Source: Arenibacter sp. ARW7G5Y1
Lineage (GTDB): Bacteria; Bacteroidota; Bacteroidia; Flavobacteriales; Flavobacteriaceae
Direction: 5' to 3'
NCBI RefSeq assembly: GCF_003201775.1
Contig: NZ_QJJZ01000009.1
Span: 62,001-126,000 of the forward strand
DNA: 64,000 nucleotides
Under the pieces are notes generated by a model that had not been told where the DNA came from, ran no database searches, and saw only the letters and a program-made list of their open reading frames with translations. Made by a program: the position numbers and the translations under genes. This document shows, piece by piece, positions 1 through 64,000 of this stretch; positions within the stretch are counted from its first letter, which is position 1; every line of letters begins with the position of its first letter.

Positions 1-488
1 AAATCGGTAACAAAGGCAATTTCTTTAATGGGATGAAAATCCATTTCGCCTGGAATGGCCAATAGGGGGCATTTTAAATTATCGGCAACCTTAATGGTAT
101 TGCTCCCAAAAAACACATCGGTTGCTTCTGTAAGTCCTTTGTTTCCCATAGTTACCAAATCGATCTTAAGCTCCTGTATTTTTTGCGCTATGATATTTAC
201 CAAGTCGCCTTTTTGGGAAATGGTCTTGAAGGTATGTAGGGGATTTTCATTGTCCAATACTATTTTATGCTTGGTATGCGTTAACTTTTCCTTGGACTCG
301 GTTTCCAGTTCCTTTAGATGTTTTTTGATATTTAGGATGGGGAGTGTTCTGCCGGGGGAAATGGTTAGTTCCGAATAGGTGTTTAGAATATAAAAAGTAC
401 AAGTTTCCGATGCTAAAAGCTTTGTTGCATAGAATAGGGCACAATAGGCATTATTGGAAAAATCGGTGGCAACAAGTATATTTTTCAT
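1..488 (-). CDS. Universal stress protein, tandem UspA type (3' end beyond window)
   Basis: The reading frame is open from an ATG at 488 to the left edge, so only about the first 162 residues are present. It begins MKNILVATDFSNNA, the usual UspA strand with its ATP-binding Asp. It carries the nucleotide-binding motif G-2x-G-9x-G-S as MGNKG...FFGSN near residue 115, and then enters a second domain (KEIAFVTDF). By analogy with its neighbours it should be a two-domain protein of about 280 residues. It starts 10 bp after the next usp gene ends, so it is probably the second gene of an operon read from the promoter near 1394. Family proteins bind ATP and support survival in stasis or anoxia; the precise role is unknown. 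Confidence 0.93.
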   Translation of the reverse strand, partial: MKNILVATDFSNNAYCALFYATKLLASETCTFYILNTYSELTISPGRTLPILNIKKHLKELETESKEKLTHTKHKIVLDNENPLHTFKTISQKGDLVNIIAQKIQELKIDLVTMGNKGLTEATDVFFGSNTIKVADNLKCPLLAIPGEMDFHPIKEIAFVTD

Positions 489-498
489 TATCTACGAT

Positions 499-1335
499 TT
501 AAAATTGTGGAATTACCAAAAACGGTATGGTAACGTGAAGTCCTATTTTTTTGATCACTGGTTCAATAAAAAGTCGCTCCATAAAGGTATGTTTGTTCTG
601 TACCATGACCAGGAGGTTAATTTTTTCCTTGGCCTGGAAGGTATTGATGGCGTCTATAATTTCATTATTGGGTACATCATGGAATAATGCCTTGTGGCCC
701 AACATTTTTTCAAGGCCTTTTTTTTGTTTTTTTTGATCCGGCGTCAGTTCATAGCCTGTGGATACGTGCAACACATTTATTTGGGATCCATGCTCATTGG
801 CTATCTCCAAAAGTGGATTTAACCTCTCCTGTTGGTATTCAATTTCATAGTCGGTAGGAAATAGGATTTCCAAAGGATTCTCATACTCGAAATTGGGGGG
901 TACCACCAATACTGGGCAGTTGGCCTTTCGTATTACATGTACGGTATTGGTTCCAAAGAGGATTTCCTCGGCCCCTGTGGCGCCTTTGGTGCCCATTACT
1001 ACCAAATCTATACCTTCGGATTCAACGGTTTCCAACACTTCGTTCACCAAGGTGTTAAATGCAGTTTGAACAACAAAGCTATGATTAGGATTGTTGTATT
1101 CCATTTCAAAATCACTTTTTAGTTTCTCCAGTTGGGTCATGGACGTTTCCTGCATTACGTCACCCAAGCCTATAAGACCCGGACTTCCAACCAGATATTC
1201 CGCATTGTATACCGGAGGTAAATAGGTATTCACAAGATAAAATTTACATTTGGTATTTTTAAAGATCTTCAAGGCATAGCCAATAGCCTTAATGGAGTTG
1301 TCTGAAAAATCAGTGGGTAACAATATTCTTTTCAT
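499..1335 (-). CDS. Universal stress protein, tandem UspA domains
   Basis: This 278-residue cytosolic protein has two UspA domains. The N-terminal one starts MKRILLPTDFSDNS and has an intact ATP motif with G115, G118, G128 and T129. The C-terminal one starts at about residue 157 (LEILFPTDYE), but its motif region is degenerate (MVQNKHTFMERLF). Known relatives bind ATP and promote survival under growth arrest. It is transcribed away from the thioredoxin gene. The operator at 1389-1400 has a -7 box TAGATTTA exactly 23 bp away on this strand, so this is the first gene of a usp-usp operon. Family assignment is sure; ligand and target are not known. Confidence 0.95.
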   Translation of the reverse strand: MKRILLPTDFSDNSIKAIGYALKIFKNTKCKFYLVNTYLPPVYNAEYLVGSPGLIGLGDVMQETSMTQLEKLKSDFEMEYNNPNHSFVVQTAFNTLVNEVLETVESEGIDLVVMGTKGATGAEEILFGTNTVHVIRKANCPVLVVPPNFEYENPLEILFPTDYEIEYQQERLNPLLEIANEHGSQINVLHVSTGYELTPDQKKQKKGLEKMLGHKALFHDVPNNEIIDAINTFQAKEKINLLVMVQNKHTFMERLFIEPVIKKIGLHVTIPFLVIPQF

Positions 1336-1357
1336 GGTGCTTTTTACTTTAATATGG

Positions 1358-1431
1358 TAAATCTAAAGCGGAAGAATTTTGAAAACCATGATATTCGTCA
1401 GTTTCATATTCCCTCTGTTTAGGTAATTTTA
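1358..1431. promoter_or_regulatory. Divergent promoter with operator TGATATTCGTCA
   Basis: The operator is at 1389-1400. On the minus strand a -7 box TAGATTTA lies at 1365-1358, and on the plus strand TAATTTTA lies at 1424-1431. Each is separated from the operator by 23 bp. One palindrome therefore appears to activate both the usp operon and the thioredoxin gene. Confidence 0.8.
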
Positions 1432-1449
1432 CTTTCTAAAAATTAAATT

Positions 1450-1749
1450 ATGAAGGACAGTTTTAACAATATAATCAATTCCGATACCCCGGTGCTAGTC
1501 GACTTTTACGCGGATTGGTGCGGACCCTGTAAAATGTTGGCGCCCATTTTAAAACAGGTAAAGGACGAATTGGGAAGTACCCTAAAAATTATAAAGATCG
1601 ATGTGGACAAGAATCAATCCTTGGCCAACACTTACCAAGTAAGGGGAGTACCCACCATGTTGTTGTTTAAAAACGGAAAGCAGGTTTGGCGACAATCCGG
1701 AGTACTTCAAAAGAATGACATTGTTGGGGTGGTGCAACAGCATATTTAA
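1450..1749 (+). CDS. trx: Thioredoxin
   Basis: This 99-residue single-domain thioredoxin has the redox site W23-C-G-P-C27-K and the cis-proline in GVPT (P68). It has no signal peptide, so it acts in the cytosol as a disulfide reductant. At 99 residues it is slightly short because the N-terminal strand is trimmed. It is transcribed divergently from the usp operon and shares that operon's operator, with its own -7 box TAATTTTA. It is probably a stress-specific thioredoxin rather than the housekeeping one (inference from context). The upstream ATG is preceded by the A-rich tract typical of this phylum. Confidence 0.95.
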   Translation: MKDSFNNIINSDTPVLVDFYADWCGPCKMLAPILKQVKDELGSTLKIIKIDVDKNQSLANTYQVRGVPTMLLFKNGKQVWRQSGVLQKNDIVGVVQQHI

Positions 1750-1792
1750 AGGGATACCCCAAGGATTGCCCCGCAATTGAGATCCAATATGC

Positions 1793-2632
1793 TTATTCGT
1801 GTACTATTAGAAATGGAATCTTGGTATGGTAACTGATTTTTTCGACCGCTGGTTTAAATAGGATGCGCTCCAAGAAGTTTAGGTTCTTGGCCACCATAAC
1901 CAACATATCCAAATCCCTACTTTCAACGAATGCCTGTACCGCATCATCCAAATTTTTTATAGTAAGGGTATGAAAGGAATGTTCATTTTCCCTAAAATAG
2001 TTCTTTATAAATTCCTTGTTCTTCATTTGTAGATCACTGAGGTCCTTCCCTTTTTGAGACACATATAGAAAGCGCAATGCGGAGTTATGCATTACCGCAA
2101 GTTCCTTGATATGGTTCAGCACCTTTATATCATAACTTAATTGGAAATCTGTGGGAAACCCTATTTCACGTGGGTTGTTATATTCAGCGTCCTCGGGCAC
2201 GGCCAAAACCGCACATCGTACTTTGGTAAGGACATTGCCCGTATTGCTTCCCAGGGAAACAGCTTTAAGGCCACTGGCACCTTTAGTTCCCATAATGATC
2301 AGGTCTATATTTCTGTCCTTTACTTCTTGCTTTATATGATCTGTAAAAAACCCGTACAATGCAGTAGTATTAAAGCTATGCTTAGTGTTTAAGGGCAGAC
2401 GTTCGATCTCATTAAGCAAATTTACCAATTTCTCCTTACTCTCCTTTAGAATATTTTCCTCCAAGAGTTCTGCCGAGGCATACATGGCTGCCTCACCACC
2501 GGAATTATAGGAAATAGGATTTATATGGACGATATGAAAAGTACATCTGGTTTTGGAATACAATGCTGTTCCATACTTAATGGCATTCCACGCATTATCA
2601 GAGAAGTCGGTAGGTATCAATATATTTTTCAT
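1793..2632 (-). CDS. Universal stress protein, tandem UspA domains
   Basis: This is a 279-residue two-domain UspA protein. The first domain starts MKNILIPTDFSDNA and has a complete ATP motif (G115, G118, G128, S129). The second starts near residue 157 (REIGFPTDFQ) and its motif is degenerate (MVAKNLNFLERILF). It is especially close to the protein encoded at 5577-6413, which has AKNLNFLQQLLF at the same place and SNTGNVLTKV versus SNSGNVLTKV after the ATP motif. These two probably arose by a recent duplication. It has its own promoter at 2675-2717. Confidence 0.95.
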   Translation of the reverse strand: MKNILIPTDFSDNAWNAIKYGTALYSKTRCTFHIVHINPISYNSGGEAAMYASAELLEENILKESKEKLVNLLNEIERLPLNTKHSFNTTALYGFFTDHIKQEVKDRNIDLIIMGTKGASGLKAVSLGSNTGNVLTKVRCAVLAVPEDAEYNNPREIGFPTDFQLSYDIKVLNHIKELAVMHNSALRFLYVSQKGKDLSDLQMKNKEFIKNYFRENEHSFHTLTIKNLDDAVQAFVESRDLDMLVMVAKNLNFLERILFKPAVEKISYHTKIPFLIVHE

Positions 2633-2674
2633 AAAAGTTGATTTAACGGTTCAATAAGGTTCCCTTTAACGAAC

Positions 2675-2717
2675 TAAAATTAATTGCTCTTTATTTGCTC
2701 CCCAATGACATATATCA
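2675..2717 (-). promoter_or_regulatory. Promoter with operator TGACATATATCA
   Basis: The operator at 2706-2717 is followed on the minus strand, after 23 bp, by a -7 box TAATTTTA at 2682-2675. It drives the usp gene starting at 2632. Confidence 0.78.
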
Positions 2718-2752
2718 TATTGGCTGTAATAATTTCATGATGATAGCGGTCT

Positions 2753-3613
2753 TCAGGGTTCAATTAACGGAAATATTAGAAAAGGTACTTCGGTATTGAA
2801 AGCTACCCTATTAATAACGTTTTCGTTGGTAAGTTTCTCGAAGAAACTATGCCAATAATTTACCATGGCTATCATTCCTATATTGTCATTTACATGGGTA
2901 TAGTTATTTATTGCCCCTGAAATATTCTTATGTCCCTTAATTTCTTCAAAACCGTATTTTATGTCAAGGAACCTTTTGGGCAATAAATCCTTGGCAGTTT
3001 GTTGGTGGGGGTGCAATTCTTTACCGATACCGATATGCACAATGGTAATTTTAGAGTCCCATAATTTAGCCAATTCCAAAAGCGGTACCAATTCTACCTC
3101 ACTATATATATGTTCAAAATTTGTGGCAAAGGCTATTTTCTTCGGAGCCTCAAAATCATATTTCCCAGGAACGGCAATAATAGGGCAGAAGTCTATTTTT
3201 TGTATCACCCTTAGCGTGTTGCTGCCCATAAATACTTCTTTGAGAGCAGAGGAACCTTTGGTTCCCATAAAAATATATTGTACATCTTTATCTATGGTGG
3301 TTCTGCCAATGGCGTTTACCAAGGAGTCGGCGATACTCAATCCGTTGAAGGAGTGCAAGCTATTTTTGTTTACCGATTCCAATTCGTCCATTAGGGATTT
3401 TATGTCTCTCTGGGATTCATCTTTTATAGCTCTAAATAAGCGAGTGTCTTTAGCCTTGCCCATAGTACTGCTCAAATTGGACGGGCCAACTTCAAAGGCA
3501 TGTAAAATATGGAAAACACATTCCACTTTTTCAAATAGGTATACTGCGTAGTCTATGGCATTGCGGGCGTTTGCAGAGAAATCCGTTGGCAGGAGTATAT
3601 GTTTTGCTTTCAT
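2753..3613 (-). CDS. Universal stress protein, tandem UspA domains
   Basis: This 286-residue two-domain UspA protein starts MKAKHILLPTDFSANA. The first-domain ATP motif is intact (G117, G120, G130, S131). The second domain starts near residue 159 (KKIAFATNFE); here the usual Asp of the first strand is Asn, and the loop is degenerate (MVNYWHSFFEKL), so only the first half is likely to bind nucleotide. No good copy of the island operator was found in the 156 bp upstream. It may be read through from the usp gene at 3770-4618 or use an unrelated promoter. Confidence 0.95.
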   Translation of the reverse strand: MKAKHILLPTDFSANARNAIDYAVYLFEKVECVFHILHAFEVGPSNLSSTMGKAKDTRLFRAIKDESQRDIKSLMDELESVNKNSLHSFNGLSIADSLVNAIGRTTIDKDVQYIFMGTKGSSALKEVFMGSNTLRVIQKIDFCPIIAVPGKYDFEAPKKIAFATNFEHIYSEVELVPLLELAKLWDSKITIVHIGIGKELHPHQQTAKDLLPKRFLDIKYGFEEIKGHKNISGAINNYTHVNDNIGMIAMVNYWHSFFEKLTNENVINRVAFNTEVPFLIFPLIEP

Positions 3614-3769
3614 ACTTTTTTATTTACCGTGTATTTGGGGCCACCCTGTGCAAATTGTTCTACCTGGAGGGTGTAGCCTTTAGGGGTTTAATAATAGTAA
3701 GACCGTTTATGAACTAATTTTCGGAAACATGGGACCATATCAATGGTGGAACAGCTTTTGATTGTCTTC

Positions 3770-4618
3770 CTAGGTTTGCCCGGGAAGGAACAAGACCGGC
3801 ACCATGGAATGGAAGGCTATTTTTTTAACAACAGGCTCCTCTATAATTCTTTCCCAAAAGCTATGGTGGTATCTCACCATGGCAAGTAGGTCTGCCCTGG
3901 ATTTGTTAACATACTGCTCAACACTTTGCACAATATTGGTGTCGAATCTTACTTCATTAAGGGAATATGTGGTATCGGCCAATCGTTCTTCCAGAATATG
4001 CAGGTTCGCTTTCTGGACATCGGTGAGAATAAATTCTACCGCTACATGGATTACCTGTATTGTTGCATTCCAAAGGTTTGTTAATTCTGTCATGGGCAAT
4101 AGCCCAAACTTTTCAAACTTTCTAGTATAATCCGTTGGAAAGACCAGTGTTTTTAACTTTTGGAAGTTATAGTTCTTGGGCACTACTATTATGGAAATAT
4201 TTTTAAGTTGTTTTAAGACTCTTACCGTATTGCTTCCCATAAAGATTTCCTTTGCCCCGGTGACGCCTTGGGTGCCCATTACTATGAGGTCTATGTCGTT
4301 ATTAGAAACTATATCCTTAACGGATCCTTCCAAAGTGTCGGATTTGGAAATGGTTTCAAAAAAGTGGTTCGGGTTGTTGTGGTTTTGATTGAGGTAAGCT
4401 AAAATTTTATCTAGTTCCTGGGCCGAATACTGTGCTAGGGAGTCATAAATGACGCCCAATCGCTGTTGACTTTTTTGCCCCAACATGTTCATGGCTTTTG
4501 GTTCGTAGGCATGTAAAATGATAAACTTGCATGGGACATCCGCATAGAGTTTTAATGCTGTAAATATGGCATTCCAGGCATTGTCGGAAAAATCGGTAGG
4601 CAATAGAATTTTTTTCAT
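3770..4618 (-). CDS. Universal stress protein, tandem UspA domains
   Basis: This 282-residue two-domain UspA protein has MKKILLPTDFSDNA at the start and an ATP motif MGTQG...FMGSN near residue 116. A second domain begins at about residue 158 (KTLVFPTDYT) with a degenerate loop (MVRYHHSFWERI). It starts 17 bp after the stop of the preceding usp gene (4636-5481), so the two form an operon read from the promoter near 5540. The role is inferred from the family: ATP-binding stasis or stress protein. Confidence 0.95.
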   Translation of the reverse strand: MKKILLPTDFSDNAWNAIFTALKLYADVPCKFIILHAYEPKAMNMLGQKSQQRLGVIYDSLAQYSAQELDKILAYLNQNHNNPNHFFETISKSDTLEGSVKDIVSNNDIDLIVMGTQGVTGAKEIFMGSNTVRVLKQLKNISIIVVPKNYNFQKLKTLVFPTDYTRKFEKFGLLPMTELTNLWNATIQVIHVAVEFILTDVQKANLHILEERLADTTYSLNEVRFDTNIVQSVEQYVNKSRADLLAMVRYHHSFWERIIEEPVVKKIAFHSMVPVLFLPGQT

Positions 4619-4635
4619 CCTTTTAGCTATTAAAA

Positions 4636-5481
4636 TTATCTGGGTAGATTCTGCATCACCAAAAATGGCAGTTTTAATCGTAGCCCAATTTCGTCTACCG
4701 TGGATCTGTAAAGCATATCCTCCAGGAATGAATGACGCGAGTTTACCATGACCAATAGATTGATGTTATTTTTTTTAATGTAATCCATTATAGCTTCCGC
4801 CTTATTCTTGGTGGGGCGTCGTTCAAAAAATAAATACGCCTCTGCCAAAGATTCCTTAAGGAAGCGTTGGTTATCTATCTGTCTTGTGCTTAAATCATCA
4901 AAGTCTGAAAGGTGTAGGCAATGTATTTCCGATTTAAATTCGGATGCCAAGGTATTCAACAACTTCAATTCCCTTCGCTTGTAAGGCAGCATATAATCTG
5001 TGGGAAACAATATTTTCTTTGGCTGTTGGAACTTATAGTCCAGTGGTACAGCGAGCACGGGGCACTGTACGTATTTGAAAACCTGCACTGTATGGCTGCC
5101 AAAAGTAATTTTTTTGTCGGCAGTTTTACCTTTGGTACCCATAATTACCAAGTCTACATTTATTTGGTTGACAAAATCATTGACAGCATCTACCAAGGTG
5201 TCGAATGCAGAGAGTGTTTCATAAGAGTGTTTTGGGTTGTTCTCCCTAGCGGTAAGTTTTTGAATCAGGTCTTTTAATGCCTCATCGGTATTCTTTTTTA
5301 CCGTTTCTTTTTGCACTTGTATGGAGGATTCCCCATTGGTCTTGTACGGACCATAAACCTCGTCTGCATAAGCGTGCAAAAAGTAGAAATTGGTGCGTTC
5401 ACATTTATATAGATTTAGTGCATAATCTATGGCATGCATTGCGCTGTTGGAAAAATCGGTAGGAATCAGAACTGTTCTCAT
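4636..5481 (-). CDS. Universal stress protein, tandem UspA domains
   Basis: This 281-residue protein starts MRTVLIPTDFSNSA. The first UspA domain carries the ATP motif MGTKG...TFGSH near residue 117. The second domain starts near residue 158 (KKILFPTDYM) and has the degenerate loop MVNSRHSFLEDML. It is the promoter-proximal gene of a two-gene usp operon. The upstream operator at 5535-5546 and perfect -7 box TAACTTTG at 5511-5504 make it one of the clearest regulon members. Confidence 0.95.
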   Translation of the reverse strand: MRTVLIPTDFSNSAMHAIDYALNLYKCERTNFYFLHAYADEVYGPYKTNGESSIQVQKETVKKNTDEALKDLIQKLTARENNPKHSYETLSAFDTLVDAVNDFVNQINVDLVIMGTKGKTADKKITFGSHTVQVFKYVQCPVLAVPLDYKFQQPKKILFPTDYMLPYKRRELKLLNTLASEFKSEIHCLHLSDFDDLSTRQIDNQRFLKESLAEAYLFFERRPTKNKAEAIMDYIKKNNINLLVMVNSRHSFLEDMLYRSTVDEIGLRLKLPFLVMQNLPR

Positions 5482-5503
5482 AGGTTTTCTTTTGTGTACT
5501 TAC

Positions 5504-5546
5504 CAAAGTTATTGGTAGCGACCTATAAAACCTATGACATTTATCA
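5504..5546 (-). promoter_or_regulatory. Promoter with operator TGACATTTATCA
   Basis: The operator is at 5535-5546. The -7 box TAACTTTG at 5511-5504 matches TAnnTTTG in all fixed positions and lies 23 bp downstream on the minus strand. It drives the usp operon starting at 5481. Confidence 0.85.
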
Positions 5547-5576
5547 GTAGCCCAACATCGATTTATTTGGATAAAT

Positions 5577-6413
5577 TTATTCGTGCAAAACCAGTAGGGG
5601 AACGCTGGTCTGAAAACTAATCTTTTTAATGGTGGTGTCGAACAGCAGTTGTTGAAGGAAGTTGAGGTTTTTGGCCACCATGATTACCAGATCTATTTTC
5701 TCGTTGACCACAAATTGTTCAATGGCACTTTTAACCCTATCGTGTTTTAGATGGTGGATGCTATGCGATTTTTCATAAAGCTCCAACAAATAGTCCTTCA
5801 AATAGGTCATATTCTGATTTTGGACATTGTTTAAAGGAACACCGGGCTTGGAGACATTAACAACTCTTAGCTTAGCTTGGGTGAGATGGATCATTTGGGA
5901 AATTGCCTCCAGAATAGAGTGGGAATAGAAGATATTGTAATCGGTAGGAAAGGCAATTTCTTTGGGATTTTTTTGAACGGCCTTTTCTGGAATCATCAAT
6001 AGATTACAGGGTACTTTGGTCAAGACATTGCCGCTATTACTCCCTAAGATGGATTCTTTTAAGCCCGAGGCCCCTTTGGTGCCCATGACAATCAAATCTA
6101 TCTTTTTGTCCAATACGGTCTTGCGAATAATATCTATGAGATTTCCAAACTCATGGAGGGCAATAAAGTGATGTTCCTTATTGGTGCTAAGGGTCTTTAT
6201 GTGTGCAAAGGTAGCAGCAAGGTTATCCCTATGGGGTAAATTGGCTACTTTGGGCGGCATAATAAGGGAATTGCTATCCACACCGGATTGACTCAATGCA
6301 TCAACATGGAGTACGTAAAAATTACAGGGAGCATCTTTAAACAGCTTTATGGCATATTCAATGGCATTTCTGGAATTTTGGGAAAAATCGGTGGGGAACA
6401 GTATACTCTTCAT
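5577..6413 (-). CDS. Universal stress protein, tandem UspA domains
   Basis: This 278-residue two-domain UspA protein starts MKSILFPTDFSQNS. Its ATP motif in the first half is MGTKG...ILGSN near residue 115. The second half starts KEIAFPTDYN near residue 156 and has the degenerate loop MVAKNLNFLQQLLF. It is a close paralogue of the protein at 1793-2632. It is monocistronic, with a perfect -7 box and operator upstream. The gene downstream in the same direction is separated by about 95 bp that carry that gene's own promoter. Confidence 0.95.
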   Translation of the reverse strand: MKSILFPTDFSQNSRNAIEYAIKLFKDAPCNFYVLHVDALSQSGVDSNSLIMPPKVANLPHRDNLAATFAHIKTLSTNKEHHFIALHEFGNLIDIIRKTVLDKKIDLIVMGTKGASGLKESILGSNSGNVLTKVPCNLLMIPEKAVQKNPKEIAFPTDYNIFYSHSILEAISQMIHLTQAKLRVVNVSKPGVPLNNVQNQNMTYLKDYLLELYEKSHSIHHLKHDRVKSAIEQFVVNEKIDLVIMVAKNLNFLQQLLFDTTIKKISFQTSVPLLVLHE

Positions 6414-6438
6414 TCAATATTATATGTCCATTTGGGAG

Positions 6439-6481
6439 CAAAATTATACTTAAGGCCAAAAATGAAATATGACATTGGTCA
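6439..6481 (-). promoter_or_regulatory. Promoter with operator TGACATTGGTCA
   Basis: The operator at 6470-6481 is followed after 23 bp by the perfect -7 box TAATTTTG at 6446-6439 (minus strand). It drives the usp gene at 6413. The same 12-mer recurs at 10718 and 10868. Confidence 0.85.
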
Positions 6482-6511
6482 GTTTGAATAAAATATAGAG
6501 TAAGAATATAC

Positions 6512-7564
6512 TTAATTTATGTACTGCAGGGCCTTTAATTCCTTGATACGGATATTCCTTCCTTCGATATCTATGAGCCCTTCTTTTTTGAATCCGGAAA
6601 GCGTACGAATAAGGCTTTCGGTAGCAATACCGGCTACACTAGCCAAATCATTTCGGGAGATTTTAATGGGGTCTTCGGTTTTTTTATTCATTATTTCTGC
6701 AAATTGCAACAAGGTTTGGGCGGTTTTTTTACGAACGGAACTGTAGGCCATTTGCAACAATTGTTGTTTTATGTCCTTAATATTTCCAGAAAGCAGTTCC
6801 ATTAGTTCCAAGGAGATATTGTGGTTCTTTTCCAGTACTTGCTTTAAATTTTCCTTGGAAATTCCGGCCAGTTCCGTATCCTCAATGGCAGTTGCCGATT
6901 CTTGGTATGGAATATTGTCTATAAAGGAGGTAAATCCCAAAAAGTCATCGGCCCTATAAAGGGAAGTAATCAGCTCTTTTCCATCCTCGTCCATTGTATG
7001 GCATTTTACTACCCCTTTTAGGATAAGATATATTTTATGCGAATAGGTACCTTCTAGGTAGATGGAGCTTCCTTGGGGGAAACTACTAGGTTCGCCATTG
7101 TCGTCAAAAAAATTCTTCAACTCGTTCAAGGTACGAATCTGATCTTCCGAGTTGGAGGGGTCTGATTTTGCGTCCTGTGCCATTCGCCCCAAGAGTTCCA
7201 CTTTGGCCAAACGACTTTCAATGGCATTTACGAGGTCTTCCTCTTCAAAAGGCTTGGTAAGGTAATCGTCCGCTCCCAGATCCATTCCTCGCCGTATCTC
7301 TTTGTGTTCGGTTTTGGCAGATAGGAATATAAAGGGAATATGTTTGGTTTTTTCATCTGACGACAGGTCTTTCAATACACCATAACCATCTACTTCCGGC
7401 ATCATAATGTCACAGACGATAATATCGGGTAGTTTTTCCTTTGCCAATTGAATACCAATTTTACCGTTGGGGGCGGTAATCATACTATAGCCTGAAAGCT
7501 CCAAAAGCTCTTCGGTGTTTTCACGTAAGGCCCTATCGTCCTCGATCAATAGAATAGTCTTCAT
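6512..7564 (-). CDS. Receiver-CRP/FNR hybrid response regulator
   Basis: This 350-residue protein has a receiver domain (about 1-120; phospho-acceptor D52 in CDIMMPEVDG, LTKPF loop near 105), a cyclic-nucleotide-binding-like barrel (about 150-265) and a CRP/FNR winged helix (about 280-345). The recognition helix has E316 and R320, spaced like the Glu and Arg with which CRP and FNR read the TGA half-site. The cysteine set that binds the FNR iron-sulfur cluster is not apparent, so input should come through phosphorylation. It lies 7 bp after the histidine kinase gene, in one operon. A paralogue is at 21528-22595. I infer that these two proteins bind the TGAY-N4-RTCA operators of the island. Confidence 0.93.
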   Translation of the reverse strand: MKTILLIEDDRALRENTEELLELSGYSMITAPNGKIGIQLAKEKLPDIIVCDIMMPEVDGYGVLKDLSSDEKTKHIPFIFLSAKTEHKEIRRGMDLGADDYLTKPFEEEDLVNAIESRLAKVELLGRMAQDAKSDPSNSEDQIRTLNELKNFFDDNGEPSSFPQGSSIYLEGTYSHKIYLILKGVVKCHTMDEDGKELITSLYRADDFLGFTSFIDNIPYQESATAIEDTELAGISKENLKQVLEKNHNISLELMELLSGNIKDIKQQLLQMAYSSVRKKTAQTLLQFAEIMNKKTEDPIKISRNDLASVAGIATESLIRTLSGFKKEGLIDIEGRNIRIKELKALQYIN

Positions 7565-7571
7565 TGTTCTT

Positions 7572-9083
7572 TCAATTTATATTTTCTAAAGGGATCACTA
7601 TGGTAAAAATAGATCCTTTGTTTTCTTCACTAGTGAATTCAATGGTGGCGCCAAGATTCTCCAAATGCTGTTTGGCAATGTTGAGTCCAATGCCCGTGCC
7701 TTGGTTCAATAATGCATTTTCCGCCCTGAAATATCGATTGAAAATATGTTTTTGGTCCTCGACAGGAATACCAATCCCACGGTCTATGACTTTAATTAAT
7801 ACATTGTTTTTTTCCTTACTGACCGCTAGGCTAATGGTTGTATCTTCAGGGGAATATTTAATGGCATTGTGGATCAGGTTGGACAAGGCCAGTTCCAATG
7901 TTTTTTCATCAAATCTGATAAAAATGTCGTCGATATTCTCTGGATATTGAATGGTTTGGCCCGCCTTAAGGAGCATGTTGGCACCATAGACTACCTCGTT
8001 TATAATTTTGCTTAGGGGGAAGGTTTCGATCTTGTAATTTACCTTTCCGGAATCCAAGCGTTCCACGGAAAGAAAATCGGTTAAAATGGTATCCAGATAA
8101 CGTACTTTGTTCTTTATGGTTTCCACATGTTTGTCCCGTTTATCCTGTTGGTGACTTTCGGTATACTTGGCCAATAAGGTTATGGAGGTAAGTATGCTGC
8201 TCAAAGGGGTTTTGAATTCATGGGAAACCAAGGAGAGGAAGCGAGTTTTAAGTTCGTTCAATTCCTTCTCTTTGGCCAGGGCTTCGGTAAGTTGTTTGGT
8301 GCGTTCCTGGACTTTTTTTTCTAGTTTTTCGGTATAATTCCTACGTTCCGTAATATCGAGGATTATGGCAACTATAACATCCCTTTCACCAAATGTGGAT
8401 AGCTGCAAATGTACTTCCACGGGATATATGGATCCGTCCTTTCTTTGATGGTCGGTTTCAAATTTCACCTTGTCCCTTGCCCCGGAAAGCAAAGGCTCTA
8501 TAAGCCCTTGGAATTGTGTTGCATCCATATAGGGCTTTATATCCAAAGGCTTCATGGCCTTAAATTCCTCCAAGTCATAGCCCATATTTCGAAGGGCCTC
8601 TTTGTTTACACTTACAAAATGTTGTGTAAGGGCATCGAAAACGTAAATTTCGTTTAAGGACTCATCAAATATTCTGGCCCAATGGCTAAGTTCCCTTTCT
8701 TTGATCTTACGTTCGGTAATATCTATTACCAAGGCCATTACATAGGTTTCGCCATATAGCTCAAAAGGGTTTAGGCCCGCCTCAACTGGAAATTCCTCGC
8801 CGTTTTTTCGTACTCCATGCAAATCCCTTCCCTTACCCATTTGCCTGCGTTCACTTTTTTCGATAAAGTCTTCCACATGGTCTCCATGATGCTTGTGGAA
8901 CCTTCTTGGAATAAGGGTGTCCAAGGGTTTTCCGAGGAGCTCGCCCTTATTATAACCAAACATTAATCCGGTAGAGGAATTAGTGGCTACTATAATCTGT
9001 TGGGTATTTACAACAATAATTCCTTCGGATACCCCTTCGGAAAGTAGATTGAATATGTCACTGTTTTTTTGAAAGGCCTGCAT
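7572..9083 (-). CDS. PAS histidine kinase with FixL-like heme-PAS candidate
   Basis: This 503-residue kinase has no membrane segment. Its order is PAS (about 10-125), PAS/PAC (about 135-248), a short coiled coil, HisKA with H288 in SHEFKTP, and HATPase with N, G1 (DRGIGIP) and G2 (GTGIGL) boxes. The first PAS aligns without gaps over 35 residues with the heme PAS of rhizobial FixL. H66 falls on the proximal heme histidine and R86 (GKGRD) on the FG-loop arginine that contacts bound oxygen. Oxygen sensing is therefore a reasonable inference, though similar sequence occurs in some heme-free PAS domains. Its partner is the hybrid regulator 7 bp downstream. Confidence 0.92.
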   Translation of the reverse strand: MQAFQKNSDIFNLLSEGVSEGIIVVNTQQIIVATNSSTGLMFGYNKGELLGKPLDTLIPRRFHKHHGDHVEDFIEKSERRQMGKGRDLHGVRKNGEEFPVEAGLNPFELYGETYVMALVIDITERKIKERELSHWARIFDESLNEIYVFDALTQHFVSVNKEALRNMGYDLEEFKAMKPLDIKPYMDATQFQGLIEPLLSGARDKVKFETDHQRKDGSIYPVEVHLQLSTFGERDVIVAIILDITERRNYTEKLEKKVQERTKQLTEALAKEKELNELKTRFLSLVSHEFKTPLSSILTSITLLAKYTESHQQDKRDKHVETIKNKVRYLDTILTDFLSVERLDSGKVNYKIETFPLSKIINEVVYGANMLLKAGQTIQYPENIDDIFIRFDEKTLELALSNLIHNAIKYSPEDTTISLAVSKEKNNVLIKVIDRGIGIPVEDQKHIFNRYFRAENALLNQGTGIGLNIAKQHLENLGATIEFTSEENKGSIFTIVIPLENIN

Positions 9084-9087
9084 TATC

Positions 9088-9095
9088 CAAAGATA
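9088..9095 (-). promoter_or_regulatory. Possible histidine kinase -7 box TATCTTTG
   Basis: A perfect TAnnTTTG lies on the minus strand 4 bp before the kinase ATG, which would give an almost leaderless transcript. The operator at 9108-9119 is centred only 22 bp upstream, so it would overlap the -33 region on this strand. That predicts repression rather than activation (inference). Confidence 0.4.
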
Positions 9096-9107
9096 AAATT
9101 TTTAAAC

Positions 9108-9150
9108 TGATTATTGTCATATAAAAAAATAGGGTTATGCGCTAATTTTA
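9108..9150 (+). promoter_or_regulatory. Promoter with operator TGATTATTGTCA
   Basis: The operator at 9108-9119 is followed after 23 bp by TAATTTTA at 9143-9150. It drives the small gene at 9176 and sits close to the divergent kinase start. Confidence 0.78.
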
Positions 9151-9175
9151 GCTTGTTATCTTCAACAATAAGAAA

Positions 9176-9580
9176 ATGAAAAATTCAAAGGCAATAGGTA
9201 AGAAATTGTATGAAAACCTTGGAAAATTATTCTATGCCATCGCCAAGGCAGACTCCCGCGTTCATGGTAAGGAAATAAGCAAGCTTAGGTCGTTCATTAG
9301 AAAATACTGGTTGGAGGTTGATGGGTTGGAGGATGAATTTGGTACGGACGCGGCCTTTCAAATCGAATCGGTATTCGATTGGTCTATGGAAAATGATCTG
9401 GATAGTGAAGTGTGCTATGAAAGTTTTAAGGAGTTCTATAAAGACAATGGGGGGTTGTTCACCGCGTTTATCAAGGTGCTTATTTTGGATACGGCCCATG
9501 CCATTTCCAATAGTTTCGCAGGAAAAAACAAGGCAGAATTGGTAATGTTGGGCAAATTGGAACTTTTGCTAAAGAAATAG
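9176..9580 (+). CDS. Small TerB-like protein
   Basis: This is a 134-residue all-helical cytosolic protein. The segment FYAIAKADSRVHGKEISKLRSFI resembles the first helices of the TerB/tellurite-resistance fold, which typically has a hydrophobic helix followed by an AD-GxV-type acidic turn. The similarity is moderate and no metal site can be verified. It is divergent from the sensor kinase operon and has the island operator with correct geometry, so it is a regulon member. Function is otherwise unknown. Confidence 0.75.
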   Translation: MKNSKAIGKKLYENLGKLFYAIAKADSRVHGKEISKLRSFIRKYWLEVDGLEDEFGTDAAFQIESVFDWSMENDLDSEVCYESFKEFYKDNGGLFTAFIKVLILDTAHAISNSFAGKNKAELVMLGKLELLLKK

Positions 9581-9613
9581 AACTTTGGATGGGGTTGGGA
9601 TTCCGATTCCTGT

Positions 9614-10438
9614 TCAGATCTTAAATGTCATAACCGGTAGTCCGGCTTTGTTTGCAATATCCTCACCAATACTTCCAAGCAAGAAATGTGAAAGGCCTTT
9701 TCTGCCATGTGTTGGTAGTGCGAGGAGATCAAAATCTTCGGTCTTGCTGAAATTCAGTATGCCAACTTCCACGCTGTGGTCATTGTATACCTCTACTTTG
9801 GATTTGGTGTCCCCGGCCTTCAACATAAATTTGGCTATGCGATTCTCAGCTTCAGGTGTACTCAAAAAATCCTGATAGGGGGTGTTGATGTAGACCAATT
9901 TTAGTTTGGCCGAAAATTTTTCTGCCATTAGCTTAACATTTTTATACGCCACGATCATATCTTCCGAATAACTGCAGGCAAATAGGATATTTCGTATGGT
10001 GAAATTGGAATTTTGTCCTTTTATAACCAAAACGGGGACATCGGAAGTGCGTACTACCTTTTCGGTATTGGAACCGATAAAAATTTCATTGAAGCCCGTA
10101 CTGCCGTGCGAACCCATTACGATCAGATCTATATTTTGTTCCTTGGCAACATTATTGAGTTCACTGAATACCTTGTAGTTCTGCACTATTTTACGAATAG
10201 TGATATCTTTTAAATAGGGTTTGTCCAAGAAGCTTTTAAATTTTTTCTTTGCAAGTCCCATAAAGTATTTGGCTTCCTCATACTCCAATAAATCATCTTC
10301 GGCAATCACTGCTTCTGAAATTCCCAGCATATGGATTAGGGTAATATCCGCGTTTTGCTGTTTTGCAATGCCGGCAGCTACCTCTAGGGCATAGGCGGAG
10401 TGTTCTGAGAAATCTACTGGTACCAATAAGTGTTTCAT
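9614..10438 (-). CDS. Universal stress protein, more canonical tandem UspA
   Basis: This 274-residue two-domain UspA protein starts MKHLLVPVDFSEHS. The first-domain ATP motif is MGSHG...FIGSN (G109, G112, G122). Unlike the other paralogues in the window, the second half keeps most of a motif (LPTHGRKGLSHFLLGSIGE, near 243-260), with only the first Gly replaced by Pro. It therefore belongs to a different subfamily from the degenerate-second-half group. Its inferred promoter lies about 250 bp upstream, giving an unusually long 5' leader that contains a dispersed repeat. Confidence 0.95.
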   Translation of the reverse strand: MKHLLVPVDFSEHSAYALEVAAGIAKQQNADITLIHMLGISEAVIAEDDLLEYEEAKYFMGLAKKKFKSFLDKPYLKDITIRKIVQNYKVFSELNNVAKEQNIDLIVMGSHGSTGFNEIFIGSNTEKVVRTSDVPVLVIKGQNSNFTIRNILFACSYSEDMIVAYKNVKLMAEKFSAKLKLVYINTPYQDFLSTPEAENRIAKFMLKAGDTKSKVEVYNDHSVEVGILNFSKTEDFDLLALPTHGRKGLSHFLLGSIGEDIANKAGLPVMTFKI

Positions 10439-10680
10439 TATATTTTGTTTATGGTTGTACTCCTCTTAGGTCTATTTTTGTCAACTCTGTCAATTTATTA
10501 GTGAAACTCAATTTTGAGAAGTCGGTAAGACGCACTTAAAATTGCAAGTTCAACTAATCCCGCCTTTTTCGGCGAGATCTAGGTTCAATACCTTTTATTA
10601 ATGGGTAGTTGTGGTCCCCTTTGCAAAATCGTCAATTGTGGTTGGTCCAGACCCAAGTGATGGTATAAGGCTTTGATCTA
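10439..10680 (-). other. Long 5' leader of the usp gene, containing a repeat
   Basis: No gene is seen here. If the promoter at 10687-10729 is used, this 240-nt stretch is transcribed as the leader of the usp mRNA. It includes the structured repeat at 10492-10605. A leader-encoded regulatory element or small RNA is possible but not shown. Confidence 0.4.
10492..10605. repeat. Dispersed structured repeat, copy 1
   Basis: About 100 bp match the stretch beginning at 36089 with scattered substitutions. Internal features are an imperfect inverted pair (ATTAGTgaaac / gttcaACTAAT), a hairpin ATCCCGCC-tttttc-GGCGAGAT, and a distal GGTTCAATACCT. It encodes no protein. It may be a small non-autonomous element or a conserved RNA. 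Confidence 0.75.
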
Positions 10681-10686
10681 CCGAAA

Positions 10687-10729
10687 CAAAAATAAACAGT
10701 AGCCGAACCATTTAAAATGACATTGGTCA
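10687..10729 (-). promoter_or_regulatory. Promoter with operator TGACATTGGTCA
   Basis: The operator is at 10718-10729. The perfect -7 box TATTTTTG at 10694-10687 lies 23 bp downstream on the minus strand. It points to the usp gene at 10438. Confidence 0.78.
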
Positions 10730-10867
10730 CTAACCCCAATTTTAATTAAAACATTTTGAGGATACTTGGACCGGTAGGGCACAACATTCCTTTATGCTTT
10801 GTATGCACTTTATAAAACCTTTAAAAAGGGCGGGGGACCGAGCTGGTAAAAGTTATTTTCGGATTAC

Positions 10868-10910
10868 TGACATTGGTCATTTTATACTGAATTTTCATAT
10901 ACTACTTTAG
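10868..10910 (+). promoter_or_regulatory. Promoter with operator TGACATTGGTCA
   Basis: The operator at 10868-10879 is followed after 23 bp by TACTTTAG at 10903-10910 (five of six fixed positions). The inferred start near 10914 rules out a GTG start at 10910 for the next gene and supports the ATG at 10931. Confidence 0.75.
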
Positions 10911-10930
10911 TGGAAATAAAATTCAAAGCC

Positions 10931-11569
10931 ATGAAAAAAATTATAATAACAGTATTTGTAATGTTAATGCTTCCCAATGTATTCCATTCCCAAACCATTA
11001 AAAATATTGATGAAATAGCTCCATTTAGTGAAGGACTCGCGGCTGTTCGACAAGGGGATCAATGGGGGTTTATTAACGAAGAAGGTCAAATGGTCATTAA
11101 TTTTCGCAGCGACATTTATTGGAACCGTGATGCAGATACCACAAAAAAGGATATTTCAGGGGTCCAATATCCCATGTTTAATGAAGGAAGGTGTCTGATC
11201 ACCAAAATGGTGGAGGATGGTGTGCCCGTTTACGGATTTATCGATACCAAGGGAAATGTAGTACTGGAACCCCAGCTGCTAAATGTTTACCCCTTTGATA
11301 ATGGTTTTACCACAGGGGTTCTTTTTGAGAAATCCATGAAGGGAAAAAATGAATTTAATCTAGATATTTACGAATTTAAGTTTCACGATGTTATGCTGGA
11401 TACTTCAGGGGAAATTGTGGAGTTCTTCAATAGAAGGAACAATATCCAAATGACCAAAAAAAGGTACAGGAGGCCTTCGGTAGGGGTAAAACAATTATCG
11501 AAAGGTTTGGTCGGGGTATACTCCCAGGATGAAGGTTGGGAAGTGAGGAAAATAACTTTAAATAATTGA
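10931..11569 (+). CDS. Exported WG-repeat-like protein
   Basis: This 212-residue protein has an N-terminal signal peptide (MKKIIITVFVMLMLPNVFHSQ) and so is probably exported. The segment PFSEGLAAVRQGDQWGFINEEGQMVI is a WG repeat. Two further, weaker units follow (FNEGRCLITK...YGFIDTKGNVVL and LSKGLVGVYSQDEGWEV). WG repeats form beta structures of unclear role. The start at 10931 is chosen because the inferred transcription start lies just before it. The following dehydrogenase gene begins 2 bp after the stop, so the two form an operon. Confidence 0.82.
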   Translation: MKKIIITVFVMLMLPNVFHSQTIKNIDEIAPFSEGLAAVRQGDQWGFINEEGQMVINFRSDIYWNRDADTTKKDISGVQYPMFNEGRCLITKMVEDGVPVYGFIDTKGNVVLEPQLLNVYPFDNGFTTGVLFEKSMKGKNEFNLDIYEFKFHDVMLDTSGEIVEFFNRRNNIQMTKKRYRRPSVGVKQLSKGLVGVYSQDEGWEVRKITLNN

Positions 11570-11571
11570 TT

Positions 11572-12330
11572 ATGTTAAGATTAAAGGATAAAGTTGCCGT
11601 TATTACGGGTGGTGCTGGAGGAATTGGATTGGCCACGGCTAAATTGTTTTTACAGGAAGGTGCCAAGGTTGTAATTGTGGATATCGATAGGGAAGTTTTG
11701 GAAAAGGCAACCCTGGCCGTAGATGACGAGAATTTGTCTATTTGTGTTGCCGATGTTTCAAAAGCGCTGGACAACGAAAAGTTTGTAGAGACAATCCTTG
11801 AGCGTCATGGGAGGATAGATATATTTTTTGCCAATGCAGGGATTGAAGGTACTTCCAAACCAATTGCCGAATATCCGGAGGAGATTTTTGATAAGGTAAT
11901 CGGGGTCAATCTTAAGGGGGTGTGGCTAGGTTGCAAGCATGTAATTCCAAAAATGAAACAAGGTGGAAGTGTAATAATCACTTCTTCCGTGGCTGGCTTA
12001 AGGGGTTTTTCCGGATTGGGGGCCTATGTGGCCAGTAAACATGCCGTAGTAGGCTTAATGAGGGTAGCGGCCAAAGAAAATGCCAACCGTAATATTCGCG
12101 TGAATACCATTCATCCGGGTCCTGTCAATAATAATATGATGAGACGGCTGGAAAATGATATGTCCCCTGAAAGTCCCAATGATATTATGAAAGGCTTTGA
12201 AGCAGCGGTACCTTTAAAACGATATGCAGAATCTAGTGAGATTGCGGCTATGGCGCTTTTTTTGGCCTCGGACGAGAGCAAGTATATCACAGGTACTACC
12301 CATGTAGTGGATGGGGGTATGTTAAGTTAA
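11572..12330 (+). CDS. Short-chain dehydrogenase/reductase (SDR)
   Basis: This 252-residue classical SDR has the Rossmann motif TGGAGGIG (near residues 12-19), an acidic D after the second strand (VDID, suggesting NAD preference), NAG (ANAG), a catalytic Ser in ITSSVAG and the YxxxK pair in YVASK. Its C-terminal DGGMLS is typical of the family. The substrate cannot be told from sequence. The ATG at 11572 is preferred over the TTG at 11566, which overlaps the upstream stop. It is co-transcribed with the WG-repeat gene. Confidence 0.93.
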   Translation: MLRLKDKVAVITGGAGGIGLATAKLFLQEGAKVVIVDIDREVLEKATLAVDDENLSICVADVSKALDNEKFVETILERHGRIDIFFANAGIEGTSKPIAEYPEEIFDKVIGVNLKGVWLGCKHVIPKMKQGGSVIITSSVAGLRGFSGLGAYVASKHAVVGLMRVAAKENANRNIRVNTIHPGPVNNNMMRRLENDMSPESPNDIMKGFEAAVPLKRYAESSEIAAMALFLASDESKYITGTTHVVDGGMLS

Positions 12331-12436
12331 ACAGTTACTTTTCTATTTTATACTCAAGTCCACCGGTAAATTATAGCTTTTTGATGTTTGGGTATGGGCT
12401 AAATAAGGACGTGGTCAACAACAGCATTCCCACATA

Positions 12437-12479
12437 TGATAATTGTCATTGTCTAAGTCGCTTTACAGAAATATCTTCA
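12437..12479 (+). promoter_or_regulatory. Promoter with operator TGATAATTGTCA
   Basis: The operator at 12437-12448 is followed after 23 bp by TATCTTCA at 12472-12479, a weak -7 box (four of six). It supports the ATG at 12494 rather than an upstream start inside the operator. Confidence 0.65.
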
Positions 12480-12493
12480 TCAAAATTTTGATT

Positions 12494-13597
12494 ATGAAGG
12501 GTTTTTTAAAGTTGGGAAAGGTGGCAGGTATCCGATTGGAGGTACATTGGACATTTGCCTTATTATTGATTTGGGCTGGTTTTATTGAGTTTCGGAATAG
12601 CGGAAACCTCGAAAGGGTAGCAGTTAACCAAGGATTTATTTTGGTGTTAATGGCTTGTGTAGTACTCCATGAACTGGGTCATGCCCTGACCGCCAGAAAA
12701 TTTGGGATTAAGACCCAAAGAATTATATTACTGCCAATTGGTGGTGTGGCCACTTTGGAAAAAATGCCCGAAAAACCTGGGCAGGAACTGCTTGTAGCCT
12801 TGGCGGGCCCAGCCGTTAATGTAGTAATAGCCATTGTATTGGCTCTAATAATTCCTGTTAAGAGCTATTTTAATTTTGATAATATTTTGGTGGAGGAGAT
12901 GCTCTATGCCCCCAACCTGCAGAATTTCCTTTTTTATCTTTTTATAGCCAATGTAATGTTGGTAGTGTTTAATCTTATTCCTGCATTTCCGATGGATGGT
13001 GGTCGGGTACTTAGGGCCTTATTGGCCTTTAGATTGAGCCGAGTGGAGGCAACAAATATTGCAGCCAGTATTGGCCAGGCCTTGGCCGTTGTTTTCTTTA
13101 TACTCGGATTTTTCGTTAACCCTTTTTTAATCCTGATTGCCTTTTTTATCTTCTTCGGGGCACGTGGAGAGAACCAAATGGTGAAGCAAAACTCCCTGCT
13201 GCAAGGGCATCTGGTAAAGGAAGCTACATTGACCAATATAACGGTACTGCGTCCGGATAATAATGTGCAGGAGGTTATAGATATTCTTCTGGCAAGTACG
13301 GAAAAGGATTTTGTGGTAGCCCAGGACAAGGATATATTGGGAATAATAACCCAGAAAGATATAATAAAGAACGCCAAGACCCCTTCAATTCTGGTAAGGG
13401 ATATAATGGACAAAACATTCACGGCAGTTGATGAGTCTACAGAAATCCTTAAAGTATTGGAATTGGTAGGAAAGGAAAAGAAGAGCTTTTTTCCCGTTAC
13501 ACGGAATTCAAAGTTAATAGGTGCCATAGACATGGTCAATATTGGGGAGTTTATTTTGTTTAAATCTGTATCTTGGAATAAAATAGATAATTCATGA
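12494..13597 (+). CDS. Site-2 protease (M50) with CBS domains
   Basis: This 367-residue integral membrane metalloprotease has the zinc motif H59-E60-L-G-H63 in one membrane segment and the second motif PMDGGRVLRA in a later one, with about six hydrophobic segments in all. After residue 230 come two CBS repeats (near TNITVLRPDNNVQEVI and TFTAVDESTEILKVLEL), which in relatives bind adenine nucleotides. The family cleaves substrates within the membrane; the target is unknown. Its stop overlaps the ATG of the next gene (ATGA), so the two are translationally coupled. The island operator lies upstream. The mycobacterial DosR regulon contains a similar protease. Confidence 0.92.
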   Translation: MKGFLKLGKVAGIRLEVHWTFALLLIWAGFIEFRNSGNLERVAVNQGFILVLMACVVLHELGHALTARKFGIKTQRIILLPIGGVATLEKMPEKPGQELLVALAGPAVNVVIAIVLALIIPVKSYFNFDNILVEEMLYAPNLQNFLFYLFIANVMLVVFNLIPAFPMDGGRVLRALLAFRLSRVEATNIAASIGQALAVVFFILGFFVNPFLILIAFFIFFGARGENQMVKQNSLLQGHLVKEATLTNITVLRPDNNVQEVIDILLASTEKDFVVAQDKDILGIITQKDIIKNAKTPSILVRDIMDKTFTAVDESTEILKVLELVGKEKKSFFPVTRNSKLIGAIDMVNIGEFILFKSVSWNKIDNS

Positions 13598-14247
13598 TCA
13601 TACACGGTTTAGGGGAAAGAAATTCACTACTTAATAAATTTGTTTCGGAAATTAGGGATGCCAAGATACAGCTCGATAGCATGCGCTTTAGGCGAAACAT
13701 TGAACGTATTGGGGAAATTCTGGCCTACGAACTAAGCAAAACCCTGAACTATAAGGACCATACAGTTGTAACCCCTCTGGGAACCAAAGATATGTCCATT
13801 CCCATTGATGATCTGGTGCTTTGTTCCGTTTTACGCGCCGGACTTCCTTTACACCAGGGTTTGTTAAATTATTTTGACAATGCGGAAAATGCTTTTATTT
13901 CGGCTTTTAGACACCACCGTGGAGATGAGGATGCTTTTGAGGTCATAGTGAATTATTTTGCCGCTCCATCCTTGGAAAATAAAACCTTGGTACTTACTGA
14001 TCCAATGTTGGCCACCGGTAAAACCTTGGAAAATGTTTTAAATGCCTTAAGGGACCATGGCAGGCCCAAGCAGATCCATATTATATCGGTAATTGGTTCC
14101 CAATCAGGAATAGACCATATTACGACAGTTTTTCCAAAGAACACCCAATTGTGGATAGCAGCCATAGATAATCGGTTAAATAGTAAAGGCTATATTGTTC
14201 CCGGTATTGGGGATGCTGGGGATTTGGCTTTTGGGGTGAAACTATAG
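13594..14247 (+). CDS. upp: Uracil phosphoribosyltransferase
   Basis: This 217-residue cytosolic phosphoribosyltransferase has the PRPP-binding loop LVLTDPMLATGKTL and a uracil-site-like C-terminus (GYIVPGIGDAGDLAFG). It converts uracil and PRPP to UMP in pyrimidine salvage. Length and motifs fit Upp. It overlaps the protease gene by 4 bp and so is co-expressed with it from the island promoter. A salvage enzyme in a stress operon may serve nucleotide recycling during arrest (inference). Confidence 0.94.
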   Translation: MIIHGLGERNSLLNKFVSEIRDAKIQLDSMRFRRNIERIGEILAYELSKTLNYKDHTVVTPLGTKDMSIPIDDLVLCSVLRAGLPLHQGLLNYFDNAENAFISAFRHHRGDEDAFEVIVNYFAAPSLENKTLVLTDPMLATGKTLENVLNALRDHGRPKQIHIISVIGSQSGIDHITTVFPKNTQLWIAAIDNRLNSKGYIVPGIGDAGDLAFGVKL

Positions 14248-14275
14248 CCAACCTTCTTTCTGGAGATCCAAAGCA

Positions 14276-16786
14276 CTATCTTAATTTTCCCTTGGCCCGT
14301 TTTACCATCTTCACTATTTCATACCATAGCACAGAGACAATGCCTACAACAACAGAAATCCCCAGTTGACCACCGCTTAAGGCTTCAAATTGAAAAAATC
14401 TTGTAAATGGGGGCATATAGAGTAGTAGTGCCGATAAGATCAAGGTAATCCCAATAATCAAGGGGACCAAGTTGTTCTTATATTTTAAAGTGGTCCAAAT
14501 GGAGTAGAGGAAAGAGCGGTTTATCAAGGTCAGGAATATATTGGATGAGATCAATACCATAAACACCATCGTTCTAGTCAGCGATTCATTATATCCTTCA
14601 TAAACGGCGTATTGGTATACCGATAAGGAACCCATAGTAATTACCAATCCCTGTACGATACTGGTTATCAATTCCTTAAAATTAAAAAATGTTGTTGTAA
14701 ATGGCCTTGGTTTTTGGATCATTGTATTTTTTTCCATGGGCTCGTTTTCATAAATGATGGAACAGGTGGGTCCCATAATCAATTCCAATAAAATAACATG
14801 GGAGGGTGAAAAAATGGCGGGATAGGCCCATCCCAATGCCAGGGGGATAAATACCGTTAGTATGATAGGGATATGGATGGATATGATATACTGAATGGCC
14901 TTTTTTAAATTGCCATAAATTTTTCTGCCCATGGCAATGGCATCGACCATTTTGGAAAGGTCATCGTCTACCAAGATCAAGGAGGCGGCCTGTTTTGCAA
15001 TTTCGGTTCCTTTTTTGCCCATGGCTATACCAATATGTGAGGCTTTTAGCGCGGGTCCGTCATTTACACCGTCTCCCGTCATGGCAACTATTTCCTTATT
15101 GGCTTTTATGGCGTTTACAATTCTTAATTTGGCTTCTGGGAACATACGTGTAAAGATCTGGGTTTCCATGACCTTATGTTGTAGTTCCCCATCCTGTAAT
15201 TTCATAAGTTCTTCCCCGGTCATGCTTTTTTCGTAGCCGGGAAAATCAATTTGTTTGGCAATGGCCATAGATGTCGCGGGATTATCACCTGTAACTAGTT
15301 TTACCTGTATTCCAGCCTTGTCAAAATCTTTAAGTACTTGGCGAATATTTTCCTTAGGAGGATCATAGAAGGCCACTAAACCCTTAAATTCAAATTGAAA
15401 ATCCTGTTGTTTTTCAGGAAAGTCGAACCCTTTTAAATCGGCCTGTCCCACCCCTAACATACGGTATCCTTCCTGCCCTAAATTGTTCAATACGTCAGTG
15501 ATCTGTTTTTTTTGGGCATCCGTAAGGTTGGAAGATTCCAAAAGAGCTTCCGGGGCCCCTTTGGCAGCAATGATACGGTTGCCTGCACTATTTTCGAACA
15601 GATGGGTCATCATAGGAGGTTTTCCGCTTAGGGGATACTCATGTATCATTTTATAATTGGGCCGCTGGTCCACAGAAGCAATGCTACCATAGGCCTCATG
15701 CAAAGCCTTTTCCATAGGATCGAAAGGTATTGGCTCACTGGCCCACATCGCTATGGTGACCAACTCCTTTTGATAAGTATTCAGAGGGGCATTGGCCGAA
15801 ACTATCTCTCCGGTATCCAGGGTGAAGAGTTTTGCAAGTTTCATTTTATTCTGGGTTATGGTACCTGTTTTGTCCGTACAAATAACGGTGGCACTTCCCA
15901 GTGTTTCCACAGTTTTCATTTGTTTTACAACAATGCCCATTTTCATCAACCTATAGGCGCCTAGGGCCATAAAGGTGGTAAAGGCCACCGGTATTTCTTC
16001 TGGCAGCACACTCATGGCCAAGGTCAATGCCTTTAACAAGCTTTCCAATATCTCCCGTGTTTGCAGATAATTGATTCCCCAGACCAAGAGAAAGATTATA
16101 CCGCCCCAAATGGACATATGCTTTACGAAATTGGAAATCTGTTGTTCCAAAGGTGTCCTTTCTTCTTCAATACTTTCAAGACTTTTTCCAATTTTACCCA
16201 ATTTTGTGCTGTTGCCAACATCTGTAATGGTGGCGATTGCCAACCCACTGGCAACTGTGGTACCACCAAATATCTTATTGTCCAATTTTGAAGCATCCTT
16301 AAAAACAGAAAACGATTCCCCAGTAAGTATGGATTCGTTTACGGAGAAATCGTTGGAATGTACAATGGTGCCATCCGCAGGAATGGTGTTGCCTTCCTCA
16401 ACCATGAGACTGTCGCCCACAACCAGTTCATCACTGGATATTTCTACAACCAGGCCGTTCCTAATAACCTGACTATTGGGTTGGGTTAGATTCTTTAATT
16501 TTTCCAGGGCCATCCTACTTTTGGAGTCTTGGTAGAGGGATATGGAAGCTACCAGGATTATAGCGACGACCATAAATATACCATCACCATTATTTCCTGT
16601 TATAAAGTAGATGGAGGAAGCCACCATCAATAAAATGAGCATTGGTTCTTGAGCTATACTTTTTAAGGCATCCAAGAAACCATTTTCCTTTTTATAACTG
16701 AGGCTATTTTTGCCGTACTTTTTCCCGGAGCTCTTTACCTCCTCATCCGTAAGCCCTTTGATGCCAAAATCGATTGGATTGATCAT
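14276..16786 (-). CDS. P-type cation ATPase (P2A-like)
   Basis: This 836-residue pump has the TGES actuator loop (155-158), PEEIP in membrane segment 4 (262-266), phosphorylated D305 in DKTGT, and MTGDGVNDGPALK in the P domain. About ten membrane segments are expected. The N-terminal cation-ATPase domain (GLTDEEVKSSGKKYGKN) and overall plan fit Ca2+-type P2 ATPases. PEEIP instead of PEGLP leaves the ion uncertain. It is divergent from hsp20 and shares one operator with it. A DosR-regulon pump (CtpF) has the same general type. Confidence 0.92.
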   Translation of the reverse strand: MINPIDFGIKGLTDEEVKSSGKKYGKNSLSYKKENGFLDALKSIAQEPMLILLMVASSIYFITGNNGDGIFMVVAIILVASISLYQDSKSRMALEKLKNLTQPNSQVIRNGLVVEISSDELVVGDSLMVEEGNTIPADGTIVHSNDFSVNESILTGESFSVFKDASKLDNKIFGGTTVASGLAIATITDVGNSTKLGKIGKSLESIEEERTPLEQQISNFVKHMSIWGGIIFLLVWGINYLQTREILESLLKALTLAMSVLPEEIPVAFTTFMALGAYRLMKMGIVVKQMKTVETLGSATVICTDKTGTITQNKMKLAKLFTLDTGEIVSANAPLNTYQKELVTIAMWASEPIPFDPMEKALHEAYGSIASVDQRPNYKMIHEYPLSGKPPMMTHLFENSAGNRIIAAKGAPEALLESSNLTDAQKKQITDVLNNLGQEGYRMLGVGQADLKGFDFPEKQQDFQFEFKGLVAFYDPPKENIRQVLKDFDKAGIQVKLVTGDNPATSMAIAKQIDFPGYEKSMTGEELMKLQDGELQHKVMETQIFTRMFPEAKLRIVNAIKANKEIVAMTGDGVNDGPALKASHIGIAMGKKGTEIAKQAASLILVDDDLSKMVDAIAMGRKIYGNLKKAIQYIISIHIPIILTVFIPLALGWAYPAIFSPSHVILLELIMGPTCSIIYENEPMEKNTMIQKPRPFTTTFFNFKELITSIVQGLVITMGSLSVYQYAVYEGYNESLTRTMVFMVLISSNIFLTLINRSFLYSIWTTLKYKNNLVPLIIGITLILSALLLYMPPFTRFFQFEALSGGQLGISVVVGIVSVLWYEIVKMVKRAKGKLR

Positions 16787-16892
16787 ATAATTGGATTAGT
16801 GAATTATGCCAGCTCACCTTAAAGAAAACAGTAATCGCATATGAATGAAAAGGGATTAACAGCCTTGTTGGAGCTCAATGATAATGATACTG

Positions 16893-16966
16893 TAAAAATA
16901 AATTTAAATAAATTTAGAGAGACTGACCTATGTCATTTTTTTACATTGTTCTTGAAAGTAATTTAG
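16893..16966. promoter_or_regulatory. Divergent promoter with operator TGACCTATGTCA
   Basis: The operator is at 16924-16935. The minus-strand -7 box TATTTTTA at 16900-16893 drives the ATPase, and the plus-strand box TAATTTAG at 16959-16966 drives hsp20. Both are exactly 23 bp from the operator. Confidence 0.82.
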
Positions 16967-17004
16967 GGCTATAATATATGTATAACCCTAAAAAACACAG
17001 TATT

Positions 17005-17469
17005 ATGTCACTTGTAAAATTTAAAAGAAGACCATTTGGAAATTTAGTGAACCAGGATTTTTTTGATTTGGACGATTTTTTTGATAATCGTGCTTGGGGA
17101 AGGGATATGTTGCCCGATAGTTTCTGGAACGGGAAAAGATCGGAACCAGCTTTGAATATTAAGGAAACCGATGACCATTTTGAAATCGAGTTGGCCGCTC
17201 CGGGATTTCAAAAAAAGGACTTTGAAGTAACCATTGATGATGGATGCCTAAATATTGCTGCCGAGAAATCACAATCCAAGGAGGAAAAGGAGGACAAATT
17301 TACACGTAGGGAATTTAGCTATAATTCCTTTGAGCGTTCCTTACAATTACCTGAGAATGTAAAGCAGGAAGAAATTAAGGCTGCCTACAAAGATGGTATA
17401 CTGAGCTTTAACCTTGCCAAAAAAGAAACGACAAAAAAAATGCCTCCTAAAAAGGTACAGATAGGTTAG
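17005..17469 (+). CDS. Small heat shock protein Hsp20
   Basis: This 154-residue protein has an alpha-crystallin domain (about 48-140: PALNIKETDDHFEIELAAPGFQKKDFEV... through KAAYKDGILSFNLAKKE). The C-terminal tail, KKVQIG, ends in a V-x-I anchor. It should be a cytosolic ATP-independent holdase. MSLVKFKRRP at 17005 is chosen over an ATG at 16978, which would sit almost on the inferred transcription start. It is divergent from the cation ATPase under a shared operator. Confidence 0.95.
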   Translation: MSLVKFKRRPFGNLVNQDFFDLDDFFDNRAWGRDMLPDSFWNGKRSEPALNIKETDDHFEIELAAPGFQKKDFEVTIDDGCLNIAAEKSQSKEEKEDKFTRREFSYNSFERSLQLPENVKQEEIKAAYKDGILSFNLAKKETTKKMPPKKVQIG

Positions 17470-17501
17470 TTAGTTATTGGTTATTTATTTGGTTAGCAAT
17501 T

Positions 17502-17560
17502 GCCTTCCTGTCTTAACCCTAAACGTGTCCACACAGGGTATATTGGACAGGAAGGCTTTT
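17502..17560 (+). terminator. Hairpin terminator candidate after hsp20
   Basis: Perfect 11-bp arms GCCTTCCTGTC (17502-17512) and GACAGGAAGGC (17546-17556) are followed by TTTT. The loop holds a second small stem (ACCCT/AGGGT). The long loop makes it less typical than most terminators. Confidence 0.6.
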
Positions 17561-17699
17561 GAATTCCATAATTTGGCTGGGTTACATCATGTGGTGATAA
17601 GTAGGGGTAAAGAAGCAAAATACCTATAGAGATATTTTACCTTGTATATTTCAGCCTAGTATAAAAATCTTGATAACAAGTGATGATTTTTGTGGGGGA

Positions 17700-18539
17700 T
17701 CAATCTTTTGGATTCCCTTTAACCGCAGTGTCCAGAGAAAAGCCATTCATAGCTTCCAATTCTGCCTCCGACAGTAATTCCGAAGAAATGGGGTTGTTTT
17801 TTAAGGCGTTTATGGTGGCAATATATCCCAGTTCTAAGATTATGTCCAGGTTTTTTAAGGAGAACATACTGTATTTATCCATGTTAGACGGGCGAATCAA
17901 TAAATCACAATCCTTGAATTTCTTGGTCGTTTCATTGGCCACCATTACATGATAGGCCCTTTCCAAAACTTTGTTAACGTGGTTCAGATCCTTAATGCTT
18001 ACAGGACTGAAAGGGTTTACATAAACACCTACGATAAGATCGCAATACTTTTTAATTAGATCCACAGGGAAATTGTTTAAAGTGCCACCGTCTACGTAAT
18101 ATCCTTTTTCAATTTGTACAGGAGCAAATAATCCAGGAACCGCTGCAGACGCCAATACTGGTTTTATAAGTTCTCCTCGACTAAAAATATGGAGTGTGCC
18201 ATCGAGCAAGTTAGTGGCTGTAACAAAAAGTTGCCTTTCCAAGGATTCAAAGGTATCAACCGGTATGTAGGCCTTTAATTGACGATGGAATTTTTCTGTG
18301 TCCAGAAAACCAGGTTTTCCCATCGCATAATTGGTAAGACTAAAAATTTCCGTAGTCTTAAAAAAATCCAACATTTGCTCCCAAGTACAGCCCGAAGCGT
18401 ATAGGGCACCAACAATGGCACCTGCACTTGTTCCCGCTATATGCGAGGGGTAAATACCATATTCCTCCAAGGCTTTTATTGCTCCCAAATGGGCAACGCC
18501 CCGGATTCCACCCCCGGATAATACCAAACCTGTAGTCAT
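17700..18539 (-). CDS. Patatin-like phospholipase
   Basis: This 279-residue patatin-fold hydrolase has the oxyanion loop SGGGIRG (8-14), nucleophile S38 in GTSAG, and the dyad Asp in DGGTLNN. It starts at MTTGLVLSGG; an upstream start at 18566 is excluded because the -7 box TAATTTTG (18571-18564) overlaps it. There is no signal peptide, so it may act on membrane lipids from the cytosol. It is divergent from the LOV kinase operon. The presence of a lipase in the regulon suggests lipid remodelling (inference). Confidence 0.93.
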   Translation of the reverse strand: MTTGLVLSGGGIRGVAHLGAIKALEEYGIYPSHIAGTSAGAIVGALYASGCTWEQMLDFFKTTEIFSLTNYAMGKPGFLDTEKFHRQLKAYIPVDTFESLERQLFVTATNLLDGTLHIFSRGELIKPVLASAAVPGLFAPVQIEKGYYVDGGTLNNFPVDLIKKYCDLIVGVYVNPFSPVSIKDLNHVNKVLERAYHVMVANETTKKFKDCDLLIRPSNMDKYSMFSLKNLDIILELGYIATINALKNNPISSELLSEAELEAMNGFSLDTAVKGNPKD

Positions 18540-18563
18540 TGATCGTACTTTTATATTTAATCT

Positions 18564-18606
18564 CAAAATTATTGCATAATTGGGAGTATGGATATGACTA
18601 TTATCA
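18564..18606 (-). promoter_or_regulatory. Promoter with operator TGACTATTATCA
   Basis: The operator at 18595-18606 is followed after 23 bp by the perfect -7 box TAATTTTG at 18571-18564 (minus strand). It drives the patatin gene and fixes its start. Confidence 0.85.
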
Positions 18607-18632
18607 TGTTAAGGGAATCTGGGCTCAGGTTA

Positions 18633-18675
18633 TGACCGATATCATTTCTTTCGGATTAGGTGAACAATACATTTG
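18633..18675 (+). promoter_or_regulatory. Promoter with operator TGACCGATATCA
   Basis: The operator at 18633-18644 is followed after 23 bp by the perfect -7 box TACATTTG at 18668-18675. It drives the LOV kinase/regulator operon with a leader of about 118 nt, implying positive autoregulation. Confidence 0.85.
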
Positions 18676-18796
18676 TGTAACTGAGTGCTAAAAAACCAGG
18701 ATACAGGCCTTAAGAGGGGGTATATTCAACTAAACTCCTACCGTTCTTCCTTTTTGGTTTGGTCAAGACCATTAGTAAAAATCAGTAAAGGGGGCA

Positions 18797-21550
18797 ATGA
18801 CCGAAAAAATAACAAATAGCGATCTTTTTCAATCCATTTTTGAATCATCTTTTATTGGATTGATTGTGGTAGACCAATTTGGATGCATTCTCACCTCCAA
18901 TCTGTCGGCGGCAAGAATATTCGGCTATGATGGGGGCGAATTGAAGGGGAAGCATGTTCAATGGATTGTTCCAGATTGGGAGATCAACACTATTGCCGTT
19001 CCAATGGATGGTATTGTTGAAGGGGCCAAAAAGTTTTACGGTCTAGGTAAGGATGGGATCAAATTTCATATCGATTTTAGGATAGTGCCAACTGTAGTTA
19101 AAGGACAGAATTTAAAGGTTATATATTGTAAACCGGCCAATGTTTCCGTATTTGAAAGCGATAGAAAGTTTCGAACCCTGATCTCCAATGTAGCGGGAAT
19201 AGTATATCGTTCCAAAATTGATAAACCTTGGAATTTTGATTTTATTAACGAAGCTTGCCTTTCCATTAGTGGGTATTCTCCTGAACAATTTTATGCCAAC
19301 TTGGAACATACCTGGGAATCCATAATTCACCCAGAGGATAGGTCATGGGTTTTGGCAAAGGTAAAAAAGGCAATAGTAGGGGAAAGACCGTATCAGCTCA
19401 CCTATAGGATTGTTACGGCCAACAAAGAAATAAAATGGATCTGGGAACAGGTTTCCTGTGTTTTGGACCAACAAGGCATAGCCTACAGTTTGGAAGGTTT
19501 TATGCAGGATATTACGGAGCGTAAGGAAATGGAAATTGCACTTAACAAGGAAAAAAAATTACTACGTCAGTATTTGGATAATTCAGCTTCCATGTTTTTG
19601 GTGATCAATAAGAATTATTCCATTGAGCTTGTCAATAAAAAGACCTGTGAGGTTTTAGGTTATGATCGGGATGCAATTTTACACAAGAACTGGTTTACCG
19701 GCTTCGTTCCGCCAAGGGAACGAAAGGGACTAATGGCACTTCTCGATACTAGTTTTGCGGATTACGTGGATCCCCCCGATTTTTATGAAAACCATGTGTT
19801 GACCAAAGATGGTAGGGAGCGACTTATACAATGGCGAAATGCTATCTTACGGGATGGAAACGATCAAATTATTGGGGTTGTAAGTTCTGGTGTGGATATC
19901 ACAGAAACCAAGTTATTACAAAACACCTTAAATATAAGGAATAGTGCCTTGGAACTTGCTGGAAACGGAATTATTATTGTAGATGCCCAAAATCCAAAAC
20001 TGCCAATAATCTATAGCAATAAGTCCTTTACTAAAATAACGGGGTATGCCCGTGATGAGATTCTAGGAAGAAATTGTAGGTTTTTACAGAATAAGGATCG
20101 GCACCAACCCGAAATTGCAAACTTGGCAAAGGCTATACAAAGTGGTAAGCCCTGTAGGGTGGTACTCAGAAATTATCGTAAGGACGGAACCCTTTTTTGG
20201 AATGATCTGGCCATTACGCCCTTATATGACAAAGAGCAAAAATTGACACATTTTATAGGGGTTCAGAACGATGTTACCGAAATTCAGCAAAACAAAAGGA
20301 AATTAGAGGAATATGCCCAACAATTGGAGGATAGAGTAAAGGAACGGACACGGGAGGTAGAAACTACAGTGCAGAAATTGGCAGCCACCAGTTTAGATCT
20401 GGAAGATCAGGTGGTGGAGACCCAAAGGGCGGAAAAGAAGGCGAAGCTAAACAAGGCATTGTTTTCTGCCATAGCACATAATTTCCCCAATGGAATCATT
20501 ATGGTCTTTAATTCCGATTACGAATTGGTTTATGTGGAAGGGGAGGAGATGGACCGTATCAATGTTAAAAAGGCGGATTTTGAAGGAATTCCCCTAGATG
20601 ACATCCCCGTTTTTTCAAAAGGCCAGATCAAAAAAATAAAATCGGATATTCGAAAGACATTAAGGGGAAGCAATATTTCTTTTGAAGTGGATTTTCATGA
20701 TCAATGCTATGCCGTAAATTCGACACCGCTCTATTCCGATGAAAAAAAAATAATGTGGGCCTTGTTTGTTTACAACAATGTTAATGAGCAGAAAGAGGTA
20801 CAACATAAGTTGGAAAGGACACTGACAGCGGAAAAGGAACTAAATGAGCTCAAATCCCGATTTATTTCGATGGCCTCACATGAATTCCGTACCCCGCTAA
20901 GTGCCATACTTTCCTCTGCTATCCTAATAGGAAAACAGAATGAGCCAGGGAAAGAGGACAGGAGATTGAAACATGTCTCGCGGATTAGAACCAATGTAAA
21001 GGATCTAGTTGTTATTCTGAACGACTTCTTATCCTTGAGCAAGTTGGAGGAAGGCAAGGTACAGGTAAAACCACAGTCTTTTGAATTGATTCAATTTATA
21101 AAAATGTTGCTCGATGAAATGGAGCCAAACAAAAAGGATGGTCAAGACTTTGTCTTAAAGTGTCCCGAACCTTCCATATCGGTTTTTCTTGACCCCAAAT
21201 TATTGAATCATATCCTTATAAATCTTCTCTCCAATGCTATAAAGTATTCGGAGGAGCAACAAATAATCATCATAAAAATTGAGGTTAAGGGAGAAATACT
21301 ATTTATAGAGATTAAGGATAAAGGCATTGGAATACCCAAAGAGGAGCAAAAGAACCTGTTCAATCGCTTCTTTCGTGCAGAAAACGCCACCAACTTCCAG
21401 GGCACGGGTCTCGGGCTTCATATTGTTAAACAGTATACGGAACTATTGGGTGGTAGTATAAGTTTTAAAAGTGAAGTGGGTGTTGGAAGTACCTTTAATA
21501 TTGAACTTCCCGTAAATATAAACGGATATGAAAAGAATTCTATTGATTGA
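18797..21550 (+). CDS. Multi-PAS histidine kinase with LOV domain
   Basis: This 917-residue kinase has no membrane segment. In order it has three PAS/PAC domains (about 10-375), a LOV domain (about 385-500), a coiled coil, a further PAS (about 555-665), HisKA with H695 in SHEFRTP, and HATPase (NLLSNAIKYSEE, DKGIGIP, GTGLGL). The LOV domain has GRNCRFLQ with C427 as the expected flavin-adduct cysteine. It also has the flavin-contacting Asn and Gln residues (NYRKDGTLFWND, IGVQND). It should bind FMN and respond to blue light or redox state. Its ORF overlaps the next gene by 23 bp, so it is coupled to its response regulator. Confidence 0.95.
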   Translation: MTEKITNSDLFQSIFESSFIGLIVVDQFGCILTSNLSAARIFGYDGGELKGKHVQWIVPDWEINTIAVPMDGIVEGAKKFYGLGKDGIKFHIDFRIVPTVVKGQNLKVIYCKPANVSVFESDRKFRTLISNVAGIVYRSKIDKPWNFDFINEACLSISGYSPEQFYANLEHTWESIIHPEDRSWVLAKVKKAIVGERPYQLTYRIVTANKEIKWIWEQVSCVLDQQGIAYSLEGFMQDITERKEMEIALNKEKKLLRQYLDNSASMFLVINKNYSIELVNKKTCEVLGYDRDAILHKNWFTGFVPPRERKGLMALLDTSFADYVDPPDFYENHVLTKDGRERLIQWRNAILRDGNDQIIGVVSSGVDITETKLLQNTLNIRNSALELAGNGIIIVDAQNPKLPIIYSNKSFTKITGYARDEILGRNCRFLQNKDRHQPEIANLAKAIQSGKPCRVVLRNYRKDGTLFWNDLAITPLYDKEQKLTHFIGVQNDVTEIQQNKRKLEEYAQQLEDRVKERTREVETTVQKLAATSLDLEDQVVETQRAEKKAKLNKALFSAIAHNFPNGIIMVFNSDYELVYVEGEEMDRINVKKADFEGIPLDDIPVFSKGQIKKIKSDIRKTLRGSNISFEVDFHDQCYAVNSTPLYSDEKKIMWALFVYNNVNEQKEVQHKLERTLTAEKELNELKSRFISMASHEFRTPLSAILSSAILIGKQNEPGKEDRRLKHVSRIRTNVKDLVVILNDFLSLSKLEEGKVQVKPQSFELIQFIKMLLDEMEPNKKDGQDFVLKCPEPSISVFLDPKLLNHILINLLSNAIKYSEEQQIIIIKIEVKGEILFIEIKDKGIGIPKEEQKNLFNRFFRAENATNFQGTGLGLHIVKQYTELLGGSISFKSEVGVGSTFNIELPVNINGYEKNSID

Positions 21551-22595
21551 GGATAACAAGGATGTGCGGGAAAATACAGCAGACATATTGGAATTGGCCA
21601 ATTACGAGGTCACTACTGCCGAGAATGGTAAAATAGGGGTAGAACGCGCTGAAATATTTAGGCCAGATGTGATTATATGCGACATTATGATGCCCGAATT
21701 GGACGGTTATGGAGTCTTGGAACTGTTGGGTAAAAACAATGCAACCTCAAGTATACCCTTTATATTTTTGACGGCAAAAACCGATAGGGCAGAGGTGCGG
21801 TTGGGAATGAATTTGGGGGCAGACGATTATTTGACCAAACCTTTTGAGGAAAAGGAATTATTGGAGGCTATTGCCTCCCGTTTGCGCAAGAGCGATTTTC
21901 TTAAAAAAGAGATTGCAAAAAACATGGAGGGACTTAATAATTTTCTGGATGAGGCTACCCAATACATGGATATGAAGAGTCTTTCCAAGGATTACCCCCT
22001 TAAGAAGTACCATAAAAAGGAGATTATTTTTTGGGAAGGCGATAATGCACATTCCTTGTATTTCATAGAATACGGTAGTGTGAAGACCTATAAAAGCACC
22101 GAATCTGGAAAGGAATTCGTAACGGGTATTTTAGGCCCGGGCGATTTTATTGGGCAATTGTCCTTGTTGAATTCCAATAAAGTGTATGTTGAAAATGCCA
22201 CTGTGTTGGAAGATGCCGAATTGTGTGCCATTCCCAGGAAAGATTTTACTAAATTGCTTTATGGCAACTCTGTGGTTTCTCAGAAATTTATAGGTATGAT
22301 ATCCAATAATATAATGCACTTACAGGAACAGTTGGTGGATATGGCTTATGCCTCGGTAAGGAAACGGGCAGCCAAGGCACTATTGGACCTTTATGATAAG
22401 CAGGTAATACTGGATAAACCCAACGGGGGCATAGGGATTCCACGGGAAGATTTCGCAGGTTTGATCGGTACGGCAACAGAAACCGCTATCCGTACCTTAT
22501 CGGACTTTAAGGAAGAAGGTTTGATTGCCACCGACCACGGAAGAAGGATTACTATAACAAATGAAAAAGGACTTAGGGAAGTAGCCGATTTTTAA
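21528..22595 (+). CDS. Receiver-CRP/FNR hybrid response regulator
   Basis: This 355-residue paralogue of the regulator at 6512-7564 has a receiver (D52 in CDIMMPELDG, LTKPF near 105), a cNMP-type barrel (about 150-270) and a winged helix with E318 and R322 in the recognition helix. The ATG lies inside the kinase gene, which implies coupled translation. The two regulators are nearly alike in the DNA-reading helix (ATESLIRTLSGFKKEGLI versus ATETAIRTLSDFKEEGLI). I infer they read the same operator and let two kinases control one regulon. Confidence 0.93.
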   Translation: MKRILLIEDNKDVRENTADILELANYEVTTAENGKIGVERAEIFRPDVIICDIMMPELDGYGVLELLGKNNATSSIPFIFLTAKTDRAEVRLGMNLGADDYLTKPFEEKELLEAIASRLRKSDFLKKEIAKNMEGLNNFLDEATQYMDMKSLSKDYPLKKYHKKEIIFWEGDNAHSLYFIEYGSVKTYKSTESGKEFVTGILGPGDFIGQLSLLNSNKVYVENATVLEDAELCAIPRKDFTKLLYGNSVVSQKFIGMISNNIMHLQEQLVDMAYASVRKRAAKALLDLYDKQVILDKPNGGIGIPREDFAGLIGTATETAIRTLSDFKEEGLIATDHGRRITITNEKGLREVADF

Positions 22596-22630
22596 AGTTG
22601 CCAATGTGTAAAGGGTCAGAATCGTGGAAG

Positions 22631-22849
22631 CTACCTTCGGTTAAAAATGGCTTTGAGTTTCCTAATGGCATAGACCAACAATATTTGTTGTATGCTTCCC
22701 TTCAGGTTCCCTGCCAATTGCAATGGTCTTAGATTTGCCTTAACCTGATTAATATTAAGTTTAAGGCTTTCAATTTCAATTTGGCGCTGTAATTTCAAGA
22801 CTATTAGCCTTTCATCAATTTCTTTAAAAGAGTTGTATTGCTTCCCCAT
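22631..22849 (-). CDS. Small conserved helical protein of unknown function
   Basis: This 72-residue protein is highly helical and basic (starts MGKQYNSFKEIDERLIVLKLQRQIEIE, ends KAIFNRR). I choose the ATG at 22849, just after the upstream stop, over one at 22897 inside the preceding gene. It is the third gene of an operon with a YtxH-type protein and a holin-like protein, an arrangement common in this family (established only as a general pattern). The function is not known; a membrane-associated structural or stress role is possible. Confidence 0.72.
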   Translation of the reverse strand: MGKQYNSFKEIDERLIVLKLQRQIEIESLKLNINQVKANLRPLQLAGNLKGSIQQILLVYAIRKLKAIFNRR

Positions 22850-22853
22850 AGTC

Positions 22854-23198
22854 TTAATCAAAAAAATGTTTGGAAAATGTACGTAATAATGGCCCATTGA
22901 GCTTATTCCTAAGATAATAACTTATGAAAGCTATGAGAATATAGGCCATACCAACCACTAAATACCCAAGGTAAGTGCTTTCCATAACTGTGTTAAGAGC
23001 GTTTGATGCTGCCCAAGACAACAAAACCAAGGCAAGTAGGGCCAAAGCCCCAATTAAAAGGGTTTGTGCAAATACGGTCACCAGCTCCATGAGCACCTTA
23101 AATATTTTTAGCTTGGCATACTCTTCGCTATTTTCTAGATAAGACCTTACATCGGCTTCCGCCTCTGTAAGGTCTCTCTTAATTTCTTCCAAGGCCAT
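22854..23198 (-). CDS. Holin-X-like two-TM membrane protein
   Basis: This 114-residue protein has an amphipathic N-terminal helix (residues 1-40) and two hydrophobic segments (about 42-66 and 77-97). It resembles the phage holin superfamily III / Holin-X proteins that are common in non-phage operons next to YtxH proteins. Nothing around it is phage-related, so a lytic role is unlikely. It is the second gene of the operon starting at 23534, 6 bp after the YtxH gene. Confidence 0.82.
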   Translation of the reverse strand: MALEEIKRDLTEAEADVRSYLENSEEYAKLKIFKVLMELVTVFAQTLLIGALALLALVLLSWAASNALNTVMESTYLGYLVVGMAYILIAFISYYLRNKLNGPLLRTFSKHFFD

Positions 23199-23204
23199 AT
23201 TACC

Positions 23205-23534
23205 TTATTTTTGAAGTTGTGCGTTTTTCTTTTTTAAGTCTTCCAATTTGCGCTCCAAAGAAGCAATAATATCATCTGCCTTGTAGCTCATAGTGGAAAT
23301 GGCTTCATCCAATTTTCGGTCGAAGGCATCTTTTTTCTCGTTGGCAGTTTTGGTAAGTTCTTCCTTGGCGTGCGATATTCTATCAGATATATCATGGGTG
23401 GTTTCCCCAACTTTTTGCTTTAATTTATGTCTGGTCTCAATACCCTTGTCCGGGGCATATAAAATTCCAATTCCTGCACCTATGGCAGCCCCTGTCAATA
23501 ATGCCAAAAAAATATTCCCGTCGTTGTTTGTCAT
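23205..23534 (-). CDS. YtxH-domain stress protein
   Basis: This 109-residue protein has one glycine-rich N-terminal membrane segment (NIFLALLTGAAIGAGIGILYAPDKG) followed by a long charged coiled coil. This is the YtxH (general stress protein) pattern. It is the first gene of a three-gene envelope operon. The promoter upstream has a perfectly palindromic operator and a perfect -7 box, so it is a strong regulon member. Molecular function is unknown. Confidence 0.88.
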   Translation of the reverse strand: MTNNDGNIFLALLTGAAIGAGIGILYAPDKGIETRHKLKQKVGETTHDISDRISHAKEELTKTANEKKDAFDRKLDEAISTMSYKADDIIASLERKLEDLKKKNAQLQK

Positions 23535-23576
23535 GATTTTTGATTTTTAGATTACTACATGTTTTAGAATAATAAT

Positions 23577-23619
23577 CAAATGTAGCCCTAACAAAATCGA
23601 TTTGAAATGATTTAAATCA
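23577..23619 (-). promoter_or_regulatory. Promoter with palindromic operator TGATTTAAATCA
   Basis: The operator at 23608-23619 is a perfect palindrome. The perfect -7 box TACATTTG at 23584-23577 lies 23 bp downstream on the minus strand. It drives the ytxH operon. Confidence 0.85.
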
Positions 23620-23710
23620 TATCCTATTCCCAAATAGGTACTTAAATTAGGTTTCAAGTTTTGCAAGGCTTTGGCCGACCTATTAAAAAACCGGAAGGAA
23701 GAAGGACAAC

Positions 23711-23753
23711 TGATATAAGTCATTTTATATAAGCGTTGAAGTTTGCATTTTTG
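23711..23753 (+). promoter_or_regulatory. Promoter with operator TGATATAAGTCA
   Basis: The operator at 23711-23722 is followed after 23 bp by CATTTTTG at 23746-23753 (one mismatch to TAnnTTTG). It drives the sigma-like gene at 23788. Confidence 0.75.
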
Positions 23754-23787
23754 AAGGAAAGTTACTTAGTATATAAATAAATTCAAC

Positions 23788-24555
23788 ATGGAAGAATCAG
23801 TAAATATTTATGAAGGCAATAGGGAGTTTCACTTATTTGTAGCCAATACGTACAAGGATTTGATACGGCTCAAAAAGGAAGGGGATCTTTCATCATTCAA
23901 TAATCTTTTGGTAAAGGCGATACCTAAAGTGAAACGGTATGTTAATAAGGAACTTGACAGGGCATTGGCCAGTGGCAAAATTGATAGGAACAAATATAGG
24001 GCAGATGATTTCATTGATCAACTCTTTATAGAGATGTATGATCATATTGATGAAATTGAAAATGAAAAGGAACTTTACCCTTGGATGTTTAAAAAGGTAG
24101 ATGAGTTATTGGGGGATATTCTTGTTGAAGAGGAATTTGATTCCTTATTCTTAGAGAATTTGGATAACTATTCCAAGCCCGAATGGGATGAAATGCAGGA
24201 GAAATTTTCTACCGATGGGGATGGTGATTTGGTGATGAAAGAAGAATGGGACGATATTTCCTATGCGAAGAACGATTATGTACTGAATCATGTTTTTGTC
24301 GAAGACGGGGATGAGAAAATCATAGTCCAATTGGACAAGGAACTGGGAGATGAGAATATTAGGAAACACACCGAATTGGTATTAAGGCAGTTACCAGTAC
24401 CCATGCGAAGGGTGTATGAGCTTTTTACAGAACATCAGTTTGATGTGGCCGAAATTGCTAAAATACGCAACAGTACCATTAAGGAGGTAGAATCCATTTT
24501 GGAGGCAGCTAGGAAAAGCTTGCGTAAAAGTTTCTTAAGTAGGTATGTGTCCTAA
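23788..24555 (+). CDS. Sigma-70-like regulator with acidic insert
   Basis: This 255-residue protein has a region-2-like N-terminal half (LLVKAIPKVKRYVNKELDRALAS...ADDFIDQLFIEMYDHIDEI) and a C-terminal region-4-like helix-turn-helix (LRQLPVPMRRVYELFTEHQFDVAEIAKIRNSTIKEVESILEAARKSLRKS). The linker (about 110-185) is unusually long and acidic (EEEFDSLFLENLDN, EWDEM, DGDGDLVMKEEWDD). It may be a divergent ECF-type sigma factor or a sigma-derived regulator. Its own promoter is part of the regulon, so it could act as a second tier of control. Confidence 0.8.
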   Translation: MEESVNIYEGNREFHLFVANTYKDLIRLKKEGDLSSFNNLLVKAIPKVKRYVNKELDRALASGKIDRNKYRADDFIDQLFIEMYDHIDEIENEKELYPWMFKKVDELLGDILVEEEFDSLFLENLDNYSKPEWDEMQEKFSTDGDGDLVMKEEWDDISYAKNDYVLNHVFVEDGDEKIIVQLDKELGDENIRKHTELVLRQLPVPMRRVYELFTEHQFDVAEIAKIRNSTIKEVESILEAARKSLRKSFLSRYVS

Positions 24556-24579
24556 CTAGGGATAACTTAATAAAGATCT

Positions 24580-24978
24580 ATGAGCGCCAAATTATCGAGT
24601 CCGAAAAAAGAAATATTGTTGGGTAGTGCATTGGATATGCTACACAAGGAAAGTAAGGAATGGACCAATAGCATAGCATTTTGGAAGGATGAAGTTAATT
24701 TTTTCAGCGATTTGTTGGATCATGAGCAGGTGAATGCCTCGGAATATGGACAAATGCTGCAATACTTGGACAAGATCCACGCATCGCTATTTGATTATTT
24801 GGCAGCAGATATACTAGACCATGAAAGGTTACTTTCCAGACTGGTAAAAGGAGAGGAAGGTTTATCCGATCAGGATTATAGGGGAAAACATGCGGTCCTT
24901 AAAGAACAAATGGATTTGTTTACCAATGACTTTAAGGAATTAAAAAAAATGGTATTTGGGTACGCCAAGAAGTTGTAG
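24580..24978 (+). CDS. Helical protein, paralogue of 28021-28407
   Basis: This 132-residue, charged, helical, soluble protein begins MSAKLSSPKKEILLGSALDMLHKESKEWTNSIAFWKDEVNFFSDLLDHE. The W-x6-FWKDEV-x-F-F-x3-L pattern is shared with the protein encoded at 28021-28407 (WRRELFFWKDELIIFNNRL), so the two are paralogues inside one regulon. It probably forms coiled coils. It lies 25 bp after the sigma-like gene and is likely co-transcribed with it. I do not recognise a named family. Confidence 0.78.
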   Translation: MSAKLSSPKKEILLGSALDMLHKESKEWTNSIAFWKDEVNFFSDLLDHEQVNASEYGQMLQYLDKIHASLFDYLAADILDHERLLSRLVKGEEGLSDQDYRGKHAVLKEQMDLFTNDFKELKKMVFGYAKKL

Positions 24979-25105
24979 CCATAACGTTTGCAGATGTGCC
25001 TTAGGGGGAATGAGTCCAATAATCTTTGTCCATGAACAAAATGACAGCGTTCAAATATATATGAAAGTTATGGAAATTTCAATTTACACTTCGGAAAATA
25101 AAACA

Positions 25106-25435
25106 ATGGATAGTATTGCCAATTTTTTGGAATTCTACTATGGATTTCGGTTGAAACATCTGGCCAGCGATTTGTTGGCACATGGTTTGTCGCCCACACA
25201 AATTACTGAGGCGGTGGTCAAGGCCATGGCTGTAGGGAAATCTTCCGGTCTGGATATAGATCAACATTTTAGGCCGGTATTCACTGGAATTCAAGAACAA
25301 GTGGTGAGCGATTGCAAGCTATCACATTTGGCCTTTGGGTTGGTGCTTATGAATGCCGATGCCGATCTACAGGTCGTAGGGGATTTTCAAGTTAGTGTCC
25401 TGCAGGAATATTTAGGGCAAATCGGATCTGTCTAG
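25106..25435 (+). CDS. Hypothetical protein
   Basis: This soluble protein of about 109 residues starts MDSIANFLEFYYGFRLKHLASDLLAHGLSPTQITEAVVKAMAVG. The frame is open well upstream (ATGs at 25070 and earlier), but 25106 has an A-rich upstream tract and gives a compact protein. The pattern of a helix pair followed by LSPTQITEAVVKAM suggests a helical bundle. No family is recognised. Its TAG shares the CTAG palindrome with the stop of the convergent exonuclease gene. It lies downstream of the sigma-like and coiled-coil genes and may be in their operon. Confidence 0.6.
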   Translation: MDSIANFLEFYYGFRLKHLASDLLAHGLSPTQITEAVVKAMAVGKSSGLDIDQHFRPVFTGIQEQVVSDCKLSHLAFGLVLMNADADLQVVGDFQVSVLQEYLGQIGSV

Positions 25436-26196
25436 AATTCTATTTCCAAGGAGATGGGACAATGGTCGGAACCAAAATAATCCGATAGGATGTCAACAGA
25501 CTTTATACGGTCTACCAAAGACTTGCTTACCAAAAAATAATCTATGCGCCAGCCTGTATTTCGTTCCCGCGACTTAAAACGATAGCTCCAATAGGTATAG
25601 GCTACGGTATCTGGATGAAAATACCGAAACGAATCCACAAATCCTGCTTGGGTAAAAGCGTCCATTCCGTCAATTTCAGTTTGGGTGTATCCTGCTGTTT
25701 TGTTATAGTTACTTTTATCGTTTTTAAGGTCTATGGCCCTGTGGGCCACATTAAAATCCCCACAAGCTATTACGGGTTTGGTCTTTTCAAGGTTTTTAAG
25801 GTAGTTTAGGAAATCCGCATCCCATTGTTTACGGTAATCCAAACGGTCCAATTGCTGGCCGGAATTGGGTACGTAGACATTTACCAAATAAAAATCATTA
25901 TACTCCGCACATTGTATTCTACCTTCACTATCGTGCTCCGATATTTTCATATCTTTTGTAACGGCAATTGGTGCTGTTTTGCTTAGCAGTGCAGTGCCGG
26001 AATAACCTTTCTTATCGGCCGAATTGTAATGGATAATATAATGTTCCATTGCCGAAAGTGTCTCCTCTACCTCATGGTCCTGTGCCTTGGTCTCTTGAAG
26101 ACAGAGAATATCAGGTGCCATTTTGTTAACGGATTCAAAAAAATCTTTTTTGGCAATGGCCCTAATGCCGTTGACGTTCCAGGAAATTATTCTCAT
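25432..26196 (-). CDS. xth: Exodeoxyribonuclease III
   Basis: This 254-residue exonuclease/AP endonuclease family protein starts MRIISWNVNGIRAI. It has the metal-binding ETK (LQETKAQD), GDFNVAH, and the catalytic SDHCPI near the C-terminus. It acts at abasic sites and 3' ends in base excision repair. It has no island operator upstream and is probably a housekeeping gene. It converges on the preceding gene, with a 4-bp overlap of the stop codons. Confidence 0.95.
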   Translation of the reverse strand: MRIISWNVNGIRAIAKKDFFESVNKMAPDILCLQETKAQDHEVEETLSAMEHYIIHYNSADKKGYSGTALLSKTAPIAVTKDMKISEHDSEGRIQCAEYNDFYLVNVYVPNSGQQLDRLDYRKQWDADFLNYLKNLEKTKPVIACGDFNVAHRAIDLKNDKSNYNKTAGYTQTEIDGMDAFTQAGFVDSFRYFHPDTVAYTYWSYRFKSRERNTGWRIDYFLVSKSLVDRIKSVDILSDYFGSDHCPISLEIEF

Positions 26197-26332
26197 TATA
26201 TGGATTTTATTTAGGACACGATCTAAAAAAATAATTCGGAATAAAGATAATGATTCCGAACTGTTTTTATAAAATGATCAATTAAAGTTTTATCCATTCC
26301 TTCCCCAACCTTCGGAAAGAGCAGTAGAAGGT

Positions 26333-28015
26333 TTAATCCTTCTTACTCCTGTAGATTGAAATAAGAATAACCAATCCAATAATGGCGGACAGACCAAAAC
26401 CTATTGCTCCCAATACGGGTATTCCACTAACCTTCGGAGGCATATCGGCCATTACCAAAAGAGCGGAGCCTATGGATAGGGCAGCAATAATTACAGCATA
26501 TACCAAACGATTAAAAGCAGTCTTTAAGGTTTTTCTAAATTCGTCCAAGCCTTTGTGTTCATGTACAATGACCAATTTGCCATCTTTGATCTTATCCACT
26601 ATTTCATTAATGTCGTCCGGCAATTTGTCCAACAGGGCATTGTAATCTTGAAATCTATTCAGGTTCTTTTTAAAAAGTCGTTTTAGGCCAAACCTTTTAC
26701 GGGTAATCTTGGCCATATAGGGTTCTAAGTTATCCGTTATGTTGAATTCAGGGTCCAATTTTAGACCTACGCCTTCTATTATTACCAAAGCCCTTATAAG
26801 GATATATAAGTAATGTGGTATCGTAATTTTATTCTCGTAAAGAACATTTTTAAATTGTTTCAAGGTGATTCCCAACTTAATGTTACGGATAGAGGTATTG
26901 CTTATACCTTCAACCAATTCGTACAGATCATACTCCAGTTTTTTTTCATCCGGGATTTCGGACCTTATGGCAATTTTTTTTAGTACCGGAATTAGTTTCC
27001 TTACATCTTTTTTTAAAAAACATAGCAGCAGATCTATTAGTGCCTCCTTGTCTTTAGGCATAATGGTACCCATCATACCAAAATCTATAAAGCAGATTTT
27101 TTGGACTTCGGGCAATACAAATAGATTTCCGGGATGTGGGTCGGCGTGAAAAAAACCATGTTCCAATACCTGTTCCAGATATAGATCTACCCCAACTTTT
27201 GCTACGGCACTGGAATCAATATTTTTGGCTTTTAATTTTTCCAGTTCGGAAACCTTGATTCCGTCTATCCATTCCATACAAATAATATGGTCATTGCTCA
27301 ATTCCCGGTATAATTTTGGGACATAGATATCATTGTTGTCCATAAAGTTTCTGGCGAAATGTTCCATATTGTCCATTTCCCTATGAAAACTAAGTTCTTC
27401 GTTAACACTTTTTTCAAAGGACTCTACCAATTTTGCGGGCTGAAAGGCCTTTACCTGTGCACTATATTTTTCCAGGGCCTCGGCAACTTCCTTCATAATG
27501 GAAATATCCGAAGCAATGACCTCCGCTATATTGGGACGCTGAATTTTTAGGGCTACCCAATCTCCATTCAGTAGTTGCGCCTTATGTACTTGGGCCAGAG
27601 AGGCCGCTGCCAATGGTTTGGGGTCAATGGAAAGGAAATATTGGGGGCAGTTGATATTCAGTTCCTGTGACAAAACTTTTTCTACTTCAAAATTCTGTAG
27701 GGTGGGAGCATGGTCTTGTAGTTTTTCAAGTTCCTTAACCAGGTCTGGAGGCAACATATCGTCCCGGTTGCTCATAATTTGCCCCATTTTCACATAGGAT
27801 GGGCCCAATTCTTCAAGCACCATACGGATACGTTGAAATGTAGACCCTGATAACCGCTTTTCTGTATCAGGGTGTTTTAGAAGGTATTTTTTGGGGATGA
27901 ATTTTCTAGCTTGGCTGTTGGCCATAATATCCTCAAACCCATATTTGGTAAGAACCATGAATAGGGCATTGTACCTTTTAAGATTTTGTTTCTGTGGAAG
28001 TTTTATACCAAACAT
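26333..28015 (-). CDS. ABC1/UbiB-type atypical kinase
   Basis: This 560-residue ABC1 (AarF/UbiB) protein has the Ala-rich loop LAAASLAQVHKA, the VALKIQRP lysine, HADPHPGN catalytic segment and IDFGMMG metal loop. Two hydrophobic segments at the C-terminus (about 505-560) anchor it in the membrane. Relatives support quinone biosynthesis or lipid handling. Here it starts 5 bp after a regulon coiled-coil gene and so is co-regulated. The substrate is unknown. Confidence 0.92.
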   Translation of the reverse strand: MFGIKLPQKQNLKRYNALFMVLTKYGFEDIMANSQARKFIPKKYLLKHPDTEKRLSGSTFQRIRMVLEELGPSYVKMGQIMSNRDDMLPPDLVKELEKLQDHAPTLQNFEVEKVLSQELNINCPQYFLSIDPKPLAAASLAQVHKAQLLNGDWVALKIQRPNIAEVIASDISIMKEVAEALEKYSAQVKAFQPAKLVESFEKSVNEELSFHREMDNMEHFARNFMDNNDIYVPKLYRELSNDHIICMEWIDGIKVSELEKLKAKNIDSSAVAKVGVDLYLEQVLEHGFFHADPHPGNLFVLPEVQKICFIDFGMMGTIMPKDKEALIDLLLCFLKKDVRKLIPVLKKIAIRSEIPDEKKLEYDLYELVEGISNTSIRNIKLGITLKQFKNVLYENKITIPHYLYILIRALVIIEGVGLKLDPEFNITDNLEPYMAKITRKRFGLKRLFKKNLNRFQDYNALLDKLPDDINEIVDKIKDGKLVIVHEHKGLDEFRKTLKTAFNRLVYAVIIAALSIGSALLVMADMPPKVSGIPVLGAIGFGLSAIIGLVILISIYRSKKD

Positions 28016-28020
28016 ATAAT

Positions 28021-28407
28021 TTAGAGGTACTTGGTCAAAAAACGAAAGAAGTCCTTTTTAAGATCCGCATAGATTTCTTCCTGTACCTCCATTTTTTTTC
28101 GGAACTCTATATGTTTTTTTACCAATTCGGTGTCCATGGCGTCATGCGATACCAGATCTTGACCGGCCATGCGGGTTTCATGGATTTCTATTTCTTCCAA
28201 TAAATCCTCAATTACTCCACCGTGTAGTATAAATTCGTTCTGAAAGTGGTCCAATTGCTTTAATACCTCCTTTTTGGTCCATCTAGTAACTAGTTCGCTA
28301 AGCCTGTTATTGAAAATGATGAGTTCATCCTTCCAAAAGAAGAGTTCCCTCCTCCATATTTCGTGTTCAAAATGCAGGTTTGAATTATATATGATCTCTT
28401 TTTCCAT
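28021..28407 (-). CDS. Helical protein, paralogue of 24580-24978
   Basis: This 128-residue soluble helical protein starts MEKEIIYNSNLHFEHEIWRRELFFWKDELIIFNNRLSELVTRW. It shares the W...FWKDEL.F...L signature with the protein at 24580-24978. It is the promoter-proximal gene of an operon with the ABC1 kinase. Its promoter has a perfect -7 box and operator. The function is unknown; its coupling with a membrane kinase suggests a partner or scaffold role (inference). Confidence 0.78.
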   Translation of the reverse strand: MEKEIIYNSNLHFEHEIWRRELFFWKDELIIFNNRLSELVTRWTKKEVLKQLDHFQNEFILHGGVIEDLLEEIEIHETRMAGQDLVSHDAMDTELVKKHIEFRKKMEVQEEIYADLKKDFFRFLTKYL

Positions 28408-28444
28408 GATAATTGTATTTAAATATTATTAATGTGGCACACTC

Positions 28445-28518
28445 CAAAATTATTTAAATGTATCCACCCCTCAAATGACATATATCATTTGTGGAATTTT
28501 ACATATCCACTTACTTTG
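28445..28518. promoter_or_regulatory. Divergent promoter with operator TGACATATATCA
   Basis: The operator is at 28476-28487. On the minus strand the perfect -7 box TAATTTTG lies at 28452-28445. On the plus strand TTACTTTG at 28511-28518 (one mismatch) points to the small gene at 28693. Both are 23 bp from the operator; the plus arm is less certain. Confidence 0.78.
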
Positions 28519-28692
28519 CATTGTTGGAACATCAAATGGAGGAAACCGAAAAAAGGTCTGAACCCAACAAGGAAGTGTCAATATATACTTGTGGTAGTTT
28601 GATGTTTGCAAATAAAAAACATACAATGCCTGAACAATTGAATTGACATTTGGTAGTGGGCCTTGCAATTTGTATAATATAAATTAATAGTT

Positions 28693-28899
28693 ATGAGGAA
28701 AAATATGGGTAATTTGGACAGAACCTTGCGTTTTGTGGTAGCGGCGGCATTGATCGCTCTTTATTATAATGATGTTATTTCCGGAACGTTGGGCATTGTA
28801 CTGGTGGTTTTGGCCATTGTCTTTTTCCTGACCAGTTTTATAGGCTTTTGTCCGCTCTACCTTCCTTTTGGAATTAGAACATGTAAAGCGAAAAAGTAA
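28693..28899 (+). CDS. DUF2892-type inner membrane protein
   Basis: This 68-residue protein starts MRKNMGNLDRTLRFVVAAALIALYY. It has two hydrophobic helices (about 11-25 and 33-50) and a short FCPLYLPFGIRTCK tail with two cysteines. This matches the YgaP-like DUF2892 family, where the N-terminal N-x-x-D-R-x-x-R signature is diagnostic. In other bacteria the domain is often linked to rhodanese or sulfur proteins. It has a possible island promoter with a leader of about 170 nt. Confidence 0.88.
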   Translation: MRKNMGNLDRTLRFVVAAALIALYYNDVISGTLGIVLVVLAIVFFLTSFIGFCPLYLPFGIRTCKAKK

Positions 28900-28946
28900 T
28901 AGGCCTAGGTCTTAACAAGTGTGAATTCCAAGAAGTGGCTATAAAT

Positions 28947-28975
28947 CTATGATATGATGTGAAAATCATAGTTTT
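28947..28975 (+). terminator. Weak hairpin candidate between the membrane protein and ackA
   Basis: Arms CTATGAT (28947-28953) and ATCATAG (28965-28971) are followed by TTTT. The right arm overlaps the last ackA codons, so it may be incidental. Confidence 0.35.
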
Positions 28976-30156
28976 CGGGATAGTCCATAGGCCTGTTTTG
29001 CTATTTCCAGTTCTTCATTTGTGGGGACTACCAATATTTTGACTTGGGCATTTTCGTTTCCAATTTCCCTGATGTCCGAGGATTTTAATTCATTTTTGGT
29101 AGGGTCCATTGCAATGCCCAAATATTCCATGTCGGTGCATACCAGGCTTCTGATCGTGCTGGAATTTTCCCCAATGCCAGCGGTAAAGACTAGGGCATCC
29201 AATCCGTTCATGGCAGCCGCATAGGCTCCTATATACTTTTTAATACGGTATGCGTTCATTTCCAAAGCCAATAGGCATTCCGGGTTTCCGGCCTGTGCTT
29301 TGGCTTCAATATCCCTAAGATCCGTATGCCCCGTTAGTCCCAGCATGCCGCTTTTTTTGGAGAGTAAGGTATTGACATCTTCTAGGCCATAGCCTAAACT
29401 ATTTACCAAATAAAATATAAGGGAATGATCTATGTCCCCACTTCTAGAACCCATGATAAGTCCATTGGAAGGGGTAAAACCCATGGAATGATCAACACTT
29501 TTGCCATCCTTTACAGCAGTAATACTACAACCATGGCCCAGATGTACCGTAATCATTTTGGAAGATTTTAATCTTAAGAAGGAAGTTGCCTTCTCGGACA
29601 CATATTTATGACTGGTACCATGAAAACCAAAGGCTTGGATACGGTGATCTGTATATAATTCATTGGGCAAGGCATATTTCTTGGCCTTCACTGGCATGGT
29701 CTGGTGAAAAGCGGTATCAAAAACGGCAATTTGTCTGGCAGTGGGAAAGGCTTCTTCGGCCAATAATATTCCTCCCAAATTATGTGGGTTGTGTAAAGGT
29801 GCCAATATGGCAAGTTGCCCTATATTATCTTTTACCTCCTCTGTGATCACCGTAGTATCGGAAAAGGTGTTGCCACCATGTACTACCCTATGGGCCACTA
29901 TGGCAATATCATTGACATTTGCAATAACACCTAGGACGGGATCCATCAGGATTGTGGCCATTTTCTTGAATCCAGCACTGTGGTCGGGTATCACCATAAC
30001 CTCCTCCATATCCACGGTATTGGTTTTATATTTTACAGTTGCATTTTTGGAGCCGATTCGCTCTATTAGACCCTTGCCGATTAAAAGCTCGGAAGGCATT
30101 TGAATTACTTGGTATTTAATGGAAGAACTACCTGCGTTAATTATCAGTATGTTCAT
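28966..30156 (-). CDS. ackA: Acetate kinase
   Basis: This 396-residue ASKHA-fold kinase has NAGSSSIKYQ at the start, FHGTSHKYV, HLGHGCS and FTAGIGENS. It converts acetyl phosphate and ADP to acetate and ATP, the substrate-level phosphorylation step of acetate fermentation. It starts 24 bp after pta, so the two form an operon. The operator near 32362 is upstream, so expression may rise when respiration is limited (inference). Confidence 0.97.
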   Translation of the reverse strand: MNILIINAGSSSIKYQVIQMPSELLIGKGLIERIGSKNATVKYKTNTVDMEEVMVIPDHSAGFKKMATILMDPVLGVIANVNDIAIVAHRVVHGGNTFSDTTVITEEVKDNIGQLAILAPLHNPHNLGGILLAEEAFPTARQIAVFDTAFHQTMPVKAKKYALPNELYTDHRIQAFGFHGTSHKYVSEKATSFLRLKSSKMITVHLGHGCSITAVKDGKSVDHSMGFTPSNGLIMGSRSGDIDHSLIFYLVNSLGYGLEDVNTLLSKKSGMLGLTGHTDLRDIEAKAQAGNPECLLALEMNAYRIKKYIGAYAAAMNGLDALVFTAGIGENSSTIRSLVCTDMEYLGIAMDPTKNELKSSDIREIGNENAQVKILVVPTNEELEIAKQAYGLSRKL

Positions 30157-30180
30157 GTTTTTGGTTTTTTGGTATTGGTA

Positions 30181-32274
30181 TTATATGCCTTGTGCCTGTA
30201 TGGCAGTAATGACTACAGTATTATAGATATCCTCTACAGTACAACCGCGGCTTAGGTCGTTCACTGGCTTATTAAGACCTTGTAGCATGGGACCAATGGC
30301 CAGAGCACCTGTTTCCCTTTGGACGGCCTTATAGGTGTTGTTTCCAGTATTTAGATCTGGAAAAATGAATACACTGGCTTGGCCTGCCACTTCCGAATCC
30401 GGTAATTTACTCTTACCTACATTGATATCTACTGCTGCATCGTATTGTATGGGACCCTCTACTTTTAAATTGGGCTGTTTTTTTCTAATAATATCTGTGG
30501 CTTTGCGCACTCTATCCACATCTTCTCCCACTCCTGAAGCACCGGAGGAATAGGATAGCATGGCAATTTTAGGTTCAATACCGAATGCCGAACTGGTAGC
30601 TGCCGAAGAAATGGCTATTTCGGCCAATTGTTCAGCGGTGGGGTTTGGATTTATGGCACAGTCCCCGAATATAGTGACACGATTGGGGAGACACATAAAG
30701 AACACAGAGGAAACAATGGAGACCTCCGGTTTGGTTTTGATAAACTGTAAAGCAGGTCTAATGGTATGTTGAGTAGTATGTGCCGCACCGGACACCATTC
30801 CATCCGCATGGCCTTTGTAGACCATCATGGTTCCAAAATAGGAAACATCCTCCATTAGGTCTTTTGCCATGGCCAAGTTTACATTCTTTTCCTTGCGAAG
30901 CTCGTACAGCGTGCTAGCATAATCCATAAAATAGGGCGATGATTTGGGGTCTATAATATTGAAGCTATTGGTATCCAGATTAATATCCAATTCTGAAATT
31001 TTTGCTATTATTTGTTCGGCATCTCCCAACAATGTAATAGTAACCGCATTGGTGTCCAAAAGTTTTTTGGTGGCCTTTAAAATGCGTTCGTCATTCCCTT
31101 CAGGGAGAACAATATGCTTCTTGGCCGATTTTGCCCGTTTAAGCAGATTGTACTGAAACATTCTAGGGGTAATTCCTTCAGCCTTGAAAGTAATAAGTCG
31201 CTCTGCCAATTCACTTGTGGGAACATATTTTTCAAATTCGTGTATAGAGGTCGATATTTTTTCTTTGTTCTCCGGATAGATCCTAGGTTTAATTGTGCCA
31301 ATACGGTTGGTTACTGAAAAAGTACCATCGGCAACCGAGATTATGGGGATAATATCGGAAAGGCCCTCAATAAGTTTTATAATGGAGCCCTCTGGTAAAA
31401 GCCCCCCCGTTAATACAATACCCGAGAGATTGGGATAATTGGTAGAGATGTTGGCCTGTAATGCCCCTAGAATAATATCAGCCCTATCTCCTGGTGTTAT
31501 GACCAAACTATCCTTTTTTAAATGGGTAAGATAATTTCGGAGCTGCATGGCACCCACACTAAACTCCCCGGCCTGATTATTAATAAAATTTTCACCGAAC
31601 AAAACCTTGGCCGAAAGCGCCTGCGCAATTTCCTTTACGGTAGGATTTCCCAAAATTGGGTTCACAGGGATGGCGGCTATCAATACTTTTTTGGGTAGTT
31701 TGGTCTTGAGACCGACTACTGCCTGGTCCAAATTCACTGGAGGAACTTTGTTGGCGACGGTAAGTAGTACTTCAACACCCTTTTCCCTGAAGGAATCATA
31801 GGCCATATAGACATTTCCGATCAACTCTTGAACGGTCTTGCCCATACCGTTGGCTATGATGATTGCAGGAATTCCCAAATTTTTGGCGATAAGTACATTA
31901 ATATCCCATTCAATAATGGCACCCTCCCCCGAAAAATCCGTTCCTTCCACCAAAACAATGTCAAACCTATCCTCAATGGCCTTGTACTTATTGATGATAT
32001 TACCAATAATTTCATCATCCTTGTCCATGTTTTTGAGTTGTACCACTTGGCTACGGGTATAGGCATAGGAATCCTCGAATTTTTGATCTACTTCAAAATG
32101 CTTTAGTACAGTGTCTATGTGGTCATCAATCCTGCCTTTATCAAAGTCATCGATAATTGGACGGAAATAACCCACCTTGGCGGTTTTTCCCAATAATAAC
32201 TGCATCATGCCCAAGGTTACGATAGATTTTCCGCTATTGGGCTCTGTAGTGGCAAGATATATGGCTTTGCTCAT
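30181..32274 (-). CDS. pta: Phosphate acetyltransferase (long form)
   Basis: This 697-residue long-form Pta has an N-terminal BioD-like P-loop domain (ATTEPNSGKSIVTLG), a central DRTGG domain (about 215-330) and a C-terminal PTA catalytic domain (from about 375, VLPEGNDERILKA). It exchanges CoA for phosphate on acetyl-CoA and feeds acetate kinase. The long architecture often carries allosteric control. It is divergent from a usp gene across an intergenic region with one operator. Confidence 0.97.
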   Translation of the reverse strand: MSKAIYLATTEPNSGKSIVTLGMMQLLLGKTAKVGYFRPIIDDFDKGRIDDHIDTVLKHFEVDQKFEDSYAYTRSQVVQLKNMDKDDEIIGNIINKYKAIEDRFDIVLVEGTDFSGEGAIIEWDINVLIAKNLGIPAIIIANGMGKTVQELIGNVYMAYDSFREKGVEVLLTVANKVPPVNLDQAVVGLKTKLPKKVLIAAIPVNPILGNPTVKEIAQALSAKVLFGENFINNQAGEFSVGAMQLRNYLTHLKKDSLVITPGDRADIILGALQANISTNYPNLSGIVLTGGLLPEGSIIKLIEGLSDIIPIISVADGTFSVTNRIGTIKPRIYPENKEKISTSIHEFEKYVPTSELAERLITFKAEGITPRMFQYNLLKRAKSAKKHIVLPEGNDERILKATKKLLDTNAVTITLLGDAEQIIAKISELDINLDTNSFNIIDPKSSPYFMDYASTLYELRKEKNVNLAMAKDLMEDVSYFGTMMVYKGHADGMVSGAAHTTQHTIRPALQFIKTKPEVSIVSSVFFMCLPNRVTIFGDCAINPNPTAEQLAEIAISSAATSSAFGIEPKIAMLSYSSGASGVGEDVDRVRKATDIIRKKQPNLKVEGPIQYDAAVDINVGKSKLPDSEVAGQASVFIFPDLNTGNNTYKAVQRETGALAIGPMLQGLNKPVNDLSRGCTVEDIYNTVVITAIQAQGI

Positions 32275-32325
32275 GAATTACTATTATTCTTTGAAGTTAT
32301 ATAATAAGGATTTTTTTTCAAGTTG

Positions 32326-32399
32326 CGAAGTTCGGGTATAGAAATAGTACCATATATGATAGAAGTCATTTATGGATACAGCACTTGACCTTAATTTTA
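32326..32399. promoter_or_regulatory. Divergent promoter with operator TGATAGAAGTCA
   Basis: The operator is at 32357-32368. The plus-strand -7 box TAATTTTA (32392-32399) toward usp is good. The minus-strand candidate GAACTTCG (32333-32326) toward pta-ackA matches only four of six fixed positions, although the 23-bp spacing holds. Confidence 0.72.
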
Positions 32400-32521
32400 A
32401 CTTAACAACTTTATCCCATTAACAATTTAACTTCTTTAAATAGGCAAGTATTACGGGGTTTACCCCAATTGGAATATTTGGTTTCTTGCAAGTTGTGTTG
32501 ATAGATTACAATTATAACAAA

Positions 32522-33382
32522 ATGAAAACATTGCTTTATGCCACGGATTATTCCGAAAACTCGGTCTCTGCTTTGCAGTTTGCCTATAAATTGGGTCAGG
32601 ACTTGGGTACCCGACTGGTTATTACCCATACATTTACTTCCCCTACTGTATTGGGTGTGGGGGTAAAGGGTGCCCCACCTATCCATGAGGGAAATCCGTT
32701 TAAATTTCATCGTAACGAGTTGGAGAAATTCTGCACAGAACACCTTGGGAACAAGTGGAACAATCCCAAAATACAAATGGAGCCAGTACAGAACAGTTCG
32801 GTAATCAAAGGAATTATATACAAAGCGGAAGAATATCACGCCCAACTCATCGTGGTGGGAACCAAAGGAGATAATGGTCTGGAGGAATTGATCTTGGGTA
32901 GTACTACCAAGAAGTTAATAGAGAAAGCACCTTGTCCTATAATAGCCATTCCCAAAGATGTATTGCCTAGAAATTTGGATACCATGGTCTATGCTACAGA
33001 TTTTGAAGAAGAAGATATACATGCCATTGAAAAGCTTTCACAAATAGCCAAGCCTTTAAAAGCAAAGATTAGGGTAGTACATATTTCAACCAGTGGGGAA
33101 TACGCGGGAGATTTGCGAATGGAGTGGTTTAAGGACATGCTAAAATCCAAGGTGGATTATCCAGAAATAGAGTTTGAACTGTTGTTTTCTGAAGATATAT
33201 TTGACACTCTCAGCATTTATTTAGGGGTGGTAAATGCGGATATGGTAGTGATGCTGGAAAGGGAAAAAAAAGGATTTCTAAAAAAATGGTTCTATAGTGA
33301 TTTAGTAAAAAAAATGGAGGATTACGGCGAGGTAATATTGATGAGTTTTAATGAGCATAACCATAAAACCTTATTTTTTTAG
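32522..33382 (+). CDS. Universal stress protein, tandem UspA domains
   Basis: This 286-residue two-domain UspA protein starts MKTLLYATDYSENSVSALQ. Its ATP motif is VGTKG...ILGST in the first half. A second domain begins near LDTMVYATDFEEED, with a degenerate loop (MLEREKKGFLKKWF). The start at 32522 is chosen over 32486 because the homologous N-terminus begins there. It lies away from the main usp array, divergent from pta-ackA, and shares that operon's operator. Confidence 0.95.
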   Translation: MKTLLYATDYSENSVSALQFAYKLGQDLGTRLVITHTFTSPTVLGVGVKGAPPIHEGNPFKFHRNELEKFCTEHLGNKWNNPKIQMEPVQNSSVIKGIIYKAEEYHAQLIVVGTKGDNGLEELILGSTTKKLIEKAPCPIIAIPKDVLPRNLDTMVYATDFEEEDIHAIEKLSQIAKPLKAKIRVVHISTSGEYAGDLRMEWFKDMLKSKVDYPEIEFELLFSEDIFDTLSIYLGVVNADMVVMLEREKKGFLKKWFYSDLVKKMEDYGEVILMSFNEHNHKTLFF

Positions 33383-33481
33383 GCGTATTTGATGCTGGTT
33401 TTTAGGATGGGACAAAGTATGTGGATTGAAAATATATAGCTATGCCATATTCTTTTTATGTTTGATGGAAAACAACATTCT

Positions 33482-34558
33482 TTAGCTTTTTTGCAAAGCC
33501 ATAGTACCATAGTAGGCGGCTCCCAACAGTGCCGTTTTTTCATTTAGGATGACCCTGACCGGTATCATTTTCAAAACGGGGTTTAACCTCCCCGACTGCA
33601 CAAAGTTGTTGTAAAAAACGTCCCGATTAATACCTGCTATTATTTTTGGCAAGATTCCCCCGCCTATATAAATACCCCCTGTAGCCTTGAATTTTAGAGC
33701 GAGCTGTGCCGCTTCTATGGCCAGGAAACGAATAAAGTTATCCAGGGTTTCGGAACAAACGGAATCCTTACCTTCCATTGCCGTCCCGGTAATTACTGCA
33801 GAAGGATTACCCTTGGACATTTGATCACTCAGCCATTGAGGCTCCTTTACACCACTTATTTGCCTTAGGAACACATAAAGATCCATGATTCCGGGACCTG
33901 ATAACAACCTTTCCCAGCTTACATGTCCAAATTTCTTTTGGAAGTGCTGTAGAATTCTTATGTCCATTTCATTGCGAGGACTAAAATCGCAATGGCCGCC
34001 CTCACAGGCAAAGGGGTGGTAGTGCGATCCATCCCAGAACATTCCAGCTTCCCCCAGTCCCGTACCTGGCGATAGTAGTGCTGCATTGCCAGGTATTTTT
34101 GTGCCGCACTTAAGGGTTTCAAAGTCTTTTTCTTGTAGGGCAGCCAATCCGTACGCATTGGCCTCCATATCGTTGATCAATGAAACAGCCCTTATTTTAA
34201 ATTCCTTACTAATTGCTTCACTGTCAATTGCCCAAGGAAAATTTGTGCCATCTACCTTGCCTTGGATTACGGGTCCGGCAACACCCAGACATATACCATT
34301 TATCTTGGGCATGTCTATGGTATGGAAGGCAGATACCATTTCCAAAAAGGATTTGTATTGTTTAGTGCGATATGATTTTTCCTTTAATGGAACTAGGTTG
34401 CCATCCTGAATTTGAAAAAGGGCCAAATTTGTTTTGGTGCCACCAATATCCCCGGCCAAAATAACACCTTTGTCCTTGGATATTCCTTTATTCATAAAAG
34501 CTAAGGGAATCTCTCCTTTATGGATGGCGGGTAACGAAAATTTTTGAATATTGTCCAT
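33482..34558 (-). CDS. glk: Glucokinase
   Basis: This 358-residue Glk-type hexokinase has the phosphate-binding LAGDIGGTKTNLALF near residue 35, LSPGTGLGEAG, and GGHCDFSPRNEMD. It phosphorylates glucose with ATP. An internal ATG at residue 22 is an alternative start. It follows pfkB by 89 bp on the same strand with no operator of its own, so the two are probably one operon for entry of glucose into glycolysis under stress. Confidence 0.92.
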   Translation of the reverse strand: MDNIQKFSLPAIHKGEIPLAFMNKGISKDKGVILAGDIGGTKTNLALFQIQDGNLVPLKEKSYRTKQYKSFLEMVSAFHTIDMPKINGICLGVAGPVIQGKVDGTNFPWAIDSEAISKEFKIRAVSLINDMEANAYGLAALQEKDFETLKCGTKIPGNAALLSPGTGLGEAGMFWDGSHYHPFACEGGHCDFSPRNEMDIRILQHFQKKFGHVSWERLLSGPGIMDLYVFLRQISGVKEPQWLSDQMSKGNPSAVITGTAMEGKDSVCSETLDNFIRFLAIEAAQLALKFKATGGIYIGGGILPKIIAGINRDVFYNNFVQSGRLNPVLKMIPVRVILNEKTALLGAAYYGTMALQKS

Positions 34559-34647
34559 AAAGTCTATCTTTTTTAATATGGTTGCGTTCTATACCACTAG
34601 AATATTTTGAATTAAATTAAGTAATCCATGCTTATCTTTCAAGCGTT

Positions 34648-35583
34648 TTATTGTCCTAGGATCCATTGGTACAAATTATCGGCATCATCTTTATTGCACA
34701 GTTGGGTGCCCTCATGCATGGTAGCCGCTGTACCACAGGCCACTCCGTATTTTACCATTTCGCTGTTTGTTTTGCCTTTGAGCAAACCCACTAACATACC
34801 GGCCACCATACTGTCGCCTGCACCAATGGTACTTTTTTGGAGAACCGTGGGCGCTGGAATATGTTCTATGAGATCCTTGGTGGCCAAGAGGGCTCCTTTC
34901 GGACCCAATGATACAACAAGTATCCCACAATCGTGCTCCTTCAAAAATTTTTTGGCGAGGGGTTCCAATTCCAGAGCAGAGATTGATGAAACACCACATA
35001 AAGTACTCAATTCCCCAAGGTTGGGCTTTAGCATAAATATTTTGGATTTGGTAGCCTGAAGCAAGGCCTCCCCGGAAGTGTCCAATATAAAGTGTACTTT
35101 TTTTCTTTTGGCTATTTCCGCTACCAGAACGTAGAAATCATCCGGCATTCCCGGGGGCAATTTACCGCTGGCCACCAAATAGTCCCCATTTTCCAGATTC
35201 TCATCCAGTTTTACTAGTAGGGTTTCCCACTCCTCCTTTGCCACCTGTGGTCCTGGCACTCCAAAGCGGTATTGTAAGTTGGTAGTGGTATCGGTAACTG
35301 CAAGGTTATCCCGTGTCCATCCCTTAATGGGTATTACCAATTGATCAATATCTACCTTGTCCAAAATTTGCCTTAAATGTTCTCCTGTGGGTCCCCCGGC
35401 CAGATACATGCAGAGTGATTTCTCGCCCAATTTTTTAAGAGCACGTGATACATTGATACCACCACCACCCGCATCGTAAGTTGGCGCGGTACAGCGTAGT
35501 TTGGTGTTAGGGCTTATACCTGCTACCGAGACATTCTTATCTATTACAGGATTTAAGGTAAGGGTTACAATTCTCTTTTGCAT
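34648..35583 (-). CDS. pfkB: 6-phosphofructokinase II, PfkB family
   Basis: This 311-residue ribokinase-fold sugar kinase starts TLTLNPVIDKNVSVAGISPNTKLRCTAPTYDAGGGGINVSRALKKLG. That is close to the Escherichia coli PfkB pattern (KLRCTAP, GGGGINVARA). The anion hole and catalytic Asp are in IGAGDSMVAG. It converts fructose 6-phosphate to the bisphosphate; a LacC-like tagatose activity is possible. PfkB is also a known DosR-regulon member in mycobacteria. Its promoter is at 35735-35777. Confidence 0.92.
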   Translation of the reverse strand: MQKRIVTLTLNPVIDKNVSVAGISPNTKLRCTAPTYDAGGGGINVSRALKKLGEKSLCMYLAGGPTGEHLRQILDKVDIDQLVIPIKGWTRDNLAVTDTTTNLQYRFGVPGPQVAKEEWETLLVKLDENLENGDYLVASGKLPPGMPDDFYVLVAEIAKRKKVHFILDTSGEALLQATKSKIFMLKPNLGELSTLCGVSSISALELEPLAKKFLKEHDCGILVVSLGPKGALLATKDLIEHIPAPTVLQKSTIGAGDSMVAGMLVGLLKGKTNSEMVKYGVACGTAATMHEGTQLCNKDDADNLYQWILGQ

Positions 35584-35734
35584 CTTGGTTATAATTTATG
35601 ATTGTTCATGGTCCTATGTCTTTTGATCTGGGCAGAAACTGGACATTCCTAGCCTAGGTTTCCTTTTTCAAAGGAAAACGCCAAAAAGTATGTATAGGTT
35701 TATAGAATACCATAGGGTGTCCCACTTGTAATCA

Positions 35735-35807
35735 CAAAGGAAATAGTTAAGAAGGTGGTGAAAAATGATATTAATCATCATTCCATGTACTTGAGCTTAT
35801 ATTTTTG
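35735..35807. promoter_or_regulatory. Promoter with operator TGATATTAATCA
   Basis: The operator is at 35766-35777. The minus-strand box TTCCTTTG (35742-35735; one mismatch, 23 bp) drives pfkB-glk. On the plus strand a perfect TATTTTTG at 35800-35807 lies 22 bp away, with no clear gene downstream. Confidence 0.75.
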
Positions 35808-36189
35808 TTGGTTGGGCCAGAATATTGGTTATTCAATTTTAAGGGGTGGTTCAACTATCTGCATTTTATTGTCTGCAAAAGTTGCTTTAATGGAGTTAAT
35901 TGATCATAAAGGGAATGTTACCATCGCCGATATCGCTACCATTAGGCTTTTTCGTTACATTTTCTAAAAAAAACTAAGGACGAACGGGGAAGCGGGAACC
36001 TATTTGGTTGTTTCTGTACCTTAGTTAGCGAATAAGTGGATCGGATTATTGAAATATCACGAAAATAAATCTCTATTTCCAGGATATGAATTTATTAGTG
36101 AAACTCAATATTGGGAAGTCAGAAAGACGCACTTAAAATTGCAAGTTGAACTAATCCCGCCATTTTTGGCGGGATCTGGGTTCAATACC

Positions 36190-36205
36190 TCGACCCTAGG
36201 GTCGA
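36190..36205. repeat. 16-bp perfect palindrome in the nested insert
   Basis: TCGACCCTAGGGTCGA is a perfect palindrome at the left end of the inserted segment. It has no counterpart in copy 1. Confidence 0.7.
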
Positions 36206-36226
36206 TTCCTATTATTGGGTTCAGGG

Positions 36227-36292
36227 CCTGCCTTTGTCGGCAGACAGGCCTGCCTTTGTCGGTAGACAGGCCTACCTTTGTTGGTAGACAGG
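36227..36292. repeat. Three 22-bp tandem hairpin repeats
   Basis: Units begin at 36227, 36249 and 36271; each has the form CCTrCCTTTGTyGGyAGACAGG. Each unit forms a small hairpin (CTGCC/GGCAG, CTACC/GGTAG) with partly compensating changes. The array is bracketed by TCAGGGC (36221-36227) and GCCCTGA (36296-36302). Confidence 0.85.
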
Positions 36293-36336
36293 CTTGCCCT
36301 GAGGTTTAATACCTTTTATGGTTACTGGGTCATATA

Positions 36337-38745
36337 TCAATTACTGCTTTCCGCCATTCCAAAGCTGATCTTACTTTGTTCCGCCATATTTATATTGTTG
36401 ATTCCATCAATGAGCGCATCCGGACTAAAGGAGATGGAGTTGATACCCTTTTCTACAAGAAATTGTGCAAACTCAGGATAATCACTGGGAGCCTGTCCGC
36501 AGAGTCCAATTTTTGTATTTGTTTTATGGGCCGAGGCAATAACCATAGAGATCATTTTTTTTACTCCCGGATCATTGGCATCAAAAATGTCGCTTAAGAG
36601 TTCCGAATCGCGATCCACACCCAAGGTCAATTGGGTAAGATCGTTGGAACCTATGGAGAAGCCGTCAAAAAAATGTGCGAACTCTTCGGCGAGAATAACG
36701 TTGTTGGGAATTTCGGTCATCATATAGAGCTGCAGGCCATTTTCGCCTCTTTTCAATCCGTTAGCTGCCATAAGATCTACCACTCTTTCTGTTTCTTTAA
36801 GGGTACGACAGAAGGGAATCATAATCTTTACATTATTAAAACCCATTTCCTCCCTAACCCTTTTCATGGCCTTGCACTCCAATTCAAAAGCCTCCTGATA
36901 TTTAGGATGATAGTAACGTGATGCTCCCCTAAAACCGATCATAGGATTGGATTCCAACGGTTCAAATTCCTTACCGCCTATTAGATTGGCATATTCATTG
37001 GATTTAAAATCACTGGTACGTACAATAACATCTTTAGGATAAAAGGCGGCTGCAATGGTGGCAATTCCCTCTGCTAATTTTTGTACAAAATAATCGGCCT
37101 TGTCCGGATAGTGGTGGGTGAGTTTTTCAATAAGTGTTTTGGCCGCAATATCTTTCAAATCATCAAAATGTTTTAGGGCCATTGGATGGATTTGAATGGA
37201 ATTGTTGATGACAAATTCCAATCGCATCAGACCAACTCCGGCCGTGGGATAAAATGATAGTTTAAATGCCTGTTCCGGATCTGCCAAAATGAGCATGGGT
37301 TGGGTTATAGGGGTTTTAAGTGACTTGGTATCCACCACTTTTTCATCCCATGTCAATATTCCCTCGTAGACCACCCCAGTGTCCCCATCCGCGCAGGATA
37401 TGGTAATATCCTGACCGTCCTTGATCGTTTTTGTGGCATTAAGGGTGCCAACAATGGCTGCTGCACCAACTTCCCTGGCAACAATGGCGGCATGACTTGT
37501 GCGTCCCCCTTGGTCTGTAATGATGCCGGCCGCTTTTTTGAGGATGGGATCCCAATCGGGATCGGTCTTTTCCGTGACAAGAATTTCCCCTGCTTGCAAT
37601 TTATCGGATTCAAGTGGACTATGGATGATGCGTGCTTTCCCGGCCGATATTTTGTTGCCAAGACCCATTCCCCTCGTAATTTCCTTACTTTTTTGAAGTA
37701 AGGAATAGGTACTGATTTTAAGGTTGTCTTTTTTGGCGCTTTGTACTGTCTCGGGTCTAGCCTGGACTATAAACAATTCATTGGTCAATCCGTCCTTTGC
37801 CCATTCTATATCCATCGGACGTCCATAATGGTCTTCAATGATTATGGACCATTGGGCTAGTTTTATCACTTCCGCATCGGCAAGTACAAATTTTTCCTGT
37901 TTTTCTATTTTGGTGTCAAGGTTAAGGATACCACTGCCCGAACTGTCGTATACCATGGTTTTTTCCTTGCTGCCCAATTTTCTTGAAATGATGGGCTGTG
38001 GAATGCTATTTTTTAGACTAGGTTTATATACAAAGTATTCGTCGGGATTTACACTACCCTGAACAATATTTTCACCTAGGCCCCAAATACTGGAAACAAG
38101 AACTACCTTGTTAAACCCCGTGTCCGGATCTAAGGTGAAATTTACTCCGGAGCAGGCAAGATCTGAGCGTACCATTAACTGAACACCAATGGACAGCGCT
38201 ACCTTGGTCTGGTCAAAATGATTGTCTTCTCGGTATTTTATAGCCCTATCGGTAAATAAGGAAGCATAACACCTATGACAGGCAGCTACCAATTCATCAA
38301 ATCCCTTAACATTGAGATAGGTTTCCTGTTGCCCGGCAAAACTGGCATTGGGAAGGTCTTCTGCCGTAGCACTACTACGGACTGCCAAGGAAATATGGGG
38401 TCCGTATTTTTTAACCAATGCATTATATCCTTTTTCAAGGGAAGATTTGATGGCTTGTGGAAATTCCGCATTGGCTATACTTGTTCGTATAGCGCTCCCA
38501 ACTTCCCGTAAATTTGAAAATCCTTTTTTATCCAGTTTCGCAATTTCGGTGAATATGGATTCCTGTAATTGGCCCTCTTTCAAGAATAGCCAGTATGCGT
38601 CAGAAGTAGTGGCAAATCCGTCAGGAACTTGTACCCCCTTTAAAGTCAGTTTCTGGTACATTTCGCCCAGGGAGGCATTTTTGCCTCCCACTTCGGGAAT
38701 ATCGCTAATGTCTATTTCGTTAAAGTGTCTTATGTAGTTTTTCAT
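36337..38745 (-). CDS. ppsA: Phosphoenolpyruvate synthase
   Basis: This 802-residue protein has an N-terminal ATP-grasp domain (IPEVGGKNASLGEMYQKL at the start), a central phosphohistidine domain with GGRTSHAAIVARE carrying the catalytic His, and a C-terminal PEP/pyruvate barrel (LMRLEFVINN, IGSNDLTQLTLGVDRD). It makes PEP from pyruvate and ATP. I choose the ATG at 38745 (MKNYIRHF) because the upstream part of the frame lacks homology. It follows a small flavin-protein gene and is probably co-transcribed with it. Confidence 0.95.
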   Translation of the reverse strand: MKNYIRHFNEIDISDIPEVGGKNASLGEMYQKLTLKGVQVPDGFATTSDAYWLFLKEGQLQESIFTEIAKLDKKGFSNLREVGSAIRTSIANAEFPQAIKSSLEKGYNALVKKYGPHISLAVRSSATAEDLPNASFAGQQETYLNVKGFDELVAACHRCYASLFTDRAIKYREDNHFDQTKVALSIGVQLMVRSDLACSGVNFTLDPDTGFNKVVLVSSIWGLGENIVQGSVNPDEYFVYKPSLKNSIPQPIISRKLGSKEKTMVYDSSGSGILNLDTKIEKQEKFVLADAEVIKLAQWSIIIEDHYGRPMDIEWAKDGLTNELFIVQARPETVQSAKKDNLKISTYSLLQKSKEITRGMGLGNKISAGKARIIHSPLESDKLQAGEILVTEKTDPDWDPILKKAAGIITDQGGRTSHAAIVAREVGAAAIVGTLNATKTIKDGQDITISCADGDTGVVYEGILTWDEKVVDTKSLKTPITQPMLILADPEQAFKLSFYPTAGVGLMRLEFVINNSIQIHPMALKHFDDLKDIAAKTLIEKLTHHYPDKADYFVQKLAEGIATIAAAFYPKDVIVRTSDFKSNEYANLIGGKEFEPLESNPMIGFRGASRYYHPKYQEAFELECKAMKRVREEMGFNNVKIMIPFCRTLKETERVVDLMAANGLKRGENGLQLYMMTEIPNNVILAEEFAHFFDGFSIGSNDLTQLTLGVDRDSELLSDIFDANDPGVKKMISMVIASAHKTNTKIGLCGQAPSDYPEFAQFLVEKGINSISFSPDALIDGINNINMAEQSKISFGMAESSN

Positions 38746-38846
38746 CTCCAATATATTGTGAGGGTTGTTGAAATTGATTTTATAGAGATGTACAGCCAAT
38801 TGGCAGTAGCTGGAAAATGTAGAAACCAAGCCCGTTGAATACCGAT

Positions 38847-39299
38847 CTAGGTCTCTTTTCTTTTTCCTGTAATCTCTAATATTTTGATGCGATATACGGT
38901 TGGAATCCCGCGTGAGTATAATTTGCCGGAAAACTCACTAATAAATTCGGTCTCCCTATTCTCCTTGGAGAGAATAAGTCCTTTTACTCCTTCAGTAAAT
39001 TGATGCAACTTAAATTTGGCATCGGCACCTTTAAGTTCTTCGTACGTACCATGAGCCATGACCGATTGCCAATTGTTGGATGATTTTATTTCCTCCACTA
39101 ATAAGGTAACCGCAGCATTTTTGCGCATGGCTTCTATCTTATGACCATCTGCAGAATAACTTATTAAGGAGTGGTCATCCTTATCATAGTAATAAGTAAT
39201 GGGAAGTACATAAGGCTGTTGTTGGGATATATATCCCAAATGACCAGTATAATTATTCCTGAGTAATCGTATACTTTCGCTTGTGGTTAAATTTGTCAT
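38847..39299 (-). CDS. Pyridoxamine 5'-phosphate oxidase-like FMN protein
   Basis: This 150-residue split-barrel protein starts MTNLTTSESIRLLRNNYTGHLGYISQQQPYVLPITYYYD. It contains the flavin-binding signature of Pyridox_ox_2-type proteins (LPITYYY, AVTLLVEE, SVMAHGTYEEL). It probably binds FMN or F420-like cofactors; the substrate is unknown. Its start is at 39299. The promoter upstream is one of the strongest in the island, and ppsA follows by about 100 bp. Confidence 0.88.
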   Translation of the reverse strand: MTNLTTSESIRLLRNNYTGHLGYISQQQPYVLPITYYYDKDDHSLISYSADGHKIEAMRKNAAVTLLVEEIKSSNNWQSVMAHGTYEELKGADAKFKLHQFTEGVKGLILSKENRETEFISEFSGKLYSRGIPTVYRIKILEITGKRKET

Positions 39300-39392
39300 T
39301 TTATTTTTGATATAGTCCGTTAACTTGGCTGCAACATGCAACAATTGTAATTACTGCATTTAAAAGTCATTTCTGCCAAACCTCGATAGGGT

Positions 39393-39435
39393 CAAATCTA
39401 GTCCCTTCTTTTTTTGTAAAATATGATATCGGTCA
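39393..39435 (-). promoter_or_regulatory. Promoter with operator TGATATCGGTCA
   Basis: The operator at 39424-39435 is followed after 23 bp by the perfect -7 box TAGATTTG at 39400-39393 (minus strand). It drives the FMN protein gene and ppsA. No plus-strand box is present, so the exporter genes downstream are not regulon members by this criterion. Confidence 0.85.
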
Positions 39436-39599
39436 GTCCATTACCTTTTAGAAAAACTACCCATATATTCTAATAGGTCCAATAGACTATAGGAGCAAGG
39501 TTTGCTGGGATTTGGACAGAAATAGACCAATCATGATTTTTCTCATATTCCAAATAGTTTAATTCCCTTTATTTTGTGCTACCGTATTTTATATTTTCT

Positions 39600-40682
39600 A
39601 TGAGGAATTTTATATTGATTCAGTGTCTTTTTCTATTGTTATCCTGTGGAGACAAACCGGAAAGGACTTTTCCGACAAAAATCCATTTAACCGAATCTGT
39701 ATATGCATCCGTAACCGTGCAGCCAGATAGTCTATATCAGGCCTATGCCCCTGTAGCGGGTATTTTGGATCGTAATTTATTGGAAGAGGGAGACTTGGTA
39801 AGGGAAGGAACGCCCATTGTTCAGATAGTTAACAGTACCCCAAGACTCAATATGGAGAATGCCAGATTGACCCTGGAATTGGCAAAGGCAAATTATAATG
39901 GAAGTTCGGCGGTCTTAAGTTCATTGGAGGATGAGATTCGATCGGCAACCTTATCCTTTAAAAATGATTCCGTTAATTATTTAAGACAAAAGAGGCTTTG
40001 GGATCAAAATATTGGTTCAAAGGTGCAGTTCGAGAACCGAAAACTAGCTTATGAAATTTCGGGAAATAATTTAAAACAACTTAAAAATAAGTACGTCCAG
40101 ACCAAGAACGAACTTTCAACCCAAGTTCAGCAAGCGATCAACAATTACAATACCTCCAAGCTTTCCACCGAAGACTTTACCGTTAGCAGTAAGATCAATG
40201 GAAAGGTTTATGCCCTTTACAAAAACCCCGGGGAGATAGTCAATTCCATGGAGCCTTTGGCAGCGGTGGGAAGTGCATCGGATTTTATTATTGAGTTGTT
40301 GATAGATGAGGTCGATATAGTAAAACTCCAGTTGGGCCAAAAAGCCCTCATTACGCTGGATGCCTATGGAGATATGGTGTTTGACGCCAAAGTAAGCAAA
40401 ATATATCCCAAAAAGGACGAGCGTTCCCAAACGTTCAAGGCAGAGGCCATTTTTAATAATCCTCCAAAAGCACTTTATCCCGGTTTGGCAGGGGAGGGGA
40501 ATATAATTATTTCTGAAAAGGAAAATGTCTTGACCATTCCCAAGGAATATTTGTTGGAGGGGAATAAGGTAAAGACCCCAGACGGACTTGTTGAAATTGT
40601 TCCAGGGCTACAAAACCTGGATCGTGTCGAAATTATAAAAGGCATCAATGAGACCACAGAAATTCTAAAACCTGAAGAATGA
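39600..40682 (+). CDS. Periplasmic adaptor (HlyD/MFP) lipoprotein
   Basis: This 360-residue membrane-fusion protein has a lipoprotein signal (MRNFILIQCLFLLLSCGDKP), a split lipoyl domain (YAPVAGILDRNLLEEGDLVREGTPI and SSKINGKVYALYKNPGEIV), a helical hairpin (about 100-180) and a beta barrel (from about 210). It should link an inner-membrane transporter to an outer-membrane channel. The ATG of the following permease overlaps its stop, so the three genes to 42625 form an operon. Confidence 0.92.
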   Translation: MRNFILIQCLFLLLSCGDKPERTFPTKIHLTESVYASVTVQPDSLYQAYAPVAGILDRNLLEEGDLVREGTPIVQIVNSTPRLNMENARLTLELAKANYNGSSAVLSSLEDEIRSATLSFKNDSVNYLRQKRLWDQNIGSKVQFENRKLAYEISGNNLKQLKNKYVQTKNELSTQVQQAINNYNTSKLSTEDFTVSSKINGKVYALYKNPGEIVNSMEPLAAVGSASDFIIELLIDEVDIVKLQLGQKALITLDAYGDMVFDAKVSKIYPKKDERSQTFKAEAIFNNPPKALYPGLAGEGNIIISEKENVLTIPKEYLLEGNKVKTPDGLVEIVPGLQNLDRVEIIKGINETTEILKPEE

Positions 40683-41941
40683 TCAATTGGAAGGTCATAT
40701 TGAATATCGCCAAAACCCATCTGCTCACCAAGATGAAATCTACGGTCACCGCCTCCCTAGGCGTTACTTTTGGTATCGGGGCCTATATAACCTTGGTCAG
40801 TTTTATGACGGGGCTCAATGAAATGCTGGACAGCCTAATTTTGAACCAAACACCCCATATCCATATTTACAATGAAATTGAACCCTCGGATGAACAGCCC
40901 ATTGCCCTTTACCAAGAATTTGAGGATGCCTTTAATGTAGTGAATTCCGTTAAGCCAAAACAAAGTCAGAAGAAGATTCACAACGGTCTACCCATCCTGA
41001 ATTATCTAAAAAAGGACGAAAAGGTGTATGGTGCCACCCCACAACTTAGGGCGCAGATCTTTTATCTGTCCGGTTCCATAGAACTGGGCGGAAATTTGGT
41101 AGGGGTCGATATTATGGAGGAGGCAAGACTCTCGAACATTGGTGATTATATAGTAGAGGGAACGGCCCAGGATCTGAAAAATAGTGATAACGGAATACTT
41201 TTGGGTGACGGTCTTGCTCAAAAAATGTCGCTTAAAAAAGGGGATCGTGTACAGATAAGCACTATAAAGGGGGATGTTTTTCCCCTAAAAATTGTGGGAA
41301 TCTACCAAAGTGGCATTGCAGAAATAGATAATATTCAAAGTTATGCCAATCTAAAGACGGTACAACGTATTTTGGGAGAGGCCCAGAACTACATTACCGA
41401 TATCAATGTAAAGTTGTACGATATTAACGAGGCCACTACTATGGCAAAAAGCTTGGGAAAACAGTTTCAAGTAAAGGCGACCAGCATTAACGAGGCCAAT
41501 GCCCAATTTGAGACGGGATCCAATATTCGTAACCTGATCACCTACGCTGTGTCCATTACATTATTGATAGTTGCAGGTTTTGGAATATACAATATCCTTA
41601 ATATGCTCATTTATGAGAAAATGAAGGATATCGCAATTTTAAAAGCTATTGGATTCTCAGGCAATGACGTGCAGCTTATATTTATGTGTCAGGCTATGAT
41701 TATTGGCGTATTGGGTGGGATTCTTGGGCTTATTGTTGGGTTTGTTCTTTCCAAACTAATAGATAATGTAGCCTTTGAAACCGAGGCGTTACCAACCATT
41801 ACCACCTATCCCATTGATTATGATATTTGGTACTATGTCATCGGAATTTCCTTTGCCCTGATTTCGACCTTTGTTGCTGGTTGGTTGCCTTCCAATAAAG
41901 CAAAGCACATAGACCCTGTGCGTATTATTAGGGGAACTTAA
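40679..41941 (+). CDS. ABC exporter permease, FtsX/MacB type
   Basis: This 420-residue permease has one N-terminal membrane segment, a large periplasmic MacB-PCD-like domain (about 55-270) and an FtsX domain with three more segments (from about 285). The motif ILKAIGFSGNDVQLIF is typical of FtsX permeases. The gene lies between an adaptor and an ATPase, as in MacAB- or DevABC-type exporters. The substrate is unknown. Confidence 0.92.
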   Translation: MINWKVILNIAKTHLLTKMKSTVTASLGVTFGIGAYITLVSFMTGLNEMLDSLILNQTPHIHIYNEIEPSDEQPIALYQEFEDAFNVVNSVKPKQSQKKIHNGLPILNYLKKDEKVYGATPQLRAQIFYLSGSIELGGNLVGVDIMEEARLSNIGDYIVEGTAQDLKNSDNGILLGDGLAQKMSLKKGDRVQISTIKGDVFPLKIVGIYQSGIAEIDNIQSYANLKTVQRILGEAQNYITDINVKLYDINEATTMAKSLGKQFQVKATSINEANAQFETGSNIRNLITYAVSITLLIVAGFGIYNILNMLIYEKMKDIAILKAIGFSGNDVQLIFMCQAMIIGVLGGILGLIVGFVLSKLIDNVAFETEALPTITTYPIDYDIWYYVIGISFALISTFVAGWLPSNKAKHIDPVRIIRGT

Positions 41942-41950
41942 TCAAGAAAA

Positions 41951-42625
41951 ATGGACTTCGTTTTAGAGACAAAAAATATCAACAAATACTTTGACCAGCC
42001 TGTGAAATTTCATGTGCTCAAAGATATCTCATTGGGAATAAGGAAGGGGGAATTTGCCTCTATCATGGGTAAATCTGGGTCAGGTAAGTCAACCCTGCTT
42101 TATATTTTGTCTACCATGGATACGGATTATACCGGGGAATTATTTTTAAACAATGAATTGATTACGGGCCAAAAACACGGTAAACTTTCACAAATACGCA
42201 ATAAGAATATAGGTTTCGTGTTCCAGTTTCATTATTTGCTGTCCGAGTTTAGCGTATTGGAAAATGTGATGCTACCGGCAAAAAAATTGGGAGAGAAGTC
42301 CTTAGCGGAAATAGAACACGATGCCATGGAAAAATTAAGAATGTTGGACATCCTAAAGTTGGCCCATCAACGGGCCTCGAGAATATCAGGTGGGGAAAAA
42401 CAACGGGTGGCCATTGCCAGGGCTTTGATAAACAATCCCGCGATTCTGATGGGCGACGAACCTACCGGGAATTTGGATAGCCATAATTCTGAAAACGTCT
42501 TCAGTATATTTAAACGATTAAAGGAGGAGGAAGACCTCTCTCTCTTGATAGTGACCCATGATGAGGACTTTGCCAAACGTACAGACAGAATTATACAGAT
42601 GGAGGATGGCCGTATTTTGGATTAA
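41951..42625 (+). CDS. ABC exporter ATP-binding protein
   Basis: This 224-residue ATPase has Walker A GKSGSGKST, Q-loop (GFVFQFHYLL), signature ISGGEKQR, Walker B AILMGDEPT, and a switch His in VTHDEDFA. It belongs to the MacB/LolD group. It starts 9 bp after the permease gene and completes the exporter. Confidence 0.95.
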   Translation: MDFVLETKNINKYFDQPVKFHVLKDISLGIRKGEFASIMGKSGSGKSTLLYILSTMDTDYTGELFLNNELITGQKHGKLSQIRNKNIGFVFQFHYLLSEFSVLENVMLPAKKLGEKSLAEIEHDAMEKLRMLDILKLAHQRASRISGGEKQRVAIARALINNPAILMGDEPTGNLDSHNSENVFSIFKRLKEEEDLSLLIVTHDEDFAKRTDRIIQMEDGRILD

Positions 42626-42664
42626 TTTTTATTTATCGCAAACTTACATGGGACAGCCATAGTT

Positions 42665-44041
42665 CTATTTAAAATCGTGGGGATGGGGATGCTTCCATGG
42701 GGAACGATATTCCCTTTGTAAAAGCGCTGTTGCCTCCACATCATTTACCACCATAATATTTTTAGGATCATAGACCAAAGGTCTTCCCGTGGCCATGGCC
42801 ATATTGGCCAAGATACAGCTTGCGGTGGATATGTGGCCTTCCCGAATATCGGCAACAGGTAAATTGCCCTTTTCAATGGCAGCAAGAAAATCCAGCATAT
42901 GTAATCTGGTGGCCGGAGCTGCGTTCAGTTCTATATCTTTTTCGGTAAGGTCCTCTGGATATTTTTCCTTTTCATAAACAACATCCAAATGTATCTTTTC
43001 TCCATCCCCGTGCGGAACAAAGTCGGCCCTCATGGTGCTTCCGGACAGTGTGCCTTTCTCCCCATAAAGTTTAAATGACCAAGGGTAATCCGGGTCTGCG
43101 GGGGTTCCCCAACTTCTATGCTGCCAAACGCAATTGAGTTCCTCATATTCAAAGATGGCGGTTTGGGTATCGGCAATATTGGATTTCCCGTCTTGTTGGA
43201 CATAGATGCCGCCTGTAGAACTAATCCTTTTGGGCCAATCCAACTCCAGCATCCATCTAACGGTATCCAACATATGTACGCACATATCGCCCATAATGCC
43301 ATTGCCGTACTCCATAAAGGTTCGCCACCAACGTCTGTGGGGGATTCCATCATAAGGACGCAGTGGTGCTGGTCCAGTCCACATTTCGTAGTCCAAAAAA
43401 TCGGGAACCTTTTCTATGGGAGGGTTGCCATTGGCCCGCATATGATAGTAACAGCACATTTCCACATGGGAAATTTTCCCCAATAAGCCTGCGTCCACTA
43501 TGTTTTTTTTGGCTTCTATAAGATGTGGGGTACTCTTACGCTGGGTTCCCACCTGAACTACCCTGTTGTATTTTCTAGCGGCCGCTACCATAGCTTCCCC
43601 TTCCATTACATCAACACTTATTGGTTTTTGTACATAAACATGGGCTCCGGACTTTAAGGCCTCTATGGCCTGCAGTGCATGCCAATGATCTGGGGTGCCA
43701 ATAAGTACAATATCCAAATCCCTTTCTGCGAGCATTTTCCTATAATCCTTATAAGTTCTAGGGGTTTTACGCGATGGCTGCCTAAGACTGATTAGGTTTG
43801 CAGCTTCTGTTAGTAAACGTTCGTCCACATCACAGATAGATACAACATCTACTTTAGTGACTTGCATTAGCCTAAAAAGATCACTTTTTCCATACCAACC
43901 TGTACCTATCAACCCCACCCGTAGCGGTTTATCCCGGTAAATGAGTTCCATGCCATAGGATCCAAAAGAGGAAAGAGCCAAGGATGCGGCTGCCCCCTTC
44001 ATAAAGTTTCTTCGGTTGATATTAAAAATTTTGGTATCCAT
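42665..44041 (-). CDS. Gfo/Idh/MocA-family oxidoreductase, Tat-exported
   Basis: This 458-residue protein has a twin-arginine signal (NINRRNFMKGAAASLALSSFG), an NAD-binding Rossmann fold (VGLIGTGWYGKSD) with EKPI-like VQKPISVD, and a C-terminal catalytic alpha/beta domain. Exported members in this phylum often act on sugars or glycans with tightly bound NAD. The substrate is unknown. It is transcribed towards the ABC exporter genes and shows no island operator. Confidence 0.92.
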   Translation of the reverse strand: MDTKIFNINRRNFMKGAAASLALSSFGSYGMELIYRDKPLRVGLIGTGWYGKSDLFRLMQVTKVDVVSICDVDERLLTEAANLISLRQPSRKTPRTYKDYRKMLAERDLDIVLIGTPDHWHALQAIEALKSGAHVYVQKPISVDVMEGEAMVAAARKYNRVVQVGTQRKSTPHLIEAKKNIVDAGLLGKISHVEMCCYYHMRANGNPPIEKVPDFLDYEMWTGPAPLRPYDGIPHRRWWRTFMEYGNGIMGDMCVHMLDTVRWMLELDWPKRISSTGGIYVQQDGKSNIADTQTAIFEYEELNCVWQHRSWGTPADPDYPWSFKLYGEKGTLSGSTMRADFVPHGDGEKIHLDVVYEKEKYPEDLTEKDIELNAAPATRLHMLDFLAAIEKGNLPVADIREGHISTASCILANMAMATGRPLVYDPKNIMVVNDVEATALLQREYRSPWKHPHPHDFK

Positions 44042-44149
44042 GGTCGGGCTAATTATTTGATGGTTTATTGGTTTTCAAAAAATACAAAATAACTTCAATC
44101 CTTGACGAATATTCTCGGTTAAATTTTGAAATGTATATTTAATACACCC

Positions 44150-44872
44150 TTACCCTTTAACTTTTCTGTTGTCCTTTATCTGCCTCATGATATCTTCCAT
44201 CATTTCAACTTGAACTTGTTGTATATTCAATAATTCCTGTTGTTGATGCATAATAAGGTGGTCCAATTTTTCGTGCAGGACGCGAATCTCAAGTTCTGCT
44301 TTTAAATTAATCATATAATCTTGTTTGGCACGCTCCCTGTCCTTTTCCTCCTGTCTATTTTGGCTCATCATGATTACCGGGGCCTGTAATGCCGCCAAAC
44401 AGGATAGAATTAAATTGAGAAGTATAAAAGGGTAGGGGTCAAATCCGCTATCCAGGAGGAAAACAATATTGATGATCATCCAAATAACAATAAAAATGCC
44501 AAACAAAATTATGAACCTCCAGCTTCCGCCAAAGCTTGCTACCTTGTCTGCCAATCGCTGGCCAAATGAATATTCCTTTGCAGTAATCAACCCTTCCCTC
44601 TGTGTGGTAATTATTTGTTCTTGCTCTATCGTTTTAAGTACGTCCTCTTCCAAAGTGGATAATTCACCAACCTCATGGATAAGATAGTCCGACAGGTATT
44701 TTTGCCGGTATAAATTAAGTTCTGAAACAGATATGGATTTTTTCGAGTGTATTTCTGGATGCTCCTTGTGGATAAGGTCCATAATTGATTTTCGAATTGT
44801 TTTTACAGGAACCTGTTCGCTGATCGGATATTCTTTTAGGGATAGGGCGCTTACAAAGGTCTTCATGTCCAT
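44150..44872 (-). CDS. DUF1003 membrane protein
   Basis: This 240-residue protein has a soluble N-terminal part (1-95), then SFGQRLADKVASFGGSWRFIILFGIFIVIWMIINI and PYPFILLNLILSCLAALQAPVIMMSQNRQ with two membrane helices, and a C-terminal coiled coil (about 180-235). The FGGSW / QAP-IMMSQNRQ signature identifies DUF1003. Function is unknown; metal-ion related roles have been proposed for relatives. Confidence 0.93.
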   Translation of the reverse strand: MDMKTFVSALSLKEYPISEQVPVKTIRKSIMDLIHKEHPEIHSKKSISVSELNLYRQKYLSDYLIHEVGELSTLEEDVLKTIEQEQIITTQREGLITAKEYSFGQRLADKVASFGGSWRFIILFGIFIVIWMIINIVFLLDSGFDPYPFILLNLILSCLAALQAPVIMMSQNRQEEKDRERAKQDYMINLKAELEIRVLHEKLDHLIMHQQQELLNIQQVQVEMMEDIMRQIKDNRKVKG

Positions 44873-44978
44873 ATTGTTTTATCTATTAAATGTAAGGTAT
44901 TTTCTAGCCTATTTGAAGATAAAGTTGTGCTGTTACCCTTATCTTTAAATATGAATTCAATCTCCTAATTATTTTTCG

Positions 44979-46709
44979 ATGAAAAAAAAATTGAATCAAC
45001 TGGAAGCCACTGCCATATGTGGTAACGACATTAGTTCATCGTGTCTATATGTTTCCGCATTGGCCATAGTTTACTCCGGTCAGTATGCTTGGATTTCCCT
45101 TTTGGTAGTGGCATTTGTCCTGTTTCTTTTTAGGAAAATTTATGGAGAGGTAGTGGGGGCACTACCATTGAACGGAGGTGCCTACAATGCTTTGTTGAAT
45201 ACTACTAAGAAATCGACAGCATCCCTTGCTGCAGCATTGACCGTTTTGTCGTATATGGCAACAGCTGTGATATCGGCTAGTGAGGCTGTAAAATATGCCT
45301 ATAGTATATGGCGCTTTATTCCTGTTTTGCCAGTGACCATATTCTTGATGTTTTGTTTTATGGCATTGGTTATCATTGGAATTGGTGAGTCTTCCAAGGT
45401 GGCAATAGTTATTTTTTTATTTCATCTATTTTCATTAACCTTATTATGTGCTTTCTGTATAGTCTTTTTTGCTCAAAATGGATTTGGGACCTTGTTGTCA
45501 AATTATAAGGTCCCATTGGAAGGTAGTGTCTTTAGCGCTTTGTTTTTAGGGTTTTCTGCGGCAATGTTGGGGATTAGTGGCTTTGAAAGTTCGGCCAATT
45601 ATGTAGAGGAGCAGAAAGCAGGGGTTTTCCCAAAGACCTTGCGCAATATGTGGGTGGTGGTAACTGTTTTTAATCCCTTGATAGCATTTCTTGCCCTAGC
45701 CATTATCCCGCTACATGTAATTGAATCCAATCAAGATGCCCTGCTTTCCCACATGGCCGATGTATCCGGAGGTAATTGGCTTTCCATTCTGGTGGGCATT
45801 GATGCGGCATTGGTTTTAAGTGGGGCCGTACTTACCTCTTTTGTTGGGGTAGGGGGACTTATGGAACGTATGGCCTTGGATAGGATTCTACCCAAATTTT
45901 TATTGAAGAAGAATAAGTCGGGAAGTTCATATTTGATCTATACGCTTTTCTTTATACTTTGTGTATCCATATTATTGGCGACCAAAGGAAATTTGGCAAA
46001 ATTGGCAGGGGTTTATACCATAGCCTTTTTATCGGTTATGGTATTGTTTGGATTGGGAAACATGATGTTAAAAATAAATCGGGACAAATTACCACGCCCG
46101 GAAAGATCAAGTTGGGTGGGCCTTATAATTGCCATACTTGCGGTAATTACAGCCATGGCAGGAAACATAATTTTAAACCCTTCTTATTTGGGGATTTTTA
46201 CGGAATACCTCATTCCCACTCTTCTTGTAGTGTTTTTTATGTTGTACCGCACCTATATTTTTAGGGGATTTCTAGATATTCTAAGTTTTGTCTTTCCAGA
46301 TAAGGGCCATCTATTTAAGACCTTGAATGTGCAGACCAAAAAATTACTGGCGGCAATAAATAAACAACAGTTTGTTTTCTTTACCAACCATGATGATGTA
46401 GCTACCTTAAATAAGGTAATGCTTTACATTAAGAACAATGAACCAACTAGGATACTTAAAATAGTAGCGGTAGTAAATGAAGGGCATATTATGGCCCCCA
46501 AATTAAAGGAGGATATTGAGGTGTTGGATAGGGCTTATCCTGACATTCATATCCAATTTGTTGAAGAAGTAGGTGTGTTTGGTCCAGCAAAAATAAAGGA
46601 GCTTTCAAAACGATGGGGAATTCCTACCAATTTTATGTTCATTGGCTCCCCTGGGGATAAATTCCCCTATAAAATTCAGGAATTGGGCGATGTAAGACTC
46701 ATTATCTAA
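44979..46709 (+). CDS. APC-family permease with soluble C-terminal domain
   Basis: This 576-residue permease has about twelve membrane segments (residues 10-430) with the APC opening LEATAICGNDISSSCLYVSA and GGAYNALL. The last 130 residues form a cytosolic domain (QFVFFTNHDDVATLNKVMLYIKNNEPTRILKIVAVV ... FIGSPGDKF) that has a UspA-like alternation of strands and helices. The transported amino acid or polyamine is unknown. A UspA-like tail would fit the theme of the region but has no visible ATP motif. Confidence 0.85.
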   Translation: MKKKLNQLEATAICGNDISSSCLYVSALAIVYSGQYAWISLLVVAFVLFLFRKIYGEVVGALPLNGGAYNALLNTTKKSTASLAAALTVLSYMATAVISASEAVKYAYSIWRFIPVLPVTIFLMFCFMALVIIGIGESSKVAIVIFLFHLFSLTLLCAFCIVFFAQNGFGTLLSNYKVPLEGSVFSALFLGFSAAMLGISGFESSANYVEEQKAGVFPKTLRNMWVVVTVFNPLIAFLALAIIPLHVIESNQDALLSHMADVSGGNWLSILVGIDAALVLSGAVLTSFVGVGGLMERMALDRILPKFLLKKNKSGSSYLIYTLFFILCVSILLATKGNLAKLAGVYTIAFLSVMVLFGLGNMMLKINRDKLPRPERSSWVGLIIAILAVITAMAGNIILNPSYLGIFTEYLIPTLLVVFFMLYRTYIFRGFLDILSFVFPDKGHLFKTLNVQTKKLLAAINKQQFVFFTNHDDVATLNKVMLYIKNNEPTRILKIVAVVNEGHIMAPKLKEDIEVLDRAYPDIHIQFVEEVGVFGPAKIKELSKRWGIPTNFMFIGSPGDKFPYKIQELGDVRLII

Positions 46710-46730
46710 TGATTGTTGCTTTTAAAGTTA

Positions 46731-46772
46731 TGATAATTATCACCTTTGTCCTTGCTTGTTTTTGTAAATTTA
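46731..46772 (+). promoter_or_regulatory. Promoter with palindromic operator TGATAATTATCA
   Basis: The operator at 46731-46742 is a perfect palindrome. The -7 box TAAATTTA at 46765-46772 lies 22 bp downstream. It drives the small gene at 46856 and is the last operator in the window. Confidence 0.75.
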
Positions 46773-46855
46773 TAACAGGTTTACGGGATTTAAATAGATT
46801 TTGGTTTTAAGATGCGTAGGCCAATTAATTATTTATAGATAAATAGAAATTAAAT

Positions 46856-47113
46856 ATGAGTATTCTATCAGAAAATGTAATTCCCGGCAATCATGGAAAA
46901 GTTTTTGGAACCAATGCCAAGGAGGCCAATGACCTCAGGAGAATTAGGGAGAACCTATTAAAGGTTGAAGGCGTAAAAAATGTAGTTTTTAATGATGACT
47001 TTCCAATTGAGTTTACAGTACATACTACTCAAATGGTTGAAATAAAAGAGGTGGAGAAGATGGTTAAATCCCTAGGATTTCATGCAATACCAAAGGGACT
47101 GTTTTCTTTATAA
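46856..47113 (+). CDS. HMA-like small protein lacking the metal-binding CxxC
   Basis: This 85-residue protein is predicted to have a beta-alpha-beta fold like heavy-metal-associated domains (KVFGTNAKEANDLRRIRENLLKVEGVKNVVFNDDFPIEFTVHTTQMVEIKEVEKMVKSLGFHAIPKG). The usual MxCxxC loop is replaced by GTNAKEAND, so it should not bind soft metals. The VEGVKNV and LGFHAIPK elements match the family. It is under the island operator; its role is unknown. Confidence 0.78.
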   Translation: MSILSENVIPGNHGKVFGTNAKEANDLRRIRENLLKVEGVKNVVFNDDFPIEFTVHTTQMVEIKEVEKMVKSLGFHAIPKGLFSL

Positions 47114-47134
47114 GGTAATAACCAAATTCAATTT

Positions 47135-49111
47135 TTAATTTTTTTTAAGGTTTGGTTCCTGTTCCGTTGATATTTCCCGTTCAATTTTGTCGAGCCCATA
47201 ATCTATGTACAATTTAATAATGGCCGCAACAGACCAAGCTTGATGAATACAACCTTTTCCCTCTTTGGGGTTGCTACCATTAAAAATCTCGGAAATACAA
47301 TGGATGCCATTGTCCTTGTAGAAATGTTGACGTAAGGGTTCCAATTCCAACATTACTTTTTTCCTATTACTTAAAGAGGTTCCGTAGATTTTGAAAAAGG
47401 CCTTAAAATATTCATGTAATAGAAACGGCCATACGGTTCCTTGGTGATAAGCATGGTCCCGTGACCACTGGTTACCTTCATAATTCGGCTTGTATTCAGG
47501 ATTATCCGGGTTCAGGGTGCGAAGACCAAAGGGGGTGTAAAGTTTATTTTCCACAGTCTCAAGAATGGATCTTTGTTGGTCGTTATCCAGAACTCCGAAA
47601 GGTAAGCTTAGGCAATATATTTGATTGGGACGCAGGGTATCGTCCTGTGAGGTCCCTGGGATGATCACGTCATATAAGGATCCATGAGGATTGGTGAAGA
47701 ATTTGGTGAAATTCAATTCAAATTTGGTTATTAATTCCAAATATCTGGCTTCAACATCGGCATTGAGAATCTGGCAGAAATTTTCATAAATTTTAAGGGC
47801 ATTGTACCAAAGCGCATTGACCTCCACAGGACAGCCAATTCTAGGGGTAATGACCTTACCGCCTACTATGGCATCCATCCATGTCAACTGTACCTTGCAT
47901 TCCCCGCCGTAAATAAATCCTTCCTTCGTAATGTGAATGTTGTAACGGGCCCCGGCAATATGCTGGTCCAAAATATTCTTTAATATTTTTATATGATCCT
48001 TTAGGAATGCAATATCTTCAAATTTTTTGTGGTATTCATAACTGGCCACAAATAGCCACAGTGTGGCATCCATGGTATTGTAATGAACGGGGTCTTTGGC
48101 ATTATCGGGAAATCGGTCCGGGATCATTCCCTGATCCACACTCTTGAAAAAAGTATTCAAAATAGATTTGGATAGCTCTTTTTTACCAGTAGCAATGGTT
48201 AATCCGCGCATAGCGATCATGGTGTCCCTTCCCCAATCCGTAAACCAGTGATAGCCAGCAATTACGGACATACTTTTGGTGGAATTTCTATGGACTATAA
48301 ATTGTTCTCCGGATAACATGAGGTCTTTAAAAAAACCAGGTGCGAACTTTTTGTTGCTCCTCCTTCGTTTTTGGCCGTCCAGTGATAGATTTTTTTTTAT
48401 TCCTTCCCTAACTATGTCCTCCTCTATGGTGAAGTACAATATAAGTTCTTCTCCAGGCTGTAGTTCATGTTCGAGGTATCCAATTCTATAGTAGTCGCAG
48501 ACCGACCCTAGGCCTCGAGCTTTTCCCTTGGAGAGGATGATATTTTTAAACCAACTACGTGCCTCATAATAATGTCCTGCCGTCCACCCGGTAAAAACCG
48601 GATTACTTCCGTATTCCGGGTATGATTTTAAGTGGTCCTTATTGAGCTCTGTAAAGAAATTATACCGCGAAGCTTCGTGAAAGGTAGTGTGATAGTCGTT
48701 GTATGCGTAAAGTGGGTGTAACTCCAATACAAATGGATTCTTTCCACTGTTGGTGTAGGTGAGTACAGTGGTGTTGGATCCCGATATCATTTGTATATTT
48801 TTGCGCAGTTCCCAATTAGGATCGGCAAACAGCCAAGTAGGATTCGGGTCAACAGTAAAATTCTTTAAATATTGACCTCCATCGGGAAAAACCACTTTGG
48901 GATATTGATTGGTGGAAATATGGTAGTGTTGGCCATCAATTAGTACGCGTTCTTCAATTTTTGCCACCACTACTGTGCGGTCGGTAGGCGGTTCAAGGGC
49001 GGCGACCAATAGACCGTGGTACTGTCTTGTATTGGCACCGTTGACAGCGCCTGAGGCATAACCGCCCAGTCCGTTGGTAACCAACCATTCCTTAGTGAAC
49101 AAATTCTCCAA
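47135..49111 (-). CDS. Amylo-alpha-1,6-glucosidase-like glycogen debranching enzyme
   Basis: This 658-residue protein starts LFTKEWLVTNGLGGYASGAVNGANTRQYHGLLVAAL, the signature of bacterial GDE N-terminal domains. The C-terminal (alpha/alpha)6 GH133-like domain has HWFTDWGRDTMIAMRGLTI, MDATLWLF and EGNQWSRDHAYHQGTVWPF. It probably removes alpha-1,6 branches from glycogen or related glucans in the cytosol. It starts 7 bp after the next gene upstream (GH63), so the two are one operon. Confidence 0.93.
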   Translation of the reverse strand: MENLFTKEWLVTNGLGGYASGAVNGANTRQYHGLLVAALEPPTDRTVVVAKIEERVLIDGQHYHISTNQYPKVVFPDGGQYLKNFTVDPNPTWLFADPNWELRKNIQMISGSNTTVLTYTNSGKNPFVLELHPLYAYNDYHTTFHEASRYNFFTELNKDHLKSYPEYGSNPVFTGWTAGHYYEARSWFKNIILSKGKARGLGSVCDYYRIGYLEHELQPGEELILYFTIEEDIVREGIKKNLSLDGQKRRRSNKKFAPGFFKDLMLSGEQFIVHRNSTKSMSVIAGYHWFTDWGRDTMIAMRGLTIATGKKELSKSILNTFFKSVDQGMIPDRFPDNAKDPVHYNTMDATLWLFVASYEYHKKFEDIAFLKDHIKILKNILDQHIAGARYNIHITKEGFIYGGECKVQLTWMDAIVGGKVITPRIGCPVEVNALWYNALKIYENFCQILNADVEARYLELITKFELNFTKFFTNPHGSLYDVIIPGTSQDDTLRPNQIYCLSLPFGVLDNDQQRSILETVENKLYTPFGLRTLNPDNPEYKPNYEGNQWSRDHAYHQGTVWPFLLHEYFKAFFKIYGTSLSNRKKVMLELEPLRQHFYKDNGIHCISEIFNGSNPKEGKGCIHQAWSVAAIIKLYIDYGLDKIEREISTEQEPNLKKN

Positions 49112-49118
49112 ATTACAA

Positions 49119-51755
49119 TTATATTTCTTCCATTAAATTCACTACCAAAGCGGTCCATCCCGTTTGATGCGAGGCTCCTACACCTCTGCCACTGTCCCCA
49201 TGAAAATACTCATAAAATAAGATAAGGTCCTTAAAGTGGGGGTCCCGGTATTTTTCTTGATGCAATTGGTGAATGGGTCTATTGCCATCCGCATCCTTTT
49301 CAAAAAGCAGTATCAGCCTTTTGCCAATTTCATCACCAATATCCTTTAGATTCATCATGTTACCATTACCTGTGGGATAAGGAAATGCCAACTTATTTCC
49401 AAAATAGCTATGATACTCCCTTAGGGAATTAATAAACAAATAGTTCATTGGCATCCAAATAGGCCCTCTCCAGTTGGAATTTCCACCAAAAAGTCCAGAG
49501 GTGGACTCCGCAGGTTCATAATTGATCCCATAGGCTTTTCCATCTATGTTGATGGTGTAGGGTTTTTCATGTATTTTGGATAAGGATCTGATACCGAATG
49601 GGGAAAGAAACTCCTTTTCGTTTAAAATACTTCCTATCAGCTTTTGCAAACGGTCCTTGGGTACTAGTGATAGAAGTACATCCTTATTTTCAGAGTATTC
49701 TTCCATTACCTGATATTTTGCGTTCTCTATCCGGTGTCTACGGAACCATTCCATACTTTTTCTGAATCGGGGTAGCTTGTCCAAATATTCTTTCTTGATA
49801 TTCAATACTGCCGTTAGGGATAACAAACCCGAAATGGAACGTACTTTAATGGGAACGGATTCTCCATGGGGCAATATCAACTTATCATAGAAAAAACCTT
49901 CCATTTCATCCCATGAGCCGTTATAATCCTGACTTATTGCGTTTAGCGCTTCTGCAATAAAGACAAAATGGCCAAAATATTTCATGGTCATATCCTCAAA
50001 AGATTGGTCTTCCAAGGCAATTTCCAAAGCCATTTCCAACATATTAAGACAATACAGGGCCATCCATGAAGTTCCATCCACTTGTTCCAGGACTCCACCT
50101 CCGGGAATATCACGGCTACGATCAAAGACCCCAATATTGTCCAGCCCCAGGAATCCCCCTTCAAAAACGTTGTTTTCAAGACTATCCTCCCGGTTCACCC
50201 ACCAGGTAAAATTTAGGGCCAGTTTGTTGAACATTCGCTTTAAAAAAATAAGGTCCCCTTTACCGGTCTTCTTTTTCTCCATTTGATAAATCTGAAGGGA
50301 CGCCCAAGCTTGTACGGGTGGATTTACATCACTGAAATTCCATTCATATGCAGGTATCTGGCCGTTCGGTGCCATATACCATTCCTTGGTAAACAACAAC
50401 AATTGATCCTTGGCAAAATTGGAATCTACCAGGGCAAGGCTAACACAGTGGAATGCTGTATCCCAAGCAGCGAACCAAGGATATTCCCATTTGTCCGGCA
50501 TAGCAAGTATGTCGTGGTTTCTCAGTGTTTTCCATTCCTTGTTTCTTCCGTTAAATCTATTTTGTGGAGGAGGCAGCTCCTTATGGTCGCCGTTCAACCA
50601 CCTTTCCACTTCGTAATTGTAATATTGTTTGGACCAGAGCAGTCCGGCAATGGCCTGTTTTTGAATTTCTTTGGCATCTTTGGTTGCCGTTTTAAAAGTA
50701 GCATCCAAAAACTGTTGGGATTCTTGGATTCTTTTAGAAAAGATGGTGTCAAAACCCTTGTCGAATGGGGTTTCCAAAGAAGAGTTGGTCAACCTTAATT
50801 TAATTGTTTTTGTTTCCCCCGCTTTAATATTCAGCTTGTACAAGGGTGCAAATTTGGTGCCTTGATTATTTTTGGAAATTATGGAATAATCGTTGTTCAC
50901 CACGGAATCGTGAAAAAGATCCTTTTTGAAGGGATGATCGTTAGGTTGTGCATAAACCTTTTCCATATTGGTCTCGTTCTCCGTAAACAACAATCGGGAA
51001 GCTTCTTCAAAATAGAGATGGTAGCTCCCTACATATATGTGTTTTAGGGAGACAAAGGTTTGGCCTTTTTGGGTTTCTTTTTTTATGATCGGTTTTTCGG
51101 ACATACCTACAAAACTCCAAAGATTTCTGGTCCATAGAGTTGGTAGTACATGAATAGGAGCCGTATTTAAACTTCTATTGCTAATAGATATTTTTATGAG
51201 AATATCTTCGTTGTCTGCCTTGGCATATTCAGTAAGGACGTCAAAATACTCATTGTTGTCGAAGATGCCGGTATCCAAAAGCTCGTACTCCAAATCGTTT
51301 TTTCCCCGTTTTCTGTTTTCTTCCACCAATTGACGATATGGAAATTGGTTCTGTGGATATTTGTACAGATGCTTCATATAGGAATGGGTAGGGGTATTCT
51401 CCAAATAGTAATAGAGCTCCTTTACATCCTCTCCATGGTTCCCTTGAGGTCCCGTAAGTCCAAAAAGTCGCTCCTTTAAGATTTGATCCTTTCCGTTCCA
51501 TAGGGCTATTCCAAAGCATACATTACAATATCTGTCTGAAATTCCGGCAATACCATCTTCTCCCCATCTATAGGCCCTACTGCGGGAATCGTCGTGCGAA
51601 AAGTAGTTCCAGGCATCCCCATCCGGACTGTAGTCTTCCCTGACCGTTCCCCATTGCCGTTCACTTAAATATGGGCCCCATTTATGCCAATCCTTCACTT
51701 TTGATCGGGAATCATCCAATCGCTTTTGTTCTTGGGCCATTCTTTCTTTAGTCAT
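49119..51755 (-). CDS. GH63-type glucosidase
   Basis: This 878-residue protein has WHKWGPYLSERQWGTVREDYSPDGDAWNYFSHDDSRSRAYRWGEDGIAG at the start and an (alpha/alpha)6 barrel with PWFAAWDTAFHCVSLA and NWRGPIWMPMNYLF. These features fit bacterial MGH/GH63 glucosidases. It has no signal peptide and so acts in the cytosol, possibly on glucosylglycerate-type solutes or glucans (inference). It forms an operon with the debranching-type gene. Only a half-conserved operator-like sequence lies upstream. Confidence 0.9.
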   Translation of the reverse strand: MTKERMAQEQKRLDDSRSKVKDWHKWGPYLSERQWGTVREDYSPDGDAWNYFSHDDSRSRAYRWGEDGIAGISDRYCNVCFGIALWNGKDQILKERLFGLTGPQGNHGEDVKELYYYLENTPTHSYMKHLYKYPQNQFPYRQLVEENRKRGKNDLEYELLDTGIFDNNEYFDVLTEYAKADNEDILIKISISNRSLNTAPIHVLPTLWTRNLWSFVGMSEKPIIKKETQKGQTFVSLKHIYVGSYHLYFEEASRLLFTENETNMEKVYAQPNDHPFKKDLFHDSVVNNDYSIISKNNQGTKFAPLYKLNIKAGETKTIKLRLTNSSLETPFDKGFDTIFSKRIQESQQFLDATFKTATKDAKEIQKQAIAGLLWSKQYYNYEVERWLNGDHKELPPPQNRFNGRNKEWKTLRNHDILAMPDKWEYPWFAAWDTAFHCVSLALVDSNFAKDQLLLFTKEWYMAPNGQIPAYEWNFSDVNPPVQAWASLQIYQMEKKKTGKGDLIFLKRMFNKLALNFTWWVNREDSLENNVFEGGFLGLDNIGVFDRSRDIPGGGVLEQVDGTSWMALYCLNMLEMALEIALEDQSFEDMTMKYFGHFVFIAEALNAISQDYNGSWDEMEGFFYDKLILPHGESVPIKVRSISGLLSLTAVLNIKKEYLDKLPRFRKSMEWFRRHRIENAKYQVMEEYSENKDVLLSLVPKDRLQKLIGSILNEKEFLSPFGIRSLSKIHEKPYTINIDGKAYGINYEPAESTSGLFGGNSNWRGPIWMPMNYLFINSLREYHSYFGNKLAFPYPTGNGNMMNLKDIGDEIGKRLILLFEKDADGNRPIHQLHQEKYRDPHFKDLILFYEYFHGDSGRGVGASHQTGWTALVVNLMEEI

Positions 51756-51946
51756 TAAATTTTATCATATATAAGGGTACTGCGGTTAACCATTATCGTG
51801 TGCATCCGGCACTTTCATATTCTACCATTAAAGATAGCATATGTTTAACACATTTTTAACCTGACAACGGTTTAAATAATGTCTCGGATGGCATTTTTTT
51901 TGAGGCTAATGATGTAAAAACAGAGGTTTAATTAAAATTTTTTAAT

Positions 51947-52456
51947 ATGAAAAAATTTGTGTTTACCCTTTTGTTGGGTTTGATTTTAGTTGCATGCCAG
52001 GCACAGGACGATCGCGGTACATCCAAGCTTGAGCTTGCCGAGAGAAGCACGGACAGTATTTCTAGGGATACACCGAAAATAAGTTGGAAGGTCGATAAAC
52101 AATACGATGAGGAAGGAAATGTTATAGGCTATGACTCCATTTACTCTTATTCATACAGTAATCTGGAGAGCCTGCCCAAGGAAATGAATCTGGACAGTAT
52201 CATGGGGGCTATGAAATTTTTCTCAGAGGATAATTTATACTCTTTCATGGAAGACCATAATTTGGGGCGGTTCATGGATATAGATTCCCTAATGGGTAGA
52301 GGCCCATATTTTAATGATTTTTTTGAAAGGCAACGCAACAACAACTTTTCGGACATGCGAAAAATATTTCAACAAATGGATTCCCTGCAAGAAATGATGA
52401 TGGAAAGGCATAGGCATTTTAAACCGGAGGCTTTGAAAGAAAAGTCTAAATTATAA
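51947..52456 (+). CDS. Lipoprotein of unknown function
   Basis: This 169-residue protein has a lipoprotein signal (MKKFVFTLLLGLILVACQAQ) and a charged, low-complexity body with many aspartates, methionines and phenylalanines (MDSIMGAMKFFSEDNLYSFMEDHNL, FFERQRNNNFSDMRKIFQQMDSLQEMMMERH). No family is recognised. It is probably anchored in the periplasm or outer membrane. It is divergent from the GH63 operon. Confidence 0.8.
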   Translation: MKKFVFTLLLGLILVACQAQDDRGTSKLELAERSTDSISRDTPKISWKVDKQYDEEGNVIGYDSIYSYSYSNLESLPKEMNLDSIMGAMKFFSEDNLYSFMEDHNLGRFMDIDSLMGRGPYFNDFFERQRNNNFSDMRKIFQQMDSLQEMMMERHRHFKPEALKEKSKL

Positions 52457-52708
52457 ATGAAATTTTCTGTTACGGATACCGTATAATGACGGTTGAATTT
52501 TAGGCGTTGAAAAAATTTATGTTCGTTATTCTGGGATATCAGGAAATATTTAACATAATAGGTGCTATTCCGTACAAATGTACATTGTACGTTTCCAAAT
52601 AAATCTCTATCTTGACCACGCATTCCTGTTCCCCATTTTTTTGATATGGGGCCGTGATTGTGCAATTTTTAATTTTATATCATAAAAACTAAACAAACAA
52701 GTAATACC

Positions 52709-54025
52709 ATGACCAATATTAAAAACAGTAGAAGAGATTTTGTTAAGAGCAGTGCTCTGGTAACAGGAGCTATGATTTTACCAACCATGCAAATGAATGC
52801 TATGGTAAATGTAGCTAATGACAAGAAATTAAAAATAGCCTTGATTGGTTGTGGTGGTCGTGGTACAGGTGCGGCGCAACAAGCCCTGAAAGCGGATCCC
52901 AATGTTGAATTGATTGCGATGGCCGATGCTTTTGAAGATAGGTTGCAGGGAAGTTTAATGAATTTGCAGAAGGAGTTTAAGGATACCAAGAAGGTAAATG
53001 TTCCCAAGGCGAATCAGTTTGTTGGTTTTGATGGGGCGGAAAAAGCCATAGACATGGCGGATGTGGTTATTTTGGCCACCCCTCCAGGATTTAGGCCCCA
53101 GCATTTTGAATATGCGGTAAATGCAGGAAAGCATGTATTTATGGAAAAGCCGGTTGCAACGGATGTACCTGGAGTACGAAAGGTATTGGCAGCGGCGCAA
53201 GTAGCAAAGGATAAGAAATTAAATGTGGTCGTTGGCCTTCAAAGACATTACCAGGATAGTTATTTGGCAGCTTTACAGCAAATCAAGGATAATAAGATAG
53301 GAAAAATTGTTTCAGGACAAGTATACTGGAACAGTGGTGGAGTTTGGGTTAGGGAAAGACAACCAGGACAAACCGAGCTGGAATACCAAATGCGAAATTG
53401 GTATTATTTCAACTGGTTGTGCGGAGACCATATATTGGAACAGCACATCCACAATATAGATGTTGCCAATTGGTTTATAGGGGAATACCCAGTTTCAGCA
53501 CAAGGATTTGGAGGAAGACAAGTAAGGACGGGTAAGGACCATGGGGAAATTTTTGATCACCATTTTGTGGAATATACCTATCCCAGTGGTGCTGTAATAG
53601 CCAGTCAGTGCCGTCATATGCCGGAAACCATGAGTAGGGTGGCCGAGACCTTTCAAGGTACCAAAGGAACTATTGAAACGTACGGGGATAATGCCTTTAT
53701 TAAGGATTATAATGGCAATGATATATTTACTCACCGAGGAAAGGATGATCCAAATCCATATCAGGTAGAGCATATTAAACTTTTTGAATCCATTAGGAAC
53801 AAAGGTGTAATAAGCAATGCTGAAAATGGAGCTATGAGTACCATGAGTGCAATTATAGGAAGGATGGCCACTTATTCGGGCCAAGTAATTAAGTGGGAGG
53901 AGGCCATGACTTCCAATATAGATTTGGCTCCGGACAATTTAACTTGGGATTCTCCGGCACCGGTACAACCCAATGCGGATGGTACTTACAATATACCAAT
54001 CCCCGGGAAGACTGTTGTGATCTAA
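52709..54025 (+). CDS. Gfo/Idh/MocA-family oxidoreductase, Tat-exported
   Basis: This 438-residue protein has a Tat signal (NSRRDFVKSSALVTGAMIL), a Rossmann motif (LIGCGGRGTGAAQQAL), the EKPV motif (FMEKPVATD), and a C-terminal domain with GDHILEQHIHNIDVANW. Relatives act on sugars or glycans with bound NAD. It differs from the protein at 42665-44041 in motifs and length. A clear terminator follows it. Confidence 0.93.
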   Translation: MTNIKNSRRDFVKSSALVTGAMILPTMQMNAMVNVANDKKLKIALIGCGGRGTGAAQQALKADPNVELIAMADAFEDRLQGSLMNLQKEFKDTKKVNVPKANQFVGFDGAEKAIDMADVVILATPPGFRPQHFEYAVNAGKHVFMEKPVATDVPGVRKVLAAAQVAKDKKLNVVVGLQRHYQDSYLAALQQIKDNKIGKIVSGQVYWNSGGVWVRERQPGQTELEYQMRNWYYFNWLCGDHILEQHIHNIDVANWFIGEYPVSAQGFGGRQVRTGKDHGEIFDHHFVEYTYPSGAVIASQCRHMPETMSRVAETFQGTKGTIETYGDNAFIKDYNGNDIFTHRGKDDPNPYQVEHIKLFESIRNKGVISNAENGAMSTMSAIIGRMATYSGQVIKWEEAMTSNIDLAPDNLTWDSPAPVQPNADGTYNIPIPGKTVVI

Positions 54026-54047
54026 GATTTTAAATAGAATAATTATT

Positions 54048-54089
54048 AATCCCAAACTTTCCAAGTAGGTAGAAAGTTTGGGATTTTTT
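54048..54089 (+). terminator. Rho-independent terminator
   Basis: A 14-bp perfect stem (54048-54061 with 54072-54085) has a 10-nt loop and is followed by a run of T. It closes the oxidoreductase transcript at 54025. Confidence 0.9.
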
Positions 54090-54130
54090 GTGGTACGACC
54101 TGATTGATACAATTGAAACGCCTATATAAA

Positions 54131-56749
54131 TTAAACAAGGCTAATCTCCAATATACGCTTGTTGGCTGTTTTGGCCCTAATATTTTTTAGTGTCTTTTTT
54201 CTATTCTTTTCAACATCTAGTATTACGATGGTATATTTTCCTTCCTCGAAGACTTTGGGAGTAAATGTGTTTGTTGCCATACGGATTGAATAAACCAGTT
54301 GATCCCTTTTGTCGAAAACCAGAATCACTGGTTTATTTGTATTATGAACCATTATCGTTGGCAGCCAAGCTTTAGCTTTTTTGCCATAATTGTCCTCTTG
54401 TTTTATTGTAATCGGCCATCCTGGGAATTGTTCATTTTTATTGCTCAAGGGGTTGGCATATCTAGGCCAACAGGCTGTGGTTATGGTTCTTTCTTTTTTA
54501 TTAAAGGTTACCAGACCATAGCCTGTGGCCCTATTGTGAACAATGGCCGGTTCAATCCCGGTATTGAAAGGGTTACCTACGGCATGGACAGAAATTTTAT
54601 TCCCAAATCCGTCTTCATGATTACCTACATAAGCTGGTTTTTCATAGGTGTGGTCCTTGGCATTCACTTCGGGCCAAAACCTTCTTGGCCAAATATTGTT
54701 CAGGGCCGGGCCGGCAAAGGCATATCCACTGTCGCCATGCTCATCTGTGCCATATTGTATAAAACTTCCCAAATGTTGATCTCCGGCAATATGAAAGGCA
54801 AAACATTTTCGTACGGCCTTTACGGCCTTATCCCTTTCGTTGGCAGGCCAACCATTGGAATCCATGTCCACGGTAGGTACATCGCCCAATACGTATTCCC
54901 CTTTTTGGGGAATAGGCAAGGAGGGAACCACGTCATCATTTAAGGCTGTTTTTGGTAAGGTGGCCACGGTGGCAAAATTGGTTTGGGAGAGTACCACTTT
55001 CATTTCTACTCCATTGCTCCAATCCCGGGTCCAATGATCTATAAAATCATGCTGCCTCTTTCCCAGAAGTACGGCTTCCAAATCGCGATGTTTTTTTATA
55101 TCAAATTCCCTATTCTGTATCCAGCCATTTCTAACTTGGGCTTCCTGGGGCAAAACATGCTTGGGCGCCGATTTAAATTTTCGATCCTCCAAGATGGCAA
55201 AACTTAGTCCGCCGTAGTTCCAAGTTGTATAATAAACACCGATATTCTGCTGTACGGGGGTAGGGTCATAGGGATCCGGTAAATGACTTGTTTGTGTAAA
55301 TTGTACCATGTTGATCCATTCCGCAGGCATTTTATATCCGCCCGAATCCTGTGCCAGCATGCCATGTCCTTTACTGGTATCGGCTTTTTTACCACTCTCG
55401 CCCCATACATTGCCGTGATATACATCATGATCATCAGGGATAATGGCGCAGGGTTTGTGCCTGAACAGTTCTCGGTAAGACCATCCGAACATCATCCATT
55501 TTCGCAGGTAATCCAGACACAGATTGTCTAGGTTACCACTGCGTTCTGCTCCATATCCACCGGTACCCTCGTAAAATTGGTCACCTAGGAAAAGAACCAT
55601 ATCAGGATTTAATTTGGATACATTTTCTTGAACGTCGTTATCAGGAAAACCATAGTGGAAATTACAGCTAAAAACAGCTGCAGAAACTGCATCCTTGGCC
55701 ATTGGTTCTTGGGCTATGGTTCCGTCAAAGGTGTACTGGTGGGTTTCATTTTTTAAAGGAATTTCTACCAATATTCGATACGGTATTTCCGTGCTGGTGT
55801 TCCAATCTTCAATTACAAAGTTCACTGCCCTGCCAATATGCTCCAATTTGGCATTTTTTCTGGTTTTCCAAATTCCTTGCTCTTGGAATTGCAAAATAAC
55901 GGTATGATTCTCAATCTCTTCAATGGGGGCCAATTGTGCAGTCAGTTTCAATTTTTTTTCGTGAAGGGTATATTGGGCAAAACAAATAGGGCCGTATAAT
56001 TGATCCTTGTTTGAAATAAGGTTGTCTGCGGATATATTCCAATTGGAAAACGTGGCTGAAGCTTTGGATGTATGGCTCTTGGCGATGTTTAGATCGGCAA
56101 GCAGGGCAAAATTGCCTTCAACACTACCGCTTTCAACACTTATATTTTCTTGGGTATGAATCAGTTGATCGTTTGTGGGGTCCAGAATTAAAACCTTTAA
56201 CAGGTATTCGCTTTTATTTGGGACAAGCTCTGTAATTAATTGGTAGTCATTTGGAATTTGTGTAAGCTTGGTTTCAAAGCTTATATCTCCAACCTGTAGC
56301 TTACCACTCGGCTTCAGTCCTATATCGAGCCCCTTGCCAAAAACGGCAGCAGACCTGTAATCCTCAAAGGGACCTTTACATCCAAGTCTTATCCCCAAGC
56401 AACCTTCATCGGCTGGTGAAATATTTTTATTCAATACGTTTATATCCACGCTTACCCTTAATGGCGACATGTATTCCGTTTTTTGAACAGTAAGTAGCTG
56501 TAGGTTTCTGCTTTTAGCACTAATGTTGCAAACGACCCTTCCATTTTTTAGTCGCCAATCCTGTAAACGGTTTCCCCAATATTCGGGTCCGACCCATTTC
56601 ATATCTGGCCAGTTATGCCAATTACTTTTAAATTGTATTGTTTCAAGGGCTTTGTTTTGGCTTACTAATCCTAAAGGGAATGCCGAAGCTGAAAAGCTGG
56701 GCAATAGGGTTCCTAGGGCAATGGTTTTGATATATTTTCTTCTATTCAT
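54131..56749 (-). CDS. PhoD-like phosphatase/phosphodiesterase
   Basis: This 872-residue protein has a Tat-type start (MNRRKYIKTIALGTLLPSF), an unassigned beta-rich N-terminal half (to about 380) and a PhoD-type metallophosphatase domain. The domain has FSCNFHYGFPDNDV, FLGDQFYEGTGG, IPDDHDVYHGNVWG and AGDQHLGSF, which carry the expected metal ligands. It probably releases phosphate outside the cytoplasm. The start at 56749 is chosen over 56848 because the Tat motif begins there. It lies downstream of the sus-type genes on the same strand. Confidence 0.88.
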   Translation of the reverse strand: MNRRKYIKTIALGTLLPSFSASAFPLGLVSQNKALETIQFKSNWHNWPDMKWVGPEYWGNRLQDWRLKNGRVVCNISAKSRNLQLLTVQKTEYMSPLRVSVDINVLNKNISPADEGCLGIRLGCKGPFEDYRSAAVFGKGLDIGLKPSGKLQVGDISFETKLTQIPNDYQLITELVPNKSEYLLKVLILDPTNDQLIHTQENISVESGSVEGNFALLADLNIAKSHTSKASATFSNWNISADNLISNKDQLYGPICFAQYTLHEKKLKLTAQLAPIEEIENHTVILQFQEQGIWKTRKNAKLEHIGRAVNFVIEDWNTSTEIPYRILVEIPLKNETHQYTFDGTIAQEPMAKDAVSAAVFSCNFHYGFPDNDVQENVSKLNPDMVLFLGDQFYEGTGGYGAERSGNLDNLCLDYLRKWMMFGWSYRELFRHKPCAIIPDDHDVYHGNVWGESGKKADTSKGHGMLAQDSGGYKMPAEWINMVQFTQTSHLPDPYDPTPVQQNIGVYYTTWNYGGLSFAILEDRKFKSAPKHVLPQEAQVRNGWIQNREFDIKKHRDLEAVLLGKRQHDFIDHWTRDWSNGVEMKVVLSQTNFATVATLPKTALNDDVVPSLPIPQKGEYVLGDVPTVDMDSNGWPANERDKAVKAVRKCFAFHIAGDQHLGSFIQYGTDEHGDSGYAFAGPALNNIWPRRFWPEVNAKDHTYEKPAYVGNHEDGFGNKISVHAVGNPFNTGIEPAIVHNRATGYGLVTFNKKERTITTACWPRYANPLSNKNEQFPGWPITIKQEDNYGKKAKAWLPTIMVHNTNKPVILVFDKRDQLVYSIRMATNTFTPKVFEEGKYTIVILDVEKNRKKTLKNIRAKTANKRILEISLV

Positions 56750-56885
56750 GCAGGTTGACTTCAAGTTGTGTAAAGTATTATAATTGTTGTCATTATGGCT
56801 AAAAATAAATAAAAAAATGGTTTGAAATGGGAACCAAAGTTGCGCCAAAACAAACCATTTATAAGGTGTACTAAGCTAGTTTATA

Positions 56886-57977
56886 TTATTCCTTTACCTT
56901 GGTATAAGGGATTTTCATTTTTATCTCCCAGGTACCTGAATCATTTATTTTAATTCCCCAGCGTATATAAGCCCTATTTCTAATTTCACCAGTATCTGGA
57001 TCTAGGTATGGTGTCCAGTCCTTTGGGCCGTTATCCGCTTCAAAGGCTTCGGTGTCCACTGTAAAGGCATCATCTGTGGTGAGGTAGTACATTAAATAAG
57101 AATTGGTCCCAGTAGCATAGGTTCTTCCGTATTGCGGAAACGGTGGTGCTGGTAGCGAGAATGTGGATCCAGTTGCATCAACTTCCGTATCTACTGAATT
57201 GTCATGATAGTTTTGTAAGAAAGTTGACCCGGATGGATAAAAAACAACCTTTTCAGGGTTTAATGGTTTATCATAACTGTCCGCAATGATCATTTTAACC
57301 TTTACGCCCAAGGATGGTTCTTCACTTATCTTGGTTACTGTGATATAAGGGTGGGTACCATCTAAAACACTGGGAACACCTTCATCAAAATCGTTCATAA
57401 TGGTAGAGGTATAGGCAATGTCATAAGCTCCGTCACCTTTACCCAATTGCAGCCTAGAACGCATTTCTGTAGGGAATTCAACTGGTTGAAAATCATCCAA
57501 TTTCACTATCACAAAGTCATCCAATTGACGCTCGCCCCTTACATTGGTTGCTTTAACGTTTATCTTGAATATGTTATTGTTGGTTACAAACTTACTAGCC
57601 TGGGTAAAGGCCAATTGTCCACTTACTTCATTGATCATGATGGTGGGGAAATCCCCCAATTCCAACTTTTCTTCCACTAGTGCCAAGGTGGTATCGGTTT
57701 CGGCATTGAAGGCGGATTTCCAAGTTAATAGCTCGTATTCGTCGTACAAATCGTTTGTAGGATTACCTTGGGCATCTGTGATACTCGTTATTTCCCATTT
57801 TAAAGGGTAGGTTGATCCCTCTATGGCTGGTGCAGCCCCCACCTTAAACACTCCGCGTGGAACGGCAATGGTGTCTTCCAAAGCATGGATATTGTCACTG
57901 AGGTAACCCACTTCAGGTGGTTGACAAGATGCAACCATTACGATAATGATCAGTATGGAATAAATTATATTTTTCAT
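56886..57977 (-). CDS. DUF5007-like lipoprotein
   Basis: This 363-residue lipoprotein (signal MKNIIYSILIIIVMVASCQPPEVGYLSDNI) has a PPEVGYLSDNI start resembling DUF5007 proteins of Bacteroidota SusCD loci. The body is beta-rich, with two Ig-like parts (about 30-170 and 170-355). It is probably surface-exposed and may help capture glycan. It follows the fasciclin gene by 22 bp in the same operon. Confidence 0.78.
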   Translation of the reverse strand: MKNIIYSILIIIVMVASCQPPEVGYLSDNIHALEDTIAVPRGVFKVGAAPAIEGSTYPLKWEITSITDAQGNPTNDLYDEYELLTWKSAFNAETDTTLALVEEKLELGDFPTIMINEVSGQLAFTQASKFVTNNNIFKINVKATNVRGERQLDDFVIVKLDDFQPVEFPTEMRSRLQLGKGDGAYDIAYTSTIMNDFDEGVPSVLDGTHPYITVTKISEEPSLGVKVKMIIADSYDKPLNPEKVVFYPSGSTFLQNYHDNSVDTEVDATGSTFSLPAPPFPQYGRTYATGTNSYLMYYLTTDDAFTVDTEAFEADNGPKDWTPYLDPDTGEIRNRAYIRWGIKINDSGTWEIKMKIPYTKVKE

Positions 57978-57999
57978 CTTTTTATTTTTATGATTTTTA

Positions 58000-58644
58000 T
58001 TAGTCCCTTTCGAAATTGAACAAAGTATGGTTTCCCTGTAGGACATGAATAACTCCATTGGTAGAGATTAAATTGGAGGTTTTTACAACCACCTTATCAT
58101 CATCATCTATATTATCCCATTCGTCCCAGTCATCACCTTGTTTATAGGTGAAGTACACAAATTCGGGTTTGGAATCCAACTCATCGTTATATATATCTGT
58201 TGGTTCCAAGGAAATTCTTTTTTCTTCACCATTTACAGCGGTATAGATTTTTCCTTGTTCCTTGGTCATGTTTTCCCTTCTTATTTTGCCAGAAAAAATA
58301 TAACCTCCCATATATTTGGTAAGGGTATCCAAAGGAATATCGTTTAAGGTAAACTGGGCTTGTGGATCTACTTCCCTCATATCTGCCAGTACAGCGTTCA
58401 CATAATTCTTAATGGAAAGATTATTGGGTGCAAAGATGGTGTTGTTTCCGTTCACCAAATCGGCCATTCCCGCTTTTTCAATTAATAGGGCCAAAGTGTC
58501 CAACTGACTGTGGGACTTAAAGAATTCCATGGTGGTTGTTCCCACCTCTGGACTACTAATACCTCCATCTACAAGGTAGTTTCCATCCTTGTCACAGGAA
58601 TAAAGGACTACTACGGCTGTTAGTATGATTATTATTTTTTTCAT
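58000..58644 (-). CDS. Fasciclin-domain lipoprotein
   Basis: This 214-residue lipoprotein (MKKIIIILTAVVVLYSCDKD) has a fasciclin-like domain (FFKSHSQLDTLALLIEKAGMADLVNGNNTIFAPNNLSIKNYVN ... LISTNGVIHVLQGNHTLF). The H1/H2-like elements TIFAPNN and NGVIHVL are visible. Such domains mediate adhesion or binding. It sits between SusD and the DUF5007-like gene, so it is probably part of the surface capture complex. Confidence 0.88.
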   Translation of the reverse strand: MKKIIIILTAVVVLYSCDKDGNYLVDGGISSPEVGTTTMEFFKSHSQLDTLALLIEKAGMADLVNGNNTIFAPNNLSIKNYVNAVLADMREVDPQAQFTLNDIPLDTLTKYMGGYIFSGKIRRENMTKEQGKIYTAVNGEEKRISLEPTDIYNDELDSKPEFVYFTYKQGDDWDEWDNIDDDDKVVVKTSNLISTNGVIHVLQGNHTLFNFERD

Positions 58645-58675
58645 CGTGATTGTTTTCTTTAGTTCTAAAATTAGT

Positions 58676-60220
58676 CTACAATTTACCTCTCCAGTATTCT
58701 GTTTGTAGAATTGAAGGATTCCTCGATATAACTGAAGGAAGGACAGGCCAGAAATATCCCTTTTTGGCATTTCTTGCTTGGTTTACCCATGGCACTCCAT
58801 CGTAATAATCCATACGTATTCTATCATAACCAGATTGGGCTTCACCAACAAATTCAATGGCCCGCTCATCAAATATGGCCTTCATTAAGGATTCGCGATC
58901 TGTTCCTCCTGTATAATCTGGAACATTGGCTTTGCTTCTAATCTCATTTAAATCGGAAATAGCGGGACCCGATAGCTCCTTACGGGCATTGGCCTCTGCT
59001 CTTAATAAATACATATCTGCCAACCTGAATATTAAGATATTGGATTCAGAAAATTGGGCATAGGCATCTTCGGAAGCTTCATCTTGAGTGGAATGCGAAT
59101 ATTTTTGAAGGTAGGAGTAGTCTGCATTGGTCCCATATTCATAAAAGAAAAGATCCTTACGCACATCGTTAGCCCTATCGGCATCCGTGGCCATCATCTC
59201 ATTACCATAGAAATCTGGATCCATATATGGACTTATTCCGGTATTGACACTTTGCCAAACAGGGTAATTTAATGTAAGTCCTGTATGGTTATCATCATAT
59301 TGAAGCAACCTAAAGGATTCGTTCATATCCGCGCTGATATTAATTTCGAAAAGGCCAGTTTTGGACTGTCCAATACACATTTCATCAAACCCCTCTTTTC
59401 CTTCGTTCACATAATCGATTAAACTGGCACCACTATTATTGATAACAGAGGTGGTTGCGTCAATGGCCTGCTGAATCATTTCTGGGTTGTCATTATCCCT
59501 ACCGGCATACCAAAGGCTAATATGGGCCTTTAAAGCTTCTGCACTTGCCTTATTGGCCGTTATGGCCCAATTGGAAGCTCCTGGAGTGGAATACTGCAAT
59601 AGTCCAATGGATTTATTAGCGGCTTCCAACGCGTAATCCAATACCTGCAATTCATCAACCCTCGCATTTTCTACAATGTATCCGTCTTCAGAAATAAGCT
59701 GGTCCGAACTTTCTATGGATTGTTCTACGATAGGTACATCACCCCAGATTCGGGCCATATAAAAATAGGTCAGTGATCTAATAAAGGCAGCCTCTCCTAA
59801 AAGGCGATCTTTTTCGGTCTGGGAATCGAACATATCCACAGGCATGTCCTCTATATATTGTTCAATAGTATAGGCCCAGTTGGCAGCTCTGTAGAAGTTT
59901 TTCCAGTTCATGGAAGCATCCCTATAAGCCAAAACATAATTGCCACTACCTTCAATATAGTTCACGATCCAGTTGCGACTGTTCATAAAGGTCATTCCTG
60001 TCCATTCACCCCAATATAGAAAGTTGGATTGTGTCATGATAGCCTCTTTAAAAAGGCTGTAGGCACCGGCAACGGCTTGTTCGGCGTTGGCCTGACTATC
60101 CCAAAAGACATCGGGATGGGTAATGCTTATTGGCTCTTGGTCCAACAAATCTGAACAACTAGCTGAACCCAGGAGGCACAGGACCACGATATATATTTTA
60201 AAACTTTTTATCTGTTTCAT
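58676..60220 (-). CDS. SusD/RagB-family lipoprotein
   Basis: This 514-residue outer-membrane lipoprotein (MKQIKSFKIYIVVLCLLGSASCSDLLDQEP) has the SusD N-terminal pattern (FWDSQANAEQAVAGAYSLF) and the TPR-like helical core. The C-terminal region (YLLRAEANARKELSGPAISDLNEIRSKANV, DERAIEFVGEAQSGYDRIRM) is diagnostic. It binds glycan at the cell surface and docks on SusC. It follows susC by 10 bp. Confidence 0.96.
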   Translation of the reverse strand: MKQIKSFKIYIVVLCLLGSASCSDLLDQEPISITHPDVFWDSQANAEQAVAGAYSLFKEAIMTQSNFLYWGEWTGMTFMNSRNWIVNYIEGSGNYVLAYRDASMNWKNFYRAANWAYTIEQYIEDMPVDMFDSQTEKDRLLGEAAFIRSLTYFYMARIWGDVPIVEQSIESSDQLISEDGYIVENARVDELQVLDYALEAANKSIGLLQYSTPGASNWAITANKASAEALKAHISLWYAGRDNDNPEMIQQAIDATTSVINNSGASLIDYVNEGKEGFDEMCIGQSKTGLFEINISADMNESFRLLQYDDNHTGLTLNYPVWQSVNTGISPYMDPDFYGNEMMATDADRANDVRKDLFFYEYGTNADYSYLQKYSHSTQDEASEDAYAQFSESNILIFRLADMYLLRAEANARKELSGPAISDLNEIRSKANVPDYTGGTDRESLMKAIFDERAIEFVGEAQSGYDRIRMDYYDGVPWVNQARNAKKGYFWPVLPSVISRNPSILQTEYWRGKL

Positions 60221-60230
60221 CGTTTATAAT

Positions 60231-63200
60231 TTAAAATTTTGTATCAATTCCAATGGTAATTGTCCTTGCTTGTGGATATCCATTTCCATATGTATGTCCT
60301 TTGGCATCTACCATGGAGGCATCTACCACCTTCTTGGATCTCTGCCATTGGTATGGATTTAACATTGCTCCGTAGATTCTTAAACGGGATAGACCAATGT
60401 TTTTCATAAAGTTATCGTTTTGGTCAAAAGTGTACCCAATGGAAGCATTGTTAACTTTCCAATAATCCCCACTTTCTATCCATAGGGTCTGATTGCCTCG
60501 GAAACCGTAAAATGCTCCAAGTGTTGGACTCTGTGGGTACATTGCAGGAAAGTCTACACCGGCAGCACCGTCACCAGGCTGTTGCCAGAATGTATATTCA
60601 CTCAGGTCGGCAAGTCCTCTTCTTGCCCAATCGTCACCACCTCTATCGTAACTATCCATATAACTGTTTAATACGGTATTCTTAATATCGGCACCAAAGG
60701 AGAATTGGCTATAGGCCTGGAAGTACCATTTTTTGTACTGCAGGTTTATATTGAAGGAACCGGTAATATCGGGAATAGGAGAGTAGTCTGTAGTTAATTT
60801 TAGATCGTGTTCCTCATTAAGTAAGTAATCCCCGTTAAGATCCTGCCAAATCGGAAAACCGGGGCGGATGCTGGCCCAAGCGGATTTTCCTTGCAAAGGT
60901 TCTCCAGTAAATGGATTTACAGGCAATTGATCCAAATCATCAATGATATAATCGTTAATGAACATCTTGTACAGGTTAAGCGGACGCCCAACAACATATC
61001 CATAATCACCTCCTATATAATCCTGGTTGCCATTGGGCAATTTAGAAACGTAGTTTTTGTTTTGAGCAAAACCAACGGACAATTCCATTCGAAGATCGTT
61101 CTCCCTAGGGAAAACATGGTACCGTAGCATGGATTCCCAACCGTAGTTTAAGACCCCGGCTACGTTTGTAGGAGCGGAATTATAACCCGAATAAGCAGGG
61201 AAAGCTACGTCAAAAAATAACTTGTCCGTACTCTTGTTATAGGCATCAAATGCCAAACTTACCCTTCTATTGAACATATCCAGGTCGAACCCAACATTCC
61301 ATTGTTCGGTTTCTTCCCAAGAAAGGGATGCATTTCCAATTTGGTCATAATTGGGAATAACCCCGGTTACACCCCCATAACTGGAAACATTCATCTGGTT
61401 TGCCCAATATGGGTTTCCTCCATAACCTAAATTGTATTTTCCAAATCTCAGGTAATTTTCTGGGAATTGTTTCCCGTTGATACCCCAACTACCCCTAATC
61501 TTTAAATAATCTATAAAACTGGAAATATGGGGTTTAAGGAAGGGTTCATCCGATATGACCCAACCTGCATTAAGGGAAGGGAACTTCGCCCAACGTACAT
61601 CCTTACCAAACCTGGAGGAACCGTCTATACTAAAGTTTCCACCAACCATATAGCGATTTTTGTACTTATAACTCACACGCCCAAAGTAGGATACCAAGGC
61701 ATTGGCACTAATATCGGTATATCCACTTATTTGGTCTTGGGTGTACCTGTTGTTAATTGTTTGAATGGCATCACTACCAAAACCAAAGGCGGTCATGGCC
61801 ATGTCTTCGTATTTGTTATAATCTACCCTATTTCCCAATACTCCCGTAACTTCATGATCGTTATTGGCGCCAATGTTCTTAAATAGGCTCAAATAGGTTT
61901 CTGCGGTCAAGTTTTTTCTGTTGTACAAAGCGTAACTAGCAAAGCCATCTCCTTCTGTTCGTATGGTAGACGGCTCATAAAAGTTCTTTTTATTGCTGTC
62001 ATAAACAAAGCTTAGTTGTGAATTTAGGCTTAAACTTGGTAGAAGATCAAACGTAGCAAAGTTGGAGATGGTAAAGTTTACGGTCCTATCCTCGTTCAAC
62101 TTGCCTTCCAGCTCCCCACTTAAGGACTGTTTTCTTTCGTCCGTAATATAAAATAGGGAAGATTGAAGTCCGGCCGGATCCACCGGTAAGGAAGAGTTAA
62201 GGTTAAAACTTCCTTGGTAAGGGTTTCCTTGTCCAGTTTGTAGATCGGTATGGGTAAACCTAGTAATTAATTGGTTGCGAAATTTTTCCCCTGCCTTAAA
62301 ATTAAGGTTGGAGGAAAAGGTAACCCTGTCTACCCCGGTACCCTTTATAACACCTTCCTGGTTATCATAACCTAAGGAAACCCTATAGTTGGTTTTTTCA
62401 CTACCACCACGGACACTAAAATCGTACTGCTGATCAATACCGGTTTTGTAAAAAAGACCTTGATAATCTACATTATTATTAAAGGCAGGGTTTATACTAT
62501 CGGTCAATACCATTGGTGTTTGTCCGGATTGCAATTCGTCCGTATGCCACCATCTTTGGATCATCCCCATTTTGGCTTGGCGTTCAGCACCTCCAACCAA
62601 CATTGGTACCAAGTTGGGTTTGGGCTGTAAACCTAAACTGGTGGAAAACGAAAATTCCGGTTTGTCCAGGGCAACCCCTTTTTTAGTTTCAATGATGATA
62701 ACCCCATTGGCTCCCCTGGATCCGTAAATGGCAGCAGCAGAAGCATCTTTAAGTACGTCTATACTGGCTATATCGTTGGGGTTAAGTGAGGCCAAAAAGT
62801 CAACGTTTGAGACACCGTAACCGGCCAAATCCTCAAGACTGGTCTGAACCCCATCAATTACATATAATGGGCTGCTGTAGGCTAAATCGGCGTCAATATC
62901 CCCGCCTATACTTGTATTACCACGGATGATCAACGCACCCCTACCTGCTGGGGCCCCCGTCATATTCACACTCTGGATACCAGTAGCCTGGGTAGCGATC
63001 AATCCTGATACGTCCAATACTGGAATCCCTTCAATATCATCGCTCTTAATACTGGAAACAGCACTGGTAACATCCCTTTTAAATACTTTTTGGTAACCAA
63101 TCAAAACTACATCGTCCAATTGTGTGGCATCCGGAGCCTAGGAAATGCTCAGCTGTGTTTGGTTCCCTACAAGAATCTCCTGTGGCTTAAAGCCCAGATA

Positions 63201-63422
63201 GGAAATTGTTAGTATGGATTGTGGACCTTGTACGTCTATATAAAAATTTCCGTCAAAGTCGGATTGAGTTCCGGTAGAGGTTCCTTTAACTACGACAGAA
63301 GCTCCCGGTAATGGAACTCCATTGTCATCGAAAACGGTTCCTTGTACCGTTTTATTCTGAGCCTGGGCAAAATGGCCTACACTCAAAATTAGAATTAGTA
63401 AATAAAAAAATGGTTTTTTCAT
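60231..63422 (-). pseudogene. SusC/RagA TonB-dependent receptor interrupted by an in-frame TAG
   Basis: The frame from the ATG at 63422 to the stop at 60231 encodes about 1063 codons but is broken at 63138-63140 (TAG on the minus strand). The part before it has a signal peptide (MKKPFFYLLILILSVGHFAQAQ) and a carboxypeptidase-regulatory-like domain (VFDDNGVPLPGASVVVKGT). The part after it has the TonB box region (DATQLDDVVLIGYQ), plug (VIDGVQT, DVLKDASAAAIYGSRGANGVIII) and barrel. TTG to TAG would be a single change. Without readthrough no complete receptor is made. A sequencing error cannot be excluded. Confidence 0.85.
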
Positions 63423-63627
63423 TGATCTAGTTTAAATTAATAATCGGTTGATGTTAAAAATTGAAAAATTCTTGTCGAGCTAATTTTTATTGGCTTCTGT
63501 TCATATGCTATTTGGGTTTTAGTTTTTATGTAATGTTGTTACTTTTTAAACCCATTCCATTTTCATGAAATGGGTTTTGAAAAACAACTAACTCAAACAA
63601 CTCTATAGGTAATGCTATATCTTCAAC

Positions 63628-64000
63628 TTAATATGTATCCTTTATCCAGTTATATGGTTTTCTCTTTATCCAAGTACCTCGGGTGAAATCAGGGAAATCC
63701 TGTGGTTCCCCATTATTTTCTATGGATAGTTCGGAAAGAGGCGTAACTGCACTCCATGCGGCGGCATCATACGCATCCATCGGGGGAGCAATATTTTCTT
63801 TGGCCGATTCAATAAAGGCGTTCATTACATAAAAATCTATGCCTCCATGACCAGCTTCGGTGGCACTGCTTCCGAATCTTTTCCACAGTGGGTGATCATA
63901 TTTTTCGAACCAGGAATCCATATTTTCCCAACCATGTCCTTCAGTGGTGCCTTCAATATGGATTCGTTGGGTGTGGTAGTCAAAGTCTGTAAGACCTTGA
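63628..64000 (-). CDS. GH109-like Gfo/Idh/MocA oxidoreductase, C-terminal part (5' end beyond window)
   Basis: The frame is open to the right edge, with 123 residues visible. The segment EGTTEGHGWENMDSWFEKYDHPLWKR and the later HGGIDFYVMNAFIESAKENIAPPMDAYDAAAWSAVTPLSE match the C-terminal region of GH109-type proteins, which hydrolyse N-acetylgalactosaminides by an NAD-dependent mechanism. The Rossmann half lies outside the window, so the activity cannot be confirmed. It precedes susC on the same strand by about 200 bp. Confidence 0.8.
   Translation of the reverse strand, partial: QGLTDFDYHTQRIHIEGTTEGHGWENMDSWFEKYDHPLWKRFGSSATEAGHGGIDFYVMNAFIESAKENIAPPMDAYDAAAWSAVTPLSELSIENNGEPQDFPDFTRGTWIKRKPYNWIKDTY

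Follow-up and report, generated by a model that had tools for sequence, protein, structure and literature searches.

FixJ joins a receiver to a LuxR-type helix-turn-helix (HTH) output, and the operators of FNR, ANR and DNR occupy the class II place. In R. leguminosarum an hFixL-FxkR-FixK pathway coexists with FnrN (PMC7888657). The FNR-type core TGA-N6-TCA is given as TTGATnnnnATCAA in PMC1274295, and hemN is named among the targets of FNR/ANR/DNR regulons in PMC6588701. Within Bacteroidota, PMC1274295 assigns the motif GTAACnnnnGTTAC to HcpR2, whose predicted regulon in most Bacteroides is confined to hcp genes, and yet another motif to P. gingivalis; PMC8510549 connects a MalR-type regulator of Bacteroides with carbon regulation. 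Among the matches listed for open-access titles and opening parts of abstracts, neither an oxygen regulon of Flavobacteriaceae nor an oxygen regulator of this family combining a receiver with a CRP-type module (REC-CRP) was found, and the passages of PMC11539149 consulted yielded nothing on Bacteroidota.

Here we analyzed 64,000 nt of Arenibacter sp. ARW7G5Y1 (NZ_QJJZ01000009.1, positions 62,001-126,000, forward strand), referred to below as the window. A repeated operator-promoter element in this stretch probably marks a widespread low-oxygen regulon of Flavobacteriaceae, with a class II operator read by an FNR-like protein and by REC-CRP regulators encoded beside a PAS kinase.

Operator and promoter geometry in the window

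The operator TGAYNNNNRTCA (TGAY-N4-RTCA) occurs 21 times in the window, compared with 3.5 expected from dinucleotide shuffles (sd 1.74); the maximum among shuffles was 9, and 0 of 100 attained 21. An earlier note on this DNA had listed 18 intergenic copies, and every start it gave is exact at base level. The remaining 3 matches (33556, 55416 and 60928) lie within long ORFs, without a good box at 23 bp, and the copy at 12437 overlaps a mechanically called, TTG-started ORF whose in-frame ATG is 17 codons further downstream. The 18 sites, named by operator start, are as follows.

1358-1431, two-sided: operator 1389-1400, box TAATTTTA at 1424-1431 (plus strand) towards thioredoxin 1450, and box TAGATTTA at 1358-1365 (minus strand) towards Usp 499-1335
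2675-2717, minus strand: operator 2706, box TAATTTTA, towards Usp-like 1793-2632 (Usp by eye)
5504-5546, minus strand: operator 5535, perfect box TAACTTTG, towards Usp-like 4636-5481 (Usp by eye)
6439-6481, minus strand: operator 6470, perfect box TAATTTTG, towards Usp-like 5577-6413
9108-9150, plus strand: operator 9108, box TAATTTTA, towards a 134-aa protein 9176-9580
10687-10729, minus strand: operator 10718, perfect box TATTTTTG, towards Usp-like 9614-10438 (Usp by eye)
10868-10910, plus strand: operator 10868, box TACTTTAG, towards a WG-repeat protein and an SDR dehydrogenase
12437-12479, plus strand: operator 12437, weak box TATCTTCA (4/6), towards an M50 peptidase-CBS protein and UPRTase
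16893-16966, two-sided: operator 16924, box TAATTTAG (plus strand) towards Hsp20 16978, and box TATTTTTA (minus strand) towards P-type ATPase 14276-16786
18564-18606, minus strand: operator 18595, perfect box TAATTTTG, towards patatin 17700-18566; conserved at four Arenibacter loci
18633-18675, plus strand: operator 18633, perfect box TACATTTG, towards HK2-RR2; conserved at four Arenibacter loci
23577-23619, minus strand: operator 23608, perfect box TACATTTG, towards a 109-aa protein 23205-23534; second box TAAATTAG (5/6) on the opposite side
23711-23753, plus strand: operator 23711, box CATTTTTG, towards a 255-aa protein 23788-24555
28445-28487, minus strand: operator 28476, perfect box TAATTTTG, towards a 128-aa protein 28021-28407 and an ABC1-kinase-like protein; another box, TTACTTTG, on the opposite side
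32357-32399, plus strand: operator 32357, box TAATTTTA, towards Usp 32486; on the other side, a weak box GAACTTCG towards pta-ackA (32274-28966)
35735-35777, minus strand: operator 35766, box TTCCTTTG, towards PfkB 34648-35583 and glucokinase
39393-39435, minus strand: operator 39424, perfect box TAGATTTG, towards a pyridoxamine-oxidase-like protein 38847 and a PPDK/PEP-synthase-like protein 36337
46731-46772, plus strand: operator 46731, box TAAATTTA at 22 bp, towards an 85-aa protein 46856-47113

Boxes were scored on 6 positions of TAnnTTTG in the better of two orientations, and spacings from 13 to 33 were compared across the 18 sites. The proposal of a box at exactly 23 bp for all sites but one largely stood: 16 of 18 score at least 5/6 at this spacing, the misses being 46731, correctly named as the single 22-bp exception, and 12437, whose 4/6 box is acceptable if "-like" is read generously. 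At the other spacings, at most 2 of 18 sites have a box of at least 5/6. The eight boxes described as perfect are those marked above. Boxes of 5 or 6 matches flank both sides of 4 operators (1389, 16924, 23608 and 28476), so promoters may be more numerous than operators.

The TAnnTTTG box, present here as in Bacteroidota sigmaA promoters, occupies -12 to -5 according to PMC9723704. From this position and the spacing, the operators are centered at -41.5 relative to the predicted starts, a class II place as the note had proposed, although not at its -40.5; transcription from these promoters would be activator-dependent. For 19 of 36 own sites (20 with one TTG start; the control, like the lower figure, is ATG-only) and 44 of 60 relatives' sites, a chosen ATG lies 5-45 nt downstream of the predicted start, compared with 53 of 400 random positions. 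Because the sites by nature lie upstream of genes and are favored over random positions, a non-coding control was added (256 of 2,000). Among the 38 own sites found with a looser box, 30 had loci, and the ccoN site was read separately.

Candidate regulators and their kinases

Two REC-CRP response regulators and their adjoining histidine kinases are encoded in the window.

6512-7564, minus strand: RR1, REC-CRP response regulator of 350 aa (Pfam Response_reg 8.9e-29, cNMP_binding 1.5e-16, HTH_Crp_2 2.1e-12), with phospho-acceptor motif CDIMMP and helix TESLIR
7572-9083, minus strand: HK1, histidine kinase with two PAS domains, immediately upstream of RR1 (Pfam PAS_9, HisKA, HATPase_c)
18797-21550, plus strand: HK2, multi-PAS histidine kinase overlapping the RR2 start (Pfam PAS_9 in 3 stretches, HisKA, HATPase_c)
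21528-22595, plus strand: RR2, the other REC-CRP response regulator, of 355 aa (Pfam Response_reg 1.2e-27), helix TETAIR

RR1 and RR2 belong to the CRP/FNR superfamily, with cNMP_binding and HTH_Crp_2 above the Pfam cut-offs, and have the receiver, phospho-acceptor Asp and adjoining kinase of two-component response regulators; this same CRP-type output sets them apart from FixJ. A third candidate, one stand-alone FNR-like protein encoded elsewhere in the genome, is above the HTH_Crp_2 cut-off, and its matches to CRP/FNR structures cover most of the protein. All three share the helix TE[ST][AL]IR. In alignments of the best-scoring loci, which are no random draw, E..IR is present in 31 of 31 FNR-like rows (the query counted twice) and in 32 of 32 REC-CRP rows, as is CDIMMP in the latter 32. 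Relatives of RR2 are found across Bacteroidota. Another stand-alone CRP-type protein (C8:37531), above the Pfam cut-off, was rejected as a reader of the operator since its helix differs, and three further HTH matches in this genome fall below the cut-off.

The FNR-like protein contains an N-terminal CxxC and an equivalent of C122 in 31 of 31 rows and lacks an equivalent of C29 (FNR numbering). With three cysteines and an NCBIfam Fnr score of 108.9 against a cut-off of 228, it falls outside FNR as a 4Fe-4S sensor, and because one cluster cysteine is missing and the score is under the cut-off, [4Fe-4S] oxygen sensing by this protein is hypothetical.

The first PAS domain of HK1 is FixL/DosP-like: 13 of its 15 matched PDB sequences are entries for FixL, DosP, heme-PAS or yddU, and the FixL His (the heme ligand) and Arg are aligned. 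HK1-like kinases lie upstream of the REC-CRP gene in 20 of 20 fetched genomes (hand-picked, of 31), with the His in 21 of 21 and the Arg in 19 of 21 rows of the PAS alignment. Judged on sequence alone, HK1 has the parts of a FixL-type kinase (a PAS domain with proximal His and distal Arg, HisKA and HATPase) and may bind heme and sense oxygen; His/Arg motifs are also found in PAS domains without known heme binding. No composite of operator and box was found at the promoter of HK1-RR1, site 9108 pointing away from it. Operator 6470 lies directly downstream of RR1, a placing shared by genomes G086, G024 and G114. Autoregulation of HK2-RR2 through operator 18633 is predicted.

Distribution and target genes

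A scan of the whole genome (5.73 Mb) with the composite, as the earlier note had suggested, recovered 18 strict matches compared with 0 in a reversed control; 8 of these lie in the window, which is 1.1% of the genome. A looser box gave 38 composites versus 1 in the control. Across spacings of 13-33, strict matches in the genome peak at 23 (18 of 28), and 888,185 bp around RR2 homologues contain 66 strict composites at this spacing versus 5 over 26 others. In the family, 139 of 149 Flavobacteriaceae genomes have the composite, with 1,218 matches compared with 24 in the control. We reject a chance origin, given the shuffles, the reversed control, the spacing peak and the relatives' loci, and a phenomenon of this island only, given composites genome-wide and family-wide. 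The sites do end at 46.7 kb within the window, but resume at C9:139-141 kb and on other contigs, and the single regulon proposed from one operator retains its common operator while extending through genome and family, probably with more than one regulator.

Site numbers follow the regulators, with a mean of 9.50 per genome where an FNR-like orthologue is present (n=98), 8.77 where REC-CRP occurs without such an orthologue (n=31), and 0.75 in 20 genomes with neither class. Orthologues were called at E < 1e-41 in the FNR-like query search of 149 genomes (our own cut), and REC-CRP as a strong match within an open frame of at least 350 aa. The "neither" group includes weaker stand-alone CRP-type matches, such as that of G009 (E 6.7e-23); of 14 genomes without a match to the FNR-like query, 7 were also searched with a REC-CRP query and the other 7 are "neither" on the FNR-like query alone. 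G121 is an exception, with 5 sites and neither class as defined. The class II CRP/FNR interpretation of the earlier note gains from this co-occurrence, from the CRP-type regulators in the window and the FNR-like one elsewhere, and from start-codon placement.

Targets in this genome outside the window are hemN, copper nitrite reductase, a nosZ cluster, ccoNO and the FNR-like gene itself. The 60 first ORFs behind relatives' sites include 6 hemN, 5 ccoN, 7 Usp, 7 cytochrome c, 3 NadA and 3 HPF/S30AE; these sites come from a hand-picked 7 of 15 relatives listed, with all listed sites of six bar one (8 of 9 in G024) and 3 of 7 for G063. Stress and fermentation genes are present as first described, and low-oxygen respiration is equally part of the regulon, with ccoNO, hemN, nirK, nos, pta, HPF and Usp among the low-oxygen genes targeted elsewhere. 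The cbb3 oxidase is up under oxygen limitation in F. psychrophilum, according to PMC9723704.

At a threshold of E 1e-100, ccoN is missing from all 20 genomes that lack both regulators and present in 25 of 26 hand-picked genomes that have one; the joint absence, often in small genomes, could reflect a shared life style instead of direct regulation. At 22 of 25 loci, ccoN has the operator together with a box that matches at 5 or 6 positions and lies 23 bp away, and no operator-box pair was found in these loci at the other spacings from 13 to 33. The three loci without a site are G091 (fetched shorter than the others), G094 and G037. By class, the operator is present in 11 of 12 genomes with REC-CRP and no FNR-like orthologue and in 11 of 13 whose only match is the FNR-like protein, as judged from a single match in the FNR-like query search. 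The ccoN operator is kept whichever regulator class is present.

These distributions bear on three other explanations. A repressor operator or strand-neutral palindrome with an incidental box distance would suit the two-sided boxes at some operators but is hardly plausible given the exact 23-bp spacing, both around RR2 homologues and at ccoN loci (22 versus 0), which together with the -41.5 center fits activation. We consider it quite unlikely that the site is used by a CRP-like carbon or energy sensor of the MalR (Cur) type and not by an oxygen-responsive system. RR2 does score higher on the NCBIfam CRP model than on the Fnr model (87.3 versus 69.4 bits), and a metagenome study placed Flavobacteriales CRP/FNR homologues with MalR-like regulators (PMC8510549), but the targets form a low-oxygen set, the regulators track ccoN, and they bear a receiver or conserved cysteines, unlike plain CRP. 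Finally, the FNR-like protein or its stand-alone kin could be the sole reader, with REC-CRP reading another site and merely co-occurring. The FNR-like gene has its own composite site, on the contig stretch that carries ccoN and hemN, and several genomes with REC-CRP and no orthologue (e.g., G033, G066, G093, G097 and G108) also hold a more distant stand-alone CRP-type protein, at 31-36% identity to the FNR-like one. Sole reading is nevertheless unlikely, as REC-CRP is the only match in both searches in G060, G065, G086, G037 and G083, which have 16, 11, 9, 5 and 2 sites, respectively, and keep the ccoN operator in 4 of 5 cases (all but G037), and the recognition helices of the two proteins match.

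Proposed circuit and comparison with known systems

In the low-oxygen regulon that we favor, TGAY-N4-RTCA would be the operator of a CRP/FNR-superfamily dimer activating sigmaA TAnnTTTG promoters from a center at -41.5, with a scope covering the cbb3 oxidase, HemN, nitrite and N2O reduction, acetate and pyruvate metabolism, ribosome hibernation and universal stress proteins. Two kinds of reader with the same recognition helix are envisaged: the three-cysteine stand-alone FNR-like protein, and REC-CRP response regulators, in which a putatively phosphorylatable receiver is fused directly to the CRP-type DNA-binding module and which are encoded beside a PAS histidine kinase. For RR1 and its relatives, the partner kinase has a PAS domain that resembles the heme oxygen sensors FixL and DosP. 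At low oxygen the kinase would phosphorylate REC-CRP, which would then dimerize on the operator and recruit RNA polymerase, and the FNR-like protein would act alongside it, or by itself in genomes without REC-CRP. The FixL-FixJ-FixK chain would thereby be collapsed to a kinase and REC-CRP, merging the FixJ and FixK roles that are separate in alpha-proteobacteria. We lean towards the further view that one class II operator is read interchangeably, by the FNR-like protein or by REC-CRP driven by a FixL-like kinase, and that the regulator was swapped repeatedly under fixed operators and spacing.

Flavobacteriaceae are major heterotrophs of seas and soils, and the analysis provides a searchable signature (operator, 23 bp, TAnnTTTG) for a regulon predicted in most genera sampled, with named regulators open to knockout tests in laboratory strains. 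The class II geometry, paired with the unusual Bacteroidota box, allows the contact between activator and polymerase to be tested directly in this phylum. REC-CRP sharing operators with an FNR-like protein would be a case in nature where the regulator is replaced while the cis-elements stay fixed, bearing on how regulons survive a change of sensor.

Among known systems, HcpR2 of Bacteroides is likewise a CRP/FNR-family regulator in Bacteroidota, but is rejected as the reader because its published motif differs from TGAY-N4-RTCA. The MalR/Cur (BT4338-type) regulator of Bacteroides is also CRP-type, and is set apart by its function in carbon regulation. FNR, ANR and DNR of Proteobacteria share the superfamily, the TGA-N6-TCA core, the class II place and the hemN target, whereas the system described here has three conserved cysteines, not four, a helix E..IR where FNR has E..SR, no conserved TTGA flank and a different promoter box. 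With FixL-FixJ-FixK/FnrN of rhizobia it has in common a FixL-like PAS kinase, a CRP/FNR activator and cbb3 oxidase targets; it differs in the operator TGAY-N4-RTCA, in the Bacteroidota sigmaA box TAnnTTTG, and in combining receiver and CRP-type module in one protein, so that there is no separate FixJ.

Operator and promoter box

The window contains 21 matches to the operator TGAYNNNNRTCA, a number never reached in 100 dinucleotide-preserving shuffles (mean 3.5). The earlier note had linked about 18 promoters through this operator, and all 18 of its operator coordinates are exact. It had also placed a TAnnTTTG-like box 23 bp downstream of every operator but one. When boxes are scored by matches to the six fixed positions, taking the better orientation per site, at least five match at exactly 23 bp in 16 of the 18, with two sites deviating (12437, with four matches, and 46731, with 22 bp), and the eight perfect boxes it counted are present. 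Elsewhere in the 13–33 range, no spacing yields such a box at more than 2 of the 18 window sites. Boxes of five or six matches lie on both flanks of operators 1389, 16924, 23608, and 28476.

The window corresponds to C9:62001–126000 of the genome. Across the full 5,734,699 bp, the strict composite (operator, 23 bp, TANNTTTG) has 18 matches, eight of them in the window, against none when read backwards. With every spacing between 13 and 33 allowed, there are 28 (18 at 23 bp, four at 24, one at 22, and five elsewhere), against six over all spacings in the reversed control; when the last G of the box is not required, the count is 38 against one. These counts therefore do not show the equal density elsewhere that the earlier note had named as evidence against its regulon. 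Its statement that sites end at 46.7 kb is true inside the window, but 10 of the 18 genomic composites lie outside it. The four strict composites with 24 bp (C1:133927, C1:314568, C13:3613, and C13:167103 of the same genome) may represent a tolerated variant.

A 5′-end RNA-seq study of Flavobacterium psychrophilum mapped its sigmaA box, TAnnTTTG, to −12 to −5 (PMC9723704). Applied here, this position puts the 12-bp operator at −47 to −36, centred at −41.5; the class II placement proposed earlier fits, with its centre shifted from −40.5. CRP and FNR classically occupy −41.5 at class II promoters. The chosen ATG lies between 5 and 45 nt beyond the predicted transcription start at 19 of 36 own-genome sites (20 if one TTG is counted), compared with 53 of 400 random window positions and 256 of 2,000 random non-coding positions. 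All 60 sites analyzed in relatives are followed by an open frame 60 codons or longer, whose chosen start lies 10 to 30 nt past the predicted start in 42, while an ATG lies 5 to 45 nt past it in 44. The apparent leader of the own-genome ccoN gene measures 224 nt and holds, 15 nt past the predicted start, a small frame that by eye resembles ccoS.

Candidate regulators and sensor

Two pairs of a PAS histidine kinase and a response regulator (HK1–RR1 and HK2–RR2) are encoded in the window, both regulators combining receiver, cNMP_binding, and HTH_Crp_2 domains (REC-CRP). Four HTH_Crp_2 proteins exceed the Pfam cut-off in the genome, and three further matches fall below it:

6512 to 7564, minus strand: RR1, recognition helix TESLIR
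21528 to 22595, plus strand: RR2, recognition helix TETAIR
C10:99837: stand-alone FNR-like protein, recognition helix TESAIR
C8:37531: second stand-alone protein, with a differing helix, SRVVVSR

Among the best-scoring loci, the helix pattern E..IR is present in 31 of 31 FNR-like and 32 of 32 REC-CRP rows. The C10 protein matches FNR structures and carries a composite at its own promoter, 19 nt separating the predicted transcription start from its likely start, MGRCENC. Two cysteines near its N terminus and a third cysteine align with cluster ligands of FNR, and the fourth is missing; the CxxC and third cysteine are invariant in 31 rows, one of which is the query again. RR2-like proteins occur in Arenibacter at 84–90% identity and also across Bacteroidota, among the best 80 of 578 matches, so the window probably comes from Arenibacter or a near relative. 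Six REC-CRP relatives (L176, L179, L180, L204, L209, and L219) lie on contigs labelled Thalassovita, Bacteriovorax, Bdellovibrionales, Delta- or Alphaproteobacteria, and Bacteriovoracaceae, which could reflect mis-binned contigs or transfer.

The first PAS domain of HK1 matched 15 distinct PDB sequences, 13 of which are FixL, DosP, heme-PAS, or yddU entries (yddU being the old name of DosP). Its alignment with FixL retains the histidine that is FixL's proximal heme ligand, together with the arginine on the distal side. An HK1-like kinase is encoded upstream of REC-CRP, within a stretch of ~4.3 kb, in all 20 genomes fetched from the 31 with REC-CRP; with 389–446 residues, 19 of these kinases are shorter than HK1. 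The histidine is kept in 21 of 21 HK1-type PAS rows and the arginine in 19. From these sequence features, the HK1 PAS domain is predicted to bind heme.

Distribution and predicted target genes

In 149 Flavobacteriaceae genomes, one per genus, we found 1,218 composites against 24 control matches. Genomes average 9.50 sites with an FNR-like orthologue (98 genomes), 8.77 with REC-CRP and without such an orthologue (31), and 0.75 with neither (20). Ten of these last 20 have zero sites, as does no genome in the two regulator-bearing groups. Genomes with neither regulator are often small, and genome size may account for part of the contrast; the normal-sized G036, G064, and G074 (3.0–3.4 Mb) have no sites. 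One genome with neither regulator in our searches, G121, has five composites and may encode another stand-alone reader of the CRP type. A phylum-wide draw gave matches in 84 of 198 genomes, with the highest counts in Flavobacteriaceae. Within 888,185 bp around RR2 homologues, 66 strict composites have a spacing of 23, versus five at the 26 remaining spacings between 10 and 36 combined; the 62 lower-ranked loci (L172–L233) give 17 versus four.

In the window, composites or operators precede Usp, thioredoxin, Hsp20, patatin, PfkB, and PEP-synthase-like genes; among the Usp-like frames, 499–1335 and 32486–33382 were assigned with Pfam and the others by eye. Six Usp-like proteins of ~280 aa are encoded consecutively on the minus strand (499–6413), and an operator whose box has five or six matches precedes four of them. 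Behind operator 23711, a 255-aa protein (23788–24555) has a Sigma70_r4_2 match below threshold. Elsewhere in the genome, strict composites precede hemN and copper nitrite reductase genes (both over the NCBIfam cut-off), a DnaJ-like chaperone gene, and a cytochrome-c-like gene. The frame next to the last of these resembles NosZ over the 81 N-terminal residues that were retrieved. With the looser box, ccoNO and more Usp-like genes join the set. The nitrite reductase (L003 2–1468; C2:249659) has a C-terminal stretch matching ccoP weakly, below cut-off. At L027, a strict composite (13402–13444) precedes an unannotated 89-aa frame (13062–13331) 3′ of a DnaJ-like gene. First open frames behind the 60 sites in seven relatives include six hemN, five ccoN, seven Usp, seven with cytochrome c, three each of NadA, MlaE, and S30AE/HPF, and one each of PTA, POR-type, and PFL-like.

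At E 1e-100, ccoN was found in 25 of 26 chosen genomes with a REC-CRP or FNR-like regulator and in none of the 20 with neither. An operator with a box of five or six matches at 23 bp is present at 22 of these 25 loci, and at no other spacing from 13 to 33. It is kept in 11 of 12 genomes with REC-CRP and without an FNR-like orthologue, in 11 of 13 where the FNR-like protein is the single hit, and in four of the five where REC-CRP is the sole match in both regulator searches. This retention with either class is the strongest sign that REC-CRP and FNR-like proteins would read the same operator. In the F. psychrophilum study, oxygen limitation strongly raises cbb3 oxidase and also raises heme-synthesis enzymes (PMC9723704).

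Proposed circuit and comparison with known systems

Most likely, low oxygen would activate the FixL-like kinase, which would phosphorylate REC-CRP; the CRP-type dimer would then bind at −41.5 and recruit RNA polymerase to TAnnTTTG promoters. The FNR-like protein would act likewise, alongside REC-CRP or, in genomes that lack it, by itself. Self-activation is predicted from promoter sequence for HK2–RR2 and the FNR-like gene, and on this evidence not for HK1–RR1.

Among the open-access papers listed by our searches, none deals with a regulon of this kind in Flavobacteriaceae. In Proteobacteria, both class II regulons of the CRP/FNR type and FixL circuits are well described. Relative to these, the putative Flavobacteriaceae regulon differs in its receiver-CRP fusion, its three-cysteine FNR-like partner, its Bacteroidota promoter box, and its operator flanks.
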